Assembly: GCA_024401355.1 (NCBI GenBank)
Contig: JAKSLF010000005.1
Span: 48,435 to 112,434 of the forward strand
Direction of reading: 5' to 3'
DNA length: 64,000 nt
From: Bacteroidales bacterium
GTDB taxonomy: Bacteria > Bacteroidota > Bacteroidia > Bacteroidales > Marinilabiliaceae
Below are positions 1 through 64,000 of the stretch, piece after piece (the stretch's first letter is position 1; each line of letters opens with the position of its first letter). The translations under genes were made by a program, and so were the position numbers. The notes beneath the pieces were generated by a model. The model saw only the letters and a program-made list of their open reading frames with translations, did no database searches and was not told where the DNA came from.

Positions 1-12
1 TACAACTTCGCT

Positions 13-42
13 TTTGATTTTCAATAAAAGTATTTACCTTTG
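13..42 (+). promoter_or_regulatory. Likely gltB promoter (Bacteroidetes type)
   Basis: A TTTG box at 13-16 is followed after 18 nt by TACCTTTG at 35-42, which matches the Bacteroidetes -7 consensus TAnnTTTG; the spacer is one base shorter than the usual 19-21. The 5' leader to the gltB ATG would be about 115 nt and AT-rich. I see no riboswitch in it. Confidence 0.5.
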
Positions 43-163
43 TAACGATTTATAAATCTAATAGCGCTTTTTTATAAGAATTGAAATTAAAATAGGCCTA
101 ATATGATGTATAAATTAGAAAACCAAAGATAATCGAATTGTTTATTAAAAATACACTCAAGTT

Positions 164-3100
164 ATGATGCAAAAGCGTTTACCAAAGGCTCAGGGTCTAT
201 ATGATCCACAAAATGAGCACGACGCGTGTGGTGTAGGCTTTGTTGCCAACATCAAGGGCGAAAAGACTAACGACATCATTCGTCGTGGCTTGCAGGTGAA
301 TGTCAACATGACACACCGTGGAGCTGAGGGTGCCGACGACAAGTCGGGTGATGGTGCTGGTATACTCATACAGCTTCCTCATGAATTTTTTAAGGCTCTC
401 GTGCCAGATCTTCCAGAAGAAGGCCGTTATGCCTCGGGTCTGGTCTTTGTTCCAAAGAATGAGTCGGCTGCACAGAAGTGCATGGACACTCTCACATCCT
501 TTATTGAAAGCGAAGGACTCGAACTTATAACCTACCGCGACGTACCAGTCAATAGCAGTTGCGTTGGTGAAATAGCACTTCGCAACGAACCTCGAATTGT
601 ACAGGTATTCGTTGGCAGCCGTGGACTTGAAACAGACAAGTTCGAACGTAAACTCTACCTTGTTCGCAAGCAGGCAGAGATTAAAGTCAGAAACAGCAAC
701 ATCATCGACAAGGAGTCATACTATGTAGTATCTCTTTCGTCGAAGACGTTCATATATAAGGGTATGCTCACACCTAGCCAGCTCGGCGACTACTTCCTTG
801 ACTTCAAGGATAGTCGCATGAAGAGTGCTATTGCTGTTGTACACTCCCGATTCTCTACCAACACGTTCCCTACATGGGACCTTGCTCAGCCATTCCGTAT
901 GCTCGCACACAACGGCGAAATCAACACCATACGTGGCAACCGACTTTGGATGCAGGCTCGTGAGGGACTTCTTCAGTCAGACCTCTTTGGTGACGACTTG
1001 AAGAAGATCTTCCCTATTGTAGAGCCAAACATGAGTGACTCTGCTTCACTCGACAACGTTTTCGAGTTCCTCGTACAGGCTGGACGTACATTGCCACATG
1101 CTCTTACGATGATGGTACCAGAGTCATGGAATTCTAAGAACCCTATACCAGACAGCCTCAAGGCATACTATGAATACCACTCTACCATCATGGAGCCATG
1201 GGATGGTCCTGCAGCCCTTGTCTTCACAGATGGACGTTATGTAGGTGGTACACTTGACCGCAACGGTCTTCGTCCTTCACGATACATCATCACCAAGAAC
1301 GACATGATCGTCATGGGATCTGAAGTTGGTGTACAGGTTTTCGATCCAGAGGAAATTAAGGAAAAAGGACGTCTCCGTCCAGGAAAGCTCCTCCTCGTCG
1401 ACACTCAGCTTGGTACTATCATTCCTGATGATGAGGCTAAATTGCAGCTTGCACGTATGCACCCTTACGAGAACTGGCTGAAGAACAACCGCTTCTCGCT
1501 CGACGATATCGAGAGCGAAGTAAAGTCGCCAGTAGCGCTTGTAGGTGACAAATATGAAATATATAAGAAAGTATTCGGATATAACAAGGAAGACTTCAAC
1601 GTCACTATCGCACCTATGGCCAACACAGGCAACGAGCCTGCATCTTCTATGGGTAACGATACACCAATTGCTGCATTCAGCGATAAGCCACAGAACCTCT
1701 TCCTCTACTTCCGTCAGACATTTGCTCAGGTCACAAACCCACCAATTGACTCTATACGTGAGGGTCTTGTGATGTCGCTCACACACTACATTGGCTCTAT
1801 ACATGGCAACCTCCTTGCAGAGGAACCACTGCAGTGCCGCACACTCAAGTTTGAGAGCCCACTCATCACTAACACCGACCTTGCAAAGATTCGCGACGAC
1901 CGCAATACAGCATTTACTCACGTCACAATTCCTACCCTCTTCCCTGTAGGCAGTGGTGGTGTTGGACTCCAGAATGCTCTCAAGAGCATCTGTAAGGCAG
2001 CCGAAGATGCTGTAGACATGAAGAAGAACTACATCATCCTCTCGGACAAGGATGTCAACGAGTCAATGGCTCCTATACCTTCACTTCTTGCAGTTGCAAC
2101 AGTTCACCATCACCTTATCCGTGCCAAGAAGCGTATGCAGGTTGGTATCATCGTTGAGGCTGGCGACGCACGTGAAGTTATGCACTTTGCACTCCTTCTC
2201 GGTTATGGTGCTTCGGTAATCAACCCTTACATTGCCTTTGCTACAATCTCACAGATGATCAAGGAAGGCAAGATTCAGGGCGACTATGTTACAGCACGTG
2301 ACAACTACATACATGCAGTCGACAAGGGTATCTTGAAGATCATGTCGAAGATGGGTATTTCTACCCTCCTCAGTTACCATGGAGCTCAGCAGTTTGAGGC
2401 AGTCGGCATCTCTGAAGAAGTTATCAACACCTCATTTGCTGGTACTCCTTCTAAGATTGGTGGTGTAGGATTCAAGGAAATAGCACAGGAAGTTGAAATG
2501 TTCCACAAGCGTGCCTTTGGCGAGCAGGACTTTGCTGCTTCTGATGTATTTGACATCGACGGCCGTTTTGCTTACCGCAAGTATGGTGAGAAGCACGGAT
2601 GGAACCCTGAGACAATAGCACTCCTCCAGTGGGCTACATCGCAGAACGACTACTCTAAATTCAAGGAGTTCAGCAAGCAGGTTGACGCCGACAACAAGGC
2701 TCCACTCTTTATACGTGGATTCCTCAAGCTCAAAGACAGCGTAGCAATCGACATCAATGAAGTAGAAAGCGAAGAGGAAATCATGAAGCGCTTCGTAACA
2801 GGCGCCATGTCATTCGGTGCCATCTCAAAAGAGGCTCACGAAGCTATGGCACTTGCCATGAACTCTATCGGTGGACGTAGTAACACCGGTGAAGGTGGTG
2901 AGGATTCTGCACGATTCCACGGACCTCTCCGTTCATCTATCAAGCAGATTGCTTCAGGACGTTTTGGTGTTACAAACAACTACCTTGTCAATGCCGACGA
3001 ACTTCAGATAAAGATAGCACAGGGCGCTAAGCCTGGTGAAGGTGGTCAGCTCCCTGGCTTCAAAGTAGACCACGTCATTGCCAAGATGCGTAACTCTACA

Positions 3101-4696
3101 CCTGGCATTACTCTTATCTCGCCTCCACCTCATCACGATATCTACTCTATCGAGGACCTTGCACAGCTCATCTTTGACCTCAAGTGTACCAACCCTAAGG
3201 CCAAGATCAGTGTCAAGCTTGTGTCAGAGAGTGGTGTAGGTACAATTGCAGCTGGTGTTGCCAAGGCTCATGCCGACCTCATCGTCATCTCGGGTGCCGA
3301 AGGTGGTACAGGTGCCAGCCCAGCATCATCAATCAAGCATGCAGGTCTGCCTGTCGAAATCGGTCTTGCTGAAACTCAGCAGACACTTGTGATGAACAAC
3401 CTCCGTGGACGTGTCAAGTTGCAGACCGACGGACAGCTCAAGACAGGTCTTGACGTCATCAAGATGGCATGCCTCGGTGCCGAGGAATATGGCTTTGCTA
3501 CTGCCGCACTTATCGTTCTTGGTTGCGTCATGATGCGTAAGTGTCACCTCAATACATGTCCTACTGGTATTGCTACACAGGACGAACAGCTCCGCAAGCG
3601 TTTCATCGGCAAGTCTGACTACCTCATCAACTACTTCCGCTTTATTGCACGTGAAGTTCGTGAGACTCTGGCACAGATTGGTGTTCGTAGCCTTAGCGAA
3701 ATCATCGGACGTACAGACCTCCTCGAGCAGGACAAGAACGTCGGCAACTGGAAGACAGGCGGCATCGACATGTCGCGTATCCTCTACTTCAACGAGGCTG
3801 GCAAGCGCTTCTCTATATTCAACAGCGTAGAGCAGAAGCACAAGATTGATGGTGTTATGGACTATGACCTCATCAAGCAGGCAGAAATAGCAATCCACGG
3901 TGGACAGCGCGTATGGATCTCGAAAGAGATAAACAACGTAGACCGTACAGTAGGTGCAATGCTCTCTGGTGAGATTTCTAAGGTCTATGGCGAAGAGGGT
4001 CTTCCTGAAGACACAATCAACGCAACATTCTTTGGATCAGCAGGACAGAGCTTCGGTGCATTCCTTACCAAGGGAGTTACATTCCGACTTGAAGGCGAGT
4101 CGAACGACTATCTCGGCAAGGGACTCTCGGGCGGTAAGATCATCGTCGTACCTCCAGTAGGAAGCAAGTTCGTACCTGAGAAGAATATTATTACTGGTAA
4201 CACATTGATGTATGGTGCCACATCGGGCTTCGTCTCAATACGTGGTGTAGCAGGCGAACGTTTTGCTGTACGTAACTCTGGTGCAACTGCTGTTGTTGAA
4301 GGTGCTGGTGACCACTGCTGCGAATATATGACCGGCGGACGTGTTGTAGTGCTCGGCAAGACTGGACGTAACTTTGGTGCCGGCATGAGCGGTGGTATAG
4401 CATACGTGCTCGACGAAAACGGCGACTTCGACTACTACTGCAACAAGGGTCTTGTCGACCTCTGCAAAGTTGAGGACAAAGATGACGTTCTCGAACTTCA
4501 GAGCATCCTCAACAAGCACCTCCTCTACACCAACTCTGCTAAGTGTCGTGCCGTGCTCTCTAACTGGAGCCGCTACGTACACAAGTTCGTCAAAGTTATT
4601 CCATTCGAATACAAGAAAGTACTCGAAGAGAAGAAACTCAAGGAACTTGAAGAGAAGATCAAGAGGACTGCCGACGCACCACACAACCAGGAGTAG
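164..4696 (+). CDS. gltB: Glutamate synthase, large (alpha) subunit
   Basis: This is the large subunit of glutamate synthase, which hydrolyses glutamine and passes the ammonia to 2-oxoglutarate to make glutamate in the cytoplasm. At 1510 aa it is full length. A short propeptide precedes the class-II amidotransferase nucleophile Cys22 (in DACGVGF). The central domain is followed by the FMN synthase domain (about 810-1180) with the GEGGQLPG loop. The 3Fe-4S ligands are Cys1121, Cys1127 and Cys1132 (C-x5-C-x4-C), and a C-terminal GXGXG beta-helix closes the protein. Two ATGs lie side by side at 164 and 167 and either could be used. gltD follows after 71 bp, so the two subunits are probably cotranscribed. 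Confidence 0.97.
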   Translation: MMQKRLPKAQGLYDPQNEHDACGVGFVANIKGEKTNDIIRRGLQVNVNMTHRGAEGADDKSGDGAGILIQLPHEFFKALVPDLPEEGRYASGLVFVPKNESAAQKCMDTLTSFIESEGLELITYRDVPVNSSCVGEIALRNEPRIVQVFVGSRGLETDKFERKLYLVRKQAEIKVRNSNIIDKESYYVVSLSSKTFIYKGMLTPSQLGDYFLDFKDSRMKSAIAVVHSRFSTNTFPTWDLAQPFRMLAHNGEINTIRGNRLWMQAREGLLQSDLFGDDLKKIFPIVEPNMSDSASLDNVFEFLVQAGRTLPHALTMMVPESWNSKNPIPDSLKAYYEYHSTIMEPWDGPAALVFTDGRYVGGTLDRNGLRPSRYIITKNDMIVMGSEVGVQVFDPEEIKEKGRLRPGKLLLVDTQLGTIIPDDEAKLQLARMHPYENWLKNNRFSLDDIESEVKSPVALVGDKYEIYKKVFGYNKEDFNVTIAPMANTGNEPASSMGNDTPIAAFSDKPQNLFLYFRQTFAQVTNPPIDSIREGLVMSLTHYIGSIHGNLLAEEPLQCRTLKFESPLITNTDLAKIRDDRNTAFTHVTIPTLFPVGSGGVGLQNALKSICKAAEDAVDMKKNYIILSDKDVNESMAPIPSLLAVATVHHHLIRAKKRMQVGIIVEAGDAREVMHFALLLGYGASVINPYIAFATISQMIKEGKIQGDYVTARDNYIHAVDKGILKIMSKMGISTLLSYHGAQQFEAVGISEEVINTSFAGTPSKIGGVGFKEIAQEVEMFHKRAFGEQDFAASDVFDIDGRFAYRKYGEKHGWNPETIALLQWATSQNDYSKFKEFSKQVDADNKAPLFIRGFLKLKDSVAIDINEVESEEEIMKRFVTGAMSFGAISKEAHEAMALAMNSIGGRSNTGEGGEDSARFHGPLRSSIKQIASGRFGVTNNYLVNADELQIKIAQGAKPGEGGQLPGFKVDHVIAKMRNSTPGITLISPPPHHDIYSIEDLAQLIFDLKCTNPKAKISVKLVSESGVGTIAAGVAKAHADLIVISGAEGGTGASPASSIKHAGLPVEIGLAETQQTLVMNNLRGRVKLQTDGQLKTGLDVIKMACLGAEEYGFATAALIVLGCVMMRKCHLNTCPTGIATQDEQLRKRFIGKSDYLINYFRFIAREVRETLAQIGVRSLSEIIGRTDLLEQDKNVGNWKTGGIDMSRILYFNEAGKRFSIFNSVEQKHKIDGVMDYDLIKQAEIAIHGGQRVWISKEINNVDRTVGAMLSGEISKVYGEEGLPEDTINATFFGSAGQSFGAFLTKGVTFRLEGESNDYLGKGLSGGKIIVVPPVGSKFVPEKNIITGNTLMYGATSGFVSIRGVAGERFAVRNSGATAVVEGAGDHCCEYMTGGRVVVLGKTGRNFGAGMSGGIAYVLDENGDFDYYCNKGLVDLCKVEDKDDVLELQSILNKHLLYTNSAKCRAVLSNWSRYVHKFVKVIPFEYKKVLEEKKLKELEEKIKRTADAPHNQE

Positions 4697-4767
4697 TAAT
4701 AATCGATTTAAAAACCCAGAATTAGAATTCGATTTCGAAATTCGAAATTCACAATCATATAAATACC

Positions 4768-6198
4768 ATGGGAGATCCACGAGGATTTATGAAGGTCGAG
4801 CGTAAAGAGGGTGGTTACCGTCCACTTGCCGAACGCATAGAAGACTATAGCGAGGTTGAACAGACCTTAAACGAAAATGATAGAATGCTCCAGGCATCGC
4901 GCTGTATGGATTGCGGTGTGCCTTTCTGCCACTGGGCTTGCCCACTTGGCAACAAGACCCCAGAGTGGCAAGATGCCGCTTTCAAGGGAGACTGGGAGCT
5001 TGCTTACAATATATTGCACTCTACAAGTAACTTCCCTGAGTTTACAGGACGCATCTGCCCTGCACTCTGTGAAAAGTCTTGTACACTCGCCGTACACAAC
5101 GAAGCCGTTACCATACGCGAAAATGAGGCAGCCGTTGCTGAACATGCCTTCAATCTGGGCATAGTAAAGCCACGCATCCCAGCAAAGCGTACTGGCAAGA
5201 AAGTAGCTGTTATCGGTGGTGGTCCTGCAGGTCTTGCCTGTGCCGACCTGCTCAATCAGGCTGGTCACTCAGTTACTGTATTCGAGAAGAATAATGCTGT
5301 AGGTGGTCTTCTCCGCTATGGTATTCCTGACTTCAAACTCTCAAAGAAAGTTATCGACCGCCGTGTGGCAGTCCTTACAGCTGAGGGCATCACCTTCAAG
5401 GTGAATCAGGAAGTGGGTGTCAATATGAAGCTTGACAAGATCAAGAAGGAATTTGATGCTATCGTCGTAACAATTGGTGCTGGTCAGCCACGTGACCTCA
5501 AGGTTGAGGGACGTGAGCTCAAAGGTGTGCACTTCGCACTCGAATTCCTCCAGCAGCAGAACCACGTTGTACGTGGCGATGAAGTTAAGGATAAGGACCG
5601 CATTCTTGCTACAGGCAAGCCTGTACTTGTAATAGGTGGTGGTGATACAGGTTCAGACTGTGTTGGTACATCTAACCGTCAGAAAGCTCGCTCAGTTATG
5701 CAGATTGAGATTATGCCTAAGCCACCTGTTGACCGTGCTCCAGGCAACCCTTGGCCTTACTGGCCTACAGTCTTGAAGACTACTTCTAGTCACAAAGAAG
5801 GTTGTGACCGTCGTTGGTTGCTCAACACAAAGCGCTTCATCGGTGACGACCAGGGCAATGTCAAGAAAGTTGAACTCGTTGAGGTTGAATGGCAGAAAGA
5901 TCCTGCTACAGGACGTATGCAGATGGTAGAGAAGCCTGACACAATCTTCCAGGTTGATGCCGAACTTGTTCTCCTTTGTATGGGCTTCGTCTCACCAGTA
6001 CACGAAGGACTTGTCAATGAGCTTGGAGTTGAGTTTGACGCTCGTGGCAACATCAAAGTTGACCAGAATGGCATGTCAAGTGTCGAGGGTGTATTTGCCG
6101 CAGGCGATGCTGCTACAGGTGCCAGCCTTGTTGTTCGTGCCATTGCACGTGGTCGCGAAACAGCCAAGGGTGTTCACCAGTGGCTCATGAAAAAGTAA
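4768..6198 (+). CDS. gltD: Glutamate synthase, small (beta) subunit
   Basis: This FAD- and iron-sulphur-containing subunit delivers electrons from NAD(P)H to GltB. It is 476 aa, the usual length. The N-terminal cysteines C46, C49, C54, C58 and the second group C97, C101, C105 bind the 4Fe-4S clusters. A FAD-binding Rossmann motif (VIGGGPAGLACADLL) begins near residue 150 and a second dinucleotide motif (VIGGGDTGSDC) lies near 290. It sits directly behind gltB on the same strand and is followed by an intrinsic terminator, so gltBD forms a closed two-gene operon. Confidence 0.97.
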   Translation: MGDPRGFMKVERKEGGYRPLAERIEDYSEVEQTLNENDRMLQASRCMDCGVPFCHWACPLGNKTPEWQDAAFKGDWELAYNILHSTSNFPEFTGRICPALCEKSCTLAVHNEAVTIRENEAAVAEHAFNLGIVKPRIPAKRTGKKVAVIGGGPAGLACADLLNQAGHSVTVFEKNNAVGGLLRYGIPDFKLSKKVIDRRVAVLTAEGITFKVNQEVGVNMKLDKIKKEFDAIVVTIGAGQPRDLKVEGRELKGVHFALEFLQQQNHVVRGDEVKDKDRILATGKPVLVIGGGDTGSDCVGTSNRQKARSVMQIEIMPKPPVDRAPGNPWPYWPTVLKTTSSHKEGCDRRWLLNTKRFIGDDQGNVKKVELVEVEWQKDPATGRMQMVEKPDTIFQVDAELVLLCMGFVSPVHEGLVNELGVEFDARGNIKVDQNGMSSVEGVFAAGDAATGASLVVRAIARGRETAKGVHQWLMKK

Positions 6199-6222
6199 AA
6201 ACAACTGCATCATAACAATTTG

Positions 6223-6267
6223 ATTTTTCCGCCTTCCATGTTTCGGCATGAGAGGGCGGAAATTTTT
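6223..6267 (+). terminator. Intrinsic terminator after gltD
   Basis: The arms TTTTTCCGCC and GGCGGAAATTTTT pair, with additional CATG/CATG pairing near the loop, and the structure ends in a T run. It lies 25 nt after the gltD stop and separates gltBD from the next transcription unit. Confidence 0.8.
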
Positions 6268-6341
6268 ATGTACCTACATTCATCTAATTCAATCACCCCA
6301 TTCCTGCGTTATAGAAAAGAAAAAAATATTAATGAAATATA

Positions 6342-6371
6342 ATTGTAATTTCAAAATAATACATATATTTG
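6342..6371 (+). promoter_or_regulatory. Promoter of the secreted-protein gene at 6401
   Basis: ATTG at 6342-6345 and TATATTTG at 6364-6371 are separated by 18 nt. The -7 box matches TAnnTTTG exactly and lies 29 nt before the ATG. Confidence 0.5.
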
Positions 6372-6400
6372 CCACCAGAATCTTATAATATCAATTTAAA

Positions 6401-7333
6401 ATGAAAAAACAGTTACTTACTTTATTGGCAGTTTGCGGACTTGCCATTGCTGCTTCGGCACAGACAAAGACTACTCTTGCTACAAATGCTGAATGTAAAA
6501 TTCCAGCTGATAAGGAATGGGCATGGGTTACAGGAATGTATAAGAGTGATCCTATTACTTACGACAAAACAAAGGGTGCAATCGTAGAAATAACATTCAA
6601 GTCGGTATCACTTGCGCAGAAATTTCGTGTCAACGTGCAGGACTCTAAGGGTACTACTGACAAAGTTGATATGTCTGGAAATGCCGCTGTAGGTTCTGTA
6701 GTACGTGTAAAGATTGCCACTCTGGAAGACATACAGCAGATAGCATTACAGAACATGAGTACAAACACTACTGAATCAAGCGTTTCATTCGATGCTGTTC
6801 TTATTTCTGATATCGATTATGCTGCTGCAACTGCAGTTTCAACAATTCTCGTCAACGAAGACAAGAACACAGCAGTCACTTCAGAGACATTGAAGTCACT
6901 TGGTGACTATGACATCCTTACTGTTACATATAATGTAGCAGCAGGCATGCAGGCTGAACATGAAGGCTGGGGCGTTGGTGCTGTATGTAATAATATAGAA
7001 AATTGGCCTAGCATATACGAGTTGAGCGGTAGAACTGGTTCTAACTCAGTTTCTTTCTATGTTGCCGACATTAAGAACGCTATCGATAACGGTATCGTAT
7101 TCAATTTCTGGGGACAGGATGGTGCTGCAGTAACGTTTACAGGCATCACTGTACAGAAGTGCAAATCAAAGGTAACTCCAGTTGCTTCAGTAGATGCAGA
7201 TGTTGAAGTTATTTCAAGCGAATACTACACATTGTCTGGTGCCAAAGTTAGCGAGCCTGCCAAGGGTGTTAACATCCTCGTAGAAAAGCTTTCTGATGGT
7301 ACAATGCGTACAACAAAGATTGTCAAGAAGTAA
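6401..7333 (+). CDS. Secreted protein of unknown function with short T9SS-like C-terminus
   Basis: I do not recognise this 310-aa protein. It starts with a clear signal peptide (MKKQLLTLLAVCGLAIAASA, cut before Q21) and has beta-rich sequence in two halves: residues about 22-145, and a jelly-roll-like second half about 150-255. The last 40 residues resemble a shortened type IX secretion sorting motif: YYTLSGAKV, then a Pro/Gly turn, then a basic beta-strand ending IVKK. This C-terminal pattern recurs in the LRR protein at 54751. It has its own promoter and no operon partner. Export and probable surface or extracellular location are inferred from both ends; the substrate or partner is unknown. 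Confidence 0.75.
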   Translation: MKKQLLTLLAVCGLAIAASAQTKTTLATNAECKIPADKEWAWVTGMYKSDPITYDKTKGAIVEITFKSVSLAQKFRVNVQDSKGTTDKVDMSGNAAVGSVVRVKIATLEDIQQIALQNMSTNTTESSVSFDAVLISDIDYAAATAVSTILVNEDKNTAVTSETLKSLGDYDILTVTYNVAAGMQAEHEGWGVGAVCNNIENWPSIYELSGRTGSNSVSFYVADIKNAIDNGIVFNFWGQDGAAVTFTGITVQKCKSKVTPVASVDADVEVISSEYYTLSGAKVSEPAKGVNILVEKLSDGTMRTTKIVKK

Positions 7334-7353
7334 ATATTTTATCCGCCTTTTAT

Positions 7354-7385
7354 TTTGCTATTCCGATAAATTCAAACTAACTTTG
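7354..7385 (+). promoter_or_regulatory. proC promoter, perfect Bacteroidetes consensus
   Basis: TTTG at 7354-7357, a 20-nt spacer and TAACTTTG at 7378-7385 match TTTG-N19-21-TAnnTTTG perfectly. The proC ATG follows 39 nt after the -7 box. Confidence 0.75.
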
Positions 7386-7424
7386 TTGTATTCTATACAA
7401 TGATATAAAATAATATACAACACA

Positions 7425-8204
7425 ATGAAGATATCTGTTATCGGTGCTGGCAACATGGGCGGTGCTCTCATCCACGGGTGGGCAAAAAGCGGCAAAGTCG
7501 ACAGCATTACAATCTCTGACAAGAACGAAGAGCTTCTTGCCTCTTTCAAAGCTAAATACCCACAGATTAATATTACTACCGACAATGTCAAAGCCGTTGC
7601 AGGTGCCGACATTATTGTGGTTGTAGTAAAGCCATGGCTCATGCCTGTAGTGCTTGGTGAAATCAAGGCTGCAATCGACCTAAAGAAGCAGATAGTTGTA
7701 TCTGATGCTGCCAACTTCACCACAGACAAGCTTGCTGAAGCTCTTGGTGCAGAAGGCAACTTCTTCTATGTTATACCTAATATTGCCGCTGAATTTGCAG
7801 CGAGCATGAGTTTTGTTGCCAAGGGCAAATCGGCTACTGACGAAGCTCTTGCACAGGTTAAGGCTCTCTATGATATGGTAGGTGACACACTTGTTGTGAC
7901 TGAGAATCTTGTAGGTCCTGGCATGATGATGGCAAGTTGCGGTATAGCTTATGTGATGCGTTACATACGTGCCCAGATGGAAGGTGGTTGTGAAATGGGC
8001 TTTTACCCTAACCAGGCAAAGCAGATTGCCCTTCAGACAATGCAGGGCGCCGTATCGCTCCTCAAGGAGACAGGATGGCATCCTGAAGAGGCTATTGACA
8101 AGGTGACAACTCCTGGTGGTGTTACTATTAAGGGTCTTAACGAACTTGACCATGCTGGATTCAACAGCGCTGTAATACGTTCACTCAAGGCAGGTTTGAA
8201 GTAA
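7425..8204 (+). CDS. proC: Pyrroline-5-carboxylate reductase
   Basis: The last enzyme of proline synthesis reduces 1-pyrroline-5-carboxylate with NAD(P)H in the cytoplasm. The 259-aa protein has the N-terminal Rossmann motif GAGNMGG at residues 7-13. The C-terminal helical dimerisation domain carries the family signature around DKVTTPGGVTIKGLNEL near residues 225-240. Length and domain order are typical. The gene is monocistronic: it has a perfect own promoter and a strong hairpin terminator shared with the convergent chemoreceptor gene. Confidence 0.95.
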   Translation: MKISVIGAGNMGGALIHGWAKSGKVDSITISDKNEELLASFKAKYPQINITTDNVKAVAGADIIVVVVKPWLMPVVLGEIKAAIDLKKQIVVSDAANFTTDKLAEALGAEGNFFYVIPNIAAEFAASMSFVAKGKSATDEALAQVKALYDMVGDTLVVTENLVGPGMMMASCGIAYVMRYIRAQMEGGCEMGFYPNQAKQIALQTMQGAVSLLKETGWHPEEAIDKVTTPGGVTIKGLNELDHAGFNSAVIRSLKAGLK

Positions 8205-8228
8205 TAGTCGTATATTCATAACATAAAG

Positions 8229-8266
8229 AAAAGTGGCAGCGGATTCATCCGTTGCCACTTTCTTTT
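8229..8266. terminator. Bidirectional terminator between proC and the chemoreceptor gene
   Basis: A 13-bp stem with one G-U pair (AAAGTGGCAGCGG at 8229-8241 against CCGTTGCCACTTT ending 8261, loop ATTCAT) is followed by TTTTT on the plus strand. It probably serves both convergent genes. Confidence 0.85.
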
Positions 8267-8284
8267 TACTGATGTACTTATATT

Positions 8285-10054
8285 TTATTTTACTTTGAAG
8301 GTATTGATTGCTTTTGTCATATCTTCGAGCATACGCTGAAGCTCTTGTGCACTTGCAGCTATTTGTTCTGCACCTGCGGCATTTTCCTGAGTTACACGAT
8401 TAAGGTCGTTGATAGCCGCATTGACCTGGTTTATTCCTGCATTCTGCTCGATGCTTGCAGCAGTAATTTCCTTGATAAGACCTGCCACATGATTTATCTT
8501 AGGCAGAAGTTCATTGGCATAGTTGTAAGCCTTTTCAGCCTCAGTGATACTTGAATTGGCAGTCTGGTTGATACCATCGGCAGTTTCATGCGTCTGGTCA
8601 GCCAAACGTCCCACTTCCTTGGCTACAATAGCGAAACCCTTACCATGTTCTCCGGCGCGTGCTGCCTCTACCGAGGCATTCAGTGCCAATATATTTGTCT
8701 GCATCACAAGTTCATTGATGGCGTTGACATCATTTGCAATGTTGCGTATAGCCTCATAGCTGTTGCTTGTAGATGTACCCATTTCGTCAATCATAGTGTT
8801 GATATCTTCTGCAAGAGTGTTTGTCTGAACAGAGTTGTCGGTGTTTTGCTGGACATTGGCACCCATCTCTTCCATCGAACTTGATATTTCCTCGAGCGAT
8901 GCTGCTTGCCTGTTGGCCGAATTAGACATGTTCATCGATGCATTGCTGAGTTGCAATATAGAACCAACGACCTCTTTGGAAGTTTCCACTATAGGTTGTA
9001 TTACACTATGAATCTTTTCTATCATAGTGTCGACCTCAGATGCAAGTTCATCAATCTCCATGCATGAGTCTGAACGTTTTATGTCAACAGTCAAATCGCC
9101 TGTCGCAACTACCTTCACATCTTTTACAATTGAAACAAGTGGCTTGACAATACGCTTGTTGACACTATATAGAAGAATAAAGATAATAATGGTGACAACA
9201 ATCCATACGACAATAAGTATATAACTTATATCTTCAGTTATGGTGTTGACAACAGTCTTCTCTACACGAAGCTTCATTATGCCTTTTGTCGACCCATCGT
9301 AGTCGCGGAGTGGCATACAGGCTTCATAGCCAAGTTCGCCTCTCAGATAACCCTTGCCATACCAGATGTTATGATTATTCATGCAAGTGTCGAGTGCCTC
9401 AGATTGCAGTTTTATCTCTTCGAAGTTTATATCGTAAGTTGAATTTATGCATCTTCCATCGCGGAACAATGATGCATGTACACCATGTTCCTGACGGATT
9501 GTCATGATGCTTTCCCTGTCGTTGGCAACAAAGCCGATGACAATGACAGCACCCACGACGTCGCCATTCTTGTCATGAATAGAGTTACACGTATAAGTGC
9601 ATATTAGACCTTCAAGAAAGTCGCCACAGCCCAGTATTATTCCATTTTCAAAAGTCTCTGTAATGATCTTGTTGAGCTTGCCCATGTTGATACCATCATG
9701 TGAAGAACTGATGACATAACCGTCTTTGTCTGTTATGATGAAGCCAGACAGACCTGTTGTTGTGGTGATCCATTTGAGTTCGTTAGCAATGTTAATAGAC
9801 TCACGGTTATTGATGTAATCGGCCATGTGGGTCTGCTCAGAATCGACCATTTTCGTCACGTGTTTCATTTTCTCACGTGCCTTTGCGAGTGATTGTCCTA
9901 TGTTTTTGACGCGTGACGTCAGAATACCCATCTGGTAATTCTCAACCTTATCTGATGTATAATAAAAAGCGTATAAAAAAGCAATAGTTGTACATGCAAC
10001 AACTATTAAAAGTGGTCGCATTACAAGTGTAAGCGCTTTATTCAGTTTCTTCAT
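8285..10054 (-). CDS. Methyl-accepting chemotaxis protein with Cache-type sensor (orphan)
   Basis: This 589-aa chemoreceptor sits in the inner membrane. TM1 (about 13-31) is followed by a periplasmic Cache-like domain (about 40-270; note the IITDKDGYVISSS strand pair), TM2 (about 278-298), a HAMP domain and a cytoplasmic signalling hairpin. The kinase-binding tip reads ALNASVEAARAGEHGKGF. It would drive a CheA through CheW. There is no che gene next to it; the only CheA/CheW in the window lie some 23 kb away, so coupling to that system is possible but unproven. The C-terminus carries no CheR-docking pentapeptide. The sensor type suggests small organic ligands, but none can be named. Confidence 0.93.
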   Translation of the reverse strand: MKKLNKALTLVMRPLLIVVACTTIAFLYAFYYTSDKVENYQMGILTSRVKNIGQSLAKAREKMKHVTKMVDSEQTHMADYINNRESINIANELKWITTTTGLSGFIITDKDGYVISSSHDGINMGKLNKIITETFENGIILGCGDFLEGLICTYTCNSIHDKNGDVVGAVIVIGFVANDRESIMTIRQEHGVHASLFRDGRCINSTYDINFEEIKLQSEALDTCMNNHNIWYGKGYLRGELGYEACMPLRDYDGSTKGIMKLRVEKTVVNTITEDISYILIVVWIVVTIIIFILLYSVNKRIVKPLVSIVKDVKVVATGDLTVDIKRSDSCMEIDELASEVDTMIEKIHSVIQPIVETSKEVVGSILQLSNASMNMSNSANRQAASLEEISSSMEEMGANVQQNTDNSVQTNTLAEDINTMIDEMGTSTSNSYEAIRNIANDVNAINELVMQTNILALNASVEAARAGEHGKGFAIVAKEVGRLADQTHETADGINQTANSSITEAEKAYNYANELLPKINHVAGLIKEITAASIEQNAGINQVNAAINDLNRVTQENAAGAEQIAASAQELQRMLEDMTKAINTFKVK

Positions 10055-10189
10055 AAGTTTGAAGTATTAGAGTTCAAATGAGTGACGTAAATTTAATGAA
10101 TTATTTTTATTTTCATTGTTAATGACTTGGTTTTATATAGTTACAACCATATTTTATCGTAAAACCATAAAAAATAAAATATCATTTCT

Positions 10190-10197
10190 TATTTTTG
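10190..10197 (+). promoter_or_regulatory. Possible -7 box for the CotH protein gene
   Basis: TATTTTTG matches TAnnTTTG and lies 27 nt before the ATG at 10225. No good -33 box is seen. The box overlaps an in-frame TTG at 10195, which argues against that TTG as start. The rest of the 170-bp divergent gap (10055-10224) is AT-rich with nothing else recognisable. Confidence 0.35.
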
Positions 10198-10224
10198 TCT
10201 GAAAATGTAAAACTCAATTTTGTT

Positions 10225-12681
10225 ATGAGCCTTATTAAAAGCAGTTCATTTTTTGTGCTTGGCATGTGTGTCATGACCATGACTTCGGTCGATGTTGATG
10301 GACAGGTAGTCATAAATGAGATTATGCAGTCGAATATTGACTGTATTATGGACGACCTTAACGAATTTCCAGATTCGTGGGTTGAACTCTATAATGCGGG
10401 CTCTGACGACGTAGACATGAGTCATCTTTCTCTGTCTGACACTGAGGATGCTTCATCTGCGTGGAACCTTAAAGCAGGTGGAATCTTACATGCTGGAGAC
10501 TATGCTCTTGTCTATTGCGACAAGGCTGAGACACGCATGCATACTCCCTTTAGGCTAGAAACAGGAAAAGGTTGTGCCGTTTATCTCTTCAGCGACAATG
10601 TAGTGATTGACAAACTTGAGAATCTCAAGAAGCAGCCTGCTCCAAATATTGCCTATGGCAGAACAACAGACAATGCAGATGATTGGGGCTATATGGCAGT
10701 ACCTACTCCAGGTGCGGCAAATTGTGGCGAAGTTTGCAAAGAGATACTTCCCGATCCTATCTTCAGCGAAAAGGGTAGAGTAGTCACCGGCTCTAAAATA
10801 ATAAACCTTGCATTGAGCATACCTGAAGATGCTCCTGCGGAAGCAGAAATAAGAATGACATTTGACGGCACAGAGCCTACAGAGACATCAGAACTCTACA
10901 CTCATCCATTGACCATCAATTCTACTAAGATTGTCAGGGCAAAGATTTTCTGCAATGGTTATTTGTCGCCTCGTTCTGCCGTGCAGTCGTTTGTCTATTT
11001 CCCACGTACCATGACACTTCCTATAGTGTCTATTGCTACTAATGACAAATATCTAAATGACAATAAAATCGGTATCTTTGTCGAAGGTACAGGAAGTAAG
11101 AAAAACTATGAAAATGACTGGCGACGTCCGATAAATTTTGAGCTTTTTGAAAAAGCGGGTGAAGAGTCGGTGATAAACCAATTGTGTGAAACGCGTGTGC
11201 AGGGCGGAGCCACACGCTCTAACAAGCTGAAGTCTATGGCAGTATATGCCAACAAGCGATTTGGTGTCAAGCGTTTTGACTATGAATTTTTCCCTGACCA
11301 GAAGCCAGGCATCAACAAGTTCAAATCGATTCTTCTGCGCAATGCCGGCAACGACTTCGACTATCTCTACATGCGTGATGCTATAATTCAGCGTACAATG
11401 TCGAGCCATGTCGATCTTGACTGGCAGGCATGGAAGCCTGTTGTGGTATATATCAATGGTGAATACCACGGCATTCTCTGCATCAGGGAGCGAAGCAATG
11501 AGGATAACATCTATAGCAACTATGATGGGCTTGAAGACATAGATATGGTTGAAAACAATGTCGAACTAAAAACTGGCACCTGGGACAATTTCAATGCCTT
11601 CAAGAACTTCTATAACGAGCAGGGTCATACTCTTGAAGAGTACTCAAAGTGGATAGATTGGAGCGAATATGCAGACCTGATGATTATGAACCTGTACTAT
11701 AACAATCAGGACTTCCCTGGCAACAATATCGTTGCCTGGCGTCCAAGGACAGAAGAGGGAATATGGCGATTCATAGTGAAAGATACCGATTTTGGAATGG
11801 GACTCTATGGCACACCTTATAACTATAAGACACTTGACTGGCTCCATAATCCCGATTACGATTCAAATCGCAAGTGGGGTGCCAATTCATACGACAACAC
11901 ACGACTTTTCCGTCGCATGATGGAGATTGAAGAATTCAGGGATGTCTTTTTTGACCGTACTGCGGTATATATGGGTGACTTCCTTAACGAAGCTGGTACC
12001 CGTGAAGTGTGGGATCCTATGTATAGCTTGATAAGAACTGAATACACATACCACAGACAAGGCATCAATCCATGGTGGCCTAACTATTCTGATGAGGTTA
12101 ATAATGCAAGGACATGGCTTCGCAACCGCACATCGTTCTTCTATTCTCATGTTGCCAGCTATTACAAGCTTGGTACACCTGTCAAGCTTACGGTCAACAA
12201 GGATATAACAGACAATGTAATTACAGCCATGAATGAAGTATGGCTTAGCAAGGGTGTCTTTGATGGTAAATTTTTCAAGAATAGAGTGATGACCATCCAT
12301 GGTCACCTGAAAGATGAAAAACCTATTGGTGGATGGATTATAAAGCAGACATATTCTGATGGTACCACTTCAGAAAAGGTTGTTGCGGACACAATATGTT
12401 CATTCACAATGCCAGACTGTGCATCGGTATCTGTCAATGCCATTATAGGTGAAGTAGGTATCAAGGACGTCAAGATAACCAATTGGAATTATAGTGACAA
12501 CGGCAGTGGTTTTACACTCGAAAATGTTGACGAGAGTGAGCGTGTCGAGTTATATAATCTTCAGGGAGTTGCCATCTTCAAGGGTGTAGCCAAGAATGGG
12601 ACAGTCGATATACCTGTCAATCAACATGGTGTATTCATCCTCAAGGTAGGAAGCGAGAGTATGAAGATACGACGAAAGTAG
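10225..12681 (+). CDS. Surface CotH-family protein with lamin-tail and chitobiase-like domains
   Basis: This 818-aa secreted protein combines an N-terminal lamin-tail domain (INEIMQSNID... DSWVELYN, about 25-170), a chitobiase/hexosaminidase C-terminal-like beta domain (about 185-260, MTFDGTEPTETSELY) and a CotH-kinase-type domain (about 270-600, with RNAGNDFDYLYMRDAI and DTDFGMGLYG). CotH proteins are protein kinases acting on secreted proteins; activity here is only inferred from family. The extreme C-terminus (VELYNLQGVAIFKG ... GVFILKVG ... MKIRRK) looks like a type IX sorting domain. I chose ATG 10225 because it gives a signal peptide ending near VDG/Q and because the upstream TTG lies within a putative promoter box. 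Confidence 0.85.
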   Translation: MSLIKSSSFFVLGMCVMTMTSVDVDGQVVINEIMQSNIDCIMDDLNEFPDSWVELYNAGSDDVDMSHLSLSDTEDASSAWNLKAGGILHAGDYALVYCDKAETRMHTPFRLETGKGCAVYLFSDNVVIDKLENLKKQPAPNIAYGRTTDNADDWGYMAVPTPGAANCGEVCKEILPDPIFSEKGRVVTGSKIINLALSIPEDAPAEAEIRMTFDGTEPTETSELYTHPLTINSTKIVRAKIFCNGYLSPRSAVQSFVYFPRTMTLPIVSIATNDKYLNDNKIGIFVEGTGSKKNYENDWRRPINFELFEKAGEESVINQLCETRVQGGATRSNKLKSMAVYANKRFGVKRFDYEFFPDQKPGINKFKSILLRNAGNDFDYLYMRDAIIQRTMSSHVDLDWQAWKPVVVYINGEYHGILCIRERSNEDNIYSNYDGLEDIDMVENNVELKTGTWDNFNAFKNFYNEQGHTLEEYSKWIDWSEYADLMIMNLYYNNQDFPGNNIVAWRPRTEEGIWRFIVKDTDFGMGLYGTPYNYKTLDWLHNPDYDSNRKWGANSYDNTRLFRRMMEIEEFRDVFFDRTAVYMGDFLNEAGTREVWDPMYSLIRTEYTYHRQGINPWWPNYSDEVNNARTWLRNRTSFFYSHVASYYKLGTPVKLTVNKDITDNVITAMNEVWLSKGVFDGKFFKNRVMTIHGHLKDEKPIGGWIIKQTYSDGTTSEKVVADTICSFTMPDCASVSVNAIIGEVGIKDVKITNWNYSDNGSGFTLENVDESERVELYNLQGVAIFKGVAKNGTVDIPVNQHGVFILKVGSESMKIRRK

Positions 12682-12693
12682 GGTATTCATCCC

Positions 12694-12708
12694 TCGAAGG
12701 TTCGATAA
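12694..12708 (+). repeat. Short intergenic repeat TCGAAGGTTCGATAA, copy 1
   Basis: The 13-base core GAAGGTTCGATAA occurs here and again at 27697-27709 and 27741-27753, each time just behind a stop codon. CGAAggTTCG inside it is a small self-complementary unit. This copy also follows a 4-bp AGGG/CCCT stem. Confidence 0.5.
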
Positions 12709-12723
12709 TTTATTAATTACAAT

Positions 12724-12972
12724 ATGAAATATCAGTATGCTACAAAGGGCACATGCAGTCGTGTCATAACTATCGATGTTGAAGATGGCATCGTAAAGTC
12801 TGTAGAATTTTTTGGCGGCTGCCATGGTAATCTTCAGGGCATCGCCAAGCTCGTTCAAGGCATGAAGGTAGAAGATGTCATATCACGTCTCGAAGGCATA
12901 GACTGTGGTGGCAAAGGCACTTCATGTCCCGACCAGCTCAGTTGTGCCCTCAAGCAGATAGCTGCTTGTTGA
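12724..12972 (+). CDS. Small TSCPD-domain protein (TIGR03905 family)
   Basis: The 82-aa protein matches the small stand-alone TSCPD family. That domain is otherwise found at the C-terminus of some ribonucleotide reductases and is thought to bind metal. The diagnostic stretch is GKGTSCPDQLSCALKQ near the C-terminus, with further cysteines at FFGGCHGN and IDCGG. The stand-alone protein has no settled function. It lies 42 nt behind the CotH gene and may be read through from it. Confidence 0.85.
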   Translation: MKYQYATKGTCSRVITIDVEDGIVKSVEFFGGCHGNLQGIAKLVQGMKVEDVISRLEGIDCGGKGTSCPDQLSCALKQIAAC

Positions 12973-13128
12973 CATCCATCCGGAGAAGTTTCGTTATGGT
13001 CCCGATATGGTAAGGTGATTTTGTGATTTACGTTTTGAAATGGTAAGTATGATGAAAAAGTGAAAAATGGGTATTTTGTGATAGAAGAGGACGTGTAAAG
13101 TAGGAAGGCAAAAAATTCAAAAATTTCA

Positions 13129-13136
13129 TACTTTTG
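13129..13136 (+). promoter_or_regulatory. -7 box of the TonB receptor operon
   Basis: TACTTTTG matches TAnnTTTG, 72 nt before the ATG at 13209; no clear -33 TTTG box. The 236-bp gap 12973-13208 holds nothing else I can name. Confidence 0.45.
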
Positions 13137-13208
13137 CATAGGGATTTTTTATGTTGGCATTGTCTTTATAATATGTAACAACTAAAATATCCACAAATAA
13201 ACTGTCAG

Positions 13209-15830
13209 ATGAATAATAAGACAATTGCAAAAGTAATTGCTATAACGATGGCCCTGATGATGAGTATTGGAACGCATGCCCAGAATATAACGCTTTCGCT
13301 AAAGGCTGCCACCATTAACGACTTTGTTTCTGCCATTCAGGATCAAACATCTTATACCTTTGTCTATGGTTCCGACATTGTATTTCGTCAGCCGCTTAAC
13401 ATCAATGTCAAAAGTGCGACTCTTGCTGATGTTCTCAAGGAAGTCATGGAGCCTGAAGGTATTCGCTATGAGAGAACAAGGCAACACATTATGCTTTTTT
13501 ATGACAAGGTTGCGCAAAGCAACGTCAAGACTATAAGCGGCCATGTGATTGATGCCACTTCACGTGAGACTCTAATTGGCGCTACGGTCTATTCGGTTAA
13601 CGACCACAAGGGCACCACGACCAACAGCTATGGTTTCTTCTCCCTCACTTTGCCAGAAGGTTATACAATGCTCCATGTCTCGTATATGGGCTATATCTCC
13701 AAGGGTGTAGCGTTGAGCATTCAGGCTGATACGGCCATGATTATCGAACTGCTTACGGACAATCGTATTGAGGAGGTTGTTGTCGAGGCTACACGTCCGG
13801 AGACTGGCATCATGTCGTCGCGTACAGGTGCCGTGGCCATGGACATAGGAGCCATCAAGTCTATGCCATCTTTTCTTGGTGAGCCAGATGTGTTAAAAGC
13901 TCTCCAGATGCTTCCAAGTGTTCAGCGTGGTGTCTCGGGAACATCCATTATGAGTGTCAGGGGCGGCAACCGTGACCAGAATCTCTATTTGCTTGATGGT
14001 GTACCTTTTTATAATGTCGACCATCTTTTTGGCTTCATTTCGGCTTTTACGCCTGATGCCACGAAGCGTGTCGACTTTTTCTCCTCGTCATTTCCATCGC
14101 GCTATGGGGGACGCCTGTCGTCGGTGATAGACGTGCGTACCAAGGACGGCGACATGCAGCATTATCACGGCTCGCTTACGCTCGGCACTATTACTAGCCA
14201 TATCACTCTCGAGGGACCTATTTGCGACGACAAGACTTCCTTCATCGTTTCGTTCCGTCGTAGTCTTGTCGATATGCTTTTGCCATTGAAGTTCAATTTC
14301 TATGACATTAACGCCAAGATAAACCACATTTTCAATGATCGTAACCGTCTTTTCTCTACTTTCTACATGGGTCGTGACAAGATGGGCCAGAAGGAAAACA
14401 ATGGTTATAAAGTCAACATAGGTGAAACTTGCAATCAGCAGGATGTTGCTCTCGGATGGGGAAATACTATGGGGTCGCTCCGCTGGAACCATATTTTCTC
14501 GCACAAGGTGTTTTCCAACATGACACTTGCACGCAACAAGTTCTATTTCGACTGCGACTATGCAAATACCAATAGCGTCAAGAAGGATGCAACAGATGCG
14601 TCGCATGAGCGCATAACCGATAAGATGAATTCAAATAGCCAGATTGACGATTGGATGGCCATGTATGACATCGATTACAATCCCAACCATAGCAATCATG
14701 TCAAGTTTGGTCTTCAGTATACTCTTCACCGCTTTATGCCAGACAAGTCGAGTGTCATTCATGAAGTGGAAACTGCCGACACACTGTTCTTCATTGGTCG
14801 AAGTCACGATAGTGACAAACGCATTGGTAACGAGACTGATATCTACATTGAGGATGACATTGCCCTTGGTGACCACATCAATGCCAATGTAGGCTTTCGC
14901 TTCCCGTTTTTTGTCATAGAGAGCAAACTTTATAAGGCTGTCGAGCCACGTCTGTCACTCACGGTCAAGGCTGGTTATGGCATGCGTTTCAAGGGTGCCT
15001 ATACACGTATGCATCAGTATGTTCACCTGCTTACTACTAGCCGCGTTTCCATCCCTGCCGATCTATGGATGCCAATAAGCAAGAATATTAAGCCTATGGA
15101 AAGCGACTTATTCGTCATGGGCTTATACTACAATGGTCTGGAGGGTTGGGAGGCTAGTGCTGAGGCCTATTATAAGGAGATGCGAGACATCTTCGATTAT
15201 AAGGATGGCTATGGCTTCAATAATAGTGGTGAGGATTGGGAGAAAATAGTGGCTGTTGGACGAGGTGTATCAAGAGGCATAGAATTCTCCATCCGTCGCA
15301 CTCAAGGTCCTGTCACTGGTTCTGTCAATTACACCTTTAGTAGGAGTGAACGCAAGTTTGACCGTAATGTCAACAACGGCAAATGGTTCCGTGCCGATTT
15401 TGACCGCCCTCATAAGTTTAATATCAACGCCATGTGGCATATTAGCAACCGCTATGAGTTCGCTGCATCTTGGTCGCTATCGTCGGGTACTATGGCCACA
15501 ATCTCTTCAATGCAAGCCATATCGCCAAACATTGATGCTGTGATTACGAGTGTAGATTGGTGGAATATGCATGACCTTTTCTATTACGATGGACGAAATA
15601 ACTACAGGTTGCCTAACACTCATAGTCTCGACCTCAGTTTCATGATGCACCGTCAGCGCAAGTGGTTCAAACGTACCATCGCTATAGGTCTCATGAACGC
15701 ATACAACCATCACAATGCCGACTGGGCATTCATGGACGAAAAATATGTCGACGACCATTGGAGCGTAGGCGTCAAGACTATGTGCATGAATCCTATTCTG
15801 CCATCATTTTCCTATACAATGACCTTTTAA
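13209..15830 (+). CDS. TonB-dependent outer-membrane receptor with STN domain
   Basis: This 873-aa outer-membrane transporter has a signal peptide (to about residue 24, GTHA/Q), then an STN domain (about 25-98), a carboxypeptidase-regulatory-like beta domain (about 103-185, SGHVIDATSRETLIGATV), a TonB plug (about 205-310, with MSVRGGNRDQNLYLLDGVP) and a 22-strand barrel ending in FSYTMTF. It would import a large ligand with energy from TonB. An STN domain usually talks to a FecR-like anti-sigma factor, but no sigma/anti-sigma genes are adjacent. It is followed after 2 nt by a DUF4249 lipoprotein, a standing pairing in Bacteroidetes. The ligand is unknown; there is no SusD, so a polysaccharide locus is not indicated. 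Confidence 0.93.
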   Translation: MNNKTIAKVIAITMALMMSIGTHAQNITLSLKAATINDFVSAIQDQTSYTFVYGSDIVFRQPLNINVKSATLADVLKEVMEPEGIRYERTRQHIMLFYDKVAQSNVKTISGHVIDATSRETLIGATVYSVNDHKGTTTNSYGFFSLTLPEGYTMLHVSYMGYISKGVALSIQADTAMIIELLTDNRIEEVVVEATRPETGIMSSRTGAVAMDIGAIKSMPSFLGEPDVLKALQMLPSVQRGVSGTSIMSVRGGNRDQNLYLLDGVPFYNVDHLFGFISAFTPDATKRVDFFSSSFPSRYGGRLSSVIDVRTKDGDMQHYHGSLTLGTITSHITLEGPICDDKTSFIVSFRRSLVDMLLPLKFNFYDINAKINHIFNDRNRLFSTFYMGRDKMGQKENNGYKVNIGETCNQQDVALGWGNTMGSLRWNHIFSHKVFSNMTLARNKFYFDCDYANTNSVKKDATDASHERITDKMNSNSQIDDWMAMYDIDYNPNHSNHVKFGLQYTLHRFMPDKSSVIHEVETADTLFFIGRSHDSDKRIGNETDIYIEDDIALGDHINANVGFRFPFFVIESKLYKAVEPRLSLTVKAGYGMRFKGAYTRMHQYVHLLTTSRVSIPADLWMPISKNIKPMESDLFVMGLYYNGLEGWEASAEAYYKEMRDIFDYKDGYGFNNSGEDWEKIVAVGRGVSRGIEFSIRRTQGPVTGSVNYTFSRSERKFDRNVNNGKWFRADFDRPHKFNINAMWHISNRYEFAASWSLSSGTMATISSMQAISPNIDAVITSVDWWNMHDLFYYDGRNNYRLPNTHSLDLSFMMHRQRKWFKRTIAIGLMNAYNHHNADWAFMDEKYVDDHWSVGVKTMCMNPILPSFSYTMTF

Positions 15831-15832
15831 AA

Positions 15833-16963
15833 ATGAAACGACATACTATGATAAAGAAAATTATTCTGTTCGTTGCTATTGCATTAACCATCTGCTCATG
15901 CGAAAATGAAGACATTGATATTACTGTTCGTCATAAGGCCACAGCCGACATACGTGCAATACTCAATAATGTCACCAGGAAGAACACTATTGAGATAGCT
16001 GTCACCAAAGAAAACTCGATGGAGGTTAATTATCGTAATGGAATGTCGGTATCCCTTTATGTGAATGGTCAGTTGACACATAGTGGTATCACCTCTGGTG
16101 AAGGTTCTTCATATAGGTCAGGTGATTTCGAACTTACTGATTGTCATTTCAATGTAGGCGATAAGGTAGAACTATTTGTAGACAGTGACACTCTTGACAT
16201 TCATGCATCAGCACAATGTGTGGTAGACCAGCCAGTTGTCATTAAGGACTTCAAGAGAGTGTTCGATGAGCGGTCCTCTCCTCTCTACTACATCACCATC
16301 AACGAACCTCTTGATGACGGAAAGGATCATTTTTATAGATTATCCATATATAGTCAGAATACATATTTTTATCCTTATGACTATTATTATGATTCTAACG
16401 AGAATTCTTTTAACAATATTATATGGAAACGGGTAGACAATAATCTTTACTACTTGTCGTCAGATTTCTCTTTTGACAATGACATTGCCCTCAACGATGG
16501 ACAGTCGCGTGTCAACATGAATCTTGGCGATACTGTCATCAAGACATATGGCACATGGATGGGTGGCACGGAGAATACCTATGCCATTTTCAGCAATAAG
16601 TATTTCGAAAATGGCGAATATACGCTTCGTATAAACCCTGAACTTTCAAATATATCCTACAGCATTTGGAACCAGAAGTGGAATCATTTGCTTGTATGTG
16701 TCTCACGCATTTCTGACGACGAGTATTATTTCCTCCATGCTTCGACGCTTTTATCCCAGTACGACGGCGGTAAGCTCTTTTCAGGCAATCCGCCTTCTCT
16801 CAATAGCAACATAAATGGTGCCAAGGGCATTTTTGCCGTTGAGAGTACATCAGCTGTCTACGACTTCTGGTCGTGTGTAAGTATCGAGCAGGTACAACAA
16901 ATTTTCAATGCTGACACTATAGCTGCCGAAAAGGAAGTGTTTCTGCAAAACTTTAATCTATAG
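15833..16963 (+). CDS. DUF4249 lipoprotein, partner of the TonB receptor
   Basis: The 376-aa protein starts with a basic N-terminus, a hydrophobic stretch and a lipobox ending in ICSC, so it is a lipoprotein. The body is the beta-rich DUF4249 fold (KATADIRAILNN..., SVSLYVNGQL, CVVDQPV). DUF4249 proteins regularly sit behind TonB receptors and are presumed to work with them at the outer membrane. The stop of the receptor gene ends 2 nt before this ATG; the in-frame ATG at 15848 (MIKKII...) is an equally good start and would leave a 17-nt gap. A longer reading frame extends upstream inside the receptor gene but has no signal peptide. Confidence 0.88.
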   Translation: MKRHTMIKKIILFVAIALTICSCENEDIDITVRHKATADIRAILNNVTRKNTIEIAVTKENSMEVNYRNGMSVSLYVNGQLTHSGITSGEGSSYRSGDFELTDCHFNVGDKVELFVDSDTLDIHASAQCVVDQPVVIKDFKRVFDERSSPLYYITINEPLDDGKDHFYRLSIYSQNTYFYPYDYYYDSNENSFNNIIWKRVDNNLYYLSSDFSFDNDIALNDGQSRVNMNLGDTVIKTYGTWMGGTENTYAIFSNKYFENGEYTLRINPELSNISYSIWNQKWNHLLVCVSRISDDEYYFLHASTLLSQYDGGKLFSGNPPSLNSNINGAKGIFAVESTSAVYDFWSCVSIEQVQQIFNADTIAAEKEVFLQNFNL

Positions 16964-16975
16964 CTAATATACAAA

Positions 16976-17008
16976 AGGACTTCCCGAGAAAGGGAAGTCC
17001 TAGTTTTT
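16976..17008. terminator. Bidirectional terminator between DUF4249 gene and metF
   Basis: AGGACTTCCC (16976-16985) pairs perfectly with GGGAAGTCCT (16992-17001), loop GAGAAA. T runs follow on both strands (TTTTTT on plus, TTTTG on minus), suiting the two convergent genes. Confidence 0.9.
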
Positions 17009-17025
17009 TGAGGATATTCTTTGTT

Positions 17026-17973
17026 TTAGAAGATATTCTTTGCCACAGCCTTGACGCTGTCGGAAGCCATCAGAGTATAGAAATGAAGGTCGGGTACACC
17101 AGCGGCCATAAGCTCTTTGCATTGCTGTGTAAGCCATTCGATACCTACTTGCTTTACTGCTTCATCGTCTTTGCAGCTGTCTACAGCCTTGACAAAATCT
17201 TCTGGGATGTTGCAGTTAAACACTCGTGGTAATATAGACAACTGACGTTTTTTTGTCAATGGCTTTAGCCCTGGAATGATTGGTACATTGATGCCGGCAG
17301 CGCGACAACGGCTAACAAAGTCGAAGAACTTCTGGTTGTCATAGAAAAGCTGTGTGATGATATATTCGGCACCAAGATCGACCTTCTGCTTCAGGTAGCG
17401 GATGTCGCTATCGATGTTAGGTGCTTCGGCATGTTTTTCGGGATAGCCGGCAACACCGAATGAAAAACGAGTTTCGAGAGGATCGTTGAGTGTGCCTTCG
17501 AGGAATCTTCCGTCGTTAAGGTCGTTGATCTGTCCTATAAGGTCTGATGCATGAAGATGACATTCGTTTTGTGGCACGAGAATTTCCTTGTCCATGTCGC
17601 CACGAAGAACAAAGAGGTCATGAACGCCAAGAATGTTGAGGTCGATCAGGACATATTCAGTTTCGCTTTTGGTAAAGCCGTTGCAGATTATGTGTGGGAC
17701 AGTCGGAATGCCATATCTTTTCTGAAGAGCAGCAGCAACAGCTACTGTACCAGGGCGCTTGCGAACAAACACTTTCTTAAGCAGACCGTCTGAAGAGTTT
17801 TCGTAAACAGGCTCTGAATGGTGTGTTGTGATATTAATAAATAAAGGATTGAACTCCTTAAGCATATCGATGCTGTTATATATTTTCTGTATGCTGCTTC
17901 CCTTTGCTGGTGGCAGTACCTCTATTGAAAAGCCGGTTGTCTTGCGGTTACGTAATATTTCTCCTACGGTCAT
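17026..17973 (-). CDS. metF: Methylenetetrahydrofolate reductase
   Basis: This cytoplasmic flavoenzyme reduces 5,10-methylene-THF to 5-methyl-THF, the methyl donor for methionine synthesis. The 315-aa TIM-barrel shows the family stretches FSIEVLPP near residue 15, VPHIICNG near 95, LRGD near 122, and QLFYDNQKFFDF near 205. Length is normal. It is monocistronic. A TAACTTTG -7 box lies 42-49 nt upstream on the minus strand. I see no cobalamin or SAM riboswitch in its short leader. Confidence 0.95.
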   Translation of the reverse strand: MTVGEILRNRKTTGFSIEVLPPAKGSSIQKIYNSIDMLKEFNPLFINITTHHSEPVYENSSDGLLKKVFVRKRPGTVAVAAALQKRYGIPTVPHIICNGFTKSETEYVLIDLNILGVHDLFVLRGDMDKEILVPQNECHLHASDLIGQINDLNDGRFLEGTLNDPLETRFSFGVAGYPEKHAEAPNIDSDIRYLKQKVDLGAEYIITQLFYDNQKFFDFVSRCRAAGINVPIIPGLKPLTKKRQLSILPRVFNCNIPEDFVKAVDSCKDDEAVKQVGIEWLTQQCKELMAAGVPDLHFYTLMASDSVKAVAKNIF

Positions 17974-18014
17974 GATTATATAAGTGTGTATTTGTTTTTC
18001 AGTGGTTTTGCCGA

Positions 18015-18022
18015 CAAAGTTA
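18015..18022 (-). promoter_or_regulatory. -7 box of metF
   Basis: CAAAGTTA on the plus strand is TAACTTTG on the minus strand, a full match to TAnnTTTG, 42 nt upstream of the metF ATG. No clear -33 box. Confidence 0.5.
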
Positions 18023-18040
18023 GCAATTTAATGTTGAATA

Positions 18041-18072
18041 ATTGTTTTGGTGCGTATAAAGATTTATCTTTG
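18041..18072 (+). promoter_or_regulatory. Promoter of the esterase/nucleotidase fusion gene
   Basis: ATTG at 18041-18044, a 20-nt spacer and TATCTTTG at 18065-18072. The ATG follows 30 nt later. It is divergent from the metF box. Confidence 0.55.
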
Positions 18073-18102
18073 TACCAGCGAATAAAAAAATATTTTTGAG
18101 CA

Positions 18103-19191
18103 ATGGAGACACAGGTGACTCAGTTCCCTTGGTTAATGGAGGGTAAGAAGATATTATATGTACATGGGTTTGCATCATCGGGTGCAAGTGGTACGGCAAA
18201 GAGCTTGAGGATATTGCTTCCTAAGGCCACAGTCATTTCGCCCGACCTGCCGTTAAGTGCAAAGGCTGCTATCGACCTTCTCCACAAAATATGTGACGAA
18301 GAAAAGCCTGATCTTATTATAGGAACCTCAATGGGAGGTATGTATGCCGAGCAACTATATGGTTATGACCGTATTCTTGTCAATCCTGCCTTTCAGATAG
18401 CTGAGACATTCAAAACGCTTCATGCCATGGGCAAGCAGAAATGGCTCAATAAACGTGCAGATGGTGAGACAGAGTTCTGGATGACTCAGGATATTGTTGA
18501 CGAATATCGTGAAGTTGCTGCAAATAACTTCTCGAAAGTAAGCGAAGAAGAATGTAGAGAACGTGTTTATGGTCTGTTCGGCGACAAAGACCCCGTTGTA
18601 CACACACAAGGAATCTTCTCGACGCATTATATAAATGCCATAACATTTGATGGCGAACATCACTTGAACGACCATGCTCTTATAAATTCGGTCATTCCAG
18701 TCATCAATTGGATAAACGACAAGCAGGATGGTCGCCAGAAGCCGATACTTTATATTGACCTTGACAACACATTGGCCGACTATAACAACGGATGGCGTAA
18801 GTTGTCGGAGGAGTCGAAGAAGGAATATGACGGTCATCTGTATGACACTCCGGGCTTTTTTGCTGGTCTGGAACCTCTGCCAAGTGCTGTAAAGGCATTT
18901 AAGCATCTTTCACTACGCTATGACACCTATATACTTTCGAGTGCGCCATTCACAAATCCGACGGCTTGGAGCGACAAGCTTGAATGGGTGAAGCGTTATC
19001 TTGGTGTTGGTGCGTTCCGCCGTTTGATAATTTCGCATCACAAGAACCTAAGTTATGGCGATTACCTTATTGACGACCGTGAGGTTAATGGTGCAAAAGA
19101 CTTCATGGGAACTTTCATACACTTTGGTGAAGACCCATTCAAGACGTGGGACGACGTCGTCGTGTTCTTTGACCGCCTCGGTGGCCAGTAA
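18103..19191 (+). CDS. Fusion: YqiA-type alpha/beta hydrolase + 5'(3')-deoxyribonucleotidase
   Basis: The 362-aa protein joins two enzymes. Residues about 13-205 are a small YqiA/YcfP-type esterase: LYVHGFASSG oxyanion region, nucleophile elbow GTSMGG, acid in GDKDP and a histidine in GEHHLND. Residues about 215-355 are a HAD-fold nucleotidase of the NT5C type: motif I DLDNTLADYN, motif II ILSSAP, and the final acidic motif YLIDDR. Both catalytic sets look complete, so this is not decay. NT5C-type enzymes dephosphorylate deoxynucleotides; the esterase substrate is unknown. A GH31 gene follows after 35 bp but no shared pathway is evident. Confidence 0.85.
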   Translation: METQVTQFPWLMEGKKILYVHGFASSGASGTAKSLRILLPKATVISPDLPLSAKAAIDLLHKICDEEKPDLIIGTSMGGMYAEQLYGYDRILVNPAFQIAETFKTLHAMGKQKWLNKRADGETEFWMTQDIVDEYREVAANNFSKVSEEECRERVYGLFGDKDPVVHTQGIFSTHYINAITFDGEHHLNDHALINSVIPVINWINDKQDGRQKPILYIDLDNTLADYNNGWRKLSEESKKEYDGHLYDTPGFFAGLEPLPSAVKAFKHLSLRYDTYILSSAPFTNPTAWSDKLEWVKRYLGVGAFRRLIISHHKNLSYGDYLIDDREVNGAKDFMGTFIHFGEDPFKTWDDVVVFFDRLGGQ

Positions 19192-19226
19192 ATTGTTATG
19201 ACTATTACTAGTAAATCACTATTATA

Positions 19227-21635
19227 ATGAAAAGACTGATAACCTCCTTAGCTCTTCTGGCGTCATTGGCATCAATGGCACAGGAGATTGTATTCTATAC
19301 GCCAGAGATAGTGCGTGTGACAAAGAATGCTCCGGACATGAGCAAGAATATTGACTTGTCTCTTGTTGTAAAGGCAACACCGGAAAAAGTCAAAGTGCAG
19401 ACATCAAGAAAGGGCAATATGGTCACTTATAGTACTTCGGCCCTTAATGTAATAGTTGATGAAAACAGTCGTTCAGTAACATTTACCGACAAGAATGGCA
19501 ATACGCTTCTAAAGGAAGGCAGTCATGCCTTCACGACAATAAATGACGGGCCAGACAAGGGACGTTATAAAGTTCGCCAGAATTTTGCATTGGATGTTGA
19601 TGAGCCAATCTATGGTGTTGGAATGATGCAGAACGGCAAGATGAACCTACGTGGTGAAGACCGTCTGATGATACAGACTAATCTTGAGGATTTTGCACAT
19701 TTCTTCCAGAGCATTAAAGGTTATGGCGTCTATTGGGACAACTATTCACCTACGCAGCTTTCTGATGCTGGAGAATTGTCACTTGAATCGCAGGTTGGCA
19801 CTAAGGTAGACTACTATTTTATGTATGGCAAAGATGCTGATGGAGTGGTACGTGAGATGCGTCATCTTACTGGTCATGTGCCTATGTTGCCATTGTGGAC
19901 TTATGGTTTTCACCAGAGCCGTGAGCGATACAAGTCGTCGAAAGAATTGCTTGAAGTTGTCGACACATATCGCAAGACTGGTGTGCCATTAGACGGAATC
20001 ATTCAAGACTGGCAATATTGGGGTAACAATTATCTGTGGAATGCCATGGAGTTTTTGAATGAAGACTTTGCCGACTATAAAAATATGATAGAGCATGTGC
20101 ATAATACAAATGCGCACATGAGCATAAGCATTTGGGCAAGTTTCGGTCCACACACAAAGGCATACAAGCAACTTGCAGACAAGAATCTGCTTTATAGTTT
20201 CCAGACATGGCCAATGAGTGGACTCTCGGCATGGCCACCTAACATGGATTATCCAAGTGGGGTACGATGCTATGATCCATATAGTTCAGAAGCACGTGAC
20301 ATATATTGGGAGAACCTGAGTCGTCTGCATAAGGCAGGTGTTGATGCGTGGTGGATGGACTCGACAGATCCAGATCATCTGTATTGGCCGGATTCGGACC
20401 TTGACGAGACGAAAGCCATTACAAATCCGGCAGATGGCAAGGATTTTATAGGGTCGTGGCGAATGGTACGCAATGCCTTTCCACTATGTACGGTTGAAGG
20501 TGTATATGAAAAACAGCGTGCCGCTGATAACTCTAAGCGAGTTTTCATACTTACAAGGAGCTATTTTGCGGGACAGCAGCGAACAGGTGCCAACACATGG
20601 AGTGGTGACGTGTCATCGTCATGGGACTCGTTTCGTAAGCAGATACCAATATGTCTGAATTATACGCTTACAGCCAATCCGAATGTAAATACGGACCTTG
20701 GCGGATTTTTTGCCAATGCCTATAACAAGACATCGCTTGACCAGACAGGCTGTCACAACCCTCTCTACCAGGAGCTTTATGTACGCTGGATGCAGTTTGG
20801 AGTATTTTCTACAATGATGCGTAGCCACGGAACCGAAATATATCGTGAACTTTATCACTATGGCAAACCAGGTGAACCTGTATATGATGCACTTCTTGGT
20901 GCGGTGAAATTGCGTTATAAGCTTTTACCTTATATATATAGTACAAGCTGGCAGGTTAGTCATAATGACGATTCATTCATGCGTGCCTTAGTCATGGACT
21001 TCAAGGAAGACAGGGCTGTGTGGGATAACAACAGGCAATTCATGTTTGGACGTTCGCTACTTGTTTCACCAGTTGTCAAGGCGCTCTATACGCCGGAGAC
21101 GGCAAATGACACAGATGAAATGTCGGGTTGGGACCGTGGAAACAAGACTCTTTATCAGGACGGGTTCAAGGCAGACTGGAATGCATCGAAGACATTTGAT
21201 GTGTATCTTCCAAAGGGTGCGTCGTGGTATGACTACTGGACAAACAAGAAATATGACGGCGGACAGACGGTTCATGCGGATGGAACTCTGGCTCATTGTC
21301 CTTTGTTTGTCAAGGCTGGTACAATTCTGCCTTTGTGCAACAAAGAAGTACAATATGCAAATGTTGCAGACTGGGAGGACATTGACATTATAGTATATCC
21401 AGGTTCAAATGCCGAATTCACTCTTTATGAAGATGAAGGTGACAACTATAACTATGAAAAGGGTGAATACAGCACTATAGTATTTAAGTGGAACGATGCG
21501 AAAAAGACACTTAGTGTCTCGAAGCGTCAGGGTTCGTTTGAAGGAATGATAGGACAGCGTACGTTCAACGTTAAAGTAGTAGGTGGCATTTCAAAGAGAG
21601 TTGACTACAACGGTAATGCCATTACGATACGATAA
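19227..21635 (+). CDS. Secreted glycoside hydrolase family 31
   Basis: This 802-aa enzyme has a signal peptide (MKRLITSLALLASLASMA/Q), an N-terminal beta-sandwich (about 20-220), the GH31 TIM barrel (about 230-560) and C-terminal beta domains including a DUF5110-like part. The nucleophile is most likely Asp378 in WWMDSTDPD, and the acid/base lies near residue 460 in WSGDVSSSWD. GH31 covers alpha-glucosidases, alpha-xylosidases and related enzymes; the WWMDSTDPD context favours the alpha-xylosidase-like branch but specificity cannot be fixed from sequence alone. It acts in the periplasm or at the surface. It is not in a recognisable Sus locus. Confidence 0.9.
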   Translation: MKRLITSLALLASLASMAQEIVFYTPEIVRVTKNAPDMSKNIDLSLVVKATPEKVKVQTSRKGNMVTYSTSALNVIVDENSRSVTFTDKNGNTLLKEGSHAFTTINDGPDKGRYKVRQNFALDVDEPIYGVGMMQNGKMNLRGEDRLMIQTNLEDFAHFFQSIKGYGVYWDNYSPTQLSDAGELSLESQVGTKVDYYFMYGKDADGVVREMRHLTGHVPMLPLWTYGFHQSRERYKSSKELLEVVDTYRKTGVPLDGIIQDWQYWGNNYLWNAMEFLNEDFADYKNMIEHVHNTNAHMSISIWASFGPHTKAYKQLADKNLLYSFQTWPMSGLSAWPPNMDYPSGVRCYDPYSSEARDIYWENLSRLHKAGVDAWWMDSTDPDHLYWPDSDLDETKAITNPADGKDFIGSWRMVRNAFPLCTVEGVYEKQRAADNSKRVFILTRSYFAGQQRTGANTWSGDVSSSWDSFRKQIPICLNYTLTANPNVNTDLGGFFANAYNKTSLDQTGCHNPLYQELYVRWMQFGVFSTMMRSHGTEIYRELYHYGKPGEPVYDALLGAVKLRYKLLPYIYSTSWQVSHNDDSFMRALVMDFKEDRAVWDNNRQFMFGRSLLVSPVVKALYTPETANDTDEMSGWDRGNKTLYQDGFKADWNASKTFDVYLPKGASWYDYWTNKKYDGGQTVHADGTLAHCPLFVKAGTILPLCNKEVQYANVADWEDIDIIVYPGSNAEFTLYEDEGDNYNYEKGEYSTIVFKWNDAKKTLSVSKRQGSFEGMIGQRTFNVKVVGGISKRVDYNGNAITIR

Positions 21636-21688
21636 GTTTGATTGTTAAAACAGGTCGGGAATCAAATTTGACCACTTAACTAAAATAA

Positions 21689-21737
21689 AAAAGGACGTTC
21701 TACTACAATTTGTCAGGTAAGTAGAACGTCCTTTTAG
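21689..21737. terminator. Bidirectional terminator between GH31 gene and lipoprotein gene
   Basis: A perfect 15-bp stem, AAAAGGACGTTCTAC (21689-21703) with GTAGAACGTCCTTTT (21721-21735), flanked by T runs on both strands; it separates convergent genes. Confidence 0.9.
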
Positions 21738-21749
21738 TTATATTCTTTT

Positions 21750-22499
21750 TTATTTTGCGTCTTCCATGAAGAACTTCTGGTCCTTCACGAGAGTCTTGAC
21801 TCTGCTTTCGCGGTAGATGGAGTTGTATGTTGTGGCGAAAACCTTGACTTCGCAGAAATCGCTCTGAAGTTGTGAAGTGGTATAGAATGGCTGTGAAATT
21901 TCGATTTTGCCGTTGTAGAAATTAGGAGCTGTGACAGATTTGAAATAGCTGTAGTATTCGCGTTTTGGCTTGCCGTCTTTGTTGTATGAGCCAAAGATGA
22001 ATCCTATAGAGTAAGCACCTTTAATTTCTTTGACAGTAGCTTTGATATATGCACCATCGTAATAGAGAGTGTCGAGGACGATAGGGTCGAGTCCGTCCTT
22101 AGCGTCGTAATCGATATTGAAAATGTCGGAAAATGTTTCTCCTGTTGTTGCCTTTGCGGTAATGCAGTATTTTCCGTTGATGTCTGTAATTTTTTTGATT
22201 TTTGTATTGCCGGTGGTCATGTAGCAGTAGTCGTTGATGGAAGTGAGTTCATCAAGAAGACTATCGGGTGCGTTGCTTAGACCATCGATGTCGATAGATG
22301 AGATTTTGTGTTCTTCTCTGTTAGAGTTGAAAAAGAAGTAGGGAGTGAAAGTGGTATTGGCACCTTCGCCTTCTTCCAGCATGTAGCCTTGGAGGGAGAT
22401 TTGGAATTTTTTATCATCGCTGTTTTCTTCGATGCATGATGAAATAGTCATAGCTACCGCGAAAGCGGCGAGTGCATTAAATAGACGTGATAGTTGCAT
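21750..22499 (-). CDS. Lipoprotein of unknown function
   Basis: I do not recognise this 249-aa protein beyond its being a lipoprotein. The N-terminus is MQLSRLFNALAAFAVAMTIS with the lipobox TISSC (Cys22). The body is beta-rich and acidic, with two immunoglobulin-like halves (about 30-125 and 130-235). It contains no catalytic motif that I can see. It is monocistronic, with a -7 box TATCTTTG about 30 nt upstream and a strong terminator behind. An outer-membrane or surface location is inferred. Confidence 0.75.
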   Translation of the reverse strand: MQLSRLFNALAAFAVAMTISSCIEENSDDKKFQISLQGYMLEEGEGANTTFTPYFFFNSNREEHKISSIDIDGLSNAPDSLLDELTSINDYCYMTTGNTKIKKITDINGKYCITAKATTGETFSDIFNIDYDAKDGLDPIVLDTLYYDGAYIKATVKEIKGAYSIGFIFGSYNKDGKPKREYYSYFKSVTAPNFYNGKIEISQPFYTTSQLQSDFCEVKVFATTYNSIYRESRVKTLVKDQKFFMEDAK

Positions 22500-22528
22500 A
22501 TTAAGTTTAAGTTATAATTATAGCATTG

Positions 22529-22536
22529 CAAAGATA
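22529..22536 (-). promoter_or_regulatory. -7 box of the lipoprotein gene at 22499
   Basis: CAAAGATA on the plus strand reads TATCTTTG on the minus strand, a full TAnnTTTG match 29 nt before the start codon. Confidence 0.5.
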
Positions 22537-22561
22537 TAAAAAATATATCATATATAATATA

Positions 22562-22599
22562 TGTATGAAAAACCGACATGCCGTAGAAGACATGCCGGT
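22562..22599 (-). terminator. Terminator of the DUF3108 gene
   Basis: On the minus strand ACCGGCATG ... CATGTCGGT forms a stem with one mismatch, followed directly by TTTT. It lies about 48 nt past the stop of the gene ending at 22647. Confidence 0.6.
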
Positions 22600-22646
22600 A
22601 AAGAAACATGGTTAGCAAAAATTGGAGTGACAGATTGTCAGATGAG

Positions 22647-23477
22647 CTAGCTCATCTTCATATTGTATTTTATTCCTTCGTATTTTGTAAGTTCGCAGAC
22701 GAAAGAGCCGACAAGGAGGTTGAACTTGATCTTGATAGGAATGCGGTTTTCGTCGCATGAGATCCAGACCTGCATGGCGTCTTTGGTCTTGAAAGATCGT
22801 CCTTCCTCGGTTACTGGGCAGAACTTGTAGCATTCGATTTTGCCCATAGCAGTAGAGACAGTTTCGCGTCCGAGGTAGCGGATGATGAGTGGGTAGACCT
22901 TGCTACCGAAGTAAGTGGTGTATTTGATGGTATCGCCAACAACGAGGTCGTCGTTGAAAGAGTTGTTACGTCCGTGGTAGAAAGCAGATACCATATCGAG
23001 AGTGTAGGCAGGGACCTCTTCGATCCACTGTGAGTATTGGCCGTTGCGAGTTTTCTCGGCGTTGACAGTAGAGTCGATGCGGTTGTATTTCACCTCTTCG
23101 TATTTGGTGTAGCCACCTTCACGGATGTCTCGGATAGCCTTGATAGGCATTTGTGTAGTTGGATCGATGAAGCTTTCGTATGAGTCGCGTACCTTATATA
23201 ATACGTCGACGATACCTGCAGTTTCGCCACGGACAGTTACGTGGTTGGTCTTAACACCGTTGAGCATAGTATCGCGTACGGTGAAATATCCATGTCCGCC
23301 GGTGATGAATCCGTATTTTACTGTATATGTAAGTGACTCGCCGCCCTGATAAGCGTGGTGTCCGCAGTTTTTGATAGTGCCGTTGTCGAGGCTAAGCGCT
23401 CTGTTTTGAGCAGAAACGTTAGTCATGCATGATGCCAAAGTGATGAGGGCAATGCTAATATTGAATATGAGTTTCAT
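22647..23477 (-). CDS. DUF3108 exported protein
   Basis: The 276-aa protein belongs to the DUF3108 family, beta-rich exported proteins common in Bacteroidetes envelopes whose role is unsettled. Family features seen are GESLTYTVKYGFITGGHG near the N-terminus and the closing VWISCDENRIPIKIKF strand pair. I placed the start at 23477 because that ATG begins a signal peptide (MKLIFNISIALITLASC); the Cys17 could also be a lipobox cysteine. A longer frame upstream to 23525 adds residues with no signal. No operon partner. Confidence 0.82.
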   Translation of the reverse strand: MKLIFNISIALITLASCMTNVSAQNRALSLDNGTIKNCGHHAYQGGESLTYTVKYGFITGGHGYFTVRDTMLNGVKTNHVTVRGETAGIVDVLYKVRDSYESFIDPTTQMPIKAIRDIREGGYTKYEEVKYNRIDSTVNAEKTRNGQYSQWIEEVPAYTLDMVSAFYHGRNNSFNDDLVVGDTIKYTTYFGSKVYPLIIRYLGRETVSTAMGKIECYKFCPVTEEGRSFKTKDAMQVWISCDENRIPIKIKFNLLVGSFVCELTKYEGIKYNMKMS

Positions 23478-23607
23478 GGCTCTTCGAGTTAAATGATGAA
23501 TAATATTGTTTGTCGAATAGAGCAATGCAACAAGTGTGCCAAACTGAAAAAGGAAGGTTGTCGGATAAATTTTTAATTATTAATTATAGTTTTTAATTGA
23601 AAAAGCG

Positions 23608-23615
23608 TAACTTTG
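23608..23615 (+). promoter_or_regulatory. -7 box of secDF
   Basis: TAACTTTG matches TAnnTTTG. No -33 TTTG at the right distance. The leader to the ATG at 23712 is about 90 nt and contains a 5-bp hairpin ACATC-TAGC-GATGT at 23649-23662. Confidence 0.5.
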
Positions 23616-23711
23616 CGGGCATTACATGGTGGGGTGTGCCCTTTTGGGACATCTAGCGATGTGAGAAGAAGTAAAAAAAATAATAACAGACAGTATAAAT
23701 ACTTTTTAAAA

Positions 23712-26663
23712 ATGCAAAACAAGGGCGCGGTACGACTATTTGCCATATTGTTGGCTTTGGTATGTTTGTACCAACTTTCGTTCACTTACTTCACACGTAG
23801 AGTGGAGAGCGACGCTAAGGCATTCGCCAAAGGTGACGCACAGAAGGAGGAGGCTTATCTTGACTCCATAGCTAATGAACCGGTCTACAACTTCATGTTC
23901 CTCAAGAAATACACTTACATGGAGTGTAAGAGCAACGAGATCAACTTTGGTCTTGACTTGAAGGGCGGTATGAACCTCATATTGGAGGTGAAGGTGTCAG
24001 ACATTGTCAAAGCACTCTCTAACTACAGCACAGATCCAACATTCACTCAGGCAATGGACAATGCTATTGTACGTGAGAATGAAGGTTCGAATGAGGATTT
24101 CCTCAAGATATTCCGTGAGGAGTTTGAGAAGATCAATCCAGACGGTCAGCTTGCAACAATCTTTGCTACAGTAGACTTGAAGGACCGTATCACTCGTGAT
24201 ATGTCAAACTCAAAGGTTATCAGTGTTCTTCAGGACGAGACTGAGGCAGCAATCCAGAATGCATTTAACGTGTTGCGTACACGTATTGACCGTTTTGGTG
24301 TAACTCAGCCAAATATTCAGCGTCTTCAGGATAAGGCAGGTCGTATTCTCGTTGAGCTTCCAGGTGTAACTGAGCCAGCGCGTGTACGTAAGCTCCTCCA
24401 GGGAACAGCGAGCCTTGAGTTCTGGGAGACATATAACAACAGCGAAATCATGCAGTCGCTCATTGAGGTTGAGGCTGCAACTCGCGAGGTTGTAGAGAAC
24501 GCAGCAGCAGAGGCAACAGCTGATTCGGCAAAGAGCAGTGTTGATGAGCTTCTTGCAGAGAACTCTGATTCTACAGCAGTTCAGAACCAGTCTCAGGTTA
24601 AGTCAATAGCTTCTTATCTCCATTTCACTCCAGCGGGCTATGGTCCTGTAGTAGGTATGGCGCTCAAGAAGGATATGGCAACAATCGACAAGTATCTTGC
24701 AAGTGACAAGGTACGTCGCATATTGCCACGTGACTTGAAGCTTCTCTGGACAGTAAAGGCTATTCCTGCAAAGCGTGCTCAGAGCATGTTTGAAGGTTTG
24801 AACTCGAAGGAGGAGGTTTATGAGCTTGTAGCAATCAAGTCTACATCGAACAATGGCCGTGCTCCACTTGAGGGTGACGTTATCACAAATGCAAAGTCGA
24901 ATGTTTCGCAGAACAGTGCATCATACGAGGTATCGATGAACATGAACTCTGAGGGTACTCGCAAGTGGGCTCAGCTCACAAAGGCAAACCTCGGCAAGTC
25001 AATTGCGATTGTTCTTGATGGTTTTGTATACAGCTTCCCAACAGTACAGTCGGAGATTACAGGTGGTTCGAGCCAGATTACTGGTGACTTCACTACTGAG
25101 GAGGCACAGGACTTGGCTAACGTGCTCAAGTCTGGTAAGCTTCCTGCTCCTGCAACAATTGTTGAGGATAACGTAGTTGGTCCATCACTTGGTCAGGAGG
25201 CTATTGAAAGTGGTTTGTGGTCATTCCTCTTCGCTTTCATCGTAGTACTTATATATATGGTATTCTACTACGGACCTAAGGCAGGTCTTGTAGCTGACTT
25301 GGCTCTTATCGCCAACCTCTTCTTCCTTGCAGGTGTACTTGCATCATTTGGTGCAGTGCTTACACTTCCAGGTATTGCAGGTATAGTCTTGACAATTGGT
25401 ACGGCGGTCGATGCGAACGTGATTATCTTCGAGCGTATCAAGGAGGAGATGAAGCAGGGCAAGTCTGCCCAGAGCGCTATTGCTTCTGGTTATGGTAACG
25501 CAATGTCGGCAATTGTCGATGCGAACGTAACTACATTCCTCACAGCGTTGATTCTCTTCGTATTTGGTACTGGTCCTATCAAGGGCTTTGCCACTACACT
25601 TATGATAGGTGTCGTATCATCATTCTTCACAGCAGTGTTCATGAGCCGTATCTTCATTGAGTATTTCGCAAAGAAGGACGAGAACATGAAGTTCAGCACA
25701 AGCCTTACTGAGCATTTCATGGAGAATGTGAACATCGACTTCCTCGGTAAGAAGAAGCTCTATTATGCAGTAGTATCAGTAGTAATGTTGATCTGCATTG
25801 GTTCACTTGCAGTACGTGGTCTTAACAAGGGTATTGACTTCACAGGTGGTCAGGTATTCGTAGTACGTTTTGAACAGCCAGTATCTTCAGTAGATGTACA
25901 GAGTGGTTTGCTCAAGCAGTTTGACGGTTCGAACGTAGAGGTTAAGACATACGGTACTGAGAACCAGGTTCGCATAGCAACAAACTATGGAATCAACAAC
26001 ACAGGTGAAGAGGCACAGGACGAAATAGAGACAAAGCTTTATGAAGGTGTGAAGAGCTTCTTGCCAGAGAATGTATCTCGCGAGCAGTTCCTTTCAAACT
26101 ACCGCATGAGTTCTCAGAAGGTAGGTCCTACAATGGCATCGGATATCACAGAGAAGGCGGTATATGCTATTATCTTCTCGCTCATCGTGATGTTTGTATA
26201 TATCTTCATCCGTTTCCGCAACTGGGCATACGGTGCGAGTGCAGTAGTAGCTTTGGCACACGACGTAATCTTTACACTTGGTGTGTTCTCAATCTTCTAC
26301 TCAGTAATGCCATTCTCAATGGAGATTGACCAGTCGTTTGTTGCGGCTATCTTGACTATTGTCGGATACTCAATCAACAACACAGTGGTTATCTTCGACC
26401 GTATACGTGAGACATTTGCCAACAATCCAAAGGCTGACTCAAAGTCAGTAATGAATATGGCACTTAACTCAACATTGGGACGTACAATCAACACATCAGT
26501 TACAACTCTTGTAACATTGATTGTGATCCTCTTGTTCGGTGGTGAAGTTATCCGTGGATTTATCTTTGCAATGACAGTAGGTATCTTCATCGGTACATTC
26601 TCTTCAATGTTGCTTGCAACTCCACTTGCTCACGACTTGATGAACCGCAAGGCTAATAAGTAA
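23712..26663 (+). CDS. secDF: Protein translocase subunit SecDF (fused)
   Basis: This 983-aa membrane protein carries SecD and SecF in one chain, the normal Bacteroidetes arrangement. It uses the proton gradient to help pull exported proteins through SecYEG. SecD covers about 1-650: TM1, the NFGLDLKGGMNL motif near residue 77, a large periplasmic P1 domain, then TMs with TIGTAVDANVIIFERIKEE. SecF follows from about 680 with GIDFTGGQVF and later SINNTVVIFDRIRE. The ATG at 23712 starts at a natural SecD N-terminus (MQNKGAVRL); a longer frame to 23613 would place the start inside the promoter and encodes no membrane segment. A terminator follows. Confidence 0.95.
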   Translation: MQNKGAVRLFAILLALVCLYQLSFTYFTRRVESDAKAFAKGDAQKEEAYLDSIANEPVYNFMFLKKYTYMECKSNEINFGLDLKGGMNLILEVKVSDIVKALSNYSTDPTFTQAMDNAIVRENEGSNEDFLKIFREEFEKINPDGQLATIFATVDLKDRITRDMSNSKVISVLQDETEAAIQNAFNVLRTRIDRFGVTQPNIQRLQDKAGRILVELPGVTEPARVRKLLQGTASLEFWETYNNSEIMQSLIEVEAATREVVENAAAEATADSAKSSVDELLAENSDSTAVQNQSQVKSIASYLHFTPAGYGPVVGMALKKDMATIDKYLASDKVRRILPRDLKLLWTVKAIPAKRAQSMFEGLNSKEEVYELVAIKSTSNNGRAPLEGDVITNAKSNVSQNSASYEVSMNMNSEGTRKWAQLTKANLGKSIAIVLDGFVYSFPTVQSEITGGSSQITGDFTTEEAQDLANVLKSGKLPAPATIVEDNVVGPSLGQEAIESGLWSFLFAFIVVLIYMVFYYGPKAGLVADLALIANLFFLAGVLASFGAVLTLPGIAGIVLTIGTAVDANVIIFERIKEEMKQGKSAQSAIASGYGNAMSAIVDANVTTFLTALILFVFGTGPIKGFATTLMIGVVSSFFTAVFMSRIFIEYFAKKDENMKFSTSLTEHFMENVNIDFLGKKKLYYAVVSVVMLICIGSLAVRGLNKGIDFTGGQVFVVRFEQPVSSVDVQSGLLKQFDGSNVEVKTYGTENQVRIATNYGINNTGEEAQDEIETKLYEGVKSFLPENVSREQFLSNYRMSSQKVGPTMASDITEKAVYAIIFSLIVMFVYIFIRFRNWAYGASAVVALAHDVIFTLGVFSIFYSVMPFSMEIDQSFVAAILTIVGYSINNTVVIFDRIRETFANNPKADSKSVMNMALNSTLGRTINTSVTTLVTLIVILLFGGEVIRGFIFAMTVGIFIGTFSSMLLATPLAHDLMNRKANK

Positions 26664-26684
26664 ACGGTATACATAAATAAATAG

Positions 26685-26718
26685 AGCGACTGCTTCCGTA
26701 GGGTGGCAGTCGCTTTTT
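26685..26718 (+). terminator. Terminator after secDF, immediately before the next gene
   Basis: AGCGACTGC (26685-26693) pairs perfectly with GCAGTCGCT (26706-26714), followed by TTTT. It ends only 8 nt before the ATG of the transporter gene at 26727, so that gene must rely on read-through or an unusual promoter. Confidence 0.8.
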
Positions 26719-26726
26719 GCATGTAA

Positions 26727-27692
26727 ATGATGAAAAGTATAGCTCGGTTAATATCAAACAACATAGCTCTGATAGTATTGCTTGTGGCTATTGCTGCACT
26801 TATTTTCCCTGAAGTGTTCAGTGTAGTGAAGACAAGTTATATAAACGTGATGCTTGGGCTTGTGATGTTTGGCATGGGTCTTACTCTTAACTTTGGGGAT
26901 TTCAAGATAGTATTCATGAGGCCGAAGGATGTGATAGTCGGGTGTCTGGCTCAGTTTACAGTCATGCCAGCAATAGCATGGACATTGTCGAAGGTATTTG
27001 GACTTGAGCCAGGTATGGCTATTGGTGTGGTACTTGTCGGATGTTGTCCGGGTGGAACAGCATCGAATGTGATAGCATATCTGGCAAAGGGTGACCTTGC
27101 CTTATCGGTTGGAATGACCAGTGTATCGACCATTATTGCACCATTTCTGACACCACTGCTTACCTATCTGTTGGCTGGTAACATGATAGACGTGAACATA
27201 ATGGACATGTTTGTCTCGATAGTACAGGTAGTCATTATGCCAATAGCGGTAGGTTTTGTCGTAAAGCATTATTTCTCGGAGTTGACGAATAGAGCGACGG
27301 AGTATCTTCCAATGTTTTCGACACTGATGATAGCGGCAATTGTTGCTGGTATTGTTGCGGCAAATGCGTCAAAGTTAATGTCGGTAGGAATGTTGATACT
27401 GCTTGTTGTAGTATTGCATAACATGTTAGGTTTGGTGTTGGGTTATGTTGTAGGAATTGTGATGAGGTTGCCGCTTGAAAAGCGTATATCAATAAGTGTA
27501 GAGGTAGGCATGCAAAATTCGGGTTTAGCGAGTTCGCTAGCTGCTCTGCATTTTGGTTTGTATCCTTTGGCGACAGTGCCAGGTGCACTTTTCAGTGTGT
27601 GGCATAATATATCAGGTGCGATAATGGCAAACATCTATCGCAGGATGTATGACCATAACAAAAAAAGAACCTCCGAGAATCTGTCAAGATAG
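26727..27692 (+). CDS. Bile acid:sodium symporter (BASS) family transporter
   Basis: The 321-aa protein has about ten hydrophobic segments and the family motifs: LGLVMFGMGLTLNFGDF in TM2, GCCPGGTASNVIAYLAKGD in the crossover region, and EVGMQNSGLASSLA near residue 265. Bacterial members carry sodium-coupled organic anions (bile acids, pantothenate, keto acids in characterised cases); the substrate here is open. Start could be either of two adjacent ATGs (26727, 26730). Its 3' end overlaps a hairpin that works as the terminator of the convergent deacetylase gene. Confidence 0.9.
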   Translation: MMKSIARLISNNIALIVLLVAIAALIFPEVFSVVKTSYINVMLGLVMFGMGLTLNFGDFKIVFMRPKDVIVGCLAQFTVMPAIAWTLSKVFGLEPGMAIGVVLVGCCPGGTASNVIAYLAKGDLALSVGMTSVSTIIAPFLTPLLTYLLAGNMIDVNIMDMFVSIVQVVIMPIAVGFVVKHYFSELTNRATEYLPMFSTLMIAAIVAGIVAANASKLMSVGMLILLVVVLHNMLGLVLGYVVGIVMRLPLEKRISISVEVGMQNSGLASSLAALHFGLYPLATVPGALFSVWHNISGAIMANIYRRMYDHNKKRTSENLSR

Positions 27693-27703
27693 TCTCGAAG
27701 GTT
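27659..27703 (-). terminator. Terminator of the deacetylase gene, lying inside the convergent transporter gene
   Basis: AACCTCCGAGA (27668-27678) pairs with TCTCGAAGGTT (27693-27703) with one mismatch. On the minus strand the stem is followed at once by CTTTTTTT, so it terminates the gene ending at 27755. The arm nearest that gene contains repeat copy 2 (27697-27709). Confidence 0.7.
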
Positions 27704-27753
27704 CGATAAAGATCTTTGAAAATATGCTTAAGCCTTGCTTGAAGGTTCGATAA
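27697..27753 (+). repeat. Short intergenic repeat GAAGGTTCGATAA, copies 2 and 3
   Basis: The core occurs at 27697-27709 and 27741-27753, 31 nt apart, between the stop codons of two convergent genes. It is identical to the copy near 12696. Confidence 0.5.
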
Positions 27754-27754
27754 A

Positions 27755-28768
27755 TCAGTCGCGTTTAATAACAATTACGTTGGCTGATGGGACAACACTG
27801 AAATAGATGTATCCGTTGTTAATAGACGAAGGTACATCAATTTGTTCTTTGTTGTCGTATTGAGTTACGACAGCTCCGCTCCATCCTGCAGGCAGTGGTC
27901 GACGAATGTCGAGAGGAAAATTGTAGACAAGAGGATCGAGAGTGCAGCTGAACGTAAGAGTTATGCTATCATCGGTCTGGTCGATAAGAGAGATCTTAGA
28001 GATGCCTCGTTCGCTGATATATTTGACAACGTCGATAAATGGAGCGACCCAGAATGAAGACTTATTGTTGTCGAGGTATGACATAGTAGAATCGAGGTCG
28101 GCCACCGATATAGGTGAGTATCCGTTGCCTTCGCCAATTTCGTGGATGAGCAATGAGCTCCAACCTCCAGCGACTTTAGTGCGATCGAAAATGCCGATGA
28201 CCGAATCGATGGAATGGTATTGCGAAGATTCGCATCCAAGACCAAATGAACTTATGGCGCAGAAAGAGCGAGGAGTGGTTCCTTCGATACGGTTGTCGCA
28301 GATACGTGCAGCGATATAATTGCGATAGACGGCAGTTGTGTCGGGCATATTACAATATGGATATGCGATAGAGAGGCACTTGGAATCGGGAATATTCTGG
28401 TTGATGAAACTGCAGGATTCGCTCAACTCATACTCCAGTGAGTCGGGGCTCAAACTTCCGAGAGCTGGATGGCTCATAGTATGGCTACCGATTTCGTGTC
28501 CGTTGGCAGCCATGTTTTGGAGGATCTGCCAGTCGTCGACATTGTTAATAATTGGATAAAAAGTGCCTCTGAAATTATATTTTTCAAGCATTGGCACGGC
28601 AATTGTAAACTGGTTAGGTAAGTTGTCGTCAAAAGTATAGCTAATGGCAGCATCGGCAAAATGGCCCCAAGTGGCAACTTCGCACTGGTGATTGTCAGGA
28701 TCTATACTATTGCAGGCACATAAAGAAGCGAGCCCCAGTGAGCTACAGAAAAAAATAAAGCGTTTCAT
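27755..28768 (-). CDS. Polysaccharide deacetylase-family lipoprotein
   Basis: The 337-aa protein starts with a lipoprotein signal (MKRFIFFCSSLGLASLCAC). The NodB-type deacetylase domain runs from about residue 35 to 240: metal motif ISYTFDDN (canonical TFDDG) and zinc-ligand motif GSHTMSHP. A C-terminal beta domain (about 255-337) follows. Family members remove acetyl groups from sugars such as N-acetylglucosamine in peptidoglycan or exopolysaccharide; the substrate here is unknown. The start at 28768 was chosen for the lipobox; the frame stays open upstream but crosses the ribF promoter. A TACCTTTG -7 box sits 22 nt upstream. Confidence 0.85.
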   Translation of the reverse strand: MKRFIFFCSSLGLASLCACNSIDPDNHQCEVATWGHFADAAISYTFDDNLPNQFTIAVPMLEKYNFRGTFYPIINNVDDWQILQNMAANGHEIGSHTMSHPALGSLSPDSLEYELSESCSFINQNIPDSKCLSIAYPYCNMPDTTAVYRNYIAARICDNRIEGTTPRSFCAISSFGLGCESSQYHSIDSVIGIFDRTKVAGGWSSLLIHEIGEGNGYSPISVADLDSTMSYLDNNKSSFWVAPFIDVVKYISERGISKISLIDQTDDSITLTFSCTLDPLVYNFPLDIRRPLPAGWSGAVVTQYDNKEQIDVPSSINNGYIYFSVVPSANVIVIKRD

Positions 28769-28790
28769 AATAAAAAGTTTGTTCTGGGCA

Positions 28791-28829
28791 CAAAGGTAAG
28801 CAGAAATGCTCAAATTTTTACTATCTTTG
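28791..28829. promoter_or_regulatory. Divergent promoters for the deacetylase gene and ribF
   Basis: CAAAGGTA at 28791-28798 is TACCTTTG on the minus strand, and TATCTTTG at 28822-28829 lies on the plus strand. The two -7 boxes are 23 bp apart, so the two promoters must overlap and probably compete for polymerase. Confidence 0.55.
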
Positions 28830-28853
28830 CACCTCAGAAACACGAATAAACTA

Positions 28854-29777
28854 TTGGAAATACACAAAGGAATAGAAGGTCTGAGCCTTGAGGGGTGTGT
28901 TGTCACCGTCGGCATGTTCGATGGAGTGCACAAAGGGCATCAGCAATTGTTGGGCGAACTGGTGTCGCTAGCCCGTAAAAAAGGCTTGCCATCAGTAGTT
29001 GTGACATTGTGGCCTCATCCGAAAGTTGTGTTGAGCAATGGTGGTGATGTCAGGTTGTTGTCGACCTTGAGTGAGAAGTCGGAGCAGATAGAGCAATTGG
29101 GTATTGATCATCTGGTGATACTTGACTTCACGCAGAGGCTTGCTTCATTGAGTCCGGCCCGTTTTGTCAGAGACATTCTGATAGGCAGGTTGAATGCCAG
29201 ACATTTTCACATAGGTTTTAATCATCATTTTGGTGCAGGAAAGAGTACACCGGAAGAGGAGATGAAGATATGTGAGAATGAAGGTTTACCATGTACAATG
29301 GGAACTCAGTATGTAGATGAGACGAATGGTGCGTGTAGCAGTTCGGTAATCAGAGGCATGCTAATGGCAGGTGATATGGAGAAGGTGTCGTTGATGCTAG
29401 GTCGTCGTTATTCGGTTTCGGGAACGGTAGTTCATGGCGATGGCATTGGTCACAAGATAGGTTTTCCTACGGCCAACCTGAATTTGGACGAGTCGTCGAA
29501 GATGTTGCCGGGTGATGGGGTATATGCGGCGATGGCGAACTTTGATGGGATGTGGCGTCCGGCGGTGGTAGACATAGGTATGAGGCCAACCGTCAAGGGT
29601 AGTGAACACAGGGTCGAAGCGCATCTAATAAATTTTTCTTCAAAAATATACGGAAGAAATATGACTATTTCTTTTTTTTCACGTATAAGAGAAGAAAAGA
29701 GGTTTGCAATGCTTGAAGATTTAGAAAATCAGATAGTTAATGACGTTGAGGTGGCGAAGAGTCTTCTTGTCATATAA
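28854..29777 (+). CDS. ribF: Bifunctional riboflavin kinase / FAD synthetase
   Basis: RibF phosphorylates riboflavin to FMN and adenylates FMN to FAD. The N-terminal nucleotidyltransferase has GMFDGVHKGHQQL and the later SSSVIRGML; the C-terminal kinase domain has GIGHKIGFPTANL and GDGVYAAM. I place the start at TTG 28854 (307 aa, MEIHKGIEG...), because the ATG at 28806 lies upstream of a TATCTTTG promoter box and adds 16 residues unlike the family. The start remains a judgement. The gene directly precedes the promoter of the chemosensory operon. Confidence 0.9.
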   Translation: MEIHKGIEGLSLEGCVVTVGMFDGVHKGHQQLLGELVSLARKKGLPSVVVTLWPHPKVVLSNGGDVRLLSTLSEKSEQIEQLGIDHLVILDFTQRLASLSPARFVRDILIGRLNARHFHIGFNHHFGAGKSTPEEEMKICENEGLPCTMGTQYVDETNGACSSSVIRGMLMAGDMEKVSLMLGRRYSVSGTVVHGDGIGHKIGFPTANLNLDESSKMLPGDGVYAAMANFDGMWRPAVVDIGMRPTVKGSEHRVEAHLINFSSKIYGRNMTISFFSRIREEKRFAMLEDLENQIVNDVEVAKSLLVI

Positions 29778-29806
29778 TTATTTTGATTAAAAAAAGTGAA
29801 AAAATT

Positions 29807-29838
29807 TTTGGGGATTGCGTATTTATTGAATATTTTTG
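29807..29838 (+). promoter_or_regulatory. Promoter of the 22-gene chemosensory operon, perfect consensus
   Basis: TTTG at 29807-29810, a 20-nt spacer and TATTTTTG at 29831-29838 match the Bacteroidetes promoter exactly. The leader to the first ATG (29938) is about 90 nt and contains a small GCGCC/GGCG hairpin near 29857-29868. I found no second consensus promoter inside the operon. Confidence 0.75.
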
Positions 29839-29937
29839 GAGTTAATTAGCAGAAGGAGCGCCTTGGCGACAGCGAAGAGTGACTGATGCTAAGTGAAAAA
29901 ACATAGTATTATAAACGAAAAAACGAAATTGCAGCAT

Positions 29938-30447
29938 ATGAAAAGATTGTTATTAATGATAGCACTATTGTGCTTGCCAATGTTGGTGGGAGCACAGGTA
30001 ACAAAGGCCAAGGCTATGCTTACTTTGAACTTCATCCGTTATATTGGTTGGACAGATGAGGCACGTCAGGGTGATTTTGTTATAGGGGTTATAAAGGACA
30101 AGGATTTGGCGTCTCAGCTTCGTCAGCAGTCGGAAGGCAAGAAGTTTGGATTCCAGGATGTAGTAGTCAAGGAATACAAGAATGCTGAGGAGTTGGAGGA
30201 CTGTCAGGTTGTATATTGCTCAAGTTCGGTAAGTTTCAGCCGTGCATCGGGAACGATAATGGGCAAGGTTGGCAAGGGAACACTTTTGATAACAGAGCAA
30301 GAGGGTGCGACTAACAGTGGATCGATGATAAACTTTGTTGTCAGAGACGAGAAGCTTAAATTTGAGTTGTGCAAGAAGAATGCGTCATACGCAGGAATAC
30401 AGTTCAGTTCGAAGCTTGAACAGATGACAGCAGCGATCAATTTGTAA
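29938..30447 (+). CDS. YfiR-like (DUF4154) periplasmic protein
   Basis: The 169-aa protein has a signal peptide (MKRLLLMIALLCLPMLVGA/Q) and matches the YfiR family throughout: KAMLTLNFIRYIGW, FVIGVIKDKDL, VVYCSSS, then GSMINFVVRDEKLKFELC and ISSKL-like QFSSKL at the end. In Pseudomonas YfiR is a periplasmic inhibitor of the diguanylate cyclase YfiN. No YfiN-type protein is present here; instead the next gene, 21 nt on, is a chemoreceptor with a periplasmic domain, so I infer that it may modulate that receptor. ATG 29938 was chosen over GTG 29893 because it starts the signal peptide. Confidence 0.85.
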   Translation: MKRLLLMIALLCLPMLVGAQVTKAKAMLTLNFIRYIGWTDEARQGDFVIGVIKDKDLASQLRQQSEGKKFGFQDVVVKEYKNAEELEDCQVVYCSSSVSFSRASGTIMGKVGKGTLLITEQEGATNSGSMINFVVRDEKLKFELCKKNASYAGIQFSSKLEQMTAAINL

Positions 30448-30468
30448 TTAAGAGAAAAAACAAACAAT

Positions 30469-32241
30469 ATGGGAAACGTAAGCGACATCAAGAAGTCTGG
30501 CTTTATTCAGAGAATGGCTAGTGGTGACATGTCTATAGCCAGGAAATTGCTGACAGGCTTTGGAGTGATATGTGGTTTTATCCTGCTGAATGCGATATTG
30601 ACAGTAGGAATTCATATTTTCACCCGCTCGCAGCAGAGCACAGAGTCGGAGCAGTATATTCCGGTTAAGCAGGACTTGGACAAGATGCAGTCGTTGTTGA
30701 CTGAATCAAAGCGCTTGATTGTAAACTGGGTATATATCGAGCATCAGCCAGATTCACCTGATAAGGTGAGGTTGCGTGAGATAATCGACACTGAATTTTT
30801 TGCAGTGTATAACGAAGTGAAGGCAAAGACATCTTCATGGGATACTACTTTTGTCAGCACACTTGCAACAGTGGAGACGAATGTTCAGAACCTGTTTGGT
30901 CTTGAGAAGGTAGTCATGGAGAACCTTCCAACATTCGAGAGCTACGATGACGTGATGGCTTACATGGAGTCTGAGATGCTTGTACAGAGTGACGGTGATA
31001 TTGCCGTGGCAGAGGCAGAACTTACTCAGGAGATGAAGACGCTGATAGACAATTGTGACTTGAAGTGTAGCGACATTGCTTCGAGCATCAGCAACTGGTC
31101 AACAGTTCAGCTTGTCTTTGTGATAATATTCAGTTTGATAGTGATGTCGATGTCGGTCTTCGTTGGATATGTGTTATACAAGTCAATAGTAGTACCATTG
31201 AAACGTGGTGTAGCATTTGCTCAGGCTATTGGTGATGGTGACCTTACTGCAGAAGTCAATGTAGACAGCAACGATGAAATTGGTCAGTTGGCCAAGGCAT
31301 TGACAGAGATGGTGACCAACCTTCGTAAGATTGTAGTAAGTATCGAGCACAATGCGAATGCGCTTGTAGATTCAGGTGATGGTGTGAAGAGCAGTTCACT
31401 TAAATTGAACAAGGGAGCATCTGAGCAGGCTGCAAGTGCCGAGGAGGTATCGACAGCGATTGAGGAGATGGTTGCCAATATCGACCAGAACACGGAGAAT
31501 GCCCTTGCAACAGAGAAGATAACAGCATCAACAGTAGAGAATGTAACGAAGTCGAGCCAGTTCTCGGCAGAGGCTGCAGAGGCAATGAGCCAGATATCAC
31601 AGAAGATAACAATCATCAGCGACATTGCGTTCCAGACAAACATTCTTGCATTGAATGCTGCAGTAGAAGCGGTAAGAGCAGGCGAGCATGGTCGTGGATT
31701 TGCTGTTGTAGCAGCAGAGGTCAGAAAGTTGGCAGAGCGAAGCAAGCAGGCTGCAAACGAGATAGTAAGTCTTGTCGGTCAGGGTATGAAAGTGTCGCAG
31801 CTTGCAGGTGACAAGGCCAAGGCGCTTGTTCCAGAGATGGAGAAGACAACCGTCTTGATAAAAGAGATATCTGCTGCATCGGTAGAGCAGAAGACAGGAG
31901 CAGAGCAGATCAACATGGCAATGCAGAACTTGAATGTCATCACTCAGGAGAATGCTTCGGCAGCCGACGAGTTGACAAACAGTTCAGTACAGTTGAGCGA
32001 ACTTGCAACAAACTTGAAGGCGGCAGTAAGCTTCTTCAAGCTCGATGCGGCTGCAGTAGAAGCAGCAAAGACAAGCCAGAGCAGTCAGCAGCCTAAGGCA
32101 GCAGCGAAGGTGGAAGAAGTCGAGACAGATGAAAATATTGTAGAAGAAGAGTCGCAGGTTACTCACCGCAAGGGAGCGACAATAAACCTTGGCAGCATGA
32201 GTACCAAGGAATATGACATCGACAACTACGAGAAGTTCTAA
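30469..32241 (+). CDS. Methyl-accepting chemotaxis protein of the operon
   Basis: The 590-aa receptor has TM1 (about 27-50), an all-helical periplasmic domain of about 160 residues, TM2 (about 215-240), HAMP (about 241-293) and the cytoplasmic coiled-coil signalling domain. The tip reads [18 protein letters not shown]; the Val replaces an almost invariant Ala. A 50-residue acidic tail follows the coiled coil. It would control CheA through CheW, with methylation by CheR, CheB and CheD of the same operon. It is the only receptor in the operon and follows the YfiR-like gene, so sensing through that protein is a reasonable inference. Confidence 0.93.
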
Positions 32242-32258
32242 AAAAGGAGACTTAGACG

Positions 32259-32570
32259 ATGAGCAACCCATATTCGATAGTGGCAGCAGACAAGCAGGGC
32301 ACGATGGAAGTCAAGTTCAGTGGCAACCTTATAATCAATCATATAGAGAAGATATATGAGGAGATGCAAGAACTAATTACTCCGGAGCAGCCAGTGAGCT
32401 TCATTATAGATAATCCTGAGAACCTTGATATCACATTCATCCAGATGGTGATAGCGGTAAAGAGGATGTGGAAGGAGAAGGGTAGTGAGTTTCATGTCAA
32501 GTCGGAGCTCAAAGACGACTTAAAGCAGTTGATGGCGAAGGCAGGTCTAGAGCGAGAATTAAACTATTAA
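32259..32570 (+). CDS. STAS-like domain protein
   Basis: The 103-aa protein has the size and alternating strand/helix pattern of a STAS (anti-sigma-antagonist-like) domain: a beta start (GTMEVKFSGNLIINHI), a central strand and helix at FIIDNPENLDITFIQMVIAV, and a last strand before DDLKQLMAKAG. In SpoIIAA-like proteins the phosphoserine lies at the start of that helix; here the spot is Asp-Ile-Thr, so Thr is the only candidate site. It could be a phosphoswitch partner of the SpoIIE-type phosphatase and SiaB-like kinase later in the operon, or a receptor-coupled adaptor. Assignment is by pattern, not strong motif. Confidence 0.6.
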   Translation: MSNPYSIVAADKQGTMEVKFSGNLIINHIEKIYEEMQELITPEQPVSFIIDNPENLDITFIQMVIAVKRMWKEKGSEFHVKSELKDDLKQLMAKAGLERELNY

Positions 32571-32625
32571 AAGATCAGGCGCAAGCTCGCCGTAGAAATA
32601 AGTATAAAATAAAAGTAAAAGAAAT

Positions 32626-32991
32626 ATGGCAAAGACAGTTCTTATTGTAGACGATTCGGAGAGTATCCGTGAGGTCGTAAACTTCACCCTTCAGAATGAG
32701 GGCTATGAGGTGTTGGTAGGTGTTGATGGCGAAGACGCCCTCAAGTTCCTTGACGGCCGTACAATCGACATTGTCATAACGGACCTCCACATGCCAAACC
32801 TTGATGGCCTTGGCCTCATCCGTAAGATTCGTGAGATGGATGCGTACAAGCATATTCCAATTCTCTTCTTGACAACAGAGTCACAGACAGAGAAGAAGAT
32901 GGAGGCGAAGGAAGCAGGTGCAACAGGATGGATTATCAAGCCATTCGTGCCAGCAAAGCTTCTTAGTGCAATCGCAAAGGTCGTACGATAA
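32626..32991 (+). CDS. cheY: CheY-like single-domain response regulator
   Basis: The 121-aa protein is a bare receiver domain with acidic pair Asp9/Asp10, phosphoacceptor Asp53 (VITDLHMP), a conserved Thr near residue 83 (LFLTTES) and the Lys in IKPF near 105. It should be phosphorylated by CheA of this operon. With no flagellar motor genes here its target is unknown. It lies 55 nt behind the STAS gene and 52 nt before cheA. Confidence 0.95.
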   Translation: MAKTVLIVDDSESIREVVNFTLQNEGYEVLVGVDGEDALKFLDGRTIDIVITDLHMPNLDGLGLIRKIREMDAYKHIPILFLTTESQTEKKMEAKEAGATGWIIKPFVPAKLLSAIAKVVR

Positions 32992-33043
32992 ATATTCGAT
33001 TATTTCGAGAATAGAGTAAACAGAGTTACAAGTTAAACACGCT

Positions 33044-35188
33044 ATGGATCAGTTCCAACAGAAATTCGTTGAGGAAGCGCTTGACAATGTCGAGAAGCTT
33101 GAAGAGAATCTCTTCGAGCTGGAGAGCAATATGGAGAATTATGACCCTGAGCTTATCCAGAGCATCTTCCGCAGCATGCACACTATTAAAGGTAGTGGTA
33201 TGATGTTTGGATTTGATGATTTGAGCAGGTTTACTCATAACTTTGAAACGATTTATGATCTTGTCAGAAATGACAAGTTAAAAGTGACGAAAGATATAGT
33301 TGATCTTTCGTTTGAGTCACTCGACTATATCAGGAAGCTGCTTGACATTGGTGAGGGTAAACTTACTGATCCCGATGATATTGCGCAGCTTAATGATTTT
33401 ATCGGCCGTATTACGAAGCACTTTCCTGAGGGCACAACGCTGACAAAGGGAAGAGCTGAACGTGAAGCGGAGGAAAAGGCCAAGAAGGAGGCAGAAGCAG
33501 CCAAGGCTGGTCCGAAGAACTACCTTGTGACAATCGAACCTATGGAGTCGTTGTTGGAGAATGGTACAAATCCTCTGTATACGGTAGATGACCTTACAGG
33601 TCTAGGCGAGTGGAAGACAGTGGCATTCACGGACAAAGTTGAGTCATTCAACCAGTTCAAGCCACTAGCGATGCGAATCAACTGGCAGGTATTGCTTCAT
33701 ACTGAGCAAGATGCTGTCAACGACATTCAGGACAACTTCATATTTATCGAAGATGAATGTAAAGTTGATATAGCAGAACTTCCATCAGGAGACTATATTG
33801 TTGCTGGTGGTGAAGTCTTGGAAGCATTGCTAAAAACGGCTGCGGAAAGTGGCAAGTATTTGACTCCGGCAGATTTTGAGCAGTTCAAGCAGGCGGCACC
33901 AGAGCAGGAACCTGCAAAAGAAGAGGCTAAGGCCGAGCAACCTGTTCAGGCTGCAGCTCAGAAGAGTGAAAAGAAAGAGGCTGGTCCGAAGAAGGAAGAA
34001 GCCAAGATAGCCACAATGCGTGTAGCATCGTCAAAGATTGACGAGCTTGTCAATGCTGTTAGTGAGATGGTGACAATGCAGGCTCAGCTCAACCTTATGG
34101 CTGAGAAGCAGGGAATACCGGCGTTGTCGGCCATAGCAGAGCAAATGGAGAAGACTACACGAGCATTGCGTGAGAATGCCTTTTCGCTGAGTTTGATACC
34201 TCTTGGCGGTGAACTTGTAAGATTCCAGAGGCTAGTCAGAGACTTGTCGAACAACCTTCATAAGCAGCTTGAGTTTATAGTAGAAGGTGGTGAGATAGAA
34301 CTTGACAAGAACATCATAGAGCATTTGACTGACCCTCTGATGCATATGATTCGTAACTCGGGTGACCATGGCATTGAATTGCCAGAAGAGCGAATAGCGA
34401 AAGGCAAGGACCCGAAGGGTACGATTAGGCTTAAGGCTTTCTATTCAGGCTCGTCTGTAATAATTCAGCTTTCGGATGATGGTAAGGGAATGGACCCTGA
34501 CAAGATATTCAAGAAAGCTGTTGAAAAGGGTTTGGTAGATCCAAATGCAAAACTTGCCAAGAAAGAGATATTAAACCTCATATTTGCTAGTGGTTTCTCG
34601 ACAGCAGAGAAAGTCAGCGACGTGTCGGGCCGAGGTGTCGGCATGGACGTTGTAAAGAGCAAGATAGCCGAGATTAGAGGTGAAGTCTCAATAGACTCGG
34701 AGATAGATAAGGGAACAACGTTCACGCTTGATTTGCCTTTGACATTGTCGATAATCGACGGTTTGTTGACAAAGGTGAATGGTGAGCAGTTTATATTCCC
34801 GTTGTCGAATATAGAAAGGATACTGTCACCAAAAGAAGTACAGTTTAACCATAGTGGTGTGGGTAATGTATTTACTTATGGAGGTGAGCAGATAGGATAT
34901 ATAGAACTGAACTCGATGTTCTATTCGATGGACACATTGATGGACACGAGCAAGATAATAATGGTACGCTCGGGTGAAAAGCACTTTGGCATAGTAGTAG
35001 ACCAGATAATAGGTGAGTATCAGATAGTGGTCAAGCCTCTTGGACGATTCATGAGGAAAGTAGACATGATATCTGGTGCATCAGTGATGGGTGATGGTTC
35101 GTTGTCGCTTGTCGTAGATACTACAAGAATGGTAAACTACTACATACAGCAGCGCTATCGTAAAGATGTAAAGGAGAAGGAGGCATAG
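33044..35188 (+). CDS. cheA: Chemotaxis histidine kinase CheA
   Basis: The 714-aa kinase has the standard layout: Hpt domain with His46 (MHTIKGSG), a P2-like domain (about 155-285), a Lys/Glu/Ala-rich linker, dimerisation helices (about 330-390), ATPase domain (N box MIRNSGDHGIELPEER, G1 DDGKGMD, G2 GRGVGMDVVKSK) and a C-terminal CheW-like domain. The catalytic motifs are intact. It would autophosphorylate at His46 under receptor control and pass phosphate to CheY and CheB. cheW follows after 2 nt. Confidence 0.96.
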   Translation: MDQFQQKFVEEALDNVEKLEENLFELESNMENYDPELIQSIFRSMHTIKGSGMMFGFDDLSRFTHNFETIYDLVRNDKLKVTKDIVDLSFESLDYIRKLLDIGEGKLTDPDDIAQLNDFIGRITKHFPEGTTLTKGRAEREAEEKAKKEAEAAKAGPKNYLVTIEPMESLLENGTNPLYTVDDLTGLGEWKTVAFTDKVESFNQFKPLAMRINWQVLLHTEQDAVNDIQDNFIFIEDECKVDIAELPSGDYIVAGGEVLEALLKTAAESGKYLTPADFEQFKQAAPEQEPAKEEAKAEQPVQAAAQKSEKKEAGPKKEEAKIATMRVASSKIDELVNAVSEMVTMQAQLNLMAEKQGIPALSAIAEQMEKTTRALRENAFSLSLIPLGGELVRFQRLVRDLSNNLHKQLEFIVEGGEIELDKNIIEHLTDPLMHMIRNSGDHGIELPEERIAKGKDPKGTIRLKAFYSGSSVIIQLSDDGKGMDPDKIFKKAVEKGLVDPNAKLAKKEILNLIFASGFSTAEKVSDVSGRGVGMDVVKSKIAEIRGEVSIDSEIDKGTTFTLDLPLTLSIIDGLLTKVNGEQFIFPLSNIERILSPKEVQFNHSGVGNVFTYGGEQIGYIELNSMFYSMDTLMDTSKIIMVRSGEKHFGIVVDQIIGEYQIVVKPLGRFMRKVDMISGASVMGDGSLSLVVDTTRMVNYYIQQRYRKDVKEKEA

Positions 35189-35190
35189 CT

Positions 35191-35652
35191 ATGGAAGTAG
35201 AAGAAGGAGTATCATTATCGTCGGTTACATCGTTCAAGGTGGGCGGTGAATACTTTGGTTTTGAGACAGTCAGAATACGTCATATATTGGAGATGTCAGA
35301 GCCTACGAAAGTACCTTTGGCAAAAGAATATGTCATGGGAATCATAAACAATCATGGAAACATGATTCCGGTGATTGACTTTAGGGCAATGCTTGGTCTG
35401 CCATCGGATGATGACCTGCCAGAGACTTCGATAGTGGTTGTTTCGGTAGACGGAACAGCAGAAAGTTATCTTGGTTTCAAGGTTGACGAAGTAGATGAAG
35501 TGTTTGACTATACTGAATCGCAGTACCAGGCAGATGTAGTAGTGGAAGTAAACCGTCTTGTGCAGAGGTCGTTGCAAGCGACATTGCATGTTGGCGACAA
35601 ATTCATATATATGATCAACCTTGATGAGTTGGCAAAAACAGTGGAGGAGTAA
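35191..35652 (+). CDS. cheW: CheW coupling protein 1
   Basis: The 153-aa protein is a single CheW domain (FKVGGEYFGFETVRIRHILE, then YVMGIINNHGNMIPVIDFRAMLGLP), which links receptor tips to CheA. It sits 2 nt behind cheA and 2 nt before a second cheW. The two copies are clearly divergent from each other, so they may serve different receptors, for example the one in this operon and the orphan at 8285. Confidence 0.94.
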   Translation: MEVEEGVSLSSVTSFKVGGEYFGFETVRIRHILEMSEPTKVPLAKEYVMGIINNHGNMIPVIDFRAMLGLPSDDDLPETSIVVVSVDGTAESYLGFKVDEVDEVFDYTESQYQADVVVEVNRLVQRSLQATLHVGDKFIYMINLDELAKTVEE

Positions 35653-35654
35653 TA

Positions 35655-36122
35655 ATGGATGAGATAAAGAACACATACCTTACGTTCACTGTAGGATCTA
35701 GCAATTTCGGAATACATGTAGAGCATGTAGTCGAGATAATAGAGTATGAGGAGCCAAAAACGCAGTCTTCTCAGTTGCCATTCATGAAGGGGTTGATAGA
35801 CCATCGAGGTGGCATAGTGCCATTGATAGATGCAGGTTTGAAATTTGGCATGGAGCCAGTAGACATAAACGATCAGGCATGTTGCATAGTGATGTCAGTC
35901 AAGGGTGCCGACCAGGTATTTGACATTGCGCTGGCAGTGGATGATGTGACAGAAGTGGTTGAAGTGGATGATGACAAGAAACAGTATATCGAAACGAACT
36001 ACAAGCCGGGTTATGTACAGTTTGCTGCGAAAGTTGATGATAACTATATAATGTTCATTGATGTAAACAAAGTGTTTAACGACACGGAAGTAATATCGTT
36101 GATGAAGATAATGGGGAAATAG
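35655..36122 (+). CDS. cheW: CheW coupling protein 2
   Basis: A second CheW domain protein of 155 aa (FTVGSSNFGIHVEHVVEIIE, MKGLIDHRGGIVPLIDAGLKFG). It carries a slightly longer acidic middle (VVEVDDDKKQ). Tight spacing to both neighbours shows cotranscription. Confidence 0.93.
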   Translation: MDEIKNTYLTFTVGSSNFGIHVEHVVEIIEYEEPKTQSSQLPFMKGLIDHRGGIVPLIDAGLKFGMEPVDINDQACCIVMSVKGADQVFDIALAVDDVTEVVEVDDDKKQYIETNYKPGYVQFAAKVDDNYIMFIDVNKVFNDTEVISLMKIMGK

Positions 36123-36140
36123 TCATTAAGCGGGTGAGAT

Positions 36141-37001
36141 ATGGCAGAGACAGAGAGAAGTTCGGATTTGGAATGCTTCAAGGCAGAGTTGTCTCAGAGC
36201 GACTTCAAGGCGTTCAGTGACTACATATACTCTGAGTTTGGCATCAAGATGCCGGACATAAAAAGAGTGATGTTGCAGGGGCGACTGTTGAAGAGGGTGA
36301 GGGAATTGAAGATGTCGTCGTATGCTGAATACAAGAACTACTTTTTCAGCGAGGAGGGACAGCGTAATGAGTTGTACAACTTTCTGAGTGTAGTGACGAC
36401 GAACAAGACGGACTTTTTCCGTGAGTCGGTGCATTTTGACTTTCTCTCGCAGGAGGTTTTGCCTGGATTCATGGCTGAAGGAAGGACAAACATAAAGGTG
36501 TGGAGTGCCGCATGCTCGAGTGGCGAGGAACCATACACCATAAGCATAGTGCTCAATGAGTTCAAGGAGCGGAACCCAATGTTCAACTTCTCGATTCTAG
36601 GCACGGACATTTCGAGCAACGTTCTTGATAAAGCTGTAAAGGGGGTATATCCTGAAAAGACGGTTGAAGTGATACCTCTGCATCTCAAGAAAAAGTATTT
36701 CTTGCGAAGCAAGGACCGAGTCAATCCGACAGTCAGAGTGACGCCGCAGTTGCAGCAAAATATTTCTCTGAAATATCTAAACCTTATGGATACGGTTTAC
36801 GATATAACAGATAAATATGACGTAATATTCTGCCGAAACGTGTTGATATATTTTGACAGGGAGACGCAGGAGAAAGTGGTGACAAAATTGTGCAGGCATC
36901 TGGCACCTGGTGGATACCTGATGATTGGTCACTCGGAGTCAATAGCGAATATGGACTTACCGCTAAAAAATATTAAGCCCACAATGTTTAAAAGAATATA
37001 A
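36141..37001 (+). CDS. cheR: Chemoreceptor methyltransferase CheR
   Basis: The 286-aa enzyme methylates receptor glutamates with SAM. The N-terminal helical CheR_N domain covers about 15-85. The SAM motif WSAACSSGEEPYT lies near residue 120, LGTDIS near 155 and the CRNVLIYFD motif near 235. All catalytic signatures are present, in contrast to the two related genes at 41587 and 42402. No beta-subdomain docking partner peptide is found on the receptor tails. Confidence 0.95.
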   Translation: MAETERSSDLECFKAELSQSDFKAFSDYIYSEFGIKMPDIKRVMLQGRLLKRVRELKMSSYAEYKNYFFSEEGQRNELYNFLSVVTTNKTDFFRESVHFDFLSQEVLPGFMAEGRTNIKVWSAACSSGEEPYTISIVLNEFKERNPMFNFSILGTDISSNVLDKAVKGVYPEKTVEVIPLHLKKKYFLRSKDRVNPTVRVTPQLQQNISLKYLNLMDTVYDITDKYDVIFCRNVLIYFDRETQEKVVTKLCRHLAPGGYLMIGHSESIANMDLPLKNIKPTMFKRI

Positions 37002-37014
37002 TACACTAAGAGAT

Positions 37015-37923
37015 ATGAACAACTTATCGGACAAACAACTGCTGAAAGAGCTTAAGGCACGCCTTGATGAGCGTGGAGCCTTGGAAGAGAAGCTGGATGC
37101 ATTGAACAGAGAATACCAGATGGTATGCAAGCGTCTAAAGGATTCTGAAGCTTTGAAGGGTCACTTTATCTCGAATGTAACAAACGAGATAGTAAACCCA
37201 TTTACTTCAATCATAGGCTTGTCTAAGTCGATTTTGACAGTAGAGAAGCAGGATTGGAAGAAAGTTGTGTCAATGGTTGCATTGATTCACAATGAAGCGT
37301 TCAACCTTGACTTCCAGTTGAAGAATATCTTCACTGCAGCCAAGATAGAGGCTGGTGAAATGGCCAATCCAAATATCTCTAAGGTAAATATACGTACGCT
37401 TGTACAGGGTGTGATAGATGGCTTTATCGTAGTAGCTCGAAAGATGAATATCGAAATAGAGCTTGACTACCAGATAGAGTTTGGTCTTGATGGAAAGAAC
37501 TTCTATTACAAGACAGACCCAGAGAAGTTGAAGCAGATATTGAACAACATCTTGAACAATGCTATCAAGTATAGCTATAAGGATTCTAAGGTCATACTCA
37601 AGGTATGGGTTGATGATGACATCTTGAACATATCAATTCAGGACTTTGGAACAGGTATTTCGGAGAAGAATCAGAATATCATCTTCGAGCGTTTCAAGAG
37701 ACTGGAGACAAGTATCAACTCAATTAACCAGGGTCATGGTCTTGGTTTGTCTATTACGAAGGCACTTGTCAATGTATTGAACGGCCAGATAGACGTCAAG
37801 AGCCAGAAGGGTGAAGGAACAATATTCACAGTATCTATTCCAGAATCGGATGCAGTGATAGAGTCAAGTTTTGAGGATCCTTTTGGTGATGACGGTAGTG
37901 ATGACGATGTAGATCTTTTCTAA
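37015..37923 (+). CDS. Histidine-kinase-like protein lacking the phosphoacceptor His
   Basis: The 302-aa soluble protein has an N-terminal coiled coil (about 5-48), a HisKA-like helical hairpin (about 49-115) and a full HATPase domain (N box QILNNILNNAIKYSY, G1 DFGTGIS, G2 GHGLGLS). Where histidine kinases have SHEIRTP this one has TNEIVNP: Asn57 (codon AAC at 37183-37185) takes the place of the phosphorylated His. The ATPase motifs are intact, so it may be an ATP-binding regulator, a phosphatase, or a kinase for another protein such as the STAS or SiaC-like phosphoproteins. No sensor or receiver domain is attached. The C-terminus is very acidic. Confidence 0.88.
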   Translation: MNNLSDKQLLKELKARLDERGALEEKLDALNREYQMVCKRLKDSEALKGHFISNVTNEIVNPFTSIIGLSKSILTVEKQDWKKVVSMVALIHNEAFNLDFQLKNIFTAAKIEAGEMANPNISKVNIRTLVQGVIDGFIVVARKMNIEIELDYQIEFGLDGKNFYYKTDPEKLKQILNNILNNAIKYSYKDSKVILKVWVDDDILNISIQDFGTGISEKNQNIIFERFKRLETSINSINQGHGLGLSITKALVNVLNGQIDVKSQKGEGTIFTVSIPESDAVIESSFEDPFGDDGSDDDVDLF

Positions 37924-37935
37924 GAGGAGAGACGA

Positions 37936-38409
37936 ATGGAATATTTACAGCATTTCTTATATCCTTCGTCCTTTTTTGCCAGCAGGGAACCTTATGTAGT
38001 AAAGACCGTGCTGGGTTCTTGTGTCGCAGTATGTCTGTGGGACAAGCGTCTGCATTTTGGTGGAATAAATCACTACATGTTGCCAACATGGAATGGCAAT
38101 GACTTGGCATCGCCTAAATATGGAAATATAGCGATTGACAAGTTGATAGAGAAGATGCGTTGTATGGGAAGCCGCGTTGAAGACCTTGAGGCGAAGGTTT
38201 TTGGTGGTGGCGAACTTCTGGACGTGGGAGGTGACAAGCCTTCGACACAGATAGGAGAACGAAATATACAAGTGGCATGTATGCTATTGGACTCTTACAA
38301 GATACCAGTGATAGCGAAGAGTCTGGGTGGCAAACGAGGCCGAAAGATACTATACTTCACCGATACTGGTGAAGTTCGACATAAATTCCTTGAGAAGCGA
38401 GAAGTATAA
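37936..38409 (+). CDS. cheD: Chemoreceptor glutamine deamidase CheD
   Basis: The 157-aa protein deamidates receptor glutamines to glutamates. The catalytic Cys lies in TVLGSCVAVCLWD and the His in GGINHYMLP, both in the expected order; the FGGGELLDVG loop follows. It lies 12 nt behind the kinase-like gene and 45 nt before cheB, completing an adaptation set (CheR, CheB, CheD). Confidence 0.94.
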   Translation: MEYLQHFLYPSSFFASREPYVVKTVLGSCVAVCLWDKRLHFGGINHYMLPTWNGNDLASPKYGNIAIDKLIEKMRCMGSRVEDLEAKVFGGGELLDVGGDKPSTQIGERNIQVACMLLDSYKIPVIAKSLGGKRGRKILYFTDTGEVRHKFLEKREV

Positions 38410-38454
38410 CGCAGTGTAAAACTTCTTGTGAGGGATAAAAAGAATATTACTGCA

Positions 38455-39630
38455 ATGGGAAACAAAGTACGAGTATTGATAGTCGATGATTCGGCGGTAG
38501 TGCGCCAGTCGCTTACGGCAATATTGGAGGAGGACCCAGAAATAGAAGTGATGGGTACTGCAGCAGATCCTATTATTGCTGTAAAGAAGATTATGAAAGA
38601 GGTGCCGGACGTAATAACCTTGGATGTAGAGATGCCGCGAATGGATGGTCTTACATTCTTGAGGAAGATTATGGCTCAGCACCCAATACCTGTTGTAGTC
38701 ATATCATCGCTTACAACTGCTGGTACAGAGGTGGCAATGAAAGCACTTGAATATGGTGCTACAGAAGTCATTGGTAAACCGTCGATGAATCCTGACGTAT
38801 TCTTCCAGGAGTCGCACATCATGTTGCGTGATGTGGTCAAGGCGGCAGCCCAGTCGAAGCTCAAGAGAAGAACTGCTGAAGAGATGAAGGCATATAATCA
38901 GCCACAGCTTGCACAACCTGTGGAGCATAAGCCTTCGGTGCAGCCAGCAGCAAAAGAGTCTGTACAGAAATTCAATGGTATGCCGTCGGTGGCACCAAAA
39001 TATACAGCTGATGTTGTATTGGACAAAGCTGGTGCTAATGATGTCATAGTAGACACAGAAAAAGTCATTGTACTTGGTGCGTCGACAGGCGGAACAGAGG
39101 CAATCAGGACATTGTTGAGAACGATGCCTTCAGATATGCCGGGCATAGTTATAGTGCAGCACATGCCAGAAGGATTCACCAAATCATTTTCGAATAGCCT
39201 CAACCAGATATCAAAGCTTGATGTCAAGGAAGCGGAAAATGGTGATAAAGTGCGCAGAGGCCTTGTGCTTATAGCGCCAGGTAATAAGCACATGCTACTG
39301 AAGCGAGTAGGTAAGGAGTATGTGGTAGAAGTAAAAGAAGGTCCACTTGTCAATCGACACAGACCGTCAGTAGATGTCTTGTTTAGATCTGCGGCACGTT
39401 ATGCGGGCAGCAATGCGATAGGCGTTATATTGACAGGTATGGGTAACGATGGAGCCAAGGGAATGCAGGAGTTGCATGACAAAGGCGCCTACACGATAGG
39501 TCAAGACGAGGCTTCATGTATAGTATATGGTATGCCAAAGGAAGCCTTCAAAGCTGGTGCTGTTGATACAGTCTTGTCGCTTGACAAGATAACAGAGCAC
39601 CTAGTTAAAGTAACATCGGAAACAAAGTAG
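38455..39630 (+). CDS. cheB: Chemoreceptor methylesterase CheB
   Basis: The 391-aa protein has an N-terminal receiver (Asp11/Asp12, phosphoacceptor Asp57 in [11 protein letters not shown]), a variable Ala/Pro-rich linker (about 145-200) and a C-terminal methylesterase domain with Ser in GASTGGTEA, His in VQHMPEG and Asp in [12 protein letters not shown] 38455 is preferred to an in-frame GTG at 38428 because the receiver starts directly after it. It removes receptor methyl groups when phosphorylated by CheA. Confidence 0.95.
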
Positions 39631-39684
39631 CCGTTTATAGTACGGTAGATATAATATAGGATAGAAAGATATAATAAAGGATAG

Positions 39685-41568
39685 ATGAAAAACAAGAAAC
39701 TAAATCATCTGGTACGTCTATATGCCATACGTGGATTCGCATTTGGCCTTGTTCTGGCATTGTTGATATTGCTTTTGGCAGCTGATTCGAATGCATATCA
39801 TGACAGTGACCGTACGTTAGCTGATTTCATCAAGATATTCCCAGGTGTATGGGTCGTTATAATTATGCCATTTCTATGTGCCTTGGCAGGTTTCCTTTTG
39901 GCATACAGGATGTCAAAGATTATACGCCAGCAGAACAAGCAGATGAAGGAAGAGGAAAAGAGGTCGACAGACATTCTTACAATTGTTGAAGCGCTTGGTC
40001 AGGGCAAGTATGAAGATTTTGACAGTATTGAGAAACGTTCGGAGAACGACGAATTGATATTGTCACTTGATGAACTTCGCAAAACCTTGTCGAAGAACAA
40101 GGAGGAAGAGGAGAAGCGAAGAAAAGAGGAGGAACAGCGTACATGGGTTACAAATGGTGTGGCTCAGTTTGGTGAAATCCTTCGTCGTAACCAGGATAAC
40201 ATGGAGGAACTCTCATATACTGTTGTGAGATACCTTGTTGATTACATGAAGATCAATCAGGCGGGCTTCTTCATTTTGAATAAAGATGATGACAAGAACA
40301 AATTCTTCGAACTCACTGGACATGTAGCATTCGACAGAAAGAAATTTACAGACAAAAAGATATCATGGGGTGAAGGTCTTATAGGACGATGTGGTCTAGA
40401 AAAGGAGACAATCTATATGACGGACATTCCGAGCAACTATATAAATGTCACATCTGGCTTGGGTGAGGCAGGTCCGAAATCGTTGCTCATAGTGCCATTG
40501 AAGACAAGTGACGATATATATGGTGCGATAGAGATGGCATCGTTCAGGGAATTTGAGGAATATGAAATTGGTTTTGTGGAGAAGACAGCCGAATCAATAG
40601 CCCTTACGATATCGAACGTTCAGAACAACATGCGTACACGCAAGCTTTTGAGTGAAACTCAGGAGCAGTCAGAAAAGATGCGTCAGCAGGAAGAGGAGCT
40701 TCGCCAGAACATGGAGGAGATGCGTGCTACACAGGAAGAGAACCAGCGTCGTGAAGTTGAGATGAAGGGTATTCTTGAAGCCATCAACCATGCATCAATC
40801 AGTGCAGAGTTTGAGACAGATGGTACTATCAAGAATGTGAATGATAACTTCCTCAAGACATTCAACTATAAGCCGGAGGAGATCGAAGATCAGAGTATGA
40901 AAGTATTCTTCTTCAAGGAAGACATTAACCAGCTTGATGACATCTTGGCGACACTTCAGCGAGGCGAGACATTCAGTGGACGTGTACGTCGTCGAAACAA
41001 GCGAGGTGAAGAAATATGGTTGTTGTCGACATATTCTCCTGTAGTAGATGATGATGGTGAAGTGCTTTACATCAAGAGTCTTGAGACCAACATTGCCGAG
41101 CAGGTTAAACTTGAGGAGGAGATGCGCAAGAGCAAGGATGAAGTGGATATACTCTTGCGTGAGACACGTAACGAGATGAAGGAGCAGTTCAAGGAAATTG
41201 AGGCTGTAAAGATCAGAAACGAGAAGACCCTTGAGGGTTCACTTGATGCCATATTCACAACTAGCAATGAAGGAACACTTGAATTCTTCAACGCAGCAGC
41301 GGAACAGTTGTGGGGATTTGAGCGAGCAGAGGTACTTGGTCAGAACATCAGCAAGCTGTTTTCGGCAGAAAGCATACAGAACAATGAGTTTATAAAGGCA
41401 CTTGTAACGCCAGACTTGAAGAAGATAGTCGGTGAACGACGTGAGGTGCCTATCAAGAACAAATTTGGTGAAGAGGAACCTGTATTGATGATGCTTTCTG
41501 AAGCAGAAGTTGGTGAGGAACACTCGTTTACTGCTTTCATCCAGAAGGTAGAAGTAGAGCTCTTCTAA
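39685..41568 (+). CDS. Membrane GAF-PAS-PAS sensor without output domain
   Basis: The 627-aa protein has two membrane segments (about 13-33 and 53-72), a HAMP-like stretch (about 73-125), a charged coiled coil, a GAF domain (about 165-310), a second coiled coil rich in Glu/Gln (about 310-360), and two PAS domains (about 362-475 and 520-622). No kinase, cyclase or phosphatase follows the last PAS. The GAF domain shares the pattern IPSNY..VTSGLG...S..IVPL with the proteins at 43764 and 44714. It may act as a ligand-sensing scaffold, inferred from domains only. Confidence 0.82.
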   Translation: MKNKKLNHLVRLYAIRGFAFGLVLALLILLLAADSNAYHDSDRTLADFIKIFPGVWVVIIMPFLCALAGFLLAYRMSKIIRQQNKQMKEEEKRSTDILTIVEALGQGKYEDFDSIEKRSENDELILSLDELRKTLSKNKEEEEKRRKEEEQRTWVTNGVAQFGEILRRNQDNMEELSYTVVRYLVDYMKINQAGFFILNKDDDKNKFFELTGHVAFDRKKFTDKKISWGEGLIGRCGLEKETIYMTDIPSNYINVTSGLGEAGPKSLLIVPLKTSDDIYGAIEMASFREFEEYEIGFVEKTAESIALTISNVQNNMRTRKLLSETQEQSEKMRQQEEELRQNMEEMRATQEENQRREVEMKGILEAINHASISAEFETDGTIKNVNDNFLKTFNYKPEEIEDQSMKVFFFKEDINQLDDILATLQRGETFSGRVRRRNKRGEEIWLLSTYSPVVDDDGEVLYIKSLETNIAEQVKLEEEMRKSKDEVDILLRETRNEMKEQFKEIEAVKIRNEKTLEGSLDAIFTTSNEGTLEFFNAAAEQLWGFERAEVLGQNISKLFSAESIQNNEFIKALVTPDLKKIVGERREVPIKNKFGEEEPVLMMLSEAEVGEEHSFTAFIQKVEVELF

Positions 41569-41586
41569 TATTAAAAGAGTAAAGCG

Positions 41587-42402
41587 ATGGATTTCAAGCA
41601 GTTCCTTGCAAGTTTTAAGATCAAGACGGGTTATGATTTCTGTGACTATTCAGACAACTCCATATCTCGTCGTCTTGACAAGATAAGTGCTGAGTCAAAG
41701 TTATCATTTGAGCAGATGCTTGACAAGGTGATGACAGATGAGACATTCAAGAACAAAGTCATAGATGAGATAACAGTCAATACGACAGAATTGTTTAGAG
41801 ATCCTACGATGTGGATATCTCTTTATAAGACGTTGTATCAGCAGTTGCCCAAGAGTGCGACAATCACCTTTTGGCATATAGGTTGTTCGAGGGGACTTGA
41901 AGTCTATTCAAACTTGATAATGATGCATCTGTTAGGGAACTTGGACAGGTGTCGAGCAATAGGAACAGACTTGAATTCGCGAGTGCTAGAAATAGGTCGC
42001 AAAGGAGAATATTCATATAGGTTCAATTTGTATTTCAAGGATAACTTCAATGCTGTTATGGCGGGATGTGGACTTGATGCAAAATTTGAGGACTATTTTG
42101 ACATAGATGAGTCGCAAGACAAAATGAAGGTAAAGCCATTCCTTCTGGAGAAGCCAAAGTTTATAGAACAAAACCTTGTTCAGGACAAGGCTCCGTTTGC
42201 ATATAAAGTGGACGTAGTATTCTTCAGGAATGTCATGATATACTTCAATGACAAACTGCAGAACAAGATAATGTCAATGGTATGCTCTAAAATGTATGAT
42301 GGTGCGGCATTGATACTTGGTAAGCAGGAGAGTCTTACATCTCAGATGATGACAAGATTCACAAAGACAGGTCAATATTATCAGAAGAAAGTACTACTCT
42401 AA
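41587..42402 (+). CDS. Divergent CheR-like protein A
   Basis: The 271-aa protein follows CheR in layout: helical N-terminal domain (about 5-75), then a Rossmann methyltransferase fold. The SAM motif has drifted to FWHIGCSRGLEVYS and the RNVxIYF motif is kept (FFRNVMIYFND). The Gly-Cys-Ser core and the glutamate (GLE) survive, so SAM binding is possible but uncertain. It overlaps the next gene by one base. It may methylate something other than the receptor, for instance the GAF/PAS proteins, or have become a regulator. Confidence 0.8.
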   Translation: MDFKQFLASFKIKTGYDFCDYSDNSISRRLDKISAESKLSFEQMLDKVMTDETFKNKVIDEITVNTTELFRDPTMWISLYKTLYQQLPKSATITFWHIGCSRGLEVYSNLIMMHLLGNLDRCRAIGTDLNSRVLEIGRKGEYSYRFNLYFKDNFNAVMAGCGLDAKFEDYFDIDESQDKMKVKPFLLEKPKFIEQNLVQDKAPFAYKVDVVFFRNVMIYFNDKLQNKIMSMVCSKMYDGAALILGKQESLTSQMMTRFTKTGQYYQKKVLL

Positions 42403-43184
42403 TGTTTTTGACGATAAATGACATACGAGAGATAGGCGCACAGATGAGTGCGAAAATAGGAGTTGACTATACGGGTTATAGCATCAACTTCTTTCGTCGT
42501 CGTGTCATTGCAATGTTTGAAGAATTAGGAGTACGCAAGGTTCAGGATTTAGAGTCAATGCTCGATGATGCTGTAAAGGCAGATGAGATAGCACATTTGA
42601 TGACAATTCCTGGAACAGAGATGTTCAGAGACCCTTCGTTTTGGCGTGCTCTGAGAAAGATATTGTCAGGGAAGCAGTCGTTGACAGTATGGATGCCTAA
42701 TCTGACAAATGGATTTGAACTATATAGCCTTATGGTATTGCTGAACCAGATAGGTATTAACAACATCAAAGTTGTTGGTCAGGTTCAGTCAGATATCACG
42801 CTTAAGGACATAAAGACGCTGAGTATTCCCGAGAAGTATGACGAAGTGAACAGGTCGAACTTCGAAAGACTGGAATCGGGGACAAAATATGAGGATTATT
42901 TTGAATCGACAGAAAACGGCATTAAGCCCAAGAGCAACTTGCTTGAGAACGTTACGTTTGTCAAAGGTTGGTTTATGGACAGTGCCGTAGAGAAATATGA
43001 CCTCATAATATTCAGGAACATACTGCTTGAATATGGTCCACGTCTGCATGAAAAAGCTGTAGAGCGCCTTGCCGCTTCGCTTAATGATGGTGGAATGCTG
43101 GCAATAGGAATTAAAGAGCAGCTGCTTACAAAGACGACAAACTTGAAACCTCACGAGGCTGGTGAAAGTATATATAGAGTATAA
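42402..43184 (+). CDS. Degenerate CheR-like protein B, probably not a methyltransferase
   Basis: The 260-aa protein aligns in layout with the CheR-like protein before it, but the SAM motif reads VWMPNLTNGFELYSL: the small Gly/Ala/Cys core is lost although the F-E-Y-S end remains. The later motif is IFRNILLEYG instead of RNVLIYFD. The ATG overlaps the previous stop (TAATG), suggesting coupled translation and a joint complex with protein A. I infer that protein B is a non-catalytic partner. Confidence 0.75.
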   Translation: MFLTINDIREIGAQMSAKIGVDYTGYSINFFRRRVIAMFEELGVRKVQDLESMLDDAVKADEIAHLMTIPGTEMFRDPSFWRALRKILSGKQSLTVWMPNLTNGFELYSLMVLLNQIGINNIKVVGQVQSDITLKDIKTLSIPEKYDEVNRSNFERLESGTKYEDYFESTENGIKPKSNLLENVTFVKGWFMDSAVEKYDLIIFRNILLEYGPRLHEKAVERLAASLNDGGMLAIGIKEQLLTKTTNLKPHEAGESIYRV

Positions 43185-43203
43185 ACAGTAGAGTGAGCGA
43201 GTC

Positions 43204-43767
43204 ATGAGTGATTATAAAGCAGTAGTAATAGGAGGTTCAGCTGGCAGTTTTGCGGTAGTGTTAAAGATGCTGTCAAAACTGAGACCGGACTTTGAGCTTC
43301 CGATAATAATATGTATGCACAGGTTGAAGCATATCCGTTCAGGATTAGCAGAAAACCTTGATATAAAGTCAAGCATGAAAGTAGTAGAGCCTTATGACAA
43401 GGAGCGCATCGAAAAAGGCAAGGTATATCTTGCTCCATCGAACTATCACATGTTTGTAGAATTTGACGGAACAATATCTTTGTCGATAGAGGACATGAAC
43501 AACCAGAGCCGTCCGTCGATAGACTATACCTTATCATCAGCGGCAGCATCATACCGCGAAAAGTGTCTGGGTATAATATTGACAGGTGCCAACAAAGATG
43601 GTGCAAAAGGCTTGAAAGACATTGCTGACAAGAAAGGATTCACGATAGTGCAGGATCCGAAGACAGCAGAGGTTGACACGATGCCAAAATCGGCGCTGAA
43701 GATAATGCAGCCAGACTTGATATTGAGTCCGGATGGAATAACAGATTTCTTGAACAATTTGAAATGA
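43204..43767 (+). CDS. CheB-like methylesterase domain protein without receiver
   Basis: The 187-aa protein is a lone CheB methylesterase domain. The triad positions are kept: Ser in IGGSAGSF, His in CMHRLKH (instead of QHMP) and Asp in LTGANKDGAKGL. Without a receiver it cannot be switched by CheA in the usual way. It follows the two CheR-like genes, so the three may form a second, separate adaptation module. The stop overlaps the next start (ATGA). Confidence 0.85.
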   Translation: MSDYKAVVIGGSAGSFAVVLKMLSKLRPDFELPIIICMHRLKHIRSGLAENLDIKSSMKVVEPYDKERIEKGKVYLAPSNYHMFVEFDGTISLSIEDMNNQSRPSIDYTLSSAAASYREKCLGIILTGANKDGAKGLKDIADKKGFTIVQDPKTAEVDTMPKSALKIMQPDLILSPDGITDFLNNLK

Positions 43768-44702
43768 GCATACTGAAGTCGATATATAAAATATTGAAAA
43801 GCGAGGCAGCAAATGTATGGGCCGTTGTCAAGGCATCTATGCATAAAGCTTGGAGCTTCATAGCAAAGTATGCATTAAAACTTTGGGGCGGAATAGCAGG
43901 TGTTGTCAATACTTGCTATAAAAAAGTGGCTGAAATGTCTTTGGAGGCTCAGGTATTCATTTCGCTGTCGATGTTTTTATGCGTATTCTTGTTTTGGCAG
44001 TTTATGCCATATTATGTACCGCAGGCGGTATTTGTCATGGTAAACCTATTGCTTGTGATAATATCATCGGCATTTACATGCTATGTGATATTTTCTGCAA
44101 ACAAGAAAATATCGTCTTTGAAGGAAACTATAGATGAGCTTGAGCAGATAAAGAAAGACAAAGACCAGGAGATTAGAGGCTACAAGTCGGAGATACATGA
44201 CTTGAACATGGCATCGCGTAAACAGCAGTCATTTGGAAAGAATAGTCAGGTATTGATAGACACTGTGAAGAAGAACAGGCAGGAGAAGAAAGAGGAAGAC
44301 CCTAAGGGACAATTCCTGTTGAAATCGCTTGCCCAGTGTTCTGATATATGCTGTGGCTTGATATACATGAAGAAGGATGACGAAGACGTGTTTGAGATAG
44401 CAGGTCAGTATGCATTGTCAAACTGTGAGATAGTAGAAGACCCTAATCTGAAGGAAGTGACAGTAGAGGATGCGTTGTTTGGCCAAGTTATAAAGACAGG
44501 CCAGATGTTACATATAGCTGACGTACCGTCAGAGAGCCTGACAATAATGTCGGGACTTGGTCAGACGGAGTCGATGAACGTGTATATATTGCCAATCAAG
44601 AAGAATAATAAAGTGGTGGCAATGGCTGAAGTGTCAAGTTTCAGCAGACTGGCAGTGGCAGATATATGGAAGGACATAGACAATGTGTTGCTTGACGATT
44701 AA
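43764..44702 (+). CDS. Membrane GAF-domain protein
   Basis: The 312-aa protein has a cytoplasmic N-terminal amphipathic segment, two membrane helices (about 66-83 and 88-112), a coiled coil (about 113-150), a Lys/Glu-rich linker and a C-terminal GAF domain (about 175-308) with VPSESLTIMSGLG and YILPIKKN. The start overlaps the stop of the CheB-like gene by 4 bases. The GAF domain resembles those of the flanking sensors. It has no output domain. Confidence 0.78.
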   Translation: MSILKSIYKILKSEAANVWAVVKASMHKAWSFIAKYALKLWGGIAGVVNTCYKKVAEMSLEAQVFISLSMFLCVFLFWQFMPYYVPQAVFVMVNLLLVIISSAFTCYVIFSANKKISSLKETIDELEQIKKDKDQEIRGYKSEIHDLNMASRKQQSFGKNSQVLIDTVKKNRQEKKEEDPKGQFLLKSLAQCSDICCGLIYMKKDDEDVFEIAGQYALSNCEIVEDPNLKEVTVEDALFGQVIKTGQMLHIADVPSESLTIMSGLGQTESMNVYILPIKKNNKVVAMAEVSSFSRLAVADIWKDIDNVLLDD

Positions 44703-44713
44703 GAGAGACGGAG

Positions 44714-47368
44714 ATGAAAGACAAAAAAGATAAATTAGATATCAAATACCTGTCGCCGGCAGGATTCAGTGAAGTGCAGTGGTATGCTGCGCTTATATCT
44801 GTTTTGGCGATGTTGCTAATAGGTTGGACCTCAATAATTAGTTTGTTGGGTCTGAACGTCACGTTGAGCAACATTGCATATATGCACAGATATATCTTCG
44901 TTTGGATATTTGATATGACAGTTGTTGCATTGTTGATGTTGTGTCTATATCTGGCAAATTTCAGGAGAATAAAGTTAAGTACGTTAGCTTCAAATATAGA
45001 ATCGTTGCAGAGTCAGATAGACAGTTCGATTGTCATGGCTGGCAAGATTGGTGCGGGGCAGTCGATAGAGGGCATGATAGGATCGTCGGATTCGGACCTT
45101 CACAAGACACTCTTGAAGCTTGGTAAAAACCTGATGGAGACAAAAGAAAAAGAGAGTCAGTTTTCATGGGTTACACGAGGCAAGGAAAAAGTATCAGATA
45201 TTCTCCGTTCTCACAATAAGATAGATGAACTTGCGGTTGAGACATTGATAGGCATTACTCAGTATTATGAAGCTGTTCAGGGTGCATTCTTCATCCTTGA
45301 GGGTGATGAATTGAGAACTTTGACACAGTATGCCTATAATCGCAGGAGATATGAGACAAAGACCATCAAGGTAGGAACAGGACTTATTGGTGCTGCAGCA
45401 TACGAGCGTCAGATAATATACAGGACAGATGTTCCTGAGGACTACTTTACCATAACCTCTGGTATGATGGGCGAGCAGAAGCCTCGATCGATAATAATCA
45501 TACCTCTTATGCAGGAGGACGTAGTTCAGGGAGTCATAGAATTGGCATTCTTCAAAAAGCGTCTGCCTCAGCATTACCTTTCGTTGGCAGAAGAACTTGG
45601 CAAAGTCATAGGTGCCACGATATACAACCTGAAAATCAATGAGAGAACAGCACAGCTCTTGCGTGAATCACAGGAGATGACCGCTACATTGAAGAAGAAC
45701 GAAGAGCAGTTGCAGCAGAATGCGCTTGAGATGCTTGAGGCGAAGGAGAATGTCGAGATGTCGAACCGTGAACTTGCTGTCAAGATTCAGGAAGTAGAGA
45801 ATGGTCAGAAGCGTCTGCAGGCATTGCTTACGAACGCCTCTGAGTTTATCTCGATATATAATGAAGACCGCGAAGTGACATTTGAGAGTCCATCAATCCG
45901 TCGAATACTTGGTTATGAGCCAAATGACACGGTGCATGGCATGGATGAGGACATGATGACACCTAAAGGCTTTAGAAGTGTTACAGGAATGTTTGACTAT
46001 CTTCTTGACACGCCTGGTGGTGAAATGACGATACAGTATACCTATCTGAAAAAGAATGGTGACAAGATATTCCTTGAAACTCAGGGAAAGAACCTTTTGC
46101 ATGACCCAGCGATACGTGGTCTTATCTTCAACACAAGAGATATAACCGAAAGAATACGTGCGGAGCGTGAGGAGCGAATGAAGAGCCGAATGCAGTCGCT
46201 TTCGGAGAACTCTCCAGATATGATTATCCGTACGAGCACAAATGGAAAGATAGTATACGTAAACCCTGCGGCATCGAAGTTCTTGCAGCGTGAAGTAGTC
46301 GACCTGATGAGCATGAAGATAAACGAGCTTGATCCGTCGATGAGTATAGTAGACTTCATCAGCAGTGCCTTGAAACTGCTTAAGAAGACACATACAAAGA
46401 CAGAGTCGGAACTTCAGATAGAGCTTGAGGGTGAAGAGCGAATAGTAGAAGTAAGAGCAATTCCTGAATTTGGTGAATCGGGAGATGAGCTTGAGTCGGT
46501 ACTCTTCCAGGCGCATGATGTCACTCAGATGAAGAAGCAGGAAGAGGAAATCAAGGAGAAGAACAAGAGTATCCAGGATAGTATCAACTATGCATTGCGA
46601 ATTCAGAAAGCATTGTTGCCAGAGGTTCAGGATTACCAGAAGTACTTCCCTAAGACATTCATGATGTACTTCCCTAAGAATACGGTCAGTGGTGACTTCC
46701 CATGGTTCTATCATTTTGACAATGTATACTATATAGCAGCAGTAGACTGTACGGGCCATGGTGTACCTGGTGCGTTGTTGTCATTGATAGGAACATTGCT
46801 TCTGAACAACATTGTGGAGACGGGTCAGGACTTGACAGCGGCGCAATTGCTTGACAAATTGCATGCGGCAGTAAGAAGAGCATTGAAGCAGGATGATCCG
46901 GACAGACCGGACAACGGTCGAGATGGTATGGACCTTGGTCTTTGCCGCATTGACACAGAGAAACATGAGTTGCAATTTGCCGGAGCTCACCGTCCTCTTT
47001 ACTATATGCGAGGCAGTGAATTTACGGAATATAAAGGATCGAGAAAGGGCATAGGTGGTATACCATTGCCAGGTCGTCCGGAACCAGATTTTGAAAATAA
47101 TGTCATAGAATACCAACCTGGAGACAGATTTTACGTATTCTCAGATGGACTTCCAGACCAGCTGGACGGACAAAAAAAGAAAAAATATCAAACAAAACGC
47201 TTCAAGGAATTGCTTGATCGAACAGCCGAAAAAGAGATCAAGGAGATCTACGAAGAGGTTCATAATGACTTTATTAACGTGTGGATGAGGAATGATCCGG
47301 CGGAGACGGAAGCAGACATCAGAACACGTCAAGTTGATGATGTTTTGTTGATAGGTGTTGAATTATAA
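44714..47368 (+). CDS. Membrane SpoIIE-type protein phosphatase with GAF and PAS sensors (SiaA-like role)
   Basis: The 884-aa protein has two membrane helices (about 22-45 and 60-85), a GAF domain (about 165-310), a coiled coil, two PAS domains (about 370-490 and 495-610) and a SpoIIE/PP2C phosphatase (about 640-884). Metal-ligand motifs are VSGDFPWF, AVDCTGHGVPGALLS, FSDGLPDQ and VDDVLLIG. PP2C enzymes of this kind dephosphorylate Ser/Thr of partner-switch proteins; in Pseudomonas SiaA acts on SiaC. The next two genes are SiaB-like and SiaC-like, which makes the role persuasive. The membrane and sensor parts differ from SiaA. Confidence 0.88.
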   Translation: MKDKKDKLDIKYLSPAGFSEVQWYAALISVLAMLLIGWTSIISLLGLNVTLSNIAYMHRYIFVWIFDMTVVALLMLCLYLANFRRIKLSTLASNIESLQSQIDSSIVMAGKIGAGQSIEGMIGSSDSDLHKTLLKLGKNLMETKEKESQFSWVTRGKEKVSDILRSHNKIDELAVETLIGITQYYEAVQGAFFILEGDELRTLTQYAYNRRRYETKTIKVGTGLIGAAAYERQIIYRTDVPEDYFTITSGMMGEQKPRSIIIIPLMQEDVVQGVIELAFFKKRLPQHYLSLAEELGKVIGATIYNLKINERTAQLLRESQEMTATLKKNEEQLQQNALEMLEAKENVEMSNRELAVKIQEVENGQKRLQALLTNASEFISIYNEDREVTFESPSIRRILGYEPNDTVHGMDEDMMTPKGFRSVTGMFDYLLDTPGGEMTIQYTYLKKNGDKIFLETQGKNLLHDPAIRGLIFNTRDITERIRAEREERMKSRMQSLSENSPDMIIRTSTNGKIVYVNPAASKFLQREVVDLMSMKINELDPSMSIVDFISSALKLLKKTHTKTESELQIELEGEERIVEVRAIPEFGESGDELESVLFQAHDVTQMKKQEEEIKEKNKSIQDSINYALRIQKALLPEVQDYQKYFPKTFMMYFPKNTVSGDFPWFYHFDNVYYIAAVDCTGHGVPGALLSLIGTLLLNNIVETGQDLTAAQLLDKLHAAVRRALKQDDPDRPDNGRDGMDLGLCRIDTEKHELQFAGAHRPLYYMRGSEFTEYKGSRKGIGGIPLPGRPEPDFENNVIEYQPGDRFYVFSDGLPDQLDGQKKKKYQTKRFKELLDRTAEKEIKEIYEEVHNDFINVWMRNDPAETEADIRTRQVDDVLLIGVEL

Positions 47369-47410
47369 AAAAATAAATGCTATATTTACACACTTTTTAA
47401 TTAGAGCACT

Positions 47411-47983
47411 ATGGGAAGAATAGCAGCGAATCAGGACTTTTTGGAGTTTGCTTACCAATTGTATCATACAATGCAGGCAAACGAGATTAATCTTGTGTAT
47501 GAGGGTGTAGTTACTCAGGAGATTACACGTACGTTCACAGCCCTTACAGAAAAGAACATGGTAAAGGCTGAGGAATCGAATCAGGTACAGCGTAAGGTTT
47601 TCAACGTAATGGTTGAGTGCCTTCAGAATATCAGCAAGCATGCAGATGCGATGTCAGATGATGAGAATGAGGAGCGTCGTGGTATAGTTTTGGTAAGCCA
47701 TGGCGAGGAGTCATACAATGTCATCACAGGAAACGTTGTAAAGCGTTCGAAGCGTGAGGGCCTTGAAAAGAGTCTTCAGAAGATTAACAGTCTTGACAAG
47801 GAAGGACTTTCGGCGCTATACAAGCAGCAGATAAAAGAGGGTCACATCTCAGAAAAGGGTGGTGCGGGCCTTGGATTTATCGATATAGCGAAGAAGTCTG
47901 GCAATAAAATTGATTACCAGTTTAAGGACTTGACAGATGACTTGTGCTTCTTCATCCTTATAACCACTATTTCAAGAAACTAA
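47411..47983 (+). CDS. SiaB-family protein kinase (DUF6272)
   Basis: The 190-aa protein belongs to the SiaB-type HATPase-fold kinases. The N box is VECLQNISKHAD near residue 72 and the ATP-lid glycine motif is GGAGLGFIDIAKKSG near 155. The family phosphorylates SiaC-type proteins on threonine. It sits 42 nt behind the phosphatase and 15 nt before the SiaC-like gene, the same order as in the Pseudomonas sia operon. Confidence 0.85.
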   Translation: MGRIAANQDFLEFAYQLYHTMQANEINLVYEGVVTQEITRTFTALTEKNMVKAEESNQVQRKVFNVMVECLQNISKHADAMSDDENEERRGIVLVSHGEESYNVITGNVVKRSKREGLEKSLQKINSLDKEGLSALYKQQIKEGHISEKGGAGLGFIDIAKKSGNKIDYQFKDLTDDLCFFILITTISRN

Positions 47984-47998
47984 TAACAACGGATAGAG

Positions 47999-48394
47999 AT
48001 GGAAGTAATAAATATTAAAGGTACAGACGACACACCAAGTGTGACTATGGACAAGGACAATGGTGTGTTCTTGATTCAGGGCAGATCATTGCCAGAGGAT
48101 GTTACATTGTTCTATCAGCCTATACTTGACTGGATAACAGAGTATGGTAACCAGACAAACGACCATACAGACATGACCTTTAAGTTGGAGTATTTCAACA
48201 CAGCATCTTCAAAGGTACTTCTTGATGTTCTTCTGAAGTTCGAAGAGATAAAGAACAACGGAAGTGATGTCACAGTAAAGTGGTGTTATCGTGAAGACGA
48301 GGAAGACATCAAAGAGGCTGGTGAGGAGTATGAGGACATAGTAGAGGTTCCATTCGAGTATTGTGAATGTGACGAAGACTGGAACATCAAATAA
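47999..48394 (+). CDS. SiaC-family regulatory phosphoprotein (DUF1987)
   Basis: The 131-aa protein shows the DUF1987 signature: TPSVTMD near the start, GRSLPEDVTLFYQPILDW in the middle and YFNTASSK, where Thr68 coincides with the phosphorylated Thr68 of Pseudomonas SiaC. An acidic C-terminal tail follows (residues about 98-125). In Pseudomonas unphosphorylated SiaC binds and activates the cyclase SiaD. No cyclase is encoded here, so another target, for example the ABC transporter downstream, is inferred. A perfect 9-bp hairpin lies between this gene and the transporter gene. Confidence 0.88.
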   Translation: MEVINIKGTDDTPSVTMDKDNGVFLIQGRSLPEDVTLFYQPILDWITEYGNQTNDHTDMTFKLEYFNTASSKVLLDVLLKFEEIKNNGSDVTVKWCYREDEEDIKEAGEEYEDIVEVPFEYCECDEDWNIK

Positions 48395-48425
48395 GTAGTA
48401 GGATTCTAACCAATCGATAAAGAGA

Positions 48426-48453
48426 TCCCAAGCAGCTTTATTGTTGCTTGGGA
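48426..48453 (+). other. Hairpin without T run between the SiaC-like and ABC transporter genes
   Basis: TCCCAAGCA (48426-48434) pairs perfectly with TGCTTGGGA (48445-48453), loop of 10 nt. The following bases are CCTAAAA, so it is not a standard terminator. It could be an RNA processing site or partial attenuator setting the level of the last three genes. Confidence 0.55.
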
Positions 48454-48468
48454 CCTAAAACTTGTAAT

Positions 48469-51400
48469 ATGAGCGAAGCTATTCTTGAAGCACTGATGAA
48501 GCTGTTTGGCCTTATTGCCAAGCAGGATGCCGGTGTAGGCGATGACGGGAGAAACTATGTAAGAACATTTCTCCAGTCACAAATCGGAGAGCAGGAAGTT
48601 GAGTTGTATCTTCAGAAGTTTGATGAGAACGCTGAAGTTAGGCTTGACGAGACGGGTCACGTTATAACTCCTGAAAATGCTGGTGACGTTAAGGCTTCGG
48701 AATCGGTTAAAATTATAGGTACTTGCCGTAAGATAAGCAAGGAGCTTGAGAAGGATGACATATTGCCTGATGGTACGAAAGTGCCCAAAGATCCTGAAGT
48801 TGTCAAGAAGCAGAAGGCCGTAATCTTCGTTCGTATATATGAGATGATACGTGTGTCGATATCCAAATCTTCCGACATAAACGGAAGAATGGAAGTCATC
48901 GACGGCGTAGTTTTGGCCTTCAAGCTCGACAAGGAAGAGGTAAAGGCAATTAAAGCGTTCAGCATGGAGAGCGAGGCTGAACAGATGGACTACAAGGGAA
49001 TACTTGTAGCCGATGAGCGCTCAGACATAAATTTTGAACATGCATTGCACATACAGACAGGCAAGCTGAAGGGAGCGATATTCTTCCTTTATATGGCTAG
49101 TGTTGATCTGTACTTTGTGCGTTATAGTGGCGGCGAGTCGTATGTAAACGGTAACTTGCTTGCCCAGGATTGTGTTTCTCCATTCCCGACTCGAAGCATC
49201 ATAAAAGCGACATCAGCGACAGTATGTTTCTTTGATGTTGAGTCAAAATTCAATCCAGACAGGAAGTTCGACAAGATCTCGTATGAGGTCAACAACATGT
49301 GGTTCAAATTCAAGAACGGCAACATTGGCTTGAGAAATATCAACATGGCAGAACGTGAAGGTCAGTTGATAGGTATCATGGGTGCGAGTGGTGCTGGTAA
49401 GACCACATTGCTTAATGTACTCTGTGGCAATGAGAAGCCTTCAGAGGGCGAGGTGTTGATAAATGGTCGAAATCTTCATACGGAACCGGAAAAGCTGGAA
49501 GGTGTCATAGGTCTTATTCCTCAGGATGACTTGTTGATAGAGGAATTGACAGTATATGAGAACCTATATTATAGTGCTAAACTTTGTTTTAGACATAAGA
49601 GTGAAGAGGAGATAAAAACTCTTGTAGACAGGACGCTTGACAATCTTGGTCTTTATGAAAGAAAAGACCTTGTAGTAGGTTCTCCTCTTAACAAATCAAT
49701 CAGTGGTGGTCAGCGTAAGCGTTTGAACATCGCCTTGGAGCTCATCAGAGAGCCAGCAGTTTTGTTTGTGGACGAGCCTACATCAGGTTTGTCTTCAGGT
49801 GACTCGGAAAATGTAGTTAATCTGTTGCGTGAGCTTGCTGTGAAGAATGGCAAACTTGTATTTGTCGTAATCCATCAGCCATCATCGGATATCTATAAGA
49901 TGTTTGACAAGATGTTCATCCTTGATACGGGTGGATATCCTGTATATTATGGTGATCCGGTAGGTGCAATCACCTATACGAAGAAGCAGATTGGTCAGGC
50001 AAGTGCAGACCAGGGAGCATGTTCGGAGTGTGGTAACGTCAATACGGAACTTGTATTCAACGTACTTGAAGCAAAGGTAATAGACGAATGGGGTGGTACA
50101 TCAAACAAGCGTAAGGTGCAGCCTCAGTCGTGGAACAACAAGTATAACGAGAATATAGTACTGCCAAAGGTGGAGACTGTGAATGAGGAGCCACCTCGTT
50201 CGTTGGACTTGCCTTCATGGTTTGGTCAGTTCTGCATATATACCCGAAGAGACTTCTGGGCAAAGATAAGCAACACTCAGTATATACTTATGAACGTGCT
50301 TGAGGCGCCGTTCCTAGGTTTTGTGCTTGCATATCTTGTGCGTTATATTGTAGATCCTGATTCTGATGTATACATCTTCAGAGAGAACGAGAATATACCT
50401 ATATATATATTCATGGGTATAATCGTCTCTATCTTCTTTGGTCTTATTGTGAGTGCCGAGGAGATATTCAAGGATGCCAAGATTATGAAGAGGGAGCGGT
50501 TCCTTAACCTGAGCCGATCGGCCTATTTGATGTCTAAGATATTGATATTGATGGGCTTGTCAGCGATACAGATGCTTCTTTTCATCTTAGTGGGCAATGC
50601 GGTGATAGGATTTGAGGGAATGAATCTGGAGTTCTTCCTGATGTTGTTCTCTGTGTCGGTATCATCGAATATCCTTGGTCTGATAATTTCATCAGCATTC
50701 AACACCATTGTAACCATCTACATTATGATACCATTGTTGATGATTCCTCAGATGGTATTGGGTGGAGCGATGTTTACATTTGACAAGCTGAATAAGACTA
50801 TAGCATCAGTAGACAAAGTTCCGTTTGTTGCAGAATTCATACCTGCACGATATGCATACGAAGGTCTGATAGTATATCAGTTTAAGCATAATAAATTCCA
50901 TAGTGTATTGTTTGAGACAGCCATGCAGGAAAGTTGGGCTGACTTTAGACAGACATATATTATGCCTGAATTGACAACGACCCTTGACAGAGTATTGGCA
51001 AAATATAAAGCGGGCAAAACAGACGACCCTGTATATATTGGCGACCTTGCACTTCTGCACAATGAGCTTGGCAAGGAGAAGAATCGTCATCCACAGATAG
51101 ACTTCAATGGATTGGACAACCTTACTCCTGATAAGTTCAATGGCAATGTATACAACCAGACACAGGAGTATATTGAGCAGTTGACGATGATATATGCCGA
51201 GATGTTCCGTCAGGCGAATACCAAGCGAGACAAAACGACAGAGTATCTTCTTTCAACTCAGCCAGAAAAGTATAATGCATTAAAAGATGCCTACTTTAAT
51301 GAAACAGTTTCGGATGTAGTCCGTAAAACTTTTGATAAGAACAAGATGTTGCGTGATGGCGATAGATTGATCCAGATACTTGATCCGATCTATCAGATGC

Positions 51401-51873
51401 CAGAACCAGAGCCAGGCGACTGGATTAAGTGCAGAATGCAGTTCTTTGCTCCAGCCAAGTATTTCCTTGGTGTATATTGGGACACACTATGGTTTAACAT
51501 GGCATGTATATGGTTGATCACAATATTCTTGTATATAGCCTTGTATTATGACTGGGCGCATAGGGGCTTTGAATTCCTTGGAGAGCATGTGGCGACTCCG
51601 CTTGCAGCCAAGATGGATGAAATAAGCAAGAAGCGTGCAGCGAGAAAGAAGGCTAAGAGAGAAGCTGCTGCTCAGGCTGCTGCTGAAAAAGCTGAGGCTG
51701 AAAAGAAAGCAATAGAAGAAGCAGAGAAGAAGGCCAAGGAAGAGGCCAAGAAGAAAGCTGAAGCAGAGAAGAAAGCCAAGGAGGAAGCAGAGAAAGCTGC
51801 CGCTGAGGCTCAGGCTCAGAATGCAGAAGCTTCGTCTGGCACAGAAAATGTTGATAAAAAAGAAAATAACTAA
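48469..51873 (+). CDS. TerB-like/ABC ATPase/permease fusion (ABCG type)
   Basis: The 1134-aa protein has an N-terminal helical TerB-like region (about 1-170), an unassigned domain (about 175-265), an ABC ATPase (Walker A GASGAGKTT at residue 305, Q loop LIPQDD, signature SISGGQRKRL near 410, Walker B LFVDEPTSGLSS near 435, switch HQPSSD), a linker with paired cysteines (GACSECGN), ABC2-type membrane helices (about 600-790), a large helical loop, one more membrane helix (about 1005-1030) and a Lys/Glu/Ala-rich coiled tail. This is the ABCG order, ATPase before permease. ATG 48469 is chosen over TTG 48448, which lies in the hairpin. Direction and substrate are unknown; it is the likely effector of the operon. 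Confidence 0.87.
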   Translation: MSEAILEALMKLFGLIAKQDAGVGDDGRNYVRTFLQSQIGEQEVELYLQKFDENAEVRLDETGHVITPENAGDVKASESVKIIGTCRKISKELEKDDILPDGTKVPKDPEVVKKQKAVIFVRIYEMIRVSISKSSDINGRMEVIDGVVLAFKLDKEEVKAIKAFSMESEAEQMDYKGILVADERSDINFEHALHIQTGKLKGAIFFLYMASVDLYFVRYSGGESYVNGNLLAQDCVSPFPTRSIIKATSATVCFFDVESKFNPDRKFDKISYEVNNMWFKFKNGNIGLRNINMAEREGQLIGIMGASGAGKTTLLNVLCGNEKPSEGEVLINGRNLHTEPEKLEGVIGLIPQDDLLIEELTVYENLYYSAKLCFRHKSEEEIKTLVDRTLDNLGLYERKDLVVGSPLNKSISGGQRKRLNIALELIREPAVLFVDEPTSGLSSGDSENVVNLLRELAVKNGKLVFVVIHQPSSDIYKMFDKMFILDTGGYPVYYGDPVGAITYTKKQIGQASADQGACSECGNVNTELVFNVLEAKVIDEWGGTSNKRKVQPQSWNNKYNENIVLPKVETVNEEPPRSLDLPSWFGQFCIYTRRDFWAKISNTQYILMNVLEAPFLGFVLAYLVRYIVDPDSDVYIFRENENIPIYIFMGIIVSIFFGLIVSAEEIFKDAKIMKRERFLNLSRSAYLMSKILILMGLSAIQMLLFILVGNAVIGFEGMNLEFFLMLFSVSVSSNILGLIISSAFNTIVTIYIMIPLLMIPQMVLGGAMFTFDKLNKTIASVDKVPFVAEFIPARYAYEGLIVYQFKHNKFHSVLFETAMQESWADFRQTYIMPELTTTLDRVLAKYKAGKTDDPVYIGDLALLHNELGKEKNRHPQIDFNGLDNLTPDKFNGNVYNQTQEYIEQLTMIYAEMFRQANTKRDKTTEYLLSTQPEKYNALKDAYFNETVSDVVRKTFDKNKMLRDGDRLIQILDPIYQMPEPEPGDWIKCRMQFFAPAKYFLGVYWDTLWFNMACIWLITIFLYIALYYDWAHRGFEFLGEHVATPLAAKMDEISKKRAARKKAKREAAAQAAAEKAEAEKKAIEEAEKKAKEEAKKKAEAEKKAKEEAEKAAAEAQAQNAEASSGTENVDKKENN

Positions 51874-51885
51874 AAGAATTATATT

Positions 51886-52800
51886 ATGAAAATTAACAAA
51901 CTCTCATTATTTGCTACTCTTATTGCAAGTGTGGCATTCATGACAAGTTGTGGTCTTGGCGGTGGTTCAAGAAACAATGATTTTGATATGTCGGCTGATA
52001 CACTTTCAGATGCTCCACTTCAGCTTTCTGAGAATGTAGTCAATGATATGATACAGAACATTTCTTCACCTGTAGAGATGGCAAACCAGATTAAGAACTC
52101 TGGTGCTGGTTTTTCTCAGCAGATGTTGAATGAGACTGATAATATCAAGAACTATAACACAAGCTTCAAGCGTGCGTTGAACCTTGGTGTATATAGTGCA
52201 GACCTTGGCTATATCAATACATTCAACAAGAACACAGTAGTAGTGTCGTTCCTTGTAGCAGTAAAGGACTTGGCAGACGGATTGAATGTAGGTCAGTTCC
52301 TTGACTTCCAGACATTGAAGCGTTTGGCAACAAACAGCACAAACTTGGATTCTTTGAAGCAGCTTTCAGTATCAAGCTTCAACCAGATGGACAAGTATCT
52401 TCGTGAGCAGAAGCGTTCGAACGTAAGTACAGCAATTGTTGCTGGTGCATGGCTTGAGGGTATTTACATCACAAGCCAGGTAATAGAGCAGACAGGAGAC
52501 AAGGAGTTGATTAATCGTCTTGGTGAGCAGAAGGACATAGTAAACATCCTTCTTATCATCCTTAACAACTATAGCAAGACAGACAAGAACTTCCAGGATC
52601 TTGTAGCAAAGATTGATGATATCAAGAAGATCTATGATGGTGTGCGCATCACAACAGAACTTGGTGAGCCTATTACAAAGGAAGTTGATGGTATCTTGAC
52701 AATTGACCAGAATGAGATTACTCATGTAGAGATTTCAGATGATCAGGTGAAGGAGATCATTGAGAAAGTAAAGCAGGCACGTCAGTTTGTTGTAGGTTAA
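51886..52800 (+). CDS. Lipoprotein of unknown function
   Basis: The 304-aa protein starts with a lipoprotein signal (MKINKLSLFATLIASVAFMTSC, lipobox MTSC) and a flexible GGGSRNN stretch. The rest is mostly alpha-helical with repeated amphipathic helices and no catalytic motif I can see. It lies 12 nt behind the ABC transporter gene, so it may be a substrate-handling or outer-membrane partner of that transporter. I do not recognise the family. Confidence 0.75.
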   Translation: MKINKLSLFATLIASVAFMTSCGLGGGSRNNDFDMSADTLSDAPLQLSENVVNDMIQNISSPVEMANQIKNSGAGFSQQMLNETDNIKNYNTSFKRALNLGVYSADLGYINTFNKNTVVVSFLVAVKDLADGLNVGQFLDFQTLKRLATNSTNLDSLKQLSVSSFNQMDKYLREQKRSNVSTAIVAGAWLEGIYITSQVIEQTGDKELINRLGEQKDIVNILLIILNNYSKTDKNFQDLVAKIDDIKKIYDGVRITTELGEPITKEVDGILTIDQNEITHVEISDDQVKEIIEKVKQARQFVVG

Positions 52801-52830
52801 TCTCGAATAACAGTTTAAAGTTTGCAAGTC

Positions 52831-53268
52831 ATGAAAAGATTATTTTTAATATTGGTTGCAGTTATGTCATTTGCATGTGCAGCATCAGCACAATGTGGTG
52901 ACGAACTGATGAAGACAGCTCTTGCTGCGATGGGAGACAAGCAGTACATTAAGGACTTTGACATTAAGATTCCAGCAGGATCGGCAGATGGTGTCAAGTT
53001 TTCAGTAGTGCTTAACAGCCGTACAAAATATCAGATAAATGTTGCTAATGGCGCAACTAACTCGGAGAATGTAACAATAGAGATTAGCGATGCAGCAGGC
53101 AAGATAATCGGTATCAATGCAGCTGGTGGTAAGGTGTACAACTTGTTCCAGTTCAACTGTTCAAAGACAGGAGCATACAAATTGAAAGTTCGTACATCAA
53201 ATGGTTCAGAGGCATGTGCTCGTGCCGTACTTTCATTGGTACAGCAGTATGCTGAAGGTGAGCAGTAA
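52831..53268 (+). CDS. Small secreted protein of unknown function
   Basis: The 145-aa protein has a signal peptide (MKRLFLILVAVMSFACAASA/Q) and a compact beta-sandwich-like mature part with three cysteines (CGDEL, FNCSKTG, EACARA). The pattern YQINVANGATNSENVTIEIS and GAYKLKVRTSNGSEA resembles pre-peptidase C-terminal or similar binding beta domains, but I would not name it. ATG 52831 is preferred over TTG 52822. It is the last gene of the operon; a terminator follows 24 nt later. Confidence 0.75.
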   Translation: MKRLFLILVAVMSFACAASAQCGDELMKTALAAMGDKQYIKDFDIKIPAGSADGVKFSVVLNSRTKYQINVANGATNSENVTIEISDAAGKIIGINAAGGKVYNLFQFNCSKTGAYKLKVRTSNGSEACARAVLSLVQQYAEGEQ

Positions 53269-53292
53269 ATCGGACACCGAAATGTTAAATAT

Positions 53293-53322
53293 AGCCCGAG
53301 GCATTATGCTTCGGGCTTTTTG
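53293..53322 (+). terminator. Terminator of the chemosensory operon
   Basis: AGCCCGAGGC (53293-53302) pairs with GCTTCGGGCT (53308-53317) with one G-U pair, followed by TTTTTG. It closes the operon. Confidence 0.85.
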
Positions 53323-54020
53323 TTTGTTAAAAAAGATGTAAAAAAAGCCGGAAAACGAGTTTGACAACTTTGACCATGACCATCGTTAAAGTAGGTTAAA
53401 GAAATGCCTTTTGCGATGGAGTCAAAAAGGTATGGTAAAGGTACGGTAAGGTACCGTTATCCCTCCGAGAAAGGAGTCGAAAGTCGAGGCGGCCTAAATA
53501 GTGAAAGATTATTAAATGACGTTAAGGTGGAGGAGGTAGAATTAACAAAGCGGATAGGCGTTTTAACTAATAGAAACACGAACTATTTGGAGTAAAATGC
53601 AGAAAACGTGGAATGGTCGCGGTCAAAGTGGTCAAAGTTGATTTTTGGGGTATTTCAGTATAGGACACGGTTGTTTTTCCTCCTAAACATATAACAAAAT
53701 GAGAAATAATACGTAAAACTGCAAAGTACCTCCACGCTGAGGGCATAGCTCGAAGGAGCGGTGTGGGTGTGGGAGTATGCTTTATACATAAGAATGGCGC
53801 TATGATTCGCCTGTCGGTTGACGTTCTGAAACGTAGGAAATTTTGGATTTTACAGTCAATAGGCAAGGTAGAGATAGACGCCACGGGAAGGTATATACCT
53901 CCTGAGGGTGTGCTATGGGCATTTATGCTCGTGGTACACCAAGAGGAGAACATATATACTTATCAGCGTGGATGTCTCTCTGTATCTGTCAACTGTAAAA
54001 GGTTTTTCCTACGACCTCGG
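53323..54020. other. Gene-poor stretch after the operon
   Basis: No reading frame here is convincing. Small frames at 53404-53595 (63 aa, plus) and 53567-53953 (minus) lack family signs, signal peptides or promoters. Visible structure: a 12-bp inverted repeat at 53365-53376/53629-53640, a small ACGGTA/TACCGT stem near 53442-53456, and a strong terminator at 54021 with no gene in front of it. It may hold a decayed mobile element and a small RNA. Confidence 0.5.
53365..53640. repeat. Inverted repeat pair, MITE-like
   Basis: CAACTTTGACCA at 53365-53376 is the exact reverse complement of TGGTCAAAGTTG at 53629-53640. The 252 bp between contain a 63-aa frame and no known gene. Size and layout suggest a miniature mobile element; no target-site duplication is evident. 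Confidence 0.35.
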
Positions 54021-54058
54021 AACGTGGACAGTCAGAGAATGACTCCACGTTTTTTTTG
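53700..54058 (+). ncRNA. Candidate small RNA ending at an orphan terminator
   Basis: The stretch before the terminator at 54021-54058 has no credible CDS, yet ends in a strong plus-strand terminator, which implies a transcript. I recognise no known RNA family (no RNase P, tmRNA or 6S consensus), and no consensus promoter marks the 5' end. The 5' boundary is a guess. Confidence 0.2.
54021..54058 (+). terminator. Strong intrinsic terminator without an annotated gene upstream
   Basis: AACGTGGA pairs with TCCACGTT, extended by GTCA/TGAC around a GAGAA loop, followed by eight T. It is one of the strongest terminators in the window. Confidence 0.8.
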
Positions 54059-54100
54059 TGTATAGAGGTTATGGGAGGGTTATTGAAAAATGCTGGTTTA

Positions 54101-54108
54101 TAGATTTG
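54101..54108 (+). promoter_or_regulatory. -7 box before the HTH protein gene
   Basis: TAGATTTG matches TAnnTTTG, 28 nt before the ATG at 54137. The only TTG upstream (54083-54085) is too close, so the promoter is a weak match. Confidence 0.4.
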
Positions 54109-54136
54109 GAGTGGCTGGCAGAGGAAAAATTTAATT

Positions 54137-54745
54137 ATGGAAAAGATCAACAGCAAATCTTCTGTTGAAGAGTTCGTAAGGGCGTACGTCCAAAGGGGAT
54201 TTGGCTCTATGAATAAGAATGATTTCGAGGTGTGGATTTTCTCACAGCTCATGCAAGAAAGACTGAGGGGCAAAAGCAACTACGACATCAGTCTTGAGTT
54301 GCGTTTGCCAGAGTCGAAGGTGAAGCGACTTGCATACGAAGCTCAACTCAGGTATCCAAGTGGAGTGTCGTATAAAGAACAGTTGTCGGAATCGCTGAAA
54401 AAAGCAAAGATGTCGAAAGACGATAACTATCTGTGTTTCCCCATAGAAAACATAGCGCTCAGAAACTATCTGTCGAATATATTGAAGAATAAAGGATCTT
54501 ACATTGACAGTTCTTTCAATTTTGAAATTGTAAAGATAAATGTTGAAGACTTTGCAATAATACTGGAGGCAGTTGATGCAGAAGTTGCCAATAAATTGAA
54601 GGAAGAGCATAACAAACAGAATATCAAGGAGGTCTTCACCGATATTGTAAAAAACTTTGGTGGACAAGCTATTGGTGAACTTGTCTGTAAAGGTGTTGAC
54701 GATATAGTAGAAGTAGCTAAGAAATATATAAATAAAAACAACTAA
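54137..54745 (+). CDS. Hypothetical protein with N-terminal helix-turn-helix-like region
   Basis: I do not recognise this 202-aa cytoplasmic protein. Residues about 28-75 look like a small DNA- or protein-binding helical domain (NYDISLELRLPESKVKRLAYEA, with LPESKVK as a recognition-helix start). A middle part (about 95-140) has alternating strands, and the C-terminus (about 145-200) is helical with a hydrophobic GGQAIGELVCKGVDDI segment. It ends 5 nt before the LRR protein gene, so the two are cotranscribed; a regulatory role toward that gene is possible but unproven. Confidence 0.65.
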   Translation: MEKINSKSSVEEFVRAYVQRGFGSMNKNDFEVWIFSQLMQERLRGKSNYDISLELRLPESKVKRLAYEAQLRYPSGVSYKEQLSESLKKAKMSKDDNYLCFPIENIALRNYLSNILKNKGSYIDSSFNFEIVKINVEDFAIILEAVDAEVANKLKEEHNKQNIKEVFTDIVKNFGGQAIGELVCKGVDDIVEVAKKYINKNN

Positions 54746-54750
54746 ATATT

Positions 54751-56382
54751 ATGAAACAAAGATTATTACTTACGATTGTGGCTTTGCTTGCAGGAGTGCA
54801 GGCATGGGCGATGGATTTTGAGGTGGATGGCCTCCGCTATTGGTCGTATGATGAAACCGACGAGGTTTCTGTGTATCGGGGCTCATGTTCAGGTGATGTT
54901 GTTATCCCATCTTCTGTAACGTATGAGGGAATGACCTATCGTGTGACTTCGATAGATGGAGGCGGATTTCATGATTGCAGCAGCTTGACATCGGTAGTGA
55001 TCCCTTCGAGTGTGACTTGGATAGGTTCTTCTGCGTTTTCTGGTTGCAGCAACTTGACATCGGTAGTCATTCCTTCGAGTGTGACTTCGATATATGATGA
55101 GGCGTTTTCTGGTTGCAGCAGCTTGACATACAATGAGTATGACAATGGTTTGTATCTTGGAAACACGGAAAATCCTTACTTATTATTGATGAAGGCTAAG
55201 AATGCAGATATTACATCTTGCTCGATTCATAGCAGCACTAAATCCATACACTCATTTGCCTTCGAAGACTGTAGCAGCTTGACATCAGTAGTGATTCCTT
55301 CGGGTGTAACCGTGATAGGTTCTTATGCATTTATTAATTGCAGCAGCTTGACATCGGTGACTATTCCTTCGAGTGTGAATCATATGGCTAATGTTTCGGG
55401 TGCGTTTTCTGGTTGCAATGTCACGAGGATTGATTATACAGGCTCTTTGGAAGAGTGGTGCAATAAGCAATGGAGCCCTACTGTAATTTCTCATTCTTAT
55501 GATTTGTATATTAATGGAAAGAAAGTAGAGGGAGAATTAGTGATTCCTTCGAGTGTGACAGAGATAGGTGATTATGCATTTTCTGGTTGCAACAGCTTGA
55601 CATCGGTAGAGATCCCTTCGAGTGTGACTTCAATCGATATATCTGCATTCGAAGATTGTGATGGCTTGACTAGCGTTACTATTTCAGAAGGTGTGACTTC
55701 GATAGGTTCTGATGCATTTGATGGTTGCAAGAACTTGACGAGCGTAACGATTCCATCAACTGTCACAGTAATTGGTAGCTCTGCTTTCCCAAATCCATAT
55801 TATGACGAGTGTAAACTCAACACAATAACATTGTTGACAAAGACTAACCAGCCAGCCTTGACGATACTTGGCGACTACACAGTTTCATACTTCCACTCTA
55901 AAGGTTATGCGGCTGTTTATGTTGCAGATGGACTCTTGCCATTCTATGAGTGGTTCTGGGGTGGATTTTACAACTTCATTGAGATAGGTGATGTGCCAAA
56001 CGTGATAAATGGCGAAGGTGGCATCGCAAGCATCGTGAAGGTGTACAACAACAAAGTTGATATCAATGTTGACCTCGAGGAGGGATATAGTGTCAGCGAG
56101 ATCAAGGTGAATGGCAATGTCGTTTATCCAGCTTCGTCGGGCAACAAAGCATTGTCGGCAGATGTCTCTGTAATCAAGAAAAGCGAAACATCGTTCACTC
56201 TTGTAGGCGTGACAGCCGATGACACTATCGAGGTGGCATATAACAAGTCGACACCAACACCTGTTGGCGTGATAGAGATGCAGAGAGAGGTGAAAGGCAT
56301 ATATGACATATATGGCCGCAAGCTCTCGGCTCCTCAGCGAGGCATCAACATCATCGACGGCAAGAAGGTGATAGTGAAGTGA
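54751..56382 (+). CDS. BspA-like leucine-rich-repeat surface protein
   Basis: The 543-aa protein has a signal peptide (MKQRLLLTIVALLAGVQAWA/M), an N-terminal beta cap, about eight LRR_5 (BspA-type) repeats of roughly 23 residues with the pattern SLTSVVIPSSVTxIGxxAFxGC between residues about 60 and 345, and two non-repeat insertions (about 130-165 and 225-255). A C-terminal beta domain ends in a shortened type IX sorting-like motif (GIYDIYGRKL, then GINIIDGKKVIVK). BspA proteins of oral and gut Bacteroidales bind host or bacterial surfaces. A second, mostly lost copy of the 3' end lies at 57043. Confidence 0.9.
   Translation: MKQRLLLTIVALLAGVQAWAMDFEVDGLRYWSYDETDEVSVYRGSCSGDVVIPSSVTYEGMTYRVTSIDGGGFHDCSSLTSVVIPSSVTWIGSSAFSGCSNLTSVVIPSSVTSIYDEAFSGCSSLTYNEYDNGLYLGNTENPYLLLMKAKNADITSCSIHSSTKSIHSFAFEDCSSLTSVVIPSGVTVIGSYAFINCSSLTSVTIPSSVNHMANVSGAFSGCNVTRIDYTGSLEEWCNKQWSPTVISHSYDLYINGKKVEGELVIPSSVTEIGDYAFSGCNSLTSVEIPSSVTSIDISAFEDCDGLTSVTISEGVTSIGSDAFDGCKNLTSVTIPSTVTVIGSSAFPNPYYDECKLNTITLLTKTNQPALTILGDYTVSYFHSKGYAAVYVADGLLPFYEWFWGGFYNFIEIGDVPNVINGEGGIASIVKVYNNKVDINVDLEEGYSVSEIKVNGNVVYPASSGNKALSADVSVIKKSETSFTLVGVTADDTIEVAYNKSTPTPVGVIEMQREVKGIYDIYGRKLSAPQRGINIIDGKKVIVK
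54975..55775 (+). repeat. Tandem ~69-bp repeats coding for LRR units
   Basis: Units built around GCTTGACATCGGTAGTGAT and CCTTCGAGTGTGACTTCGAT recur with few changes, some nearly identical at DNA level. That suggests recent expansion or gene conversion. They code for the LRR_5 repeats and are not a CRISPR array: there are no unique spacers of fixed size. Confidence 0.75.
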
Positions 56383-56451
56383 GGGGGTAAGTGACTATGT
56401 AAAGATAAAGGCTCGCATCTAGGGGTGCGGGCCTTTTTGTGTTTTATGTTT
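56331..56451 (+). repeat. LRR 3'-end repeat, copy A
   Basis: The last ~50 bp of the LRR gene plus its terminator and the following GTGTTTTATGTT recur at 57043-57162 with high identity. Copy A is the intact one. Confidence 0.75.
56407..56438 (+). terminator. Terminator of the LRR gene
   Basis: AAAGGCTCGCA (56407-56417) pairs with TGCGGGCCTTT (56426-56436) with one U-G pair, then TT. Confidence 0.8.
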
Positions 56452-56470
56452 GAACAAATATGTCAGCTAA

Positions 56471-56719
56471 TCATGCGGCTGTGCCATATTCATATATGCT
56501 ATCACTTGCAAGATCTATTTCGTCGTTCCAATAGACGCATGTACGGCTCGTGTCTAACTGAGCTTGTTGGAATAATCCATACACATCAATGAGCGAACGG
56601 AAGGCTGGCAGAGTGTTGATGTCGTCCATCACATCATACTTTACCTTATATCCATCGTCAAATTCTACATATAGAATGTAGTTGTCAAGCACTGTGAGTT
56701 TATTTATTCTTGGTATCAT
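56471..56719 (-). CDS. DUF2442 protein, antitoxin-like partner
   Basis: The 82-aa protein matches DUF2442: ILYVEFDDGYKVKYDV strand pair in the N-terminal half and WNDEIDLASDSIYEYG at the end, the usual closing motif. DUF2442 genes are commonly coupled to DUF4160 genes in pairs that look like toxin-antitoxin systems, though the mechanism is not firmly established. It overlaps the upstream gene by 4 bases, so translation is coupled. Confidence 0.85.
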   Translation of the reverse strand: MIPRINKLTVLDNYILYVEFDDGYKVKYDVMDDINTLPAFRSLIDVYGLFQQAQLDTSRTCVYWNDEIDLASDSIYEYGTAA

Positions 56720-56967
56720 AATGGTGGCAATTTAGTTATCTCCTGCTTTTCCCACATTTTCTGTAACTCTTCAGAATGCTGAGTGAGCCACTCGGTTACT
56801 AGCTCTTGAGCCTTCTTTGGAAGATCCCCTTCAAACATTTCAAATGTCTGAATATTGAATAAACCTACATATTCATTATAGATAGCATGGATATGTGAAG
56901 GTTCATGCTCTTTGGGTTTAAAGAACATCTTTATAATTATTCCATAAAATCTAGCTATCTCTGGCAT
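56716..56967 (-). CDS. DUF4160 protein, toxin-like partner
   Basis: The 83-aa protein matches DUF4160: PEIARFYGIIIKMFF at the start, the HEPSHIHAIYNEY motif with conserved His residues, then GDLPKKAQELVTEWLTQH. It is first in a two-gene unit with DUF2442 and has a perfect own promoter on the minus strand. The pair lies between two copies of the LRR 3' end. Confidence 0.87.
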   Translation of the reverse strand: MPEIARFYGIIIKMFFKPKEHEPSHIHAIYNEYVGLFNIQTFEMFEGDLPKKAQELVTEWLTQHSEELQKMWEKQEITKLPPL

Positions 56968-56990
56968 AATGAATGTATTGTATTGGTATG

Positions 56991-57022
56991 CAAATGTATT
57001 GAATAGTTTTCAAAAATACAAA
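56991..57022 (-). promoter_or_regulatory. Promoter of the DUF4160/DUF2442 pair, perfect consensus
   Basis: On the minus strand TTTG (57022-57019), 20 nt and TACATTTG (56998-56991) match the Bacteroidetes promoter exactly. The ATG at 56967 lies 23 nt after the -7 box. Confidence 0.7.
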
Positions 57023-57042
57023 ATGATTGGTGGGGATTTGCT

Positions 57043-57101
57043 TCCTGGCGAGGAGTGAACATCATTGATGGTAAGAAGGTTGGTGGTGAAGTGAGAGGGT
57101 A
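57043..57101 (+). pseudogene. Relic of a second LRR/BspA-like gene, C-terminus only
   Basis: In one frame this stretch reads RGVNIIDGKKVGGEVRG and then stop, against RGINIIDGKKVIVK-stop in the intact LRR gene. It is followed by a near-identical terminator. Nothing of the rest of the gene remains upstream; the DUF4160/DUF2442 pair lies there instead. Confidence 0.75.
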
Positions 57102-57120
57102 AGCTGATAAGTAAATAGTA

Positions 57121-57150
57121 AAGGCTCGCATCTTGGGGTGCGGGCCTTTT
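57121..57150 (+). terminator. Terminator copy behind the LRR relic
   Basis: AAGGCTCGCA pairs with TGCGGGCCTT and is followed by TT; it is copy B of the LRR gene terminator. Confidence 0.65.
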
Positions 57151-57162
57151 GTGTTTTATGTT

Positions 57163-57327
57163 CGGTGTATGGTCCGGCATACGTTGTAGCCAGGTGCGAG
57201 GTATTGCCTTACACTTGTCTCCGAGGGCGATGCCCCCGGTTACTCAGATACTGGCTTCCAGCCAGAACAGCTCGCCAACAAAGTTTCTTCTACTCAAGCA
57301 GAAAAGTCGCCTTGAGTTGTTTGCATT
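57163..57327. other. Intergenic stretch with small hairpins
   Basis: No gene seen. Perfect small stems occur: CTGGCT-TCC-AGCCAG at 57251-57265, and ACTCAAG/CTTGAGT at 57292-57317. The latter lies just past the helicase stop on the minus strand but has no T run. The stretch is more GC-rich than its surroundings. Confidence 0.4.
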
Positions 57328-59451
57328 TTATTTCTTGGGTGGGGGTGTGTTGCTGGTGATGAGGGTGATGATTTCTTCGCCGAACTGTTTGAGTTTGGTA
57401 GGACCGATGCCTGATACTTTTTTTAGTTCGGAGAGGTCTTGAGGTGCTTTGGCAGCGATTTCGATGACGGTTTTTTGTGTGAGTATGTGGAAGGCAGGGA
57501 CATCGAGTTCGGCGGCCTTTTGACGGCGCCATGCGACAATTTTTGCGTATAGTTTATGATTGCTAATGTCGCTAATAGCATACGTTTGTGTATTCTTTTC
57601 CTTTGGTTTCTTTGTTGTTTTCTCGCATTCTATGATAGCTTGGGCTCTGGTTTTGAGGTAGAGTTCGGTGTCGAATCCCTCTTTTGCCACTACATTGAGT
57701 TCGGCCAGTTTAACAGAGATGTCCTTATCCATTTGTTTTCGGAGTTCGTCGAGAGGCTTGGAGACATCTTTACGGTCGATTTCTATATCTGTTTTATTTA
57801 CGAAGTCGGAAAGAATAGATGTAACCTTTGTTGTGAAGTAGTCGGCACCTTTCTTTACTCTATTCATCAGTTGTTCGTCGGTACGTATGTCGGTTCCTTC
57901 CATGCGTTTGTTGGTGCATAGAGTGAGGAACTGGTCGGAAACGGAAATAATTTCGTTGGTGGCGAAAGTGAGTAGTGCCTTTAGTTCCGCAATCAGTTTA
58001 GGAAGAGTATTGATGCAGTTTTCGTCGAGCAGTCGTTCGATTCTGAAAGCGCTGGAAGTAATGTGCCTAAAGTTGAAGAGTTGCTTGATAAGTTCGACTG
58101 CATATTCAGCCTTCATATCTTCGACATTGTTTTCTGAAGGAGTGCGAGAGCTTTGGCTGCAGATGAACGAAGTCACAGCGGAGTCGCAAATAACTGATTG
58201 TTCAGTTATGCGGCTGCTGAGCACGATACCTTCAAGAGTGCGGCAACGGCTTAATGCGACGTAGACTTGTCCGTGAGCGAAAGACTGTTGAGCGTCGATG
58301 ATAGCTTTGTCGAAAGTAAGGCCTTGGCTTTTGTGTATTGTAACGGCCCAAGCCAGGCGAAGAGGCAGTTGCTTGAAGACTCCCTCTATCTCTTCGCTTA
58401 TTTCGTTGGTCTCTGGATCGAGTTTATAGTGTGTGTTTGCCCATTCTTCGTATTCGACAATTACCTCGATATTGTCGGCGAGACATTTTACAGTTACGGT
58501 TTTGTCGTTGAAATCGGTGACCTTACCAATTTTGCCATTATAATATCGGTGTTCGCCGGACTTATCGTTTTTGAGAAACATCACTTGAGCGCCGACCTTA
58601 ATTTTGAGAACTTTGTCGGCGGGGTATGAAGTTTCGGGGAAATTGCCAGTCACCTGACAGTTGAACTGTGCTTCGGGAGACGGGAGCAAATCGAGCTTTT
58701 GATTATTGACAGAATCAGCCTGGTTGTTGTGAGTAGTGAGCCGGATGTACCCTTCATTATCGTCAGGGTCAAATTCGGGCTTATATCGGGCATTTAGAGC
58801 ATCGAGAGTTGCGTCGTCGATATGGTTGTCGCGAATATTATTAAGGAGTTGAACAAAACTCTGGTCGTTTTGTCGGTAGACCTTATTGAGTTCGACTATT
58901 ACGTATGGACTATTGTTGAGTGCGTGGCAACTGAAGAAATATGGAGTAGGGTAGTTGCTTTCGATGATATGGCGTTCGGACTCGACAACAACGGGAGGAA
59001 GCTGCTGTATGTCGCCAATCATCAGAAGCTGTACGCCGCCGAATGGAGAGTTGTTGCGTCGGAAGTGACGAAGTGCAGTATCCACGGCATCGAGAAGATC
59101 GGCTCTGACCATACTTATCTCGTCGATAACGAGGAGATCGAGAGTACGGATGATATTGATTTTCTCTTTGCGCATAGTATAGTCGGTCTTCAGTTTAGCG
59201 CCGGGTATGAAAGGTGAGAAAGGCAATTGGAAGAAAGAATGTATAGTAACACCGCCGGCGTTGATAGCAGCAACACCAGTTGGGGCAACGATAGCCATTC
59301 TTTTAGGAGAATGCTTGTGGAGATTGTGAAGGAACGTAGTTTTTCCTGTTCCAGCCTTTCCGGTGAGGAAAATGTTCATAGAAGTCTGGCTTACGAGTTG
59401 CCAGGCCAACCATGCTTCGGGATTATTTTCTTTATTGTATATGTTATCCAT
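57328..59451 (-). CDS. PIF1-like DNA helicase with C-terminal HRDC domain
   Basis: The 707-aa superfamily 1B helicase has Walker A LTGKAGTGKTTFL near residue 30, the PIF1 signature IVAPTGVAAINAGGVTIHSFF, Walker B VIDEISMVRADLL near 115, GDIQQLPPV, and the late motif AVTIHKSQGLTFDKA with VALSRCR. An HRDC-type helical domain near 635-700 (KIVAWRRQKAAELDVPAFHI) ends the protein. Such helicases unwind 5'-3' and resolve DNA structures such as G-quadruplexes. It is last in the parA operon, 12 nt after comB. Confidence 0.92.
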   Translation of the reverse strand: MDNIYNKENNPEAWLAWQLVSQTSMNIFLTGKAGTGKTTFLHNLHKHSPKRMAIVAPTGVAAINAGGVTIHSFFQLPFSPFIPGAKLKTDYTMRKEKINIIRTLDLLVIDEISMVRADLLDAVDTALRHFRRNNSPFGGVQLLMIGDIQQLPPVVVESERHIIESNYPTPYFFSCHALNNSPYVIVELNKVYRQNDQSFVQLLNNIRDNHIDDATLDALNARYKPEFDPDDNEGYIRLTTHNNQADSVNNQKLDLLPSPEAQFNCQVTGNFPETSYPADKVLKIKVGAQVMFLKNDKSGEHRYYNGKIGKVTDFNDKTVTVKCLADNIEVIVEYEEWANTHYKLDPETNEISEEIEGVFKQLPLRLAWAVTIHKSQGLTFDKAIIDAQQSFAHGQVYVALSRCRTLEGIVLSSRITEQSVICDSAVTSFICSQSSRTPSENNVEDMKAEYAVELIKQLFNFRHITSSAFRIERLLDENCINTLPKLIAELKALLTFATNEIISVSDQFLTLCTNKRMEGTDIRTDEQLMNRVKKGADYFTTKVTSILSDFVNKTDIEIDRKDVSKPLDELRKQMDKDISVKLAELNVVAKEGFDTELYLKTRAQAIIECEKTTKKPKEKNTQTYAISDISNHKLYAKIVAWRRQKAAELDVPAFHILTQKTVIEIAAKAPQDLSELKKVSGIGPTKLKQFGEEIITLITSNTPPPKK

Positions 59452-59463
59452 ATTGTTAGGATG

Positions 59464-60246
59464 TTAGTTGATAGAATATATTCTTCCGTTTTTACATTCT
59501 ATGGCGTTATGGTGAAGAGAGATGTTGAAACATATATCGATGTCGGCTTCATATCCTTTGCGTCGGAGGCGTTTGAAATGTTCGCCGCGTGAGGTAACGT
59601 TTTTGAGAAGAGAATTAATCTGGCAGAAAGTTTCTGCGGTGGTATCTGAAGAGAGGATTGATGGTACTTTAGTATTGTTGAAAGAAGAGAGATAGAGTTG
59701 TTCGAGAGCGATGGCGAAGTCGGACTTTTCGCCTTCGAGGTGATGAATAATCAGTCCGGCACATAGTCCGTCTTCTATAGTGAAACGTCCTTCAGTACCT
59801 GAACAAATCAGGTAGACGTCAGATGAAGGTTCGTTGCAAAGAATTTCGCCAAGAACAGAGAGAGTATTGACAACGTTGGGGAAAGAAGCTATCAGGATAT
59901 GCTTAGCGGATTGGCAGCTATTGATAGCTTGTGTACCGTTGGTGGTAGTCATTACTATAGTCTTGTTGGCGACGACGTCGCTAGTATAGCTACGTGGTGA
60001 GTTGTCGAGATCGAAGCCGTCAATCTTGTCGGCGTTGCGTTCTCCTCCGAGGAGAATATCGTTGCCCAGACGAGTACGTATGTCCAGTGCCTCTTCGGGA
60101 GTGCGAACGGCTATTATTTGTGATGCTTTGTTATGGAGTGCGACAGACATAGTAGTTGTTGCACGTAGTACGTCGATGACGACTGCAGTATGGTTGTTGA
60201 AGTCGTAGGAAGTGGCTTCGTTGGCTGTTGCTATGGCGTAGATCAT
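59464..60246 (-). CDS. comB: 2-phosphosulfolactate phosphatase family protein (ComB)
   Basis: The 260-aa protein has the ComB signatures: VVIDVLRATTTMSVAL near residue 22, LLGGERNADKI near 65, DLDNSPRSY, MTTTNGTQAI near 98 and CSGTEGRFTIEDGLCAG near 148. ComB removes phosphate from 2-phospho-3-sulfolactate in coenzyme M synthesis of archaea; in Bacteroidetes the same family is common and may serve sulfolactate or sulfonolipid metabolism, which the window cannot settle. No other sulfonate gene is adjacent. Confidence 0.88.
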   Translation of the reverse strand: MIYAIATANEATSYDFNNHTAVVIDVLRATTTMSVALHNKASQIIAVRTPEEALDIRTRLGNDILLGGERNADKIDGFDLDNSPRSYTSDVVANKTIVMTTTNGTQAINSCQSAKHILIASFPNVVNTLSVLGEILCNEPSSDVYLICSGTEGRFTIEDGLCAGLIIHHLEGEKSDFAIALEQLYLSSFNNTKVPSILSSDTTAETFCQINSLLKNVTSRGEHFKRLRRKGYEADIDICFNISLHHNAIECKNGRIYSIN

Positions 60247-60306
60247 GGTTACTGATGTTGGGTTTTTGATTAGTTTTATTGGAATGGGATGTTGAAGCTA
60301 TCGTTG

Positions 60307-61017
60307 TCAGAACGTGAATGATAGAGATGCTCCTATTCCGGTTTTTCCTGACTCTTCGGGTAGAAGAGATGGTTGCCATTGCAGAGTCAGGTCGTCGGAG
60401 ACGTCGAAAGTGAAGAAGTGTGCATCGACGGCGGCATCGACAATCTGGAGTACATAGACACCAATGAGTCCGAAGTAGCTAAGGTCGCGATAGCGTCGGT
60501 AGTAGTCCTTCTTGTTTTTCAGAGCATTTTGGAACCAGCTGCGATATGTAGTTTCAACCTCTTCGACAGTAAGTGAAGTACGATGTTCGACGATATAGAC
60601 GTAGCTCTTGTTGTTAGGGTCGCCTATGACGAAATCGCGGTATGCGTTTTTGTATTCCTTATAGTATTTGTTGTTGAAGTGGATGGAGTAGCAAAGAGCT
60701 GCAATACCTCCGTAGAGGATAGGCAGTTTCCAGTATTTACGGTTGTATATCTGACCTAATCCGGGAAGAATGGCTGCATACATTGTTGCGGTATGTGGCG
60801 AGTGTCCCATGGAGTGTGGTCCGATGGAGCGTATGTATTTGTCGCCATTAGGCATGACGAGTACGGAGGTATCGGCAGGAATAGTAATAACGACTGACTC
60901 GACCTTTTCTCCTTCGAGTCGTGGTTCGTTATTATCCTGTGGAGCCTCGGTGTTGTTGGCTTGTGCGAAGGCAAGTGTGGCAACGAGAAGTGATAATATG
61001 GTAAAAGCGTATCTCAA
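60307..61017 (-). CDS. DUF5683 membrane protein
   Basis: The 236-aa protein has a signal-like N-terminus (MRYAFTILSLLVATLAFA/Q), a periplasmic stretch, and the DUF5683 core: YAAILPGLGQIYNRKYWKLPILYGG, a membrane segment, and later DLSYFGLIGVYVLQIVDAAVDAHFFTFDVS. The function is unknown, but the position directly behind parB is conserved in Bacteroidetes. It lies 9 nt after parB. Confidence 0.88.
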   Translation of the reverse strand: MRYAFTILSLLVATLAFAQANNTEAPQDNNEPRLEGEKVESVVITIPADTSVLVMPNGDKYIRSIGPHSMGHSPHTATMYAAILPGLGQIYNRKYWKLPILYGGIAALCYSIHFNNKYYKEYKNAYRDFVIGDPNNKSYVYIVEHRTSLTVEEVETTYRSWFQNALKNKKDYYRRYRDLSYFGLIGVYVLQIVDAAVDAHFFTFDVSDDLTLQWQPSLLPEESGKTGIGASLSFTF

Positions 61018-61026
61018 GGATGCGAA

Positions 61027-61926
61027 TTATTTGTTTTGCTGGTCGAGTACGGAGAGGATACGTTCGAGTTCTTCGTCGGAAGCGAAAGGGATAGTAATCT
61101 TACCTTTGCCTGTATCTTCTTTGCGTTCGAACTTGACTGAGGTGCCGAAGAGTTTAGAGAGGTTAGTTCTCATAGTTTCGTAGACTCCGGTAGAAGATGG
61201 TGTTTTCTTCGACTTAGTCTTTGTTTTTTCTTCGGTTGGAGAAGAAGGCTCGTTGTATTCTCGTGCGAGTTCTTCGACGCGTCGAACGGAGTAGCCGAAT
61301 TCGAGAGTCTGCTGGTAGAGCATAATCTGTGTTTGTGGGTCGTCGACGCTAACGAGTGCTCGTGCGTGTCCCATGGAAATAAGTTTTTCCTTGAGTCCGG
61401 CCTGAATTTCGGCAGGGAGTTTGAGGAGTCGGAGGAAATTGGTGACGGTAGAGCGTTTTTTGCTAACCTTTTCGGCGAGTTGTTCCTGTGTGAGGTTACA
61501 TTCGTCCATGAGTCGCTGGTAGCTAATGGCCTCTTCGAGTGGGTTGAGGTCGGAACGCTGTATATTTTCGATAAGTGCGTACTGCAGCATATCGTCGTCG
61601 TTGACTTCTCGTATGTATGCAGGAACGGTGTTGAGTCCGGCTATTTTTGAAGCGCGGAATCGGCGTTCGCCGCTAACGATTTGGTATTTACCATCGTTGA
61701 GCTGGCGGAGAGTCAAAGGAGTGATGATGCCGCACTGTTTGATAGACTCGGCGAGTTCGTTGAGTTGTTCTTCATCGAAGTCGCTACGAGGCTGCCAAGG
61801 GTTGGCGACGATATCGCTAATATTTATTTCGTTGACGAGGGCTTTTTGTTCTATGATTCTATCTTCTTCGGCGTCGGAGATAAGTGCTCCTAAACCTCGT
61901 CCGAGTCCCATTCCTTTGTTTGCCAT
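61027..61926 (-). CDS. parB: Chromosome-partitioning protein ParB
   Basis: The 299-aa protein binds parS sites and, as a CTP-dependent clamp, spreads to form the partition complex. N-terminal GLGRGLGALI is the ParA-stimulating peptide. The ParB/Srx domain (about 35-125) holds PWQPR and SGERRFRASK; the helix-turn-helix follows with LTQEQLAEKVSKKRSTVTNF, and a C-terminal dimerisation segment ends the protein. No parS palindrome was found nearby. Confidence 0.95.
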   Translation of the reverse strand: MANKGMGLGRGLGALISDAEEDRIIEQKALVNEINISDIVANPWQPRSDFDEEQLNELAESIKQCGIITPLTLRQLNDGKYQIVSGERRFRASKIAGLNTVPAYIREVNDDDMLQYALIENIQRSDLNPLEEAISYQRLMDECNLTQEQLAEKVSKKRSTVTNFLRLLKLPAEIQAGLKEKLISMGHARALVSVDDPQTQIMLYQQTLEFGYSVRRVEELAREYNEPSSPTEEKTKTKSKKTPSSTGVYETMRTNLSKLFGTSVKFERKEDTGKGKITIPFASDEELERILSVLDQQNK

Positions 61927-61981
61927 GTTGTCAGTTGGTAAATGTGGGTGTTTTTAAAAAGTAAGCCTATAAAGGTTCTAA

Positions 61982-62746
61982 TTAGTATTTTTTGTCGAGT
62001 ATCTCCTGTGCGAGGTTAAGGTAGCTTTGTGCTCCCTTGGAAGTAGCGTCGTAGATGATGGCAGGTTTGCCATGAGACGGTGCTTCGCTGAGTCGGACAT
62101 TTCGAGGGATGAGAGTGTTGAAAACCATATCCTTGAAATGTTTCTTGACTTCTTCGAGAACCTGGTTGGAGAGGTTGATACGAGCGTCGTACATAGTGAG
62201 AAGGAATCCTTCGATTTCGAGGTCGGGATGGAGTCGCTTCTGAATGATTTTGATAGTATTGAGGAGCTTGCCGAGACCTTCGAGTGCGAAGTATTCGCAC
62301 TGTACAGGGATGATGATAGAGTCGGCAGCTGTAAGTGCGTTGACGGTGATAAGTCCGAGTGAAGGGCAGCAGTCGATAAGTATGTAATCGAACTGGTCGC
62401 GAAGTGGTTCAACCATGCGTCGCATGATTTTCTCACGGTCGGACATATTGAGCATTTCGATCTCAGCACCGACGAGGTCGATGTGAGAAGGCATGAGGTA
62501 GAGGTTATCGATATCGCATTTGAGAATAGCGTCGGCAGGGTTAGCGTCGCTTACCATGCATTCGTAAATGGTAGTCTTAACCTCGCGGACGTCGAATCCG
62601 AGGCCGGAAGTGGAGTTGGCCTGTGCGTCGGCGTCGATGATGAGCACTTTTTTCTCGAGAACTGCGAGAGAAGCTGCGAGATTGATGGCTGTAGTAGTTT
62701 TTCCTACTCCGCCTTTCTGATTAGCTATTGCTATTATTCTTGCCAT
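61982..62746 (-). CDS. parA: Chromosome-partitioning ATPase ParA (Soj)
   Basis: The 254-aa deviant-Walker ATPase has [19 protein letters not shown] near residue 8, the [12 protein letters not shown] motif and LIDCCPSLG. It moves the ParB-parS complex on the nucleoid. It heads the minus-strand operon parA-parB-DUF5683-comB-helicase, with parB 55 nt downstream. Confidence 0.95.
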
Positions 62747-62780
62747 GCGTTATTACGAATTACGAGTTTATTATTCGTTG

Positions 62781-62788
62781 CAAAGATA
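62781..62788 (-). promoter_or_regulatory. -7 box of the parA operon
   Basis: CAAAGATA on the plus strand reads TATCTTTG on the minus strand, 34 nt before the parA ATG. No TTTG box at the expected distance. Confidence 0.5.
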
Positions 62789-62849
62789 TGTTTTTATTAC
62801 GAGAGAGGGGTGTTAGTATCTTACTCTGTTTTGAACAAGTTTTGGAGCA

Positions 62850-62874
62850 GTTATTAACAATGGTTGTTAATAAC
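62850..62874. promoter_or_regulatory. Perfect 11-bp inverted repeat between ispF and parA
   Basis: GTTATTAACAA and TTGTTAATAAC are separated by TGG. It lies about 60 bp upstream of the parA -7 box and 13 bp past the ispF stop. With no T run it is not a terminator; an operator or protein-binding site is likely. TTATTAACA differs from the DnaA box TTATCCACA at two positions. Confidence 0.5.
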
Positions 62875-62886
62875 GTGTGAGTAGTT

Positions 62887-63366
62887 TCATTTACAGATAA
62901 GTACGACAGCGTATGCCGAAGCACCTTTTTCTTCACCTTCGAATCCGAGGTGTTCGGTAGTAGTGGCCTTGACAGAGATGCGGTCGACATCGATACCGAT
63001 GACATTGGCGAGAGTCTGTTGCATGTCGGGTATGAGTGGTTTGATTTTAGGTCGTTGTAGAGCGATAGTGGAGTCGACATTGCTGACGTGATATCCTTTA
63101 GTGGCGATGAGGTCGACAGTACGTCGGAGTAGTATTTTGCTGTCGATGCCCTTGAAGTCGTCGGAAGTGTCGGGGAAGTGGTAACCGATGTCTCGCATAC
63201 CGGCAGCGCCGAGAATGGCGTCGCAGATGGCATGGATAAGAACGTCGCCATCGGAGTGTGCGACCCATCCCATAGTATGTTCGACCTTGACTCCACCGAT
63301 CCACATTTCGAGTCCTTGTTTAAGTTGGTGGACGTCGTATCCGTATCCTACTCTTATATCTTGCAT
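62887..63366 (-). CDS. ispF: 2-C-methyl-D-erythritol 2,4-cyclodiphosphate synthase
   Basis: The 159-aa enzyme makes the cyclic diphosphate intermediate of the non-mevalonate isoprenoid pathway. The metal ligands Asp11 and His13 are in GYDVHQL, and HSDGDVLIHAICDAILGA follows near residue 37-55. The C-terminus has KATTTEHLGFEGEEKGASAYA. Length is normal for a single-domain IspF. It has its own perfect promoter. Confidence 0.96.
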   Translation of the reverse strand: MQDIRVGYGYDVHQLKQGLEMWIGGVKVEHTMGWVAHSDGDVLIHAICDAILGAAGMRDIGYHFPDTSDDFKGIDSKILLRRTVDLIATKGYHVSNVDSTIALQRPKIKPLIPDMQQTLANVIGIDVDRISVKATTTEHLGFEGEEKGASAYAVVLICK

Positions 63367-63385
63367 AGTTGTTATCTTTTTGAAG

Positions 63386-63416
63386 CAAATATAGTAAAAA
63401 AAAGTGAGAAATCAAA
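63386..63416 (-). promoter_or_regulatory. ispF promoter, perfect consensus
   Basis: On the minus strand TTTG (63416-63413), 19 nt and TATATTTG (63393-63386) fit the Bacteroidetes consensus; the ATG is 19 nt downstream of the -7 box. Confidence 0.7.
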
Positions 63417-63439
63417 ATGATGGGTTGGTGTATAGAGGA

Positions 63440-63474
63440 GACAAATGCTCCACCCTCGAGATGAGAGTGGAGCA
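63440..63474 (-). terminator. Terminator of the gene cut by the window end
   Basis: TGCTCCAC-c-CTC and GAG-a-GTGGAGCA form an 11-bp stem with one mismatch around a 5-nt loop; on the minus strand TTTG follows. It lies about 47 nt past the stop codon at 63521. Confidence 0.6.
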
Positions 63475-63520
63475 GATGTGGCTGTATAGTTATGAATAAA
63501 TTACAGCGAATAGAACCCTC

Positions 63521-64000
63521 TTAGTCAGCTACGTATTCGTCGTAGTCGTAACCGAGGTTATTGGTGTTATCAACCCTGTTGGCGCCATAGTACTGAACGA
63601 AGAGGTAAGCGTATGAGCCATCGAGGTAGTATGCACCGTTGTAGCCATATTCAGTAACGAATGCGTCGTTGCCCTGCCAGTAGCCGATATCTCTAACGCT
63701 AACGTTGCCATACTCGCCGAAAGAGATGCCAGTAGACTGTGCAGCAACACGCATGAACTGGAAAGTGCCATCGGCATCGGTATCCTCAAAGTCGGGAAGG
63801 GTAGAGAACTTGAGGCTGAAGCCCTTGCCGTAGAGATCCTTGAATCGATAGAGGTTCTTGTTGGTAGTACACTGCTGGAGAGTAGTCTGTGTGCTTTCCA
63901 TGCCGACAACATCTGCAGCGAAGAAAGTGTAGGTACCAGTAGATACGTCGTCCCATTCAAGTCCGATGAAATCGACAGATGAGATAGTGCGTTTGCCACC
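63521..64000 (-). CDS. Probable exported protein of unknown function, 5' end outside the window
   Basis: The frame stays open to the window edge, giving at least 159 residues; an internal Met at 63901 is unlikely to be the start because the same beta-strand pattern continues upstream (VDFIGLEWDDVSTGTYTFFA). The visible part is beta-rich and aromatic, with Tyr/Asn-rich ends (YGYNGAYYLDGSYAYLFV), typical of extracellular Bacteroidetes proteins. I do not recognise the family. Signal peptide and full length cannot be judged. Confidence 0.65.
   Translation of the reverse strand, partial: GGKRTISSVDFIGLEWDDVSTGTYTFFAADVVGMESTQTTLQQCTTNKNLYRFKDLYGKGFSLKFSTLPDFEDTDADGTFQFMRVAAQSTGISFGEYGNVSVRDIGYWQGNDAFVTEYGYNGAYYLDGSYAYLFVQYYGANRVDNTNNLGYDYDEYVAD

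Follow-up and report, generated by a model that had tools for sequence, protein, structure and literature searches.

The window, the whole 64,000-nt stretch of DNA that was analysed, contains 22 open reading frames that all lie on the + strand and together span 29893-53268 (Table 1), with intergenic gaps of -4 to 74 bp for the gene starts that we chose. Upstream of the cluster lies the motif TTTG-N20-TATTTTTG, which we take to be the Bacteroidetes-type promoter consensus, and downstream a hairpin that ranks first in the terminator scan. The first-pass annotation had described 22 same-strand genes with short gaps or overlaps between one perfect promoter and one terminator. The gene layout and the terminator agree with this description, and the upstream promoter motif was found, but two further exact matches on the same strand lie within the cluster, at 30334 and 43453. 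The window holds 10 exact matches to the motif, against 1.12 expected. A scan for sigma-70 promoters was uninformative for the cluster, and Rfam and tRNA scans gave nothing useful for it. A single transcript of all 22 genes is a candidate suggested by the gene layout.

The upstream part of the cluster (module I) is a Che core. Profile matches were obtained for every component claimed earlier (receptor, CheA, CheY, two CheW, CheR, CheD and CheB), and CheA, the sole PF02895 match in the genome, combines the Hpt histidine with dimerisation, ATPase and CheW domains, next to an MCP and CheW, as in a CheA pathway. The YfiR-like protein was also recovered; its reading frame opens at 29893, and the start at 29938 is likelier. 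The STAS call has a PF13466 match behind it, but one below the cut-off, and a PDB search with this protein led nowhere. CheY is better conserved than any other protein of the set: its median identity is 91% across the family (17 genomes, all from other genera) and 74% outside it (16 genomes). Two extra CheR-like genes (41587, 42402), a REC-less CheB (43204) and a HisKA-like gene (37015) had been missed in the earlier reading.

The downstream part (module II) encodes an exporter and its putative switch. CheR3 has a SAM motif that is degenerate as judged by eye in an alignment, and CheB2 retains Ser12, His39 and Asp132, presumably its catalytic residues. The GAF/PAS sensors reported before are found in the 39685 protein and in SiaA, whereas the GAF match at 43764 falls below the cut-off. 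SiaA, SiaB and SiaC, for which the SpoIIE phosphatase, SiaB-like and SiaC-like calls hold, each match solved proteins from P. aeruginosa (6k4e, 6kko and 6k4f), with Thr68 aligned; the NCBIfam subfamily cut-off for SiaB was passed, and the equivalog cut-offs for SiaA, SiaB and SiaC were not. The transporter is of ABCG type, with the ATPase ahead of the ABC2 domain and ABCG1 (7fdv) among the PDB matches spanning both. Its description as a TerB/ABCG fusion is correct for the ATPase and ABC2 domains, and TerB was detected at the N-terminal region in 7/8 aligned sequences at E<=1 (best 9.2e-9), but a profile search did not detect it in the window's own protein. The lipoprotein, for which a Pfam search gave no convincing family, has a Cys22 that is invariant in 50 sequences, in keeping with the earlier call; the protein called as secreted has only a marginal T9SS-tail match, with the Pfam counterpart of that tail below its cut-off.

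Table 1. Features of the 22-gene cluster, in window coordinates.
Feature	Position	Strand	Evidence
Bacteroidetes-type promoter-like motif	29807..29838	+	motif scan
YfiR-like periplasmic protein	29938..30447	+	PF13689 (DUF4154) E 8.5e-29; NCBIfam YfiR-like below cut-off
Methyl-accepting chemoreceptor (MCP) with HAMP	30469..32241	+	PF00015 E 1.1e-29
STAS-like protein	32259..32570	+	PF13466 E 2.5e-4, below cut-off (21.6 vs 29.2 bits)
CheY, stand-alone receiver, Asp53	32626..32991	+	PF00072
CheA, Hpt His46	33044..35188	+	PF01627, PF02895, PF02518, PF01584 (Hpt, dimerisation, ATPase, CheW domains)
CheW	35191..35652	+	PF01584
CheW (second)	35655..36122	+	PF01584
CheR	36141..37001	+	PF01739 E 1.4e-59
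HisKA-like pseudo-kinase	37015..37923	+	HATPase_c over cut-off, HisKA below cut-off
CheD	37936..38409	+	PF03975
CheB, receiver and methylesterase	38428..39630	+	PF01339, PF00072
Membrane GAF-PAS-PAS protein, junction of the two modules	39685..41568	+	profile matches
Second CheR-like protein (CheR2)	41587..42402	+	PF01739 E 2.6e-29; PDB CheR match
Third CheR-like protein (CheR3)	42402..43184	+	PF01739 E 3.4e-15
Second CheB (CheB2), methylesterase only, REC-less	43204..43767	+	PF01339 E 6.1e-51
Membrane GAF protein	43764..44702	+	PF13185 E 2.4e-5, below cut-off
SiaA-like membrane GAF-PAS-SpoIIE (PP2C) phosphatase	44714..47368	+	PF07228; PDB 6k4e E 4.4e-32
SiaB-family kinase (DUF6272)	47411..47983	+	NF038262 171 bits, cut-off 85; PDB 6kko chain A E 7.1e-18
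SiaC-like phosphoprotein, Thr68	47999..48394	+	PF09345 E 4.1e-39; aligned to P. aeruginosa SiaC
ABCG-like transporter (N-terminal region, ATPase, ABC2 membrane domain)	48469..51873	+	PF00005, PF01061
Lipoprotein paired with ABC gene	51886..52800	+	lipobox by eye
Small secreted protein	52822..53268	+	TIGR04183 23.2 bits at cut-off 23 (marginal T9SS tail)
Intrinsic terminator-like hairpin	53293..53317	+	11 pairs, 7 G-C, then T-rich tail

Conservation of the fused and separate loci

Conservation of the gene order had been set beforehand as the test of the cluster, and it was passed: all 22 genes occur in order in 17/23 Marinilabiliaceae genomes examined, which excludes a chance neighbourhood. The join of Che core, Sia-type phosphoswitch and ABC transporter is real and conserved in the family: 17 of the 21 family genera keep the order for at least 21 of the 22 genes, and the remaining four are two splits and two loci cut by contig ends. 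In the cultured strain JC017, one locus carries cheB, the GAF-PAS gene and the run from cheR2 to the secreted-protein gene consecutively. Most examined family genomes outside the window's genus have some gaps of more than 150 bp within the cluster, partly from an extra Hpt gene. The family was sampled from rumen and marine sources. Narrow searches of open-access papers brought up none that we recognised as describing the 22-gene operon.

In other families, where 18 Che loci and 20 ABC loci were mapped (13 genomes being common to both sets), the same genes form two distinct loci: the Che core, and an exporter-switch module of CheR2/CheR3/CheB2/GAF, SiaABC, the ABC transporter, the lipoprotein and the secreted protein. 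The two modules are 1.6 Mb apart in the single-contig genome G214, and 3.6 Mb apart in the single-contig G195, or 0.7 Mb if that contig is circular. The ABC genes from fused operons form one clade in the tree (support 1.0); therefore, the modules were probably joined once, in an ancestor of Marinilabiliaceae, and repeated independent joining was rejected on the same ground. At least two lineages have since lost the join, by a break between siaA and siaB. siaB, siaC and the ABC, lipoprotein and secreted-protein genes remain together in 5/6 broken cases inspected; in G312, the ABC gene has no partner gene beside it.

Across 247 genomes of the order, a module II-type ABC gene is present in 53/66 genomes with full-length CheA and in 17/181 others, a count that ignores phylogeny and uses a hand-made cut for the ABC type (about 860 bits). 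Module II does not need CheA: a CheA match is absent in 16/70 genomes with a module II-type ABC gene, and G018, which is 99% complete, has such a gene and neither a CheA nor an MCP match. The junction GAF-PAS-PAS protein was matched in 66/71 family genomes. Its lack of a match in the other five does not prove loss; G309, G288 and G312 still carry a module II-type ABC gene, and one missing stretch could explain G306 and G310 (84% and 91% complete), where all the ABC genes found are more distantly related paralogs (at most 38%).

Predicted outputs and their coupling

A GGDEF profile matched in 0/8 genomes, with positive controls found. Therefore, the Sia switch must work differently from that of Pseudomonas, and a c-di-GMP output via SiaD or YfiN was rejected. 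Gating of the exporter by SiaC is the best-supported candidate output, favoured because SiaC keeps Thr68 and its gene adjoins the ABC gene. In five hand-picked paralogous ABC loci, siaB lies near the ABC gene in all five and siaC in four; a siaA match was found in none. PMC8457831 proposes a role for SiaC-like (DUF1987) proteins in modulating adjacent proteins, and a SiaC-type switch with an output that is unlikely to be c-di-GMP makes this proposal testable.

We give an even chance to a model in which two older systems, a chemosensory core and a phosphoswitch-gated exporter, were fused into one operon under shared control; everything in it that concerns activities, SiaC-transporter binding, coupling and output is predicted from sequence. 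The MCP and the adjoining periplasmic YfiR-like protein would signal envelope or external conditions to CheA, which would phosphorylate CheY and CheB, while CheR, CheB and CheD would adapt the receptors and the kinase-dead HisKA-like protein would strip phosphate from CheY. The GAF/PAS sensors, adjusted by CheR2 and CheB2, would set the phosphatase activity of SiaA, and SiaA and the SiaB kinase would together determine how far SiaC is phosphorylated at Thr68. The target bound and switched by non-phosphorylated SiaC would be the ABCG-like transporter encoded next to it rather than a diguanylate cyclase, and the lipoprotein and small secreted protein would assist the exporter on some envelope substrate. 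By the join, surface behaviour (through CheY) and surface composition (through the exporter) would come to share control, so that sensing and cell-surface export may be controlled together.

The fused operon is the argument that links chemoreceptors to an exporter; searches of open-access papers returned little on chemosensory pathways in Bacteroidota. More tentatively, we propose that Bacteroidota possess a partner-switch-gated exporter, in which SiaB and SiaC would act directly on an ABCG-like transporter with lipoprotein and secreted partner and no second messenger. One family would have placed this exporter in the operon of a CheA, allowing chemoreceptors to steer both export and a CheY output that is reset by a kinase-dead histidine kinase serving as CheY-P phosphatase.

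As a stand-alone receiver, and the best conserved of the proteins, CheY must have another protein as its output. Flagellar FlhA (PF00771) was over the cut-off in 0/19 genomes, with sub-cut-off matches in two, and flagellar taxis was rejected. Type IV pilus taxis was rejected for the window's genus, in which a PilB/PilT-type ATPase (PF00437) was over the cut-off in 0/6 genomes; it was over the cut-off in 3/19 genomes overall, one of them within the family (G270). The window's genome (85% complete) has two sub-cut-off PF00437 matches and none above; the earlier reading had noted the absence of flagellar and pilus genes from the window.

The non-motility pathway that had been proposed is not established, in view of the GldJ-like genes and of at least five receptors for the single CheA that was found. 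Ordinary gliding taxis would make that proposal wrong: the gliding/T9SS machinery would be the target of CheY-P, and module II would do no more than set the surface (slime, adhesin) on which gliding depends. We consider this unlikely. The gliding lipoprotein GldJ was matched in 19/19 genomes (12 over the cut-off, the window's own below), and one CheA with several receptors looks like a taxis network, the window's genome having one CheA and six MCP matches, five listed at separate places, and one family member 32 MCP matches, some of which may be pieces of one gene; the conservation of the single-domain CheY points the same way. However, GldJ is equally present in two genomes with neither CheA nor MCP matches (G018 and G081); its distribution does not follow that of the Che core, and it therefore neither proves nor excludes gliding. 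Moreover, none of the operon's genes was recognised as a gliding gene, and literature searches turned up no study that assayed gliding in the window's genus.

Shared control of the two modules would also be wrong if they are merely co-transcribed, sharing a promoter for dosage or by accident and signalling separately. Many genomes in which module II stands alone, and the recurrent splits at siaA/siaB, speak for such independence, but the near-complete gene order in most family genera and the co-occurrence of the modules across the order make it improbable.

Within the fused-operon model, the step at CheY depends on the HisKA-like protein. Alignment to solved HisKA kinases places Asn57 at the phospho-His site, with Glu58 and Asn61 retained, and no membrane segment is predicted. 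Asn occupies the site in 39/39 orthologs, the window's included, whereas the phospho-His is present in 13/13 alignable other kinases (a 14th was not alignable). According to a passage of PMC3510030, HisKA phosphatase activity requires Thr or Asn four residues past the His, the position of Asn61. CheX (PF13690) and CheC (PF04509) were matched in 0/19 genomes, with positive controls found. Because the phospho-His is lost, the phosphatase Asn is kept, and CheC and CheX matches are absent from all 19 genomes, the protein is probably a CheY-P phosphatase, and would represent a new candidate class of such enzymes.

GHKL anti-sigma kinases phosphorylate STAS proteins, and the HisKA-like protein might instead act on the STAS protein, either as its Ser/Thr kinase or as its scaffold, which would place a second partner switch within the Che core. 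The ATP-binding N-box looks retained in the 39 aligned sequences, and STAS Thr59 is conserved in 22/22 family sequences, the window's included. In 11 sequences from other families, however, the residue at this STAS position is Ser in five, Thr in two, Ala in two and Gly in two, while the pseudo-kinase Asn is constant in all aligned; a phospho-STAS role therefore cannot be general, and, with Asn61 corresponding to the HisKA phosphatase residue, we regard this role as doubtful.

Comparison with known systems

DivL-type pseudo-histidine kinases (PDB 4q20 was matched) are likewise of HisKA type without the phospho-His; the protein described here differs in the Asn at this site, the lack of a predicted membrane segment and a gene within a che operon. 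In YfiBNR, the YfiN cyclase is controlled by YfiR. The operon shares a YfiR-family periplasmic protein with that system, but the gene lies beside an MCP and no YfiN-type cyclase was matched (GGDEF, 0/8 genomes). Wsp, Dif and Frz are chemosensory cores that serve something other than flagellar taxis, and their known content differs from that of this operon; in contrast to Wsp, no diguanylate-cyclase receiver (REC-GGDEF) was matched in the same eight genomes.

The closest parallel to the switch is SiaABCD of Pseudomonas aeruginosa, which, according to PMC8457831 and PMC7647112, likewise has a PP2C phosphatase SiaA, a kinase SiaB and a STAS-like SiaC with Thr68. Here, SiaD is missing, as no GGDEF match was obtained in the eight genomes searched, and an ABC transporter gene lies beside SiaC. 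GAF-PAS domains are part of SiaA, and the switch genes adjoin CheR/CheB and, in one family, are joined to CheA as well.

The Che core has the MCP, CheA, CheW, CheY, CheR, CheB and CheD of the Fla, Tfp and ACF pathways, as outlined in PMC3447774. The same paper gives a multidomain response regulator as frequent, not strict, in the ACF class; here CheY is a receiver only, and among the other operon proteins only CheB has a REC domain. In contrast to the pathways outlined there, the core described here comes with no FlhA match over the cut-off and no CheC or CheX match, contains a HisKA-like pseudo-kinase, and is joined to a Sia switch and an exporter.

Gene content and conservation in the family

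The genome of the window (2.92 Mb in 69 contigs, 85% complete) most likely belongs to the Marinilabiliaceae. The 22 genes listed at 29893-53268 in the first-pass annotation are borne out by open reading frames and domain matches, and four assignments missing from that list were added (HisKA-like, second and third CheR, second CheB). Intergenic gaps within the operon range from -4 to 74 bp. The gene upstream is ribF, and the genes downstream include one for a BspA-type leucine-rich-repeat protein. At its C terminus the transporter carries a Lys-, Ala- and Glu-rich tail of ~100 residues, which is missing from all seven relatives in alignment A1. Outside the operon the window encodes another chemoreceptor, with an MCP signal domain and HAMP, which is probably served by the same CheA.

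Features in and around the operon (window coordinates)
Feature	Position	Basis
Second chemoreceptor	8285-10054 (-)	MCP signal domain, HAMP
HisKA-like protein	37015	domain match
Second CheR	41587	domain match
Third CheR, degenerate	42402	domain match
Second CheB, without receiver	43204	domain match
Lys/Ala/Glu-rich transporter tail	51580-51870	
BspA-type leucine-rich-repeat protein	54751-56382	

The operon had been proposed as a unit whose gene order should recur among relatives, and it does. In a sample of 23 other family genomes, 3 from the CheA search and 20 picked for one or more per genus, 17 have the complete 22-gene set, collinear and co-directional, with the GAF gene taken by position where its sequence match was weak. 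In G251, at a contig end, and in G277, close to the start of a contig, YfiR is the only gene missing; two others (G265, G287) are interrupted downstream of siaA and retain 17 genes, and the last two are cut by contig ends and contiguous as far as visible (10 genes in G278, 8 in G313). In the near relative G305, 20 of the 22 genes are in order, STAS and CheY having been hidden by ORF picking. The GAF-PAS gene at the junction of cheB and cheR2 was matched in 66 of 71 family genomes. The family assignment of the window's genome draws on the best named matches listed, which include a sheep-rumen Bacteroidales genome (L191), Carboxylicivirga marina, Saccharicrinis, Breznakibacter, Anaerophaga and Marinilabiliaceae bacterium JC017.

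Most examined family genomes outside the window's genus have at least one gap of >150 bp, up to 589 bp, and a single transcript is therefore less certain there; an extra Hpt gene fills part of these gaps in 16 of the genomes. This Hpt-domain gene is free-standing and sits between cheY and cheA in those 16 of the 23 genomes (e.g. G265, G029, G247). Its product has 106-132 residues, with a Pfam Hpt match in all three checked, and the gene had no match in the window, three examined genomes of its genus, G251 or G297.

Two modules in other families and their joining

The Che core (module I) and the exporter-switch set (module II: CheR2, CheR3, CheB2, GAF, SiaABC, ABC transporter, lipoprotein, secreted protein) are separate loci in other families. 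None of 18 CheA loci mapped there carries the CheR2-to-ABC block downstream of the Che core; 16 of the 18 stretches extend beyond cheB, and those of G149 and G035 reach the contig end without a cheR. Individual related genes do occur in some CheA stretches: G055 has SiaB and SiaC, G065 has SiaC together with a lipoprotein-like gene, G090 has a SiaA-like gene, and G132 has a lipoprotein-like one. Module II forms its own locus, with SiaB in all 20 mapped ABC-centred loci of other families, SiaA, lipoprotein and secreted gene in 19 each, SiaC in 18, CheB2 in 17 and CheR2 in 16. The locus without a lipoprotein is that of G090, where the contig ends just upstream and 6 kb are present downstream; the CheR/CheB part of the G035 locus is encoded on the opposite strand. 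Thirteen genomes are common to both sets, and the modules lie 1.6 Mb apart on single-contig G214 and 3.6 Mb apart on single-contig G195 (0.7 Mb if circular).

Among the best 80 named loci, module II occurs in Bacteroidales, Cytophagales (including Fulvivirga, Persicobacter, Nafulsella and Flexithrix) and others, with incomplete sets for example at L201 and L258 (ABC gene only) and at L269 and L270 (ABC and lipoprotein only among recognised genes). A rearranged set at L249:8827-17773, with no CheA visible, comprises YfiR, a SpoIIE protein, lipoprotein, secreted protein, ABC and siaB-siaC. Five paralogous ABC loci picked by hand (L278-L282) have siaB (5/5), siaC (4/5) and lipoprotein (4/5) nearby, and no match to siaA.

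Across 247 genomes of the order, CheA was matched in 76 (E<=1e-20) and the ABC transporter in 102 (E<=1e-60). Removal of 10 weak matches left 66 genomes with full-length-type CheA, and a hand-set cut at ~860 bits gave 70 with module II-type ABC. The latter is found in 53 of the 66 CheA genomes versus 17 of the 181 others, counts that ignore phylogeny; it is missing from 13 CheA genomes, and 16 of the 70 show no CheA match whatever.

In a FastTree phylogeny built from 64 ABC proteins, members with both modules in one cluster form one clade (support 1.0) with split ones nested within, and the tree therefore points to one joining followed by breaks. The break lies between siaA and siaB in G265, G287 and G304. 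G299 is consistent with this, its contig stopping before siaA, and in G300 a siaB copy adjoins siaA while the siaB-siaC-ABC set is on a different contig. All five keep siaB-siaC-ABC-lipoprotein-secreted together; in G312 the ABC gene has no siaB, siaC, lipoprotein or secreted neighbours. The broken cases come from the window's genus as well as from the genera that include G265 and G287, which makes at least two lineages. The relocated exporter genes are followed by second lipoprotein copies in G304, G300 and G299 (L317-L322), in G300 also by a second secreted gene.

CheY output and the HisKA-like protein

CheY is the most conserved protein of the operon, with a median identity of 91% across 17 genomes from other genera of the family and 74% across 16 genomes from outside the family; the same comparisons, which exclude the window's genus, G251 and G278, give 48% and 42% for CheA. 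Such conservation suggests that CheY has a conserved partner. The first-pass annotation had envisaged a pathway unrelated to motility, which may or may not hold, depending on gliding. FlhA is over the cut-off in none of 19 genomes, and GldJ-like genes are present in all 19, including ones without CheA. Gliding occurs in Marinilabiliaceae, and we found no gliding assay for the window's genus in the open-access papers searched. A pilus-type ATPase is over the cut-off in 3 of the 19 genomes and in none of the six from the window's genus. MCP matches number six in the window's genome, five at separate listed places, 32 in G265, and none in G018 and G081.

The HisKA-like protein aligns with solved HisKA kinases across both domains, with its ATPase domain over the Pfam cut-off and HisKA under it. 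Asn replaces the phospho-His in the protein and in all 38 orthologs matched at 150 bits or more, and His is kept in all 13 alignable other kinases from the same stretches, a 14th not being alignable. Four residues after this position lies a further Asn, at the residue described as required for phosphatase activity in the HisKA proteins assayed (PMC3510030). A search for CheX and CheC gave no match in any of 19 genomes, with the positive controls detected. On the simplest reading the HisKA-like protein would be a dedicated CheY-P phosphatase, and on a rival one a kinase for the STAS protein.

The Sia switch and known systems

The individual parts of the operon are of known kinds. We recognised no paper on the joined operon in searches of the open-access literature, relative to which the gene combination, the pairing of SiaC with a transporter and the pseudo-kinase appear new.

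SiaA, SiaB and SiaC each have a match among the solved Pseudomonas proteins, yet fall below the NCBIfam equivalog cut-offs. The motif Thr of SiaC is residue 68 and aligns with the Pseudomonas site, where, as described in PMC8457831 and PMC7647112, Thr68 is phosphorylated by SiaB and dephosphorylated by SiaA, and solely unphosphorylated SiaC binds and activates SiaD. SiaC-like proteins have been proposed as modulators of adjacent proteins (PMC8457831). Whereas the target in Pseudomonas is SiaD, here GGDEF had no match in any of the eight genomes searched and the SiaC gene adjoins that of the transporter, the neighbour that we infer SiaC would bind.
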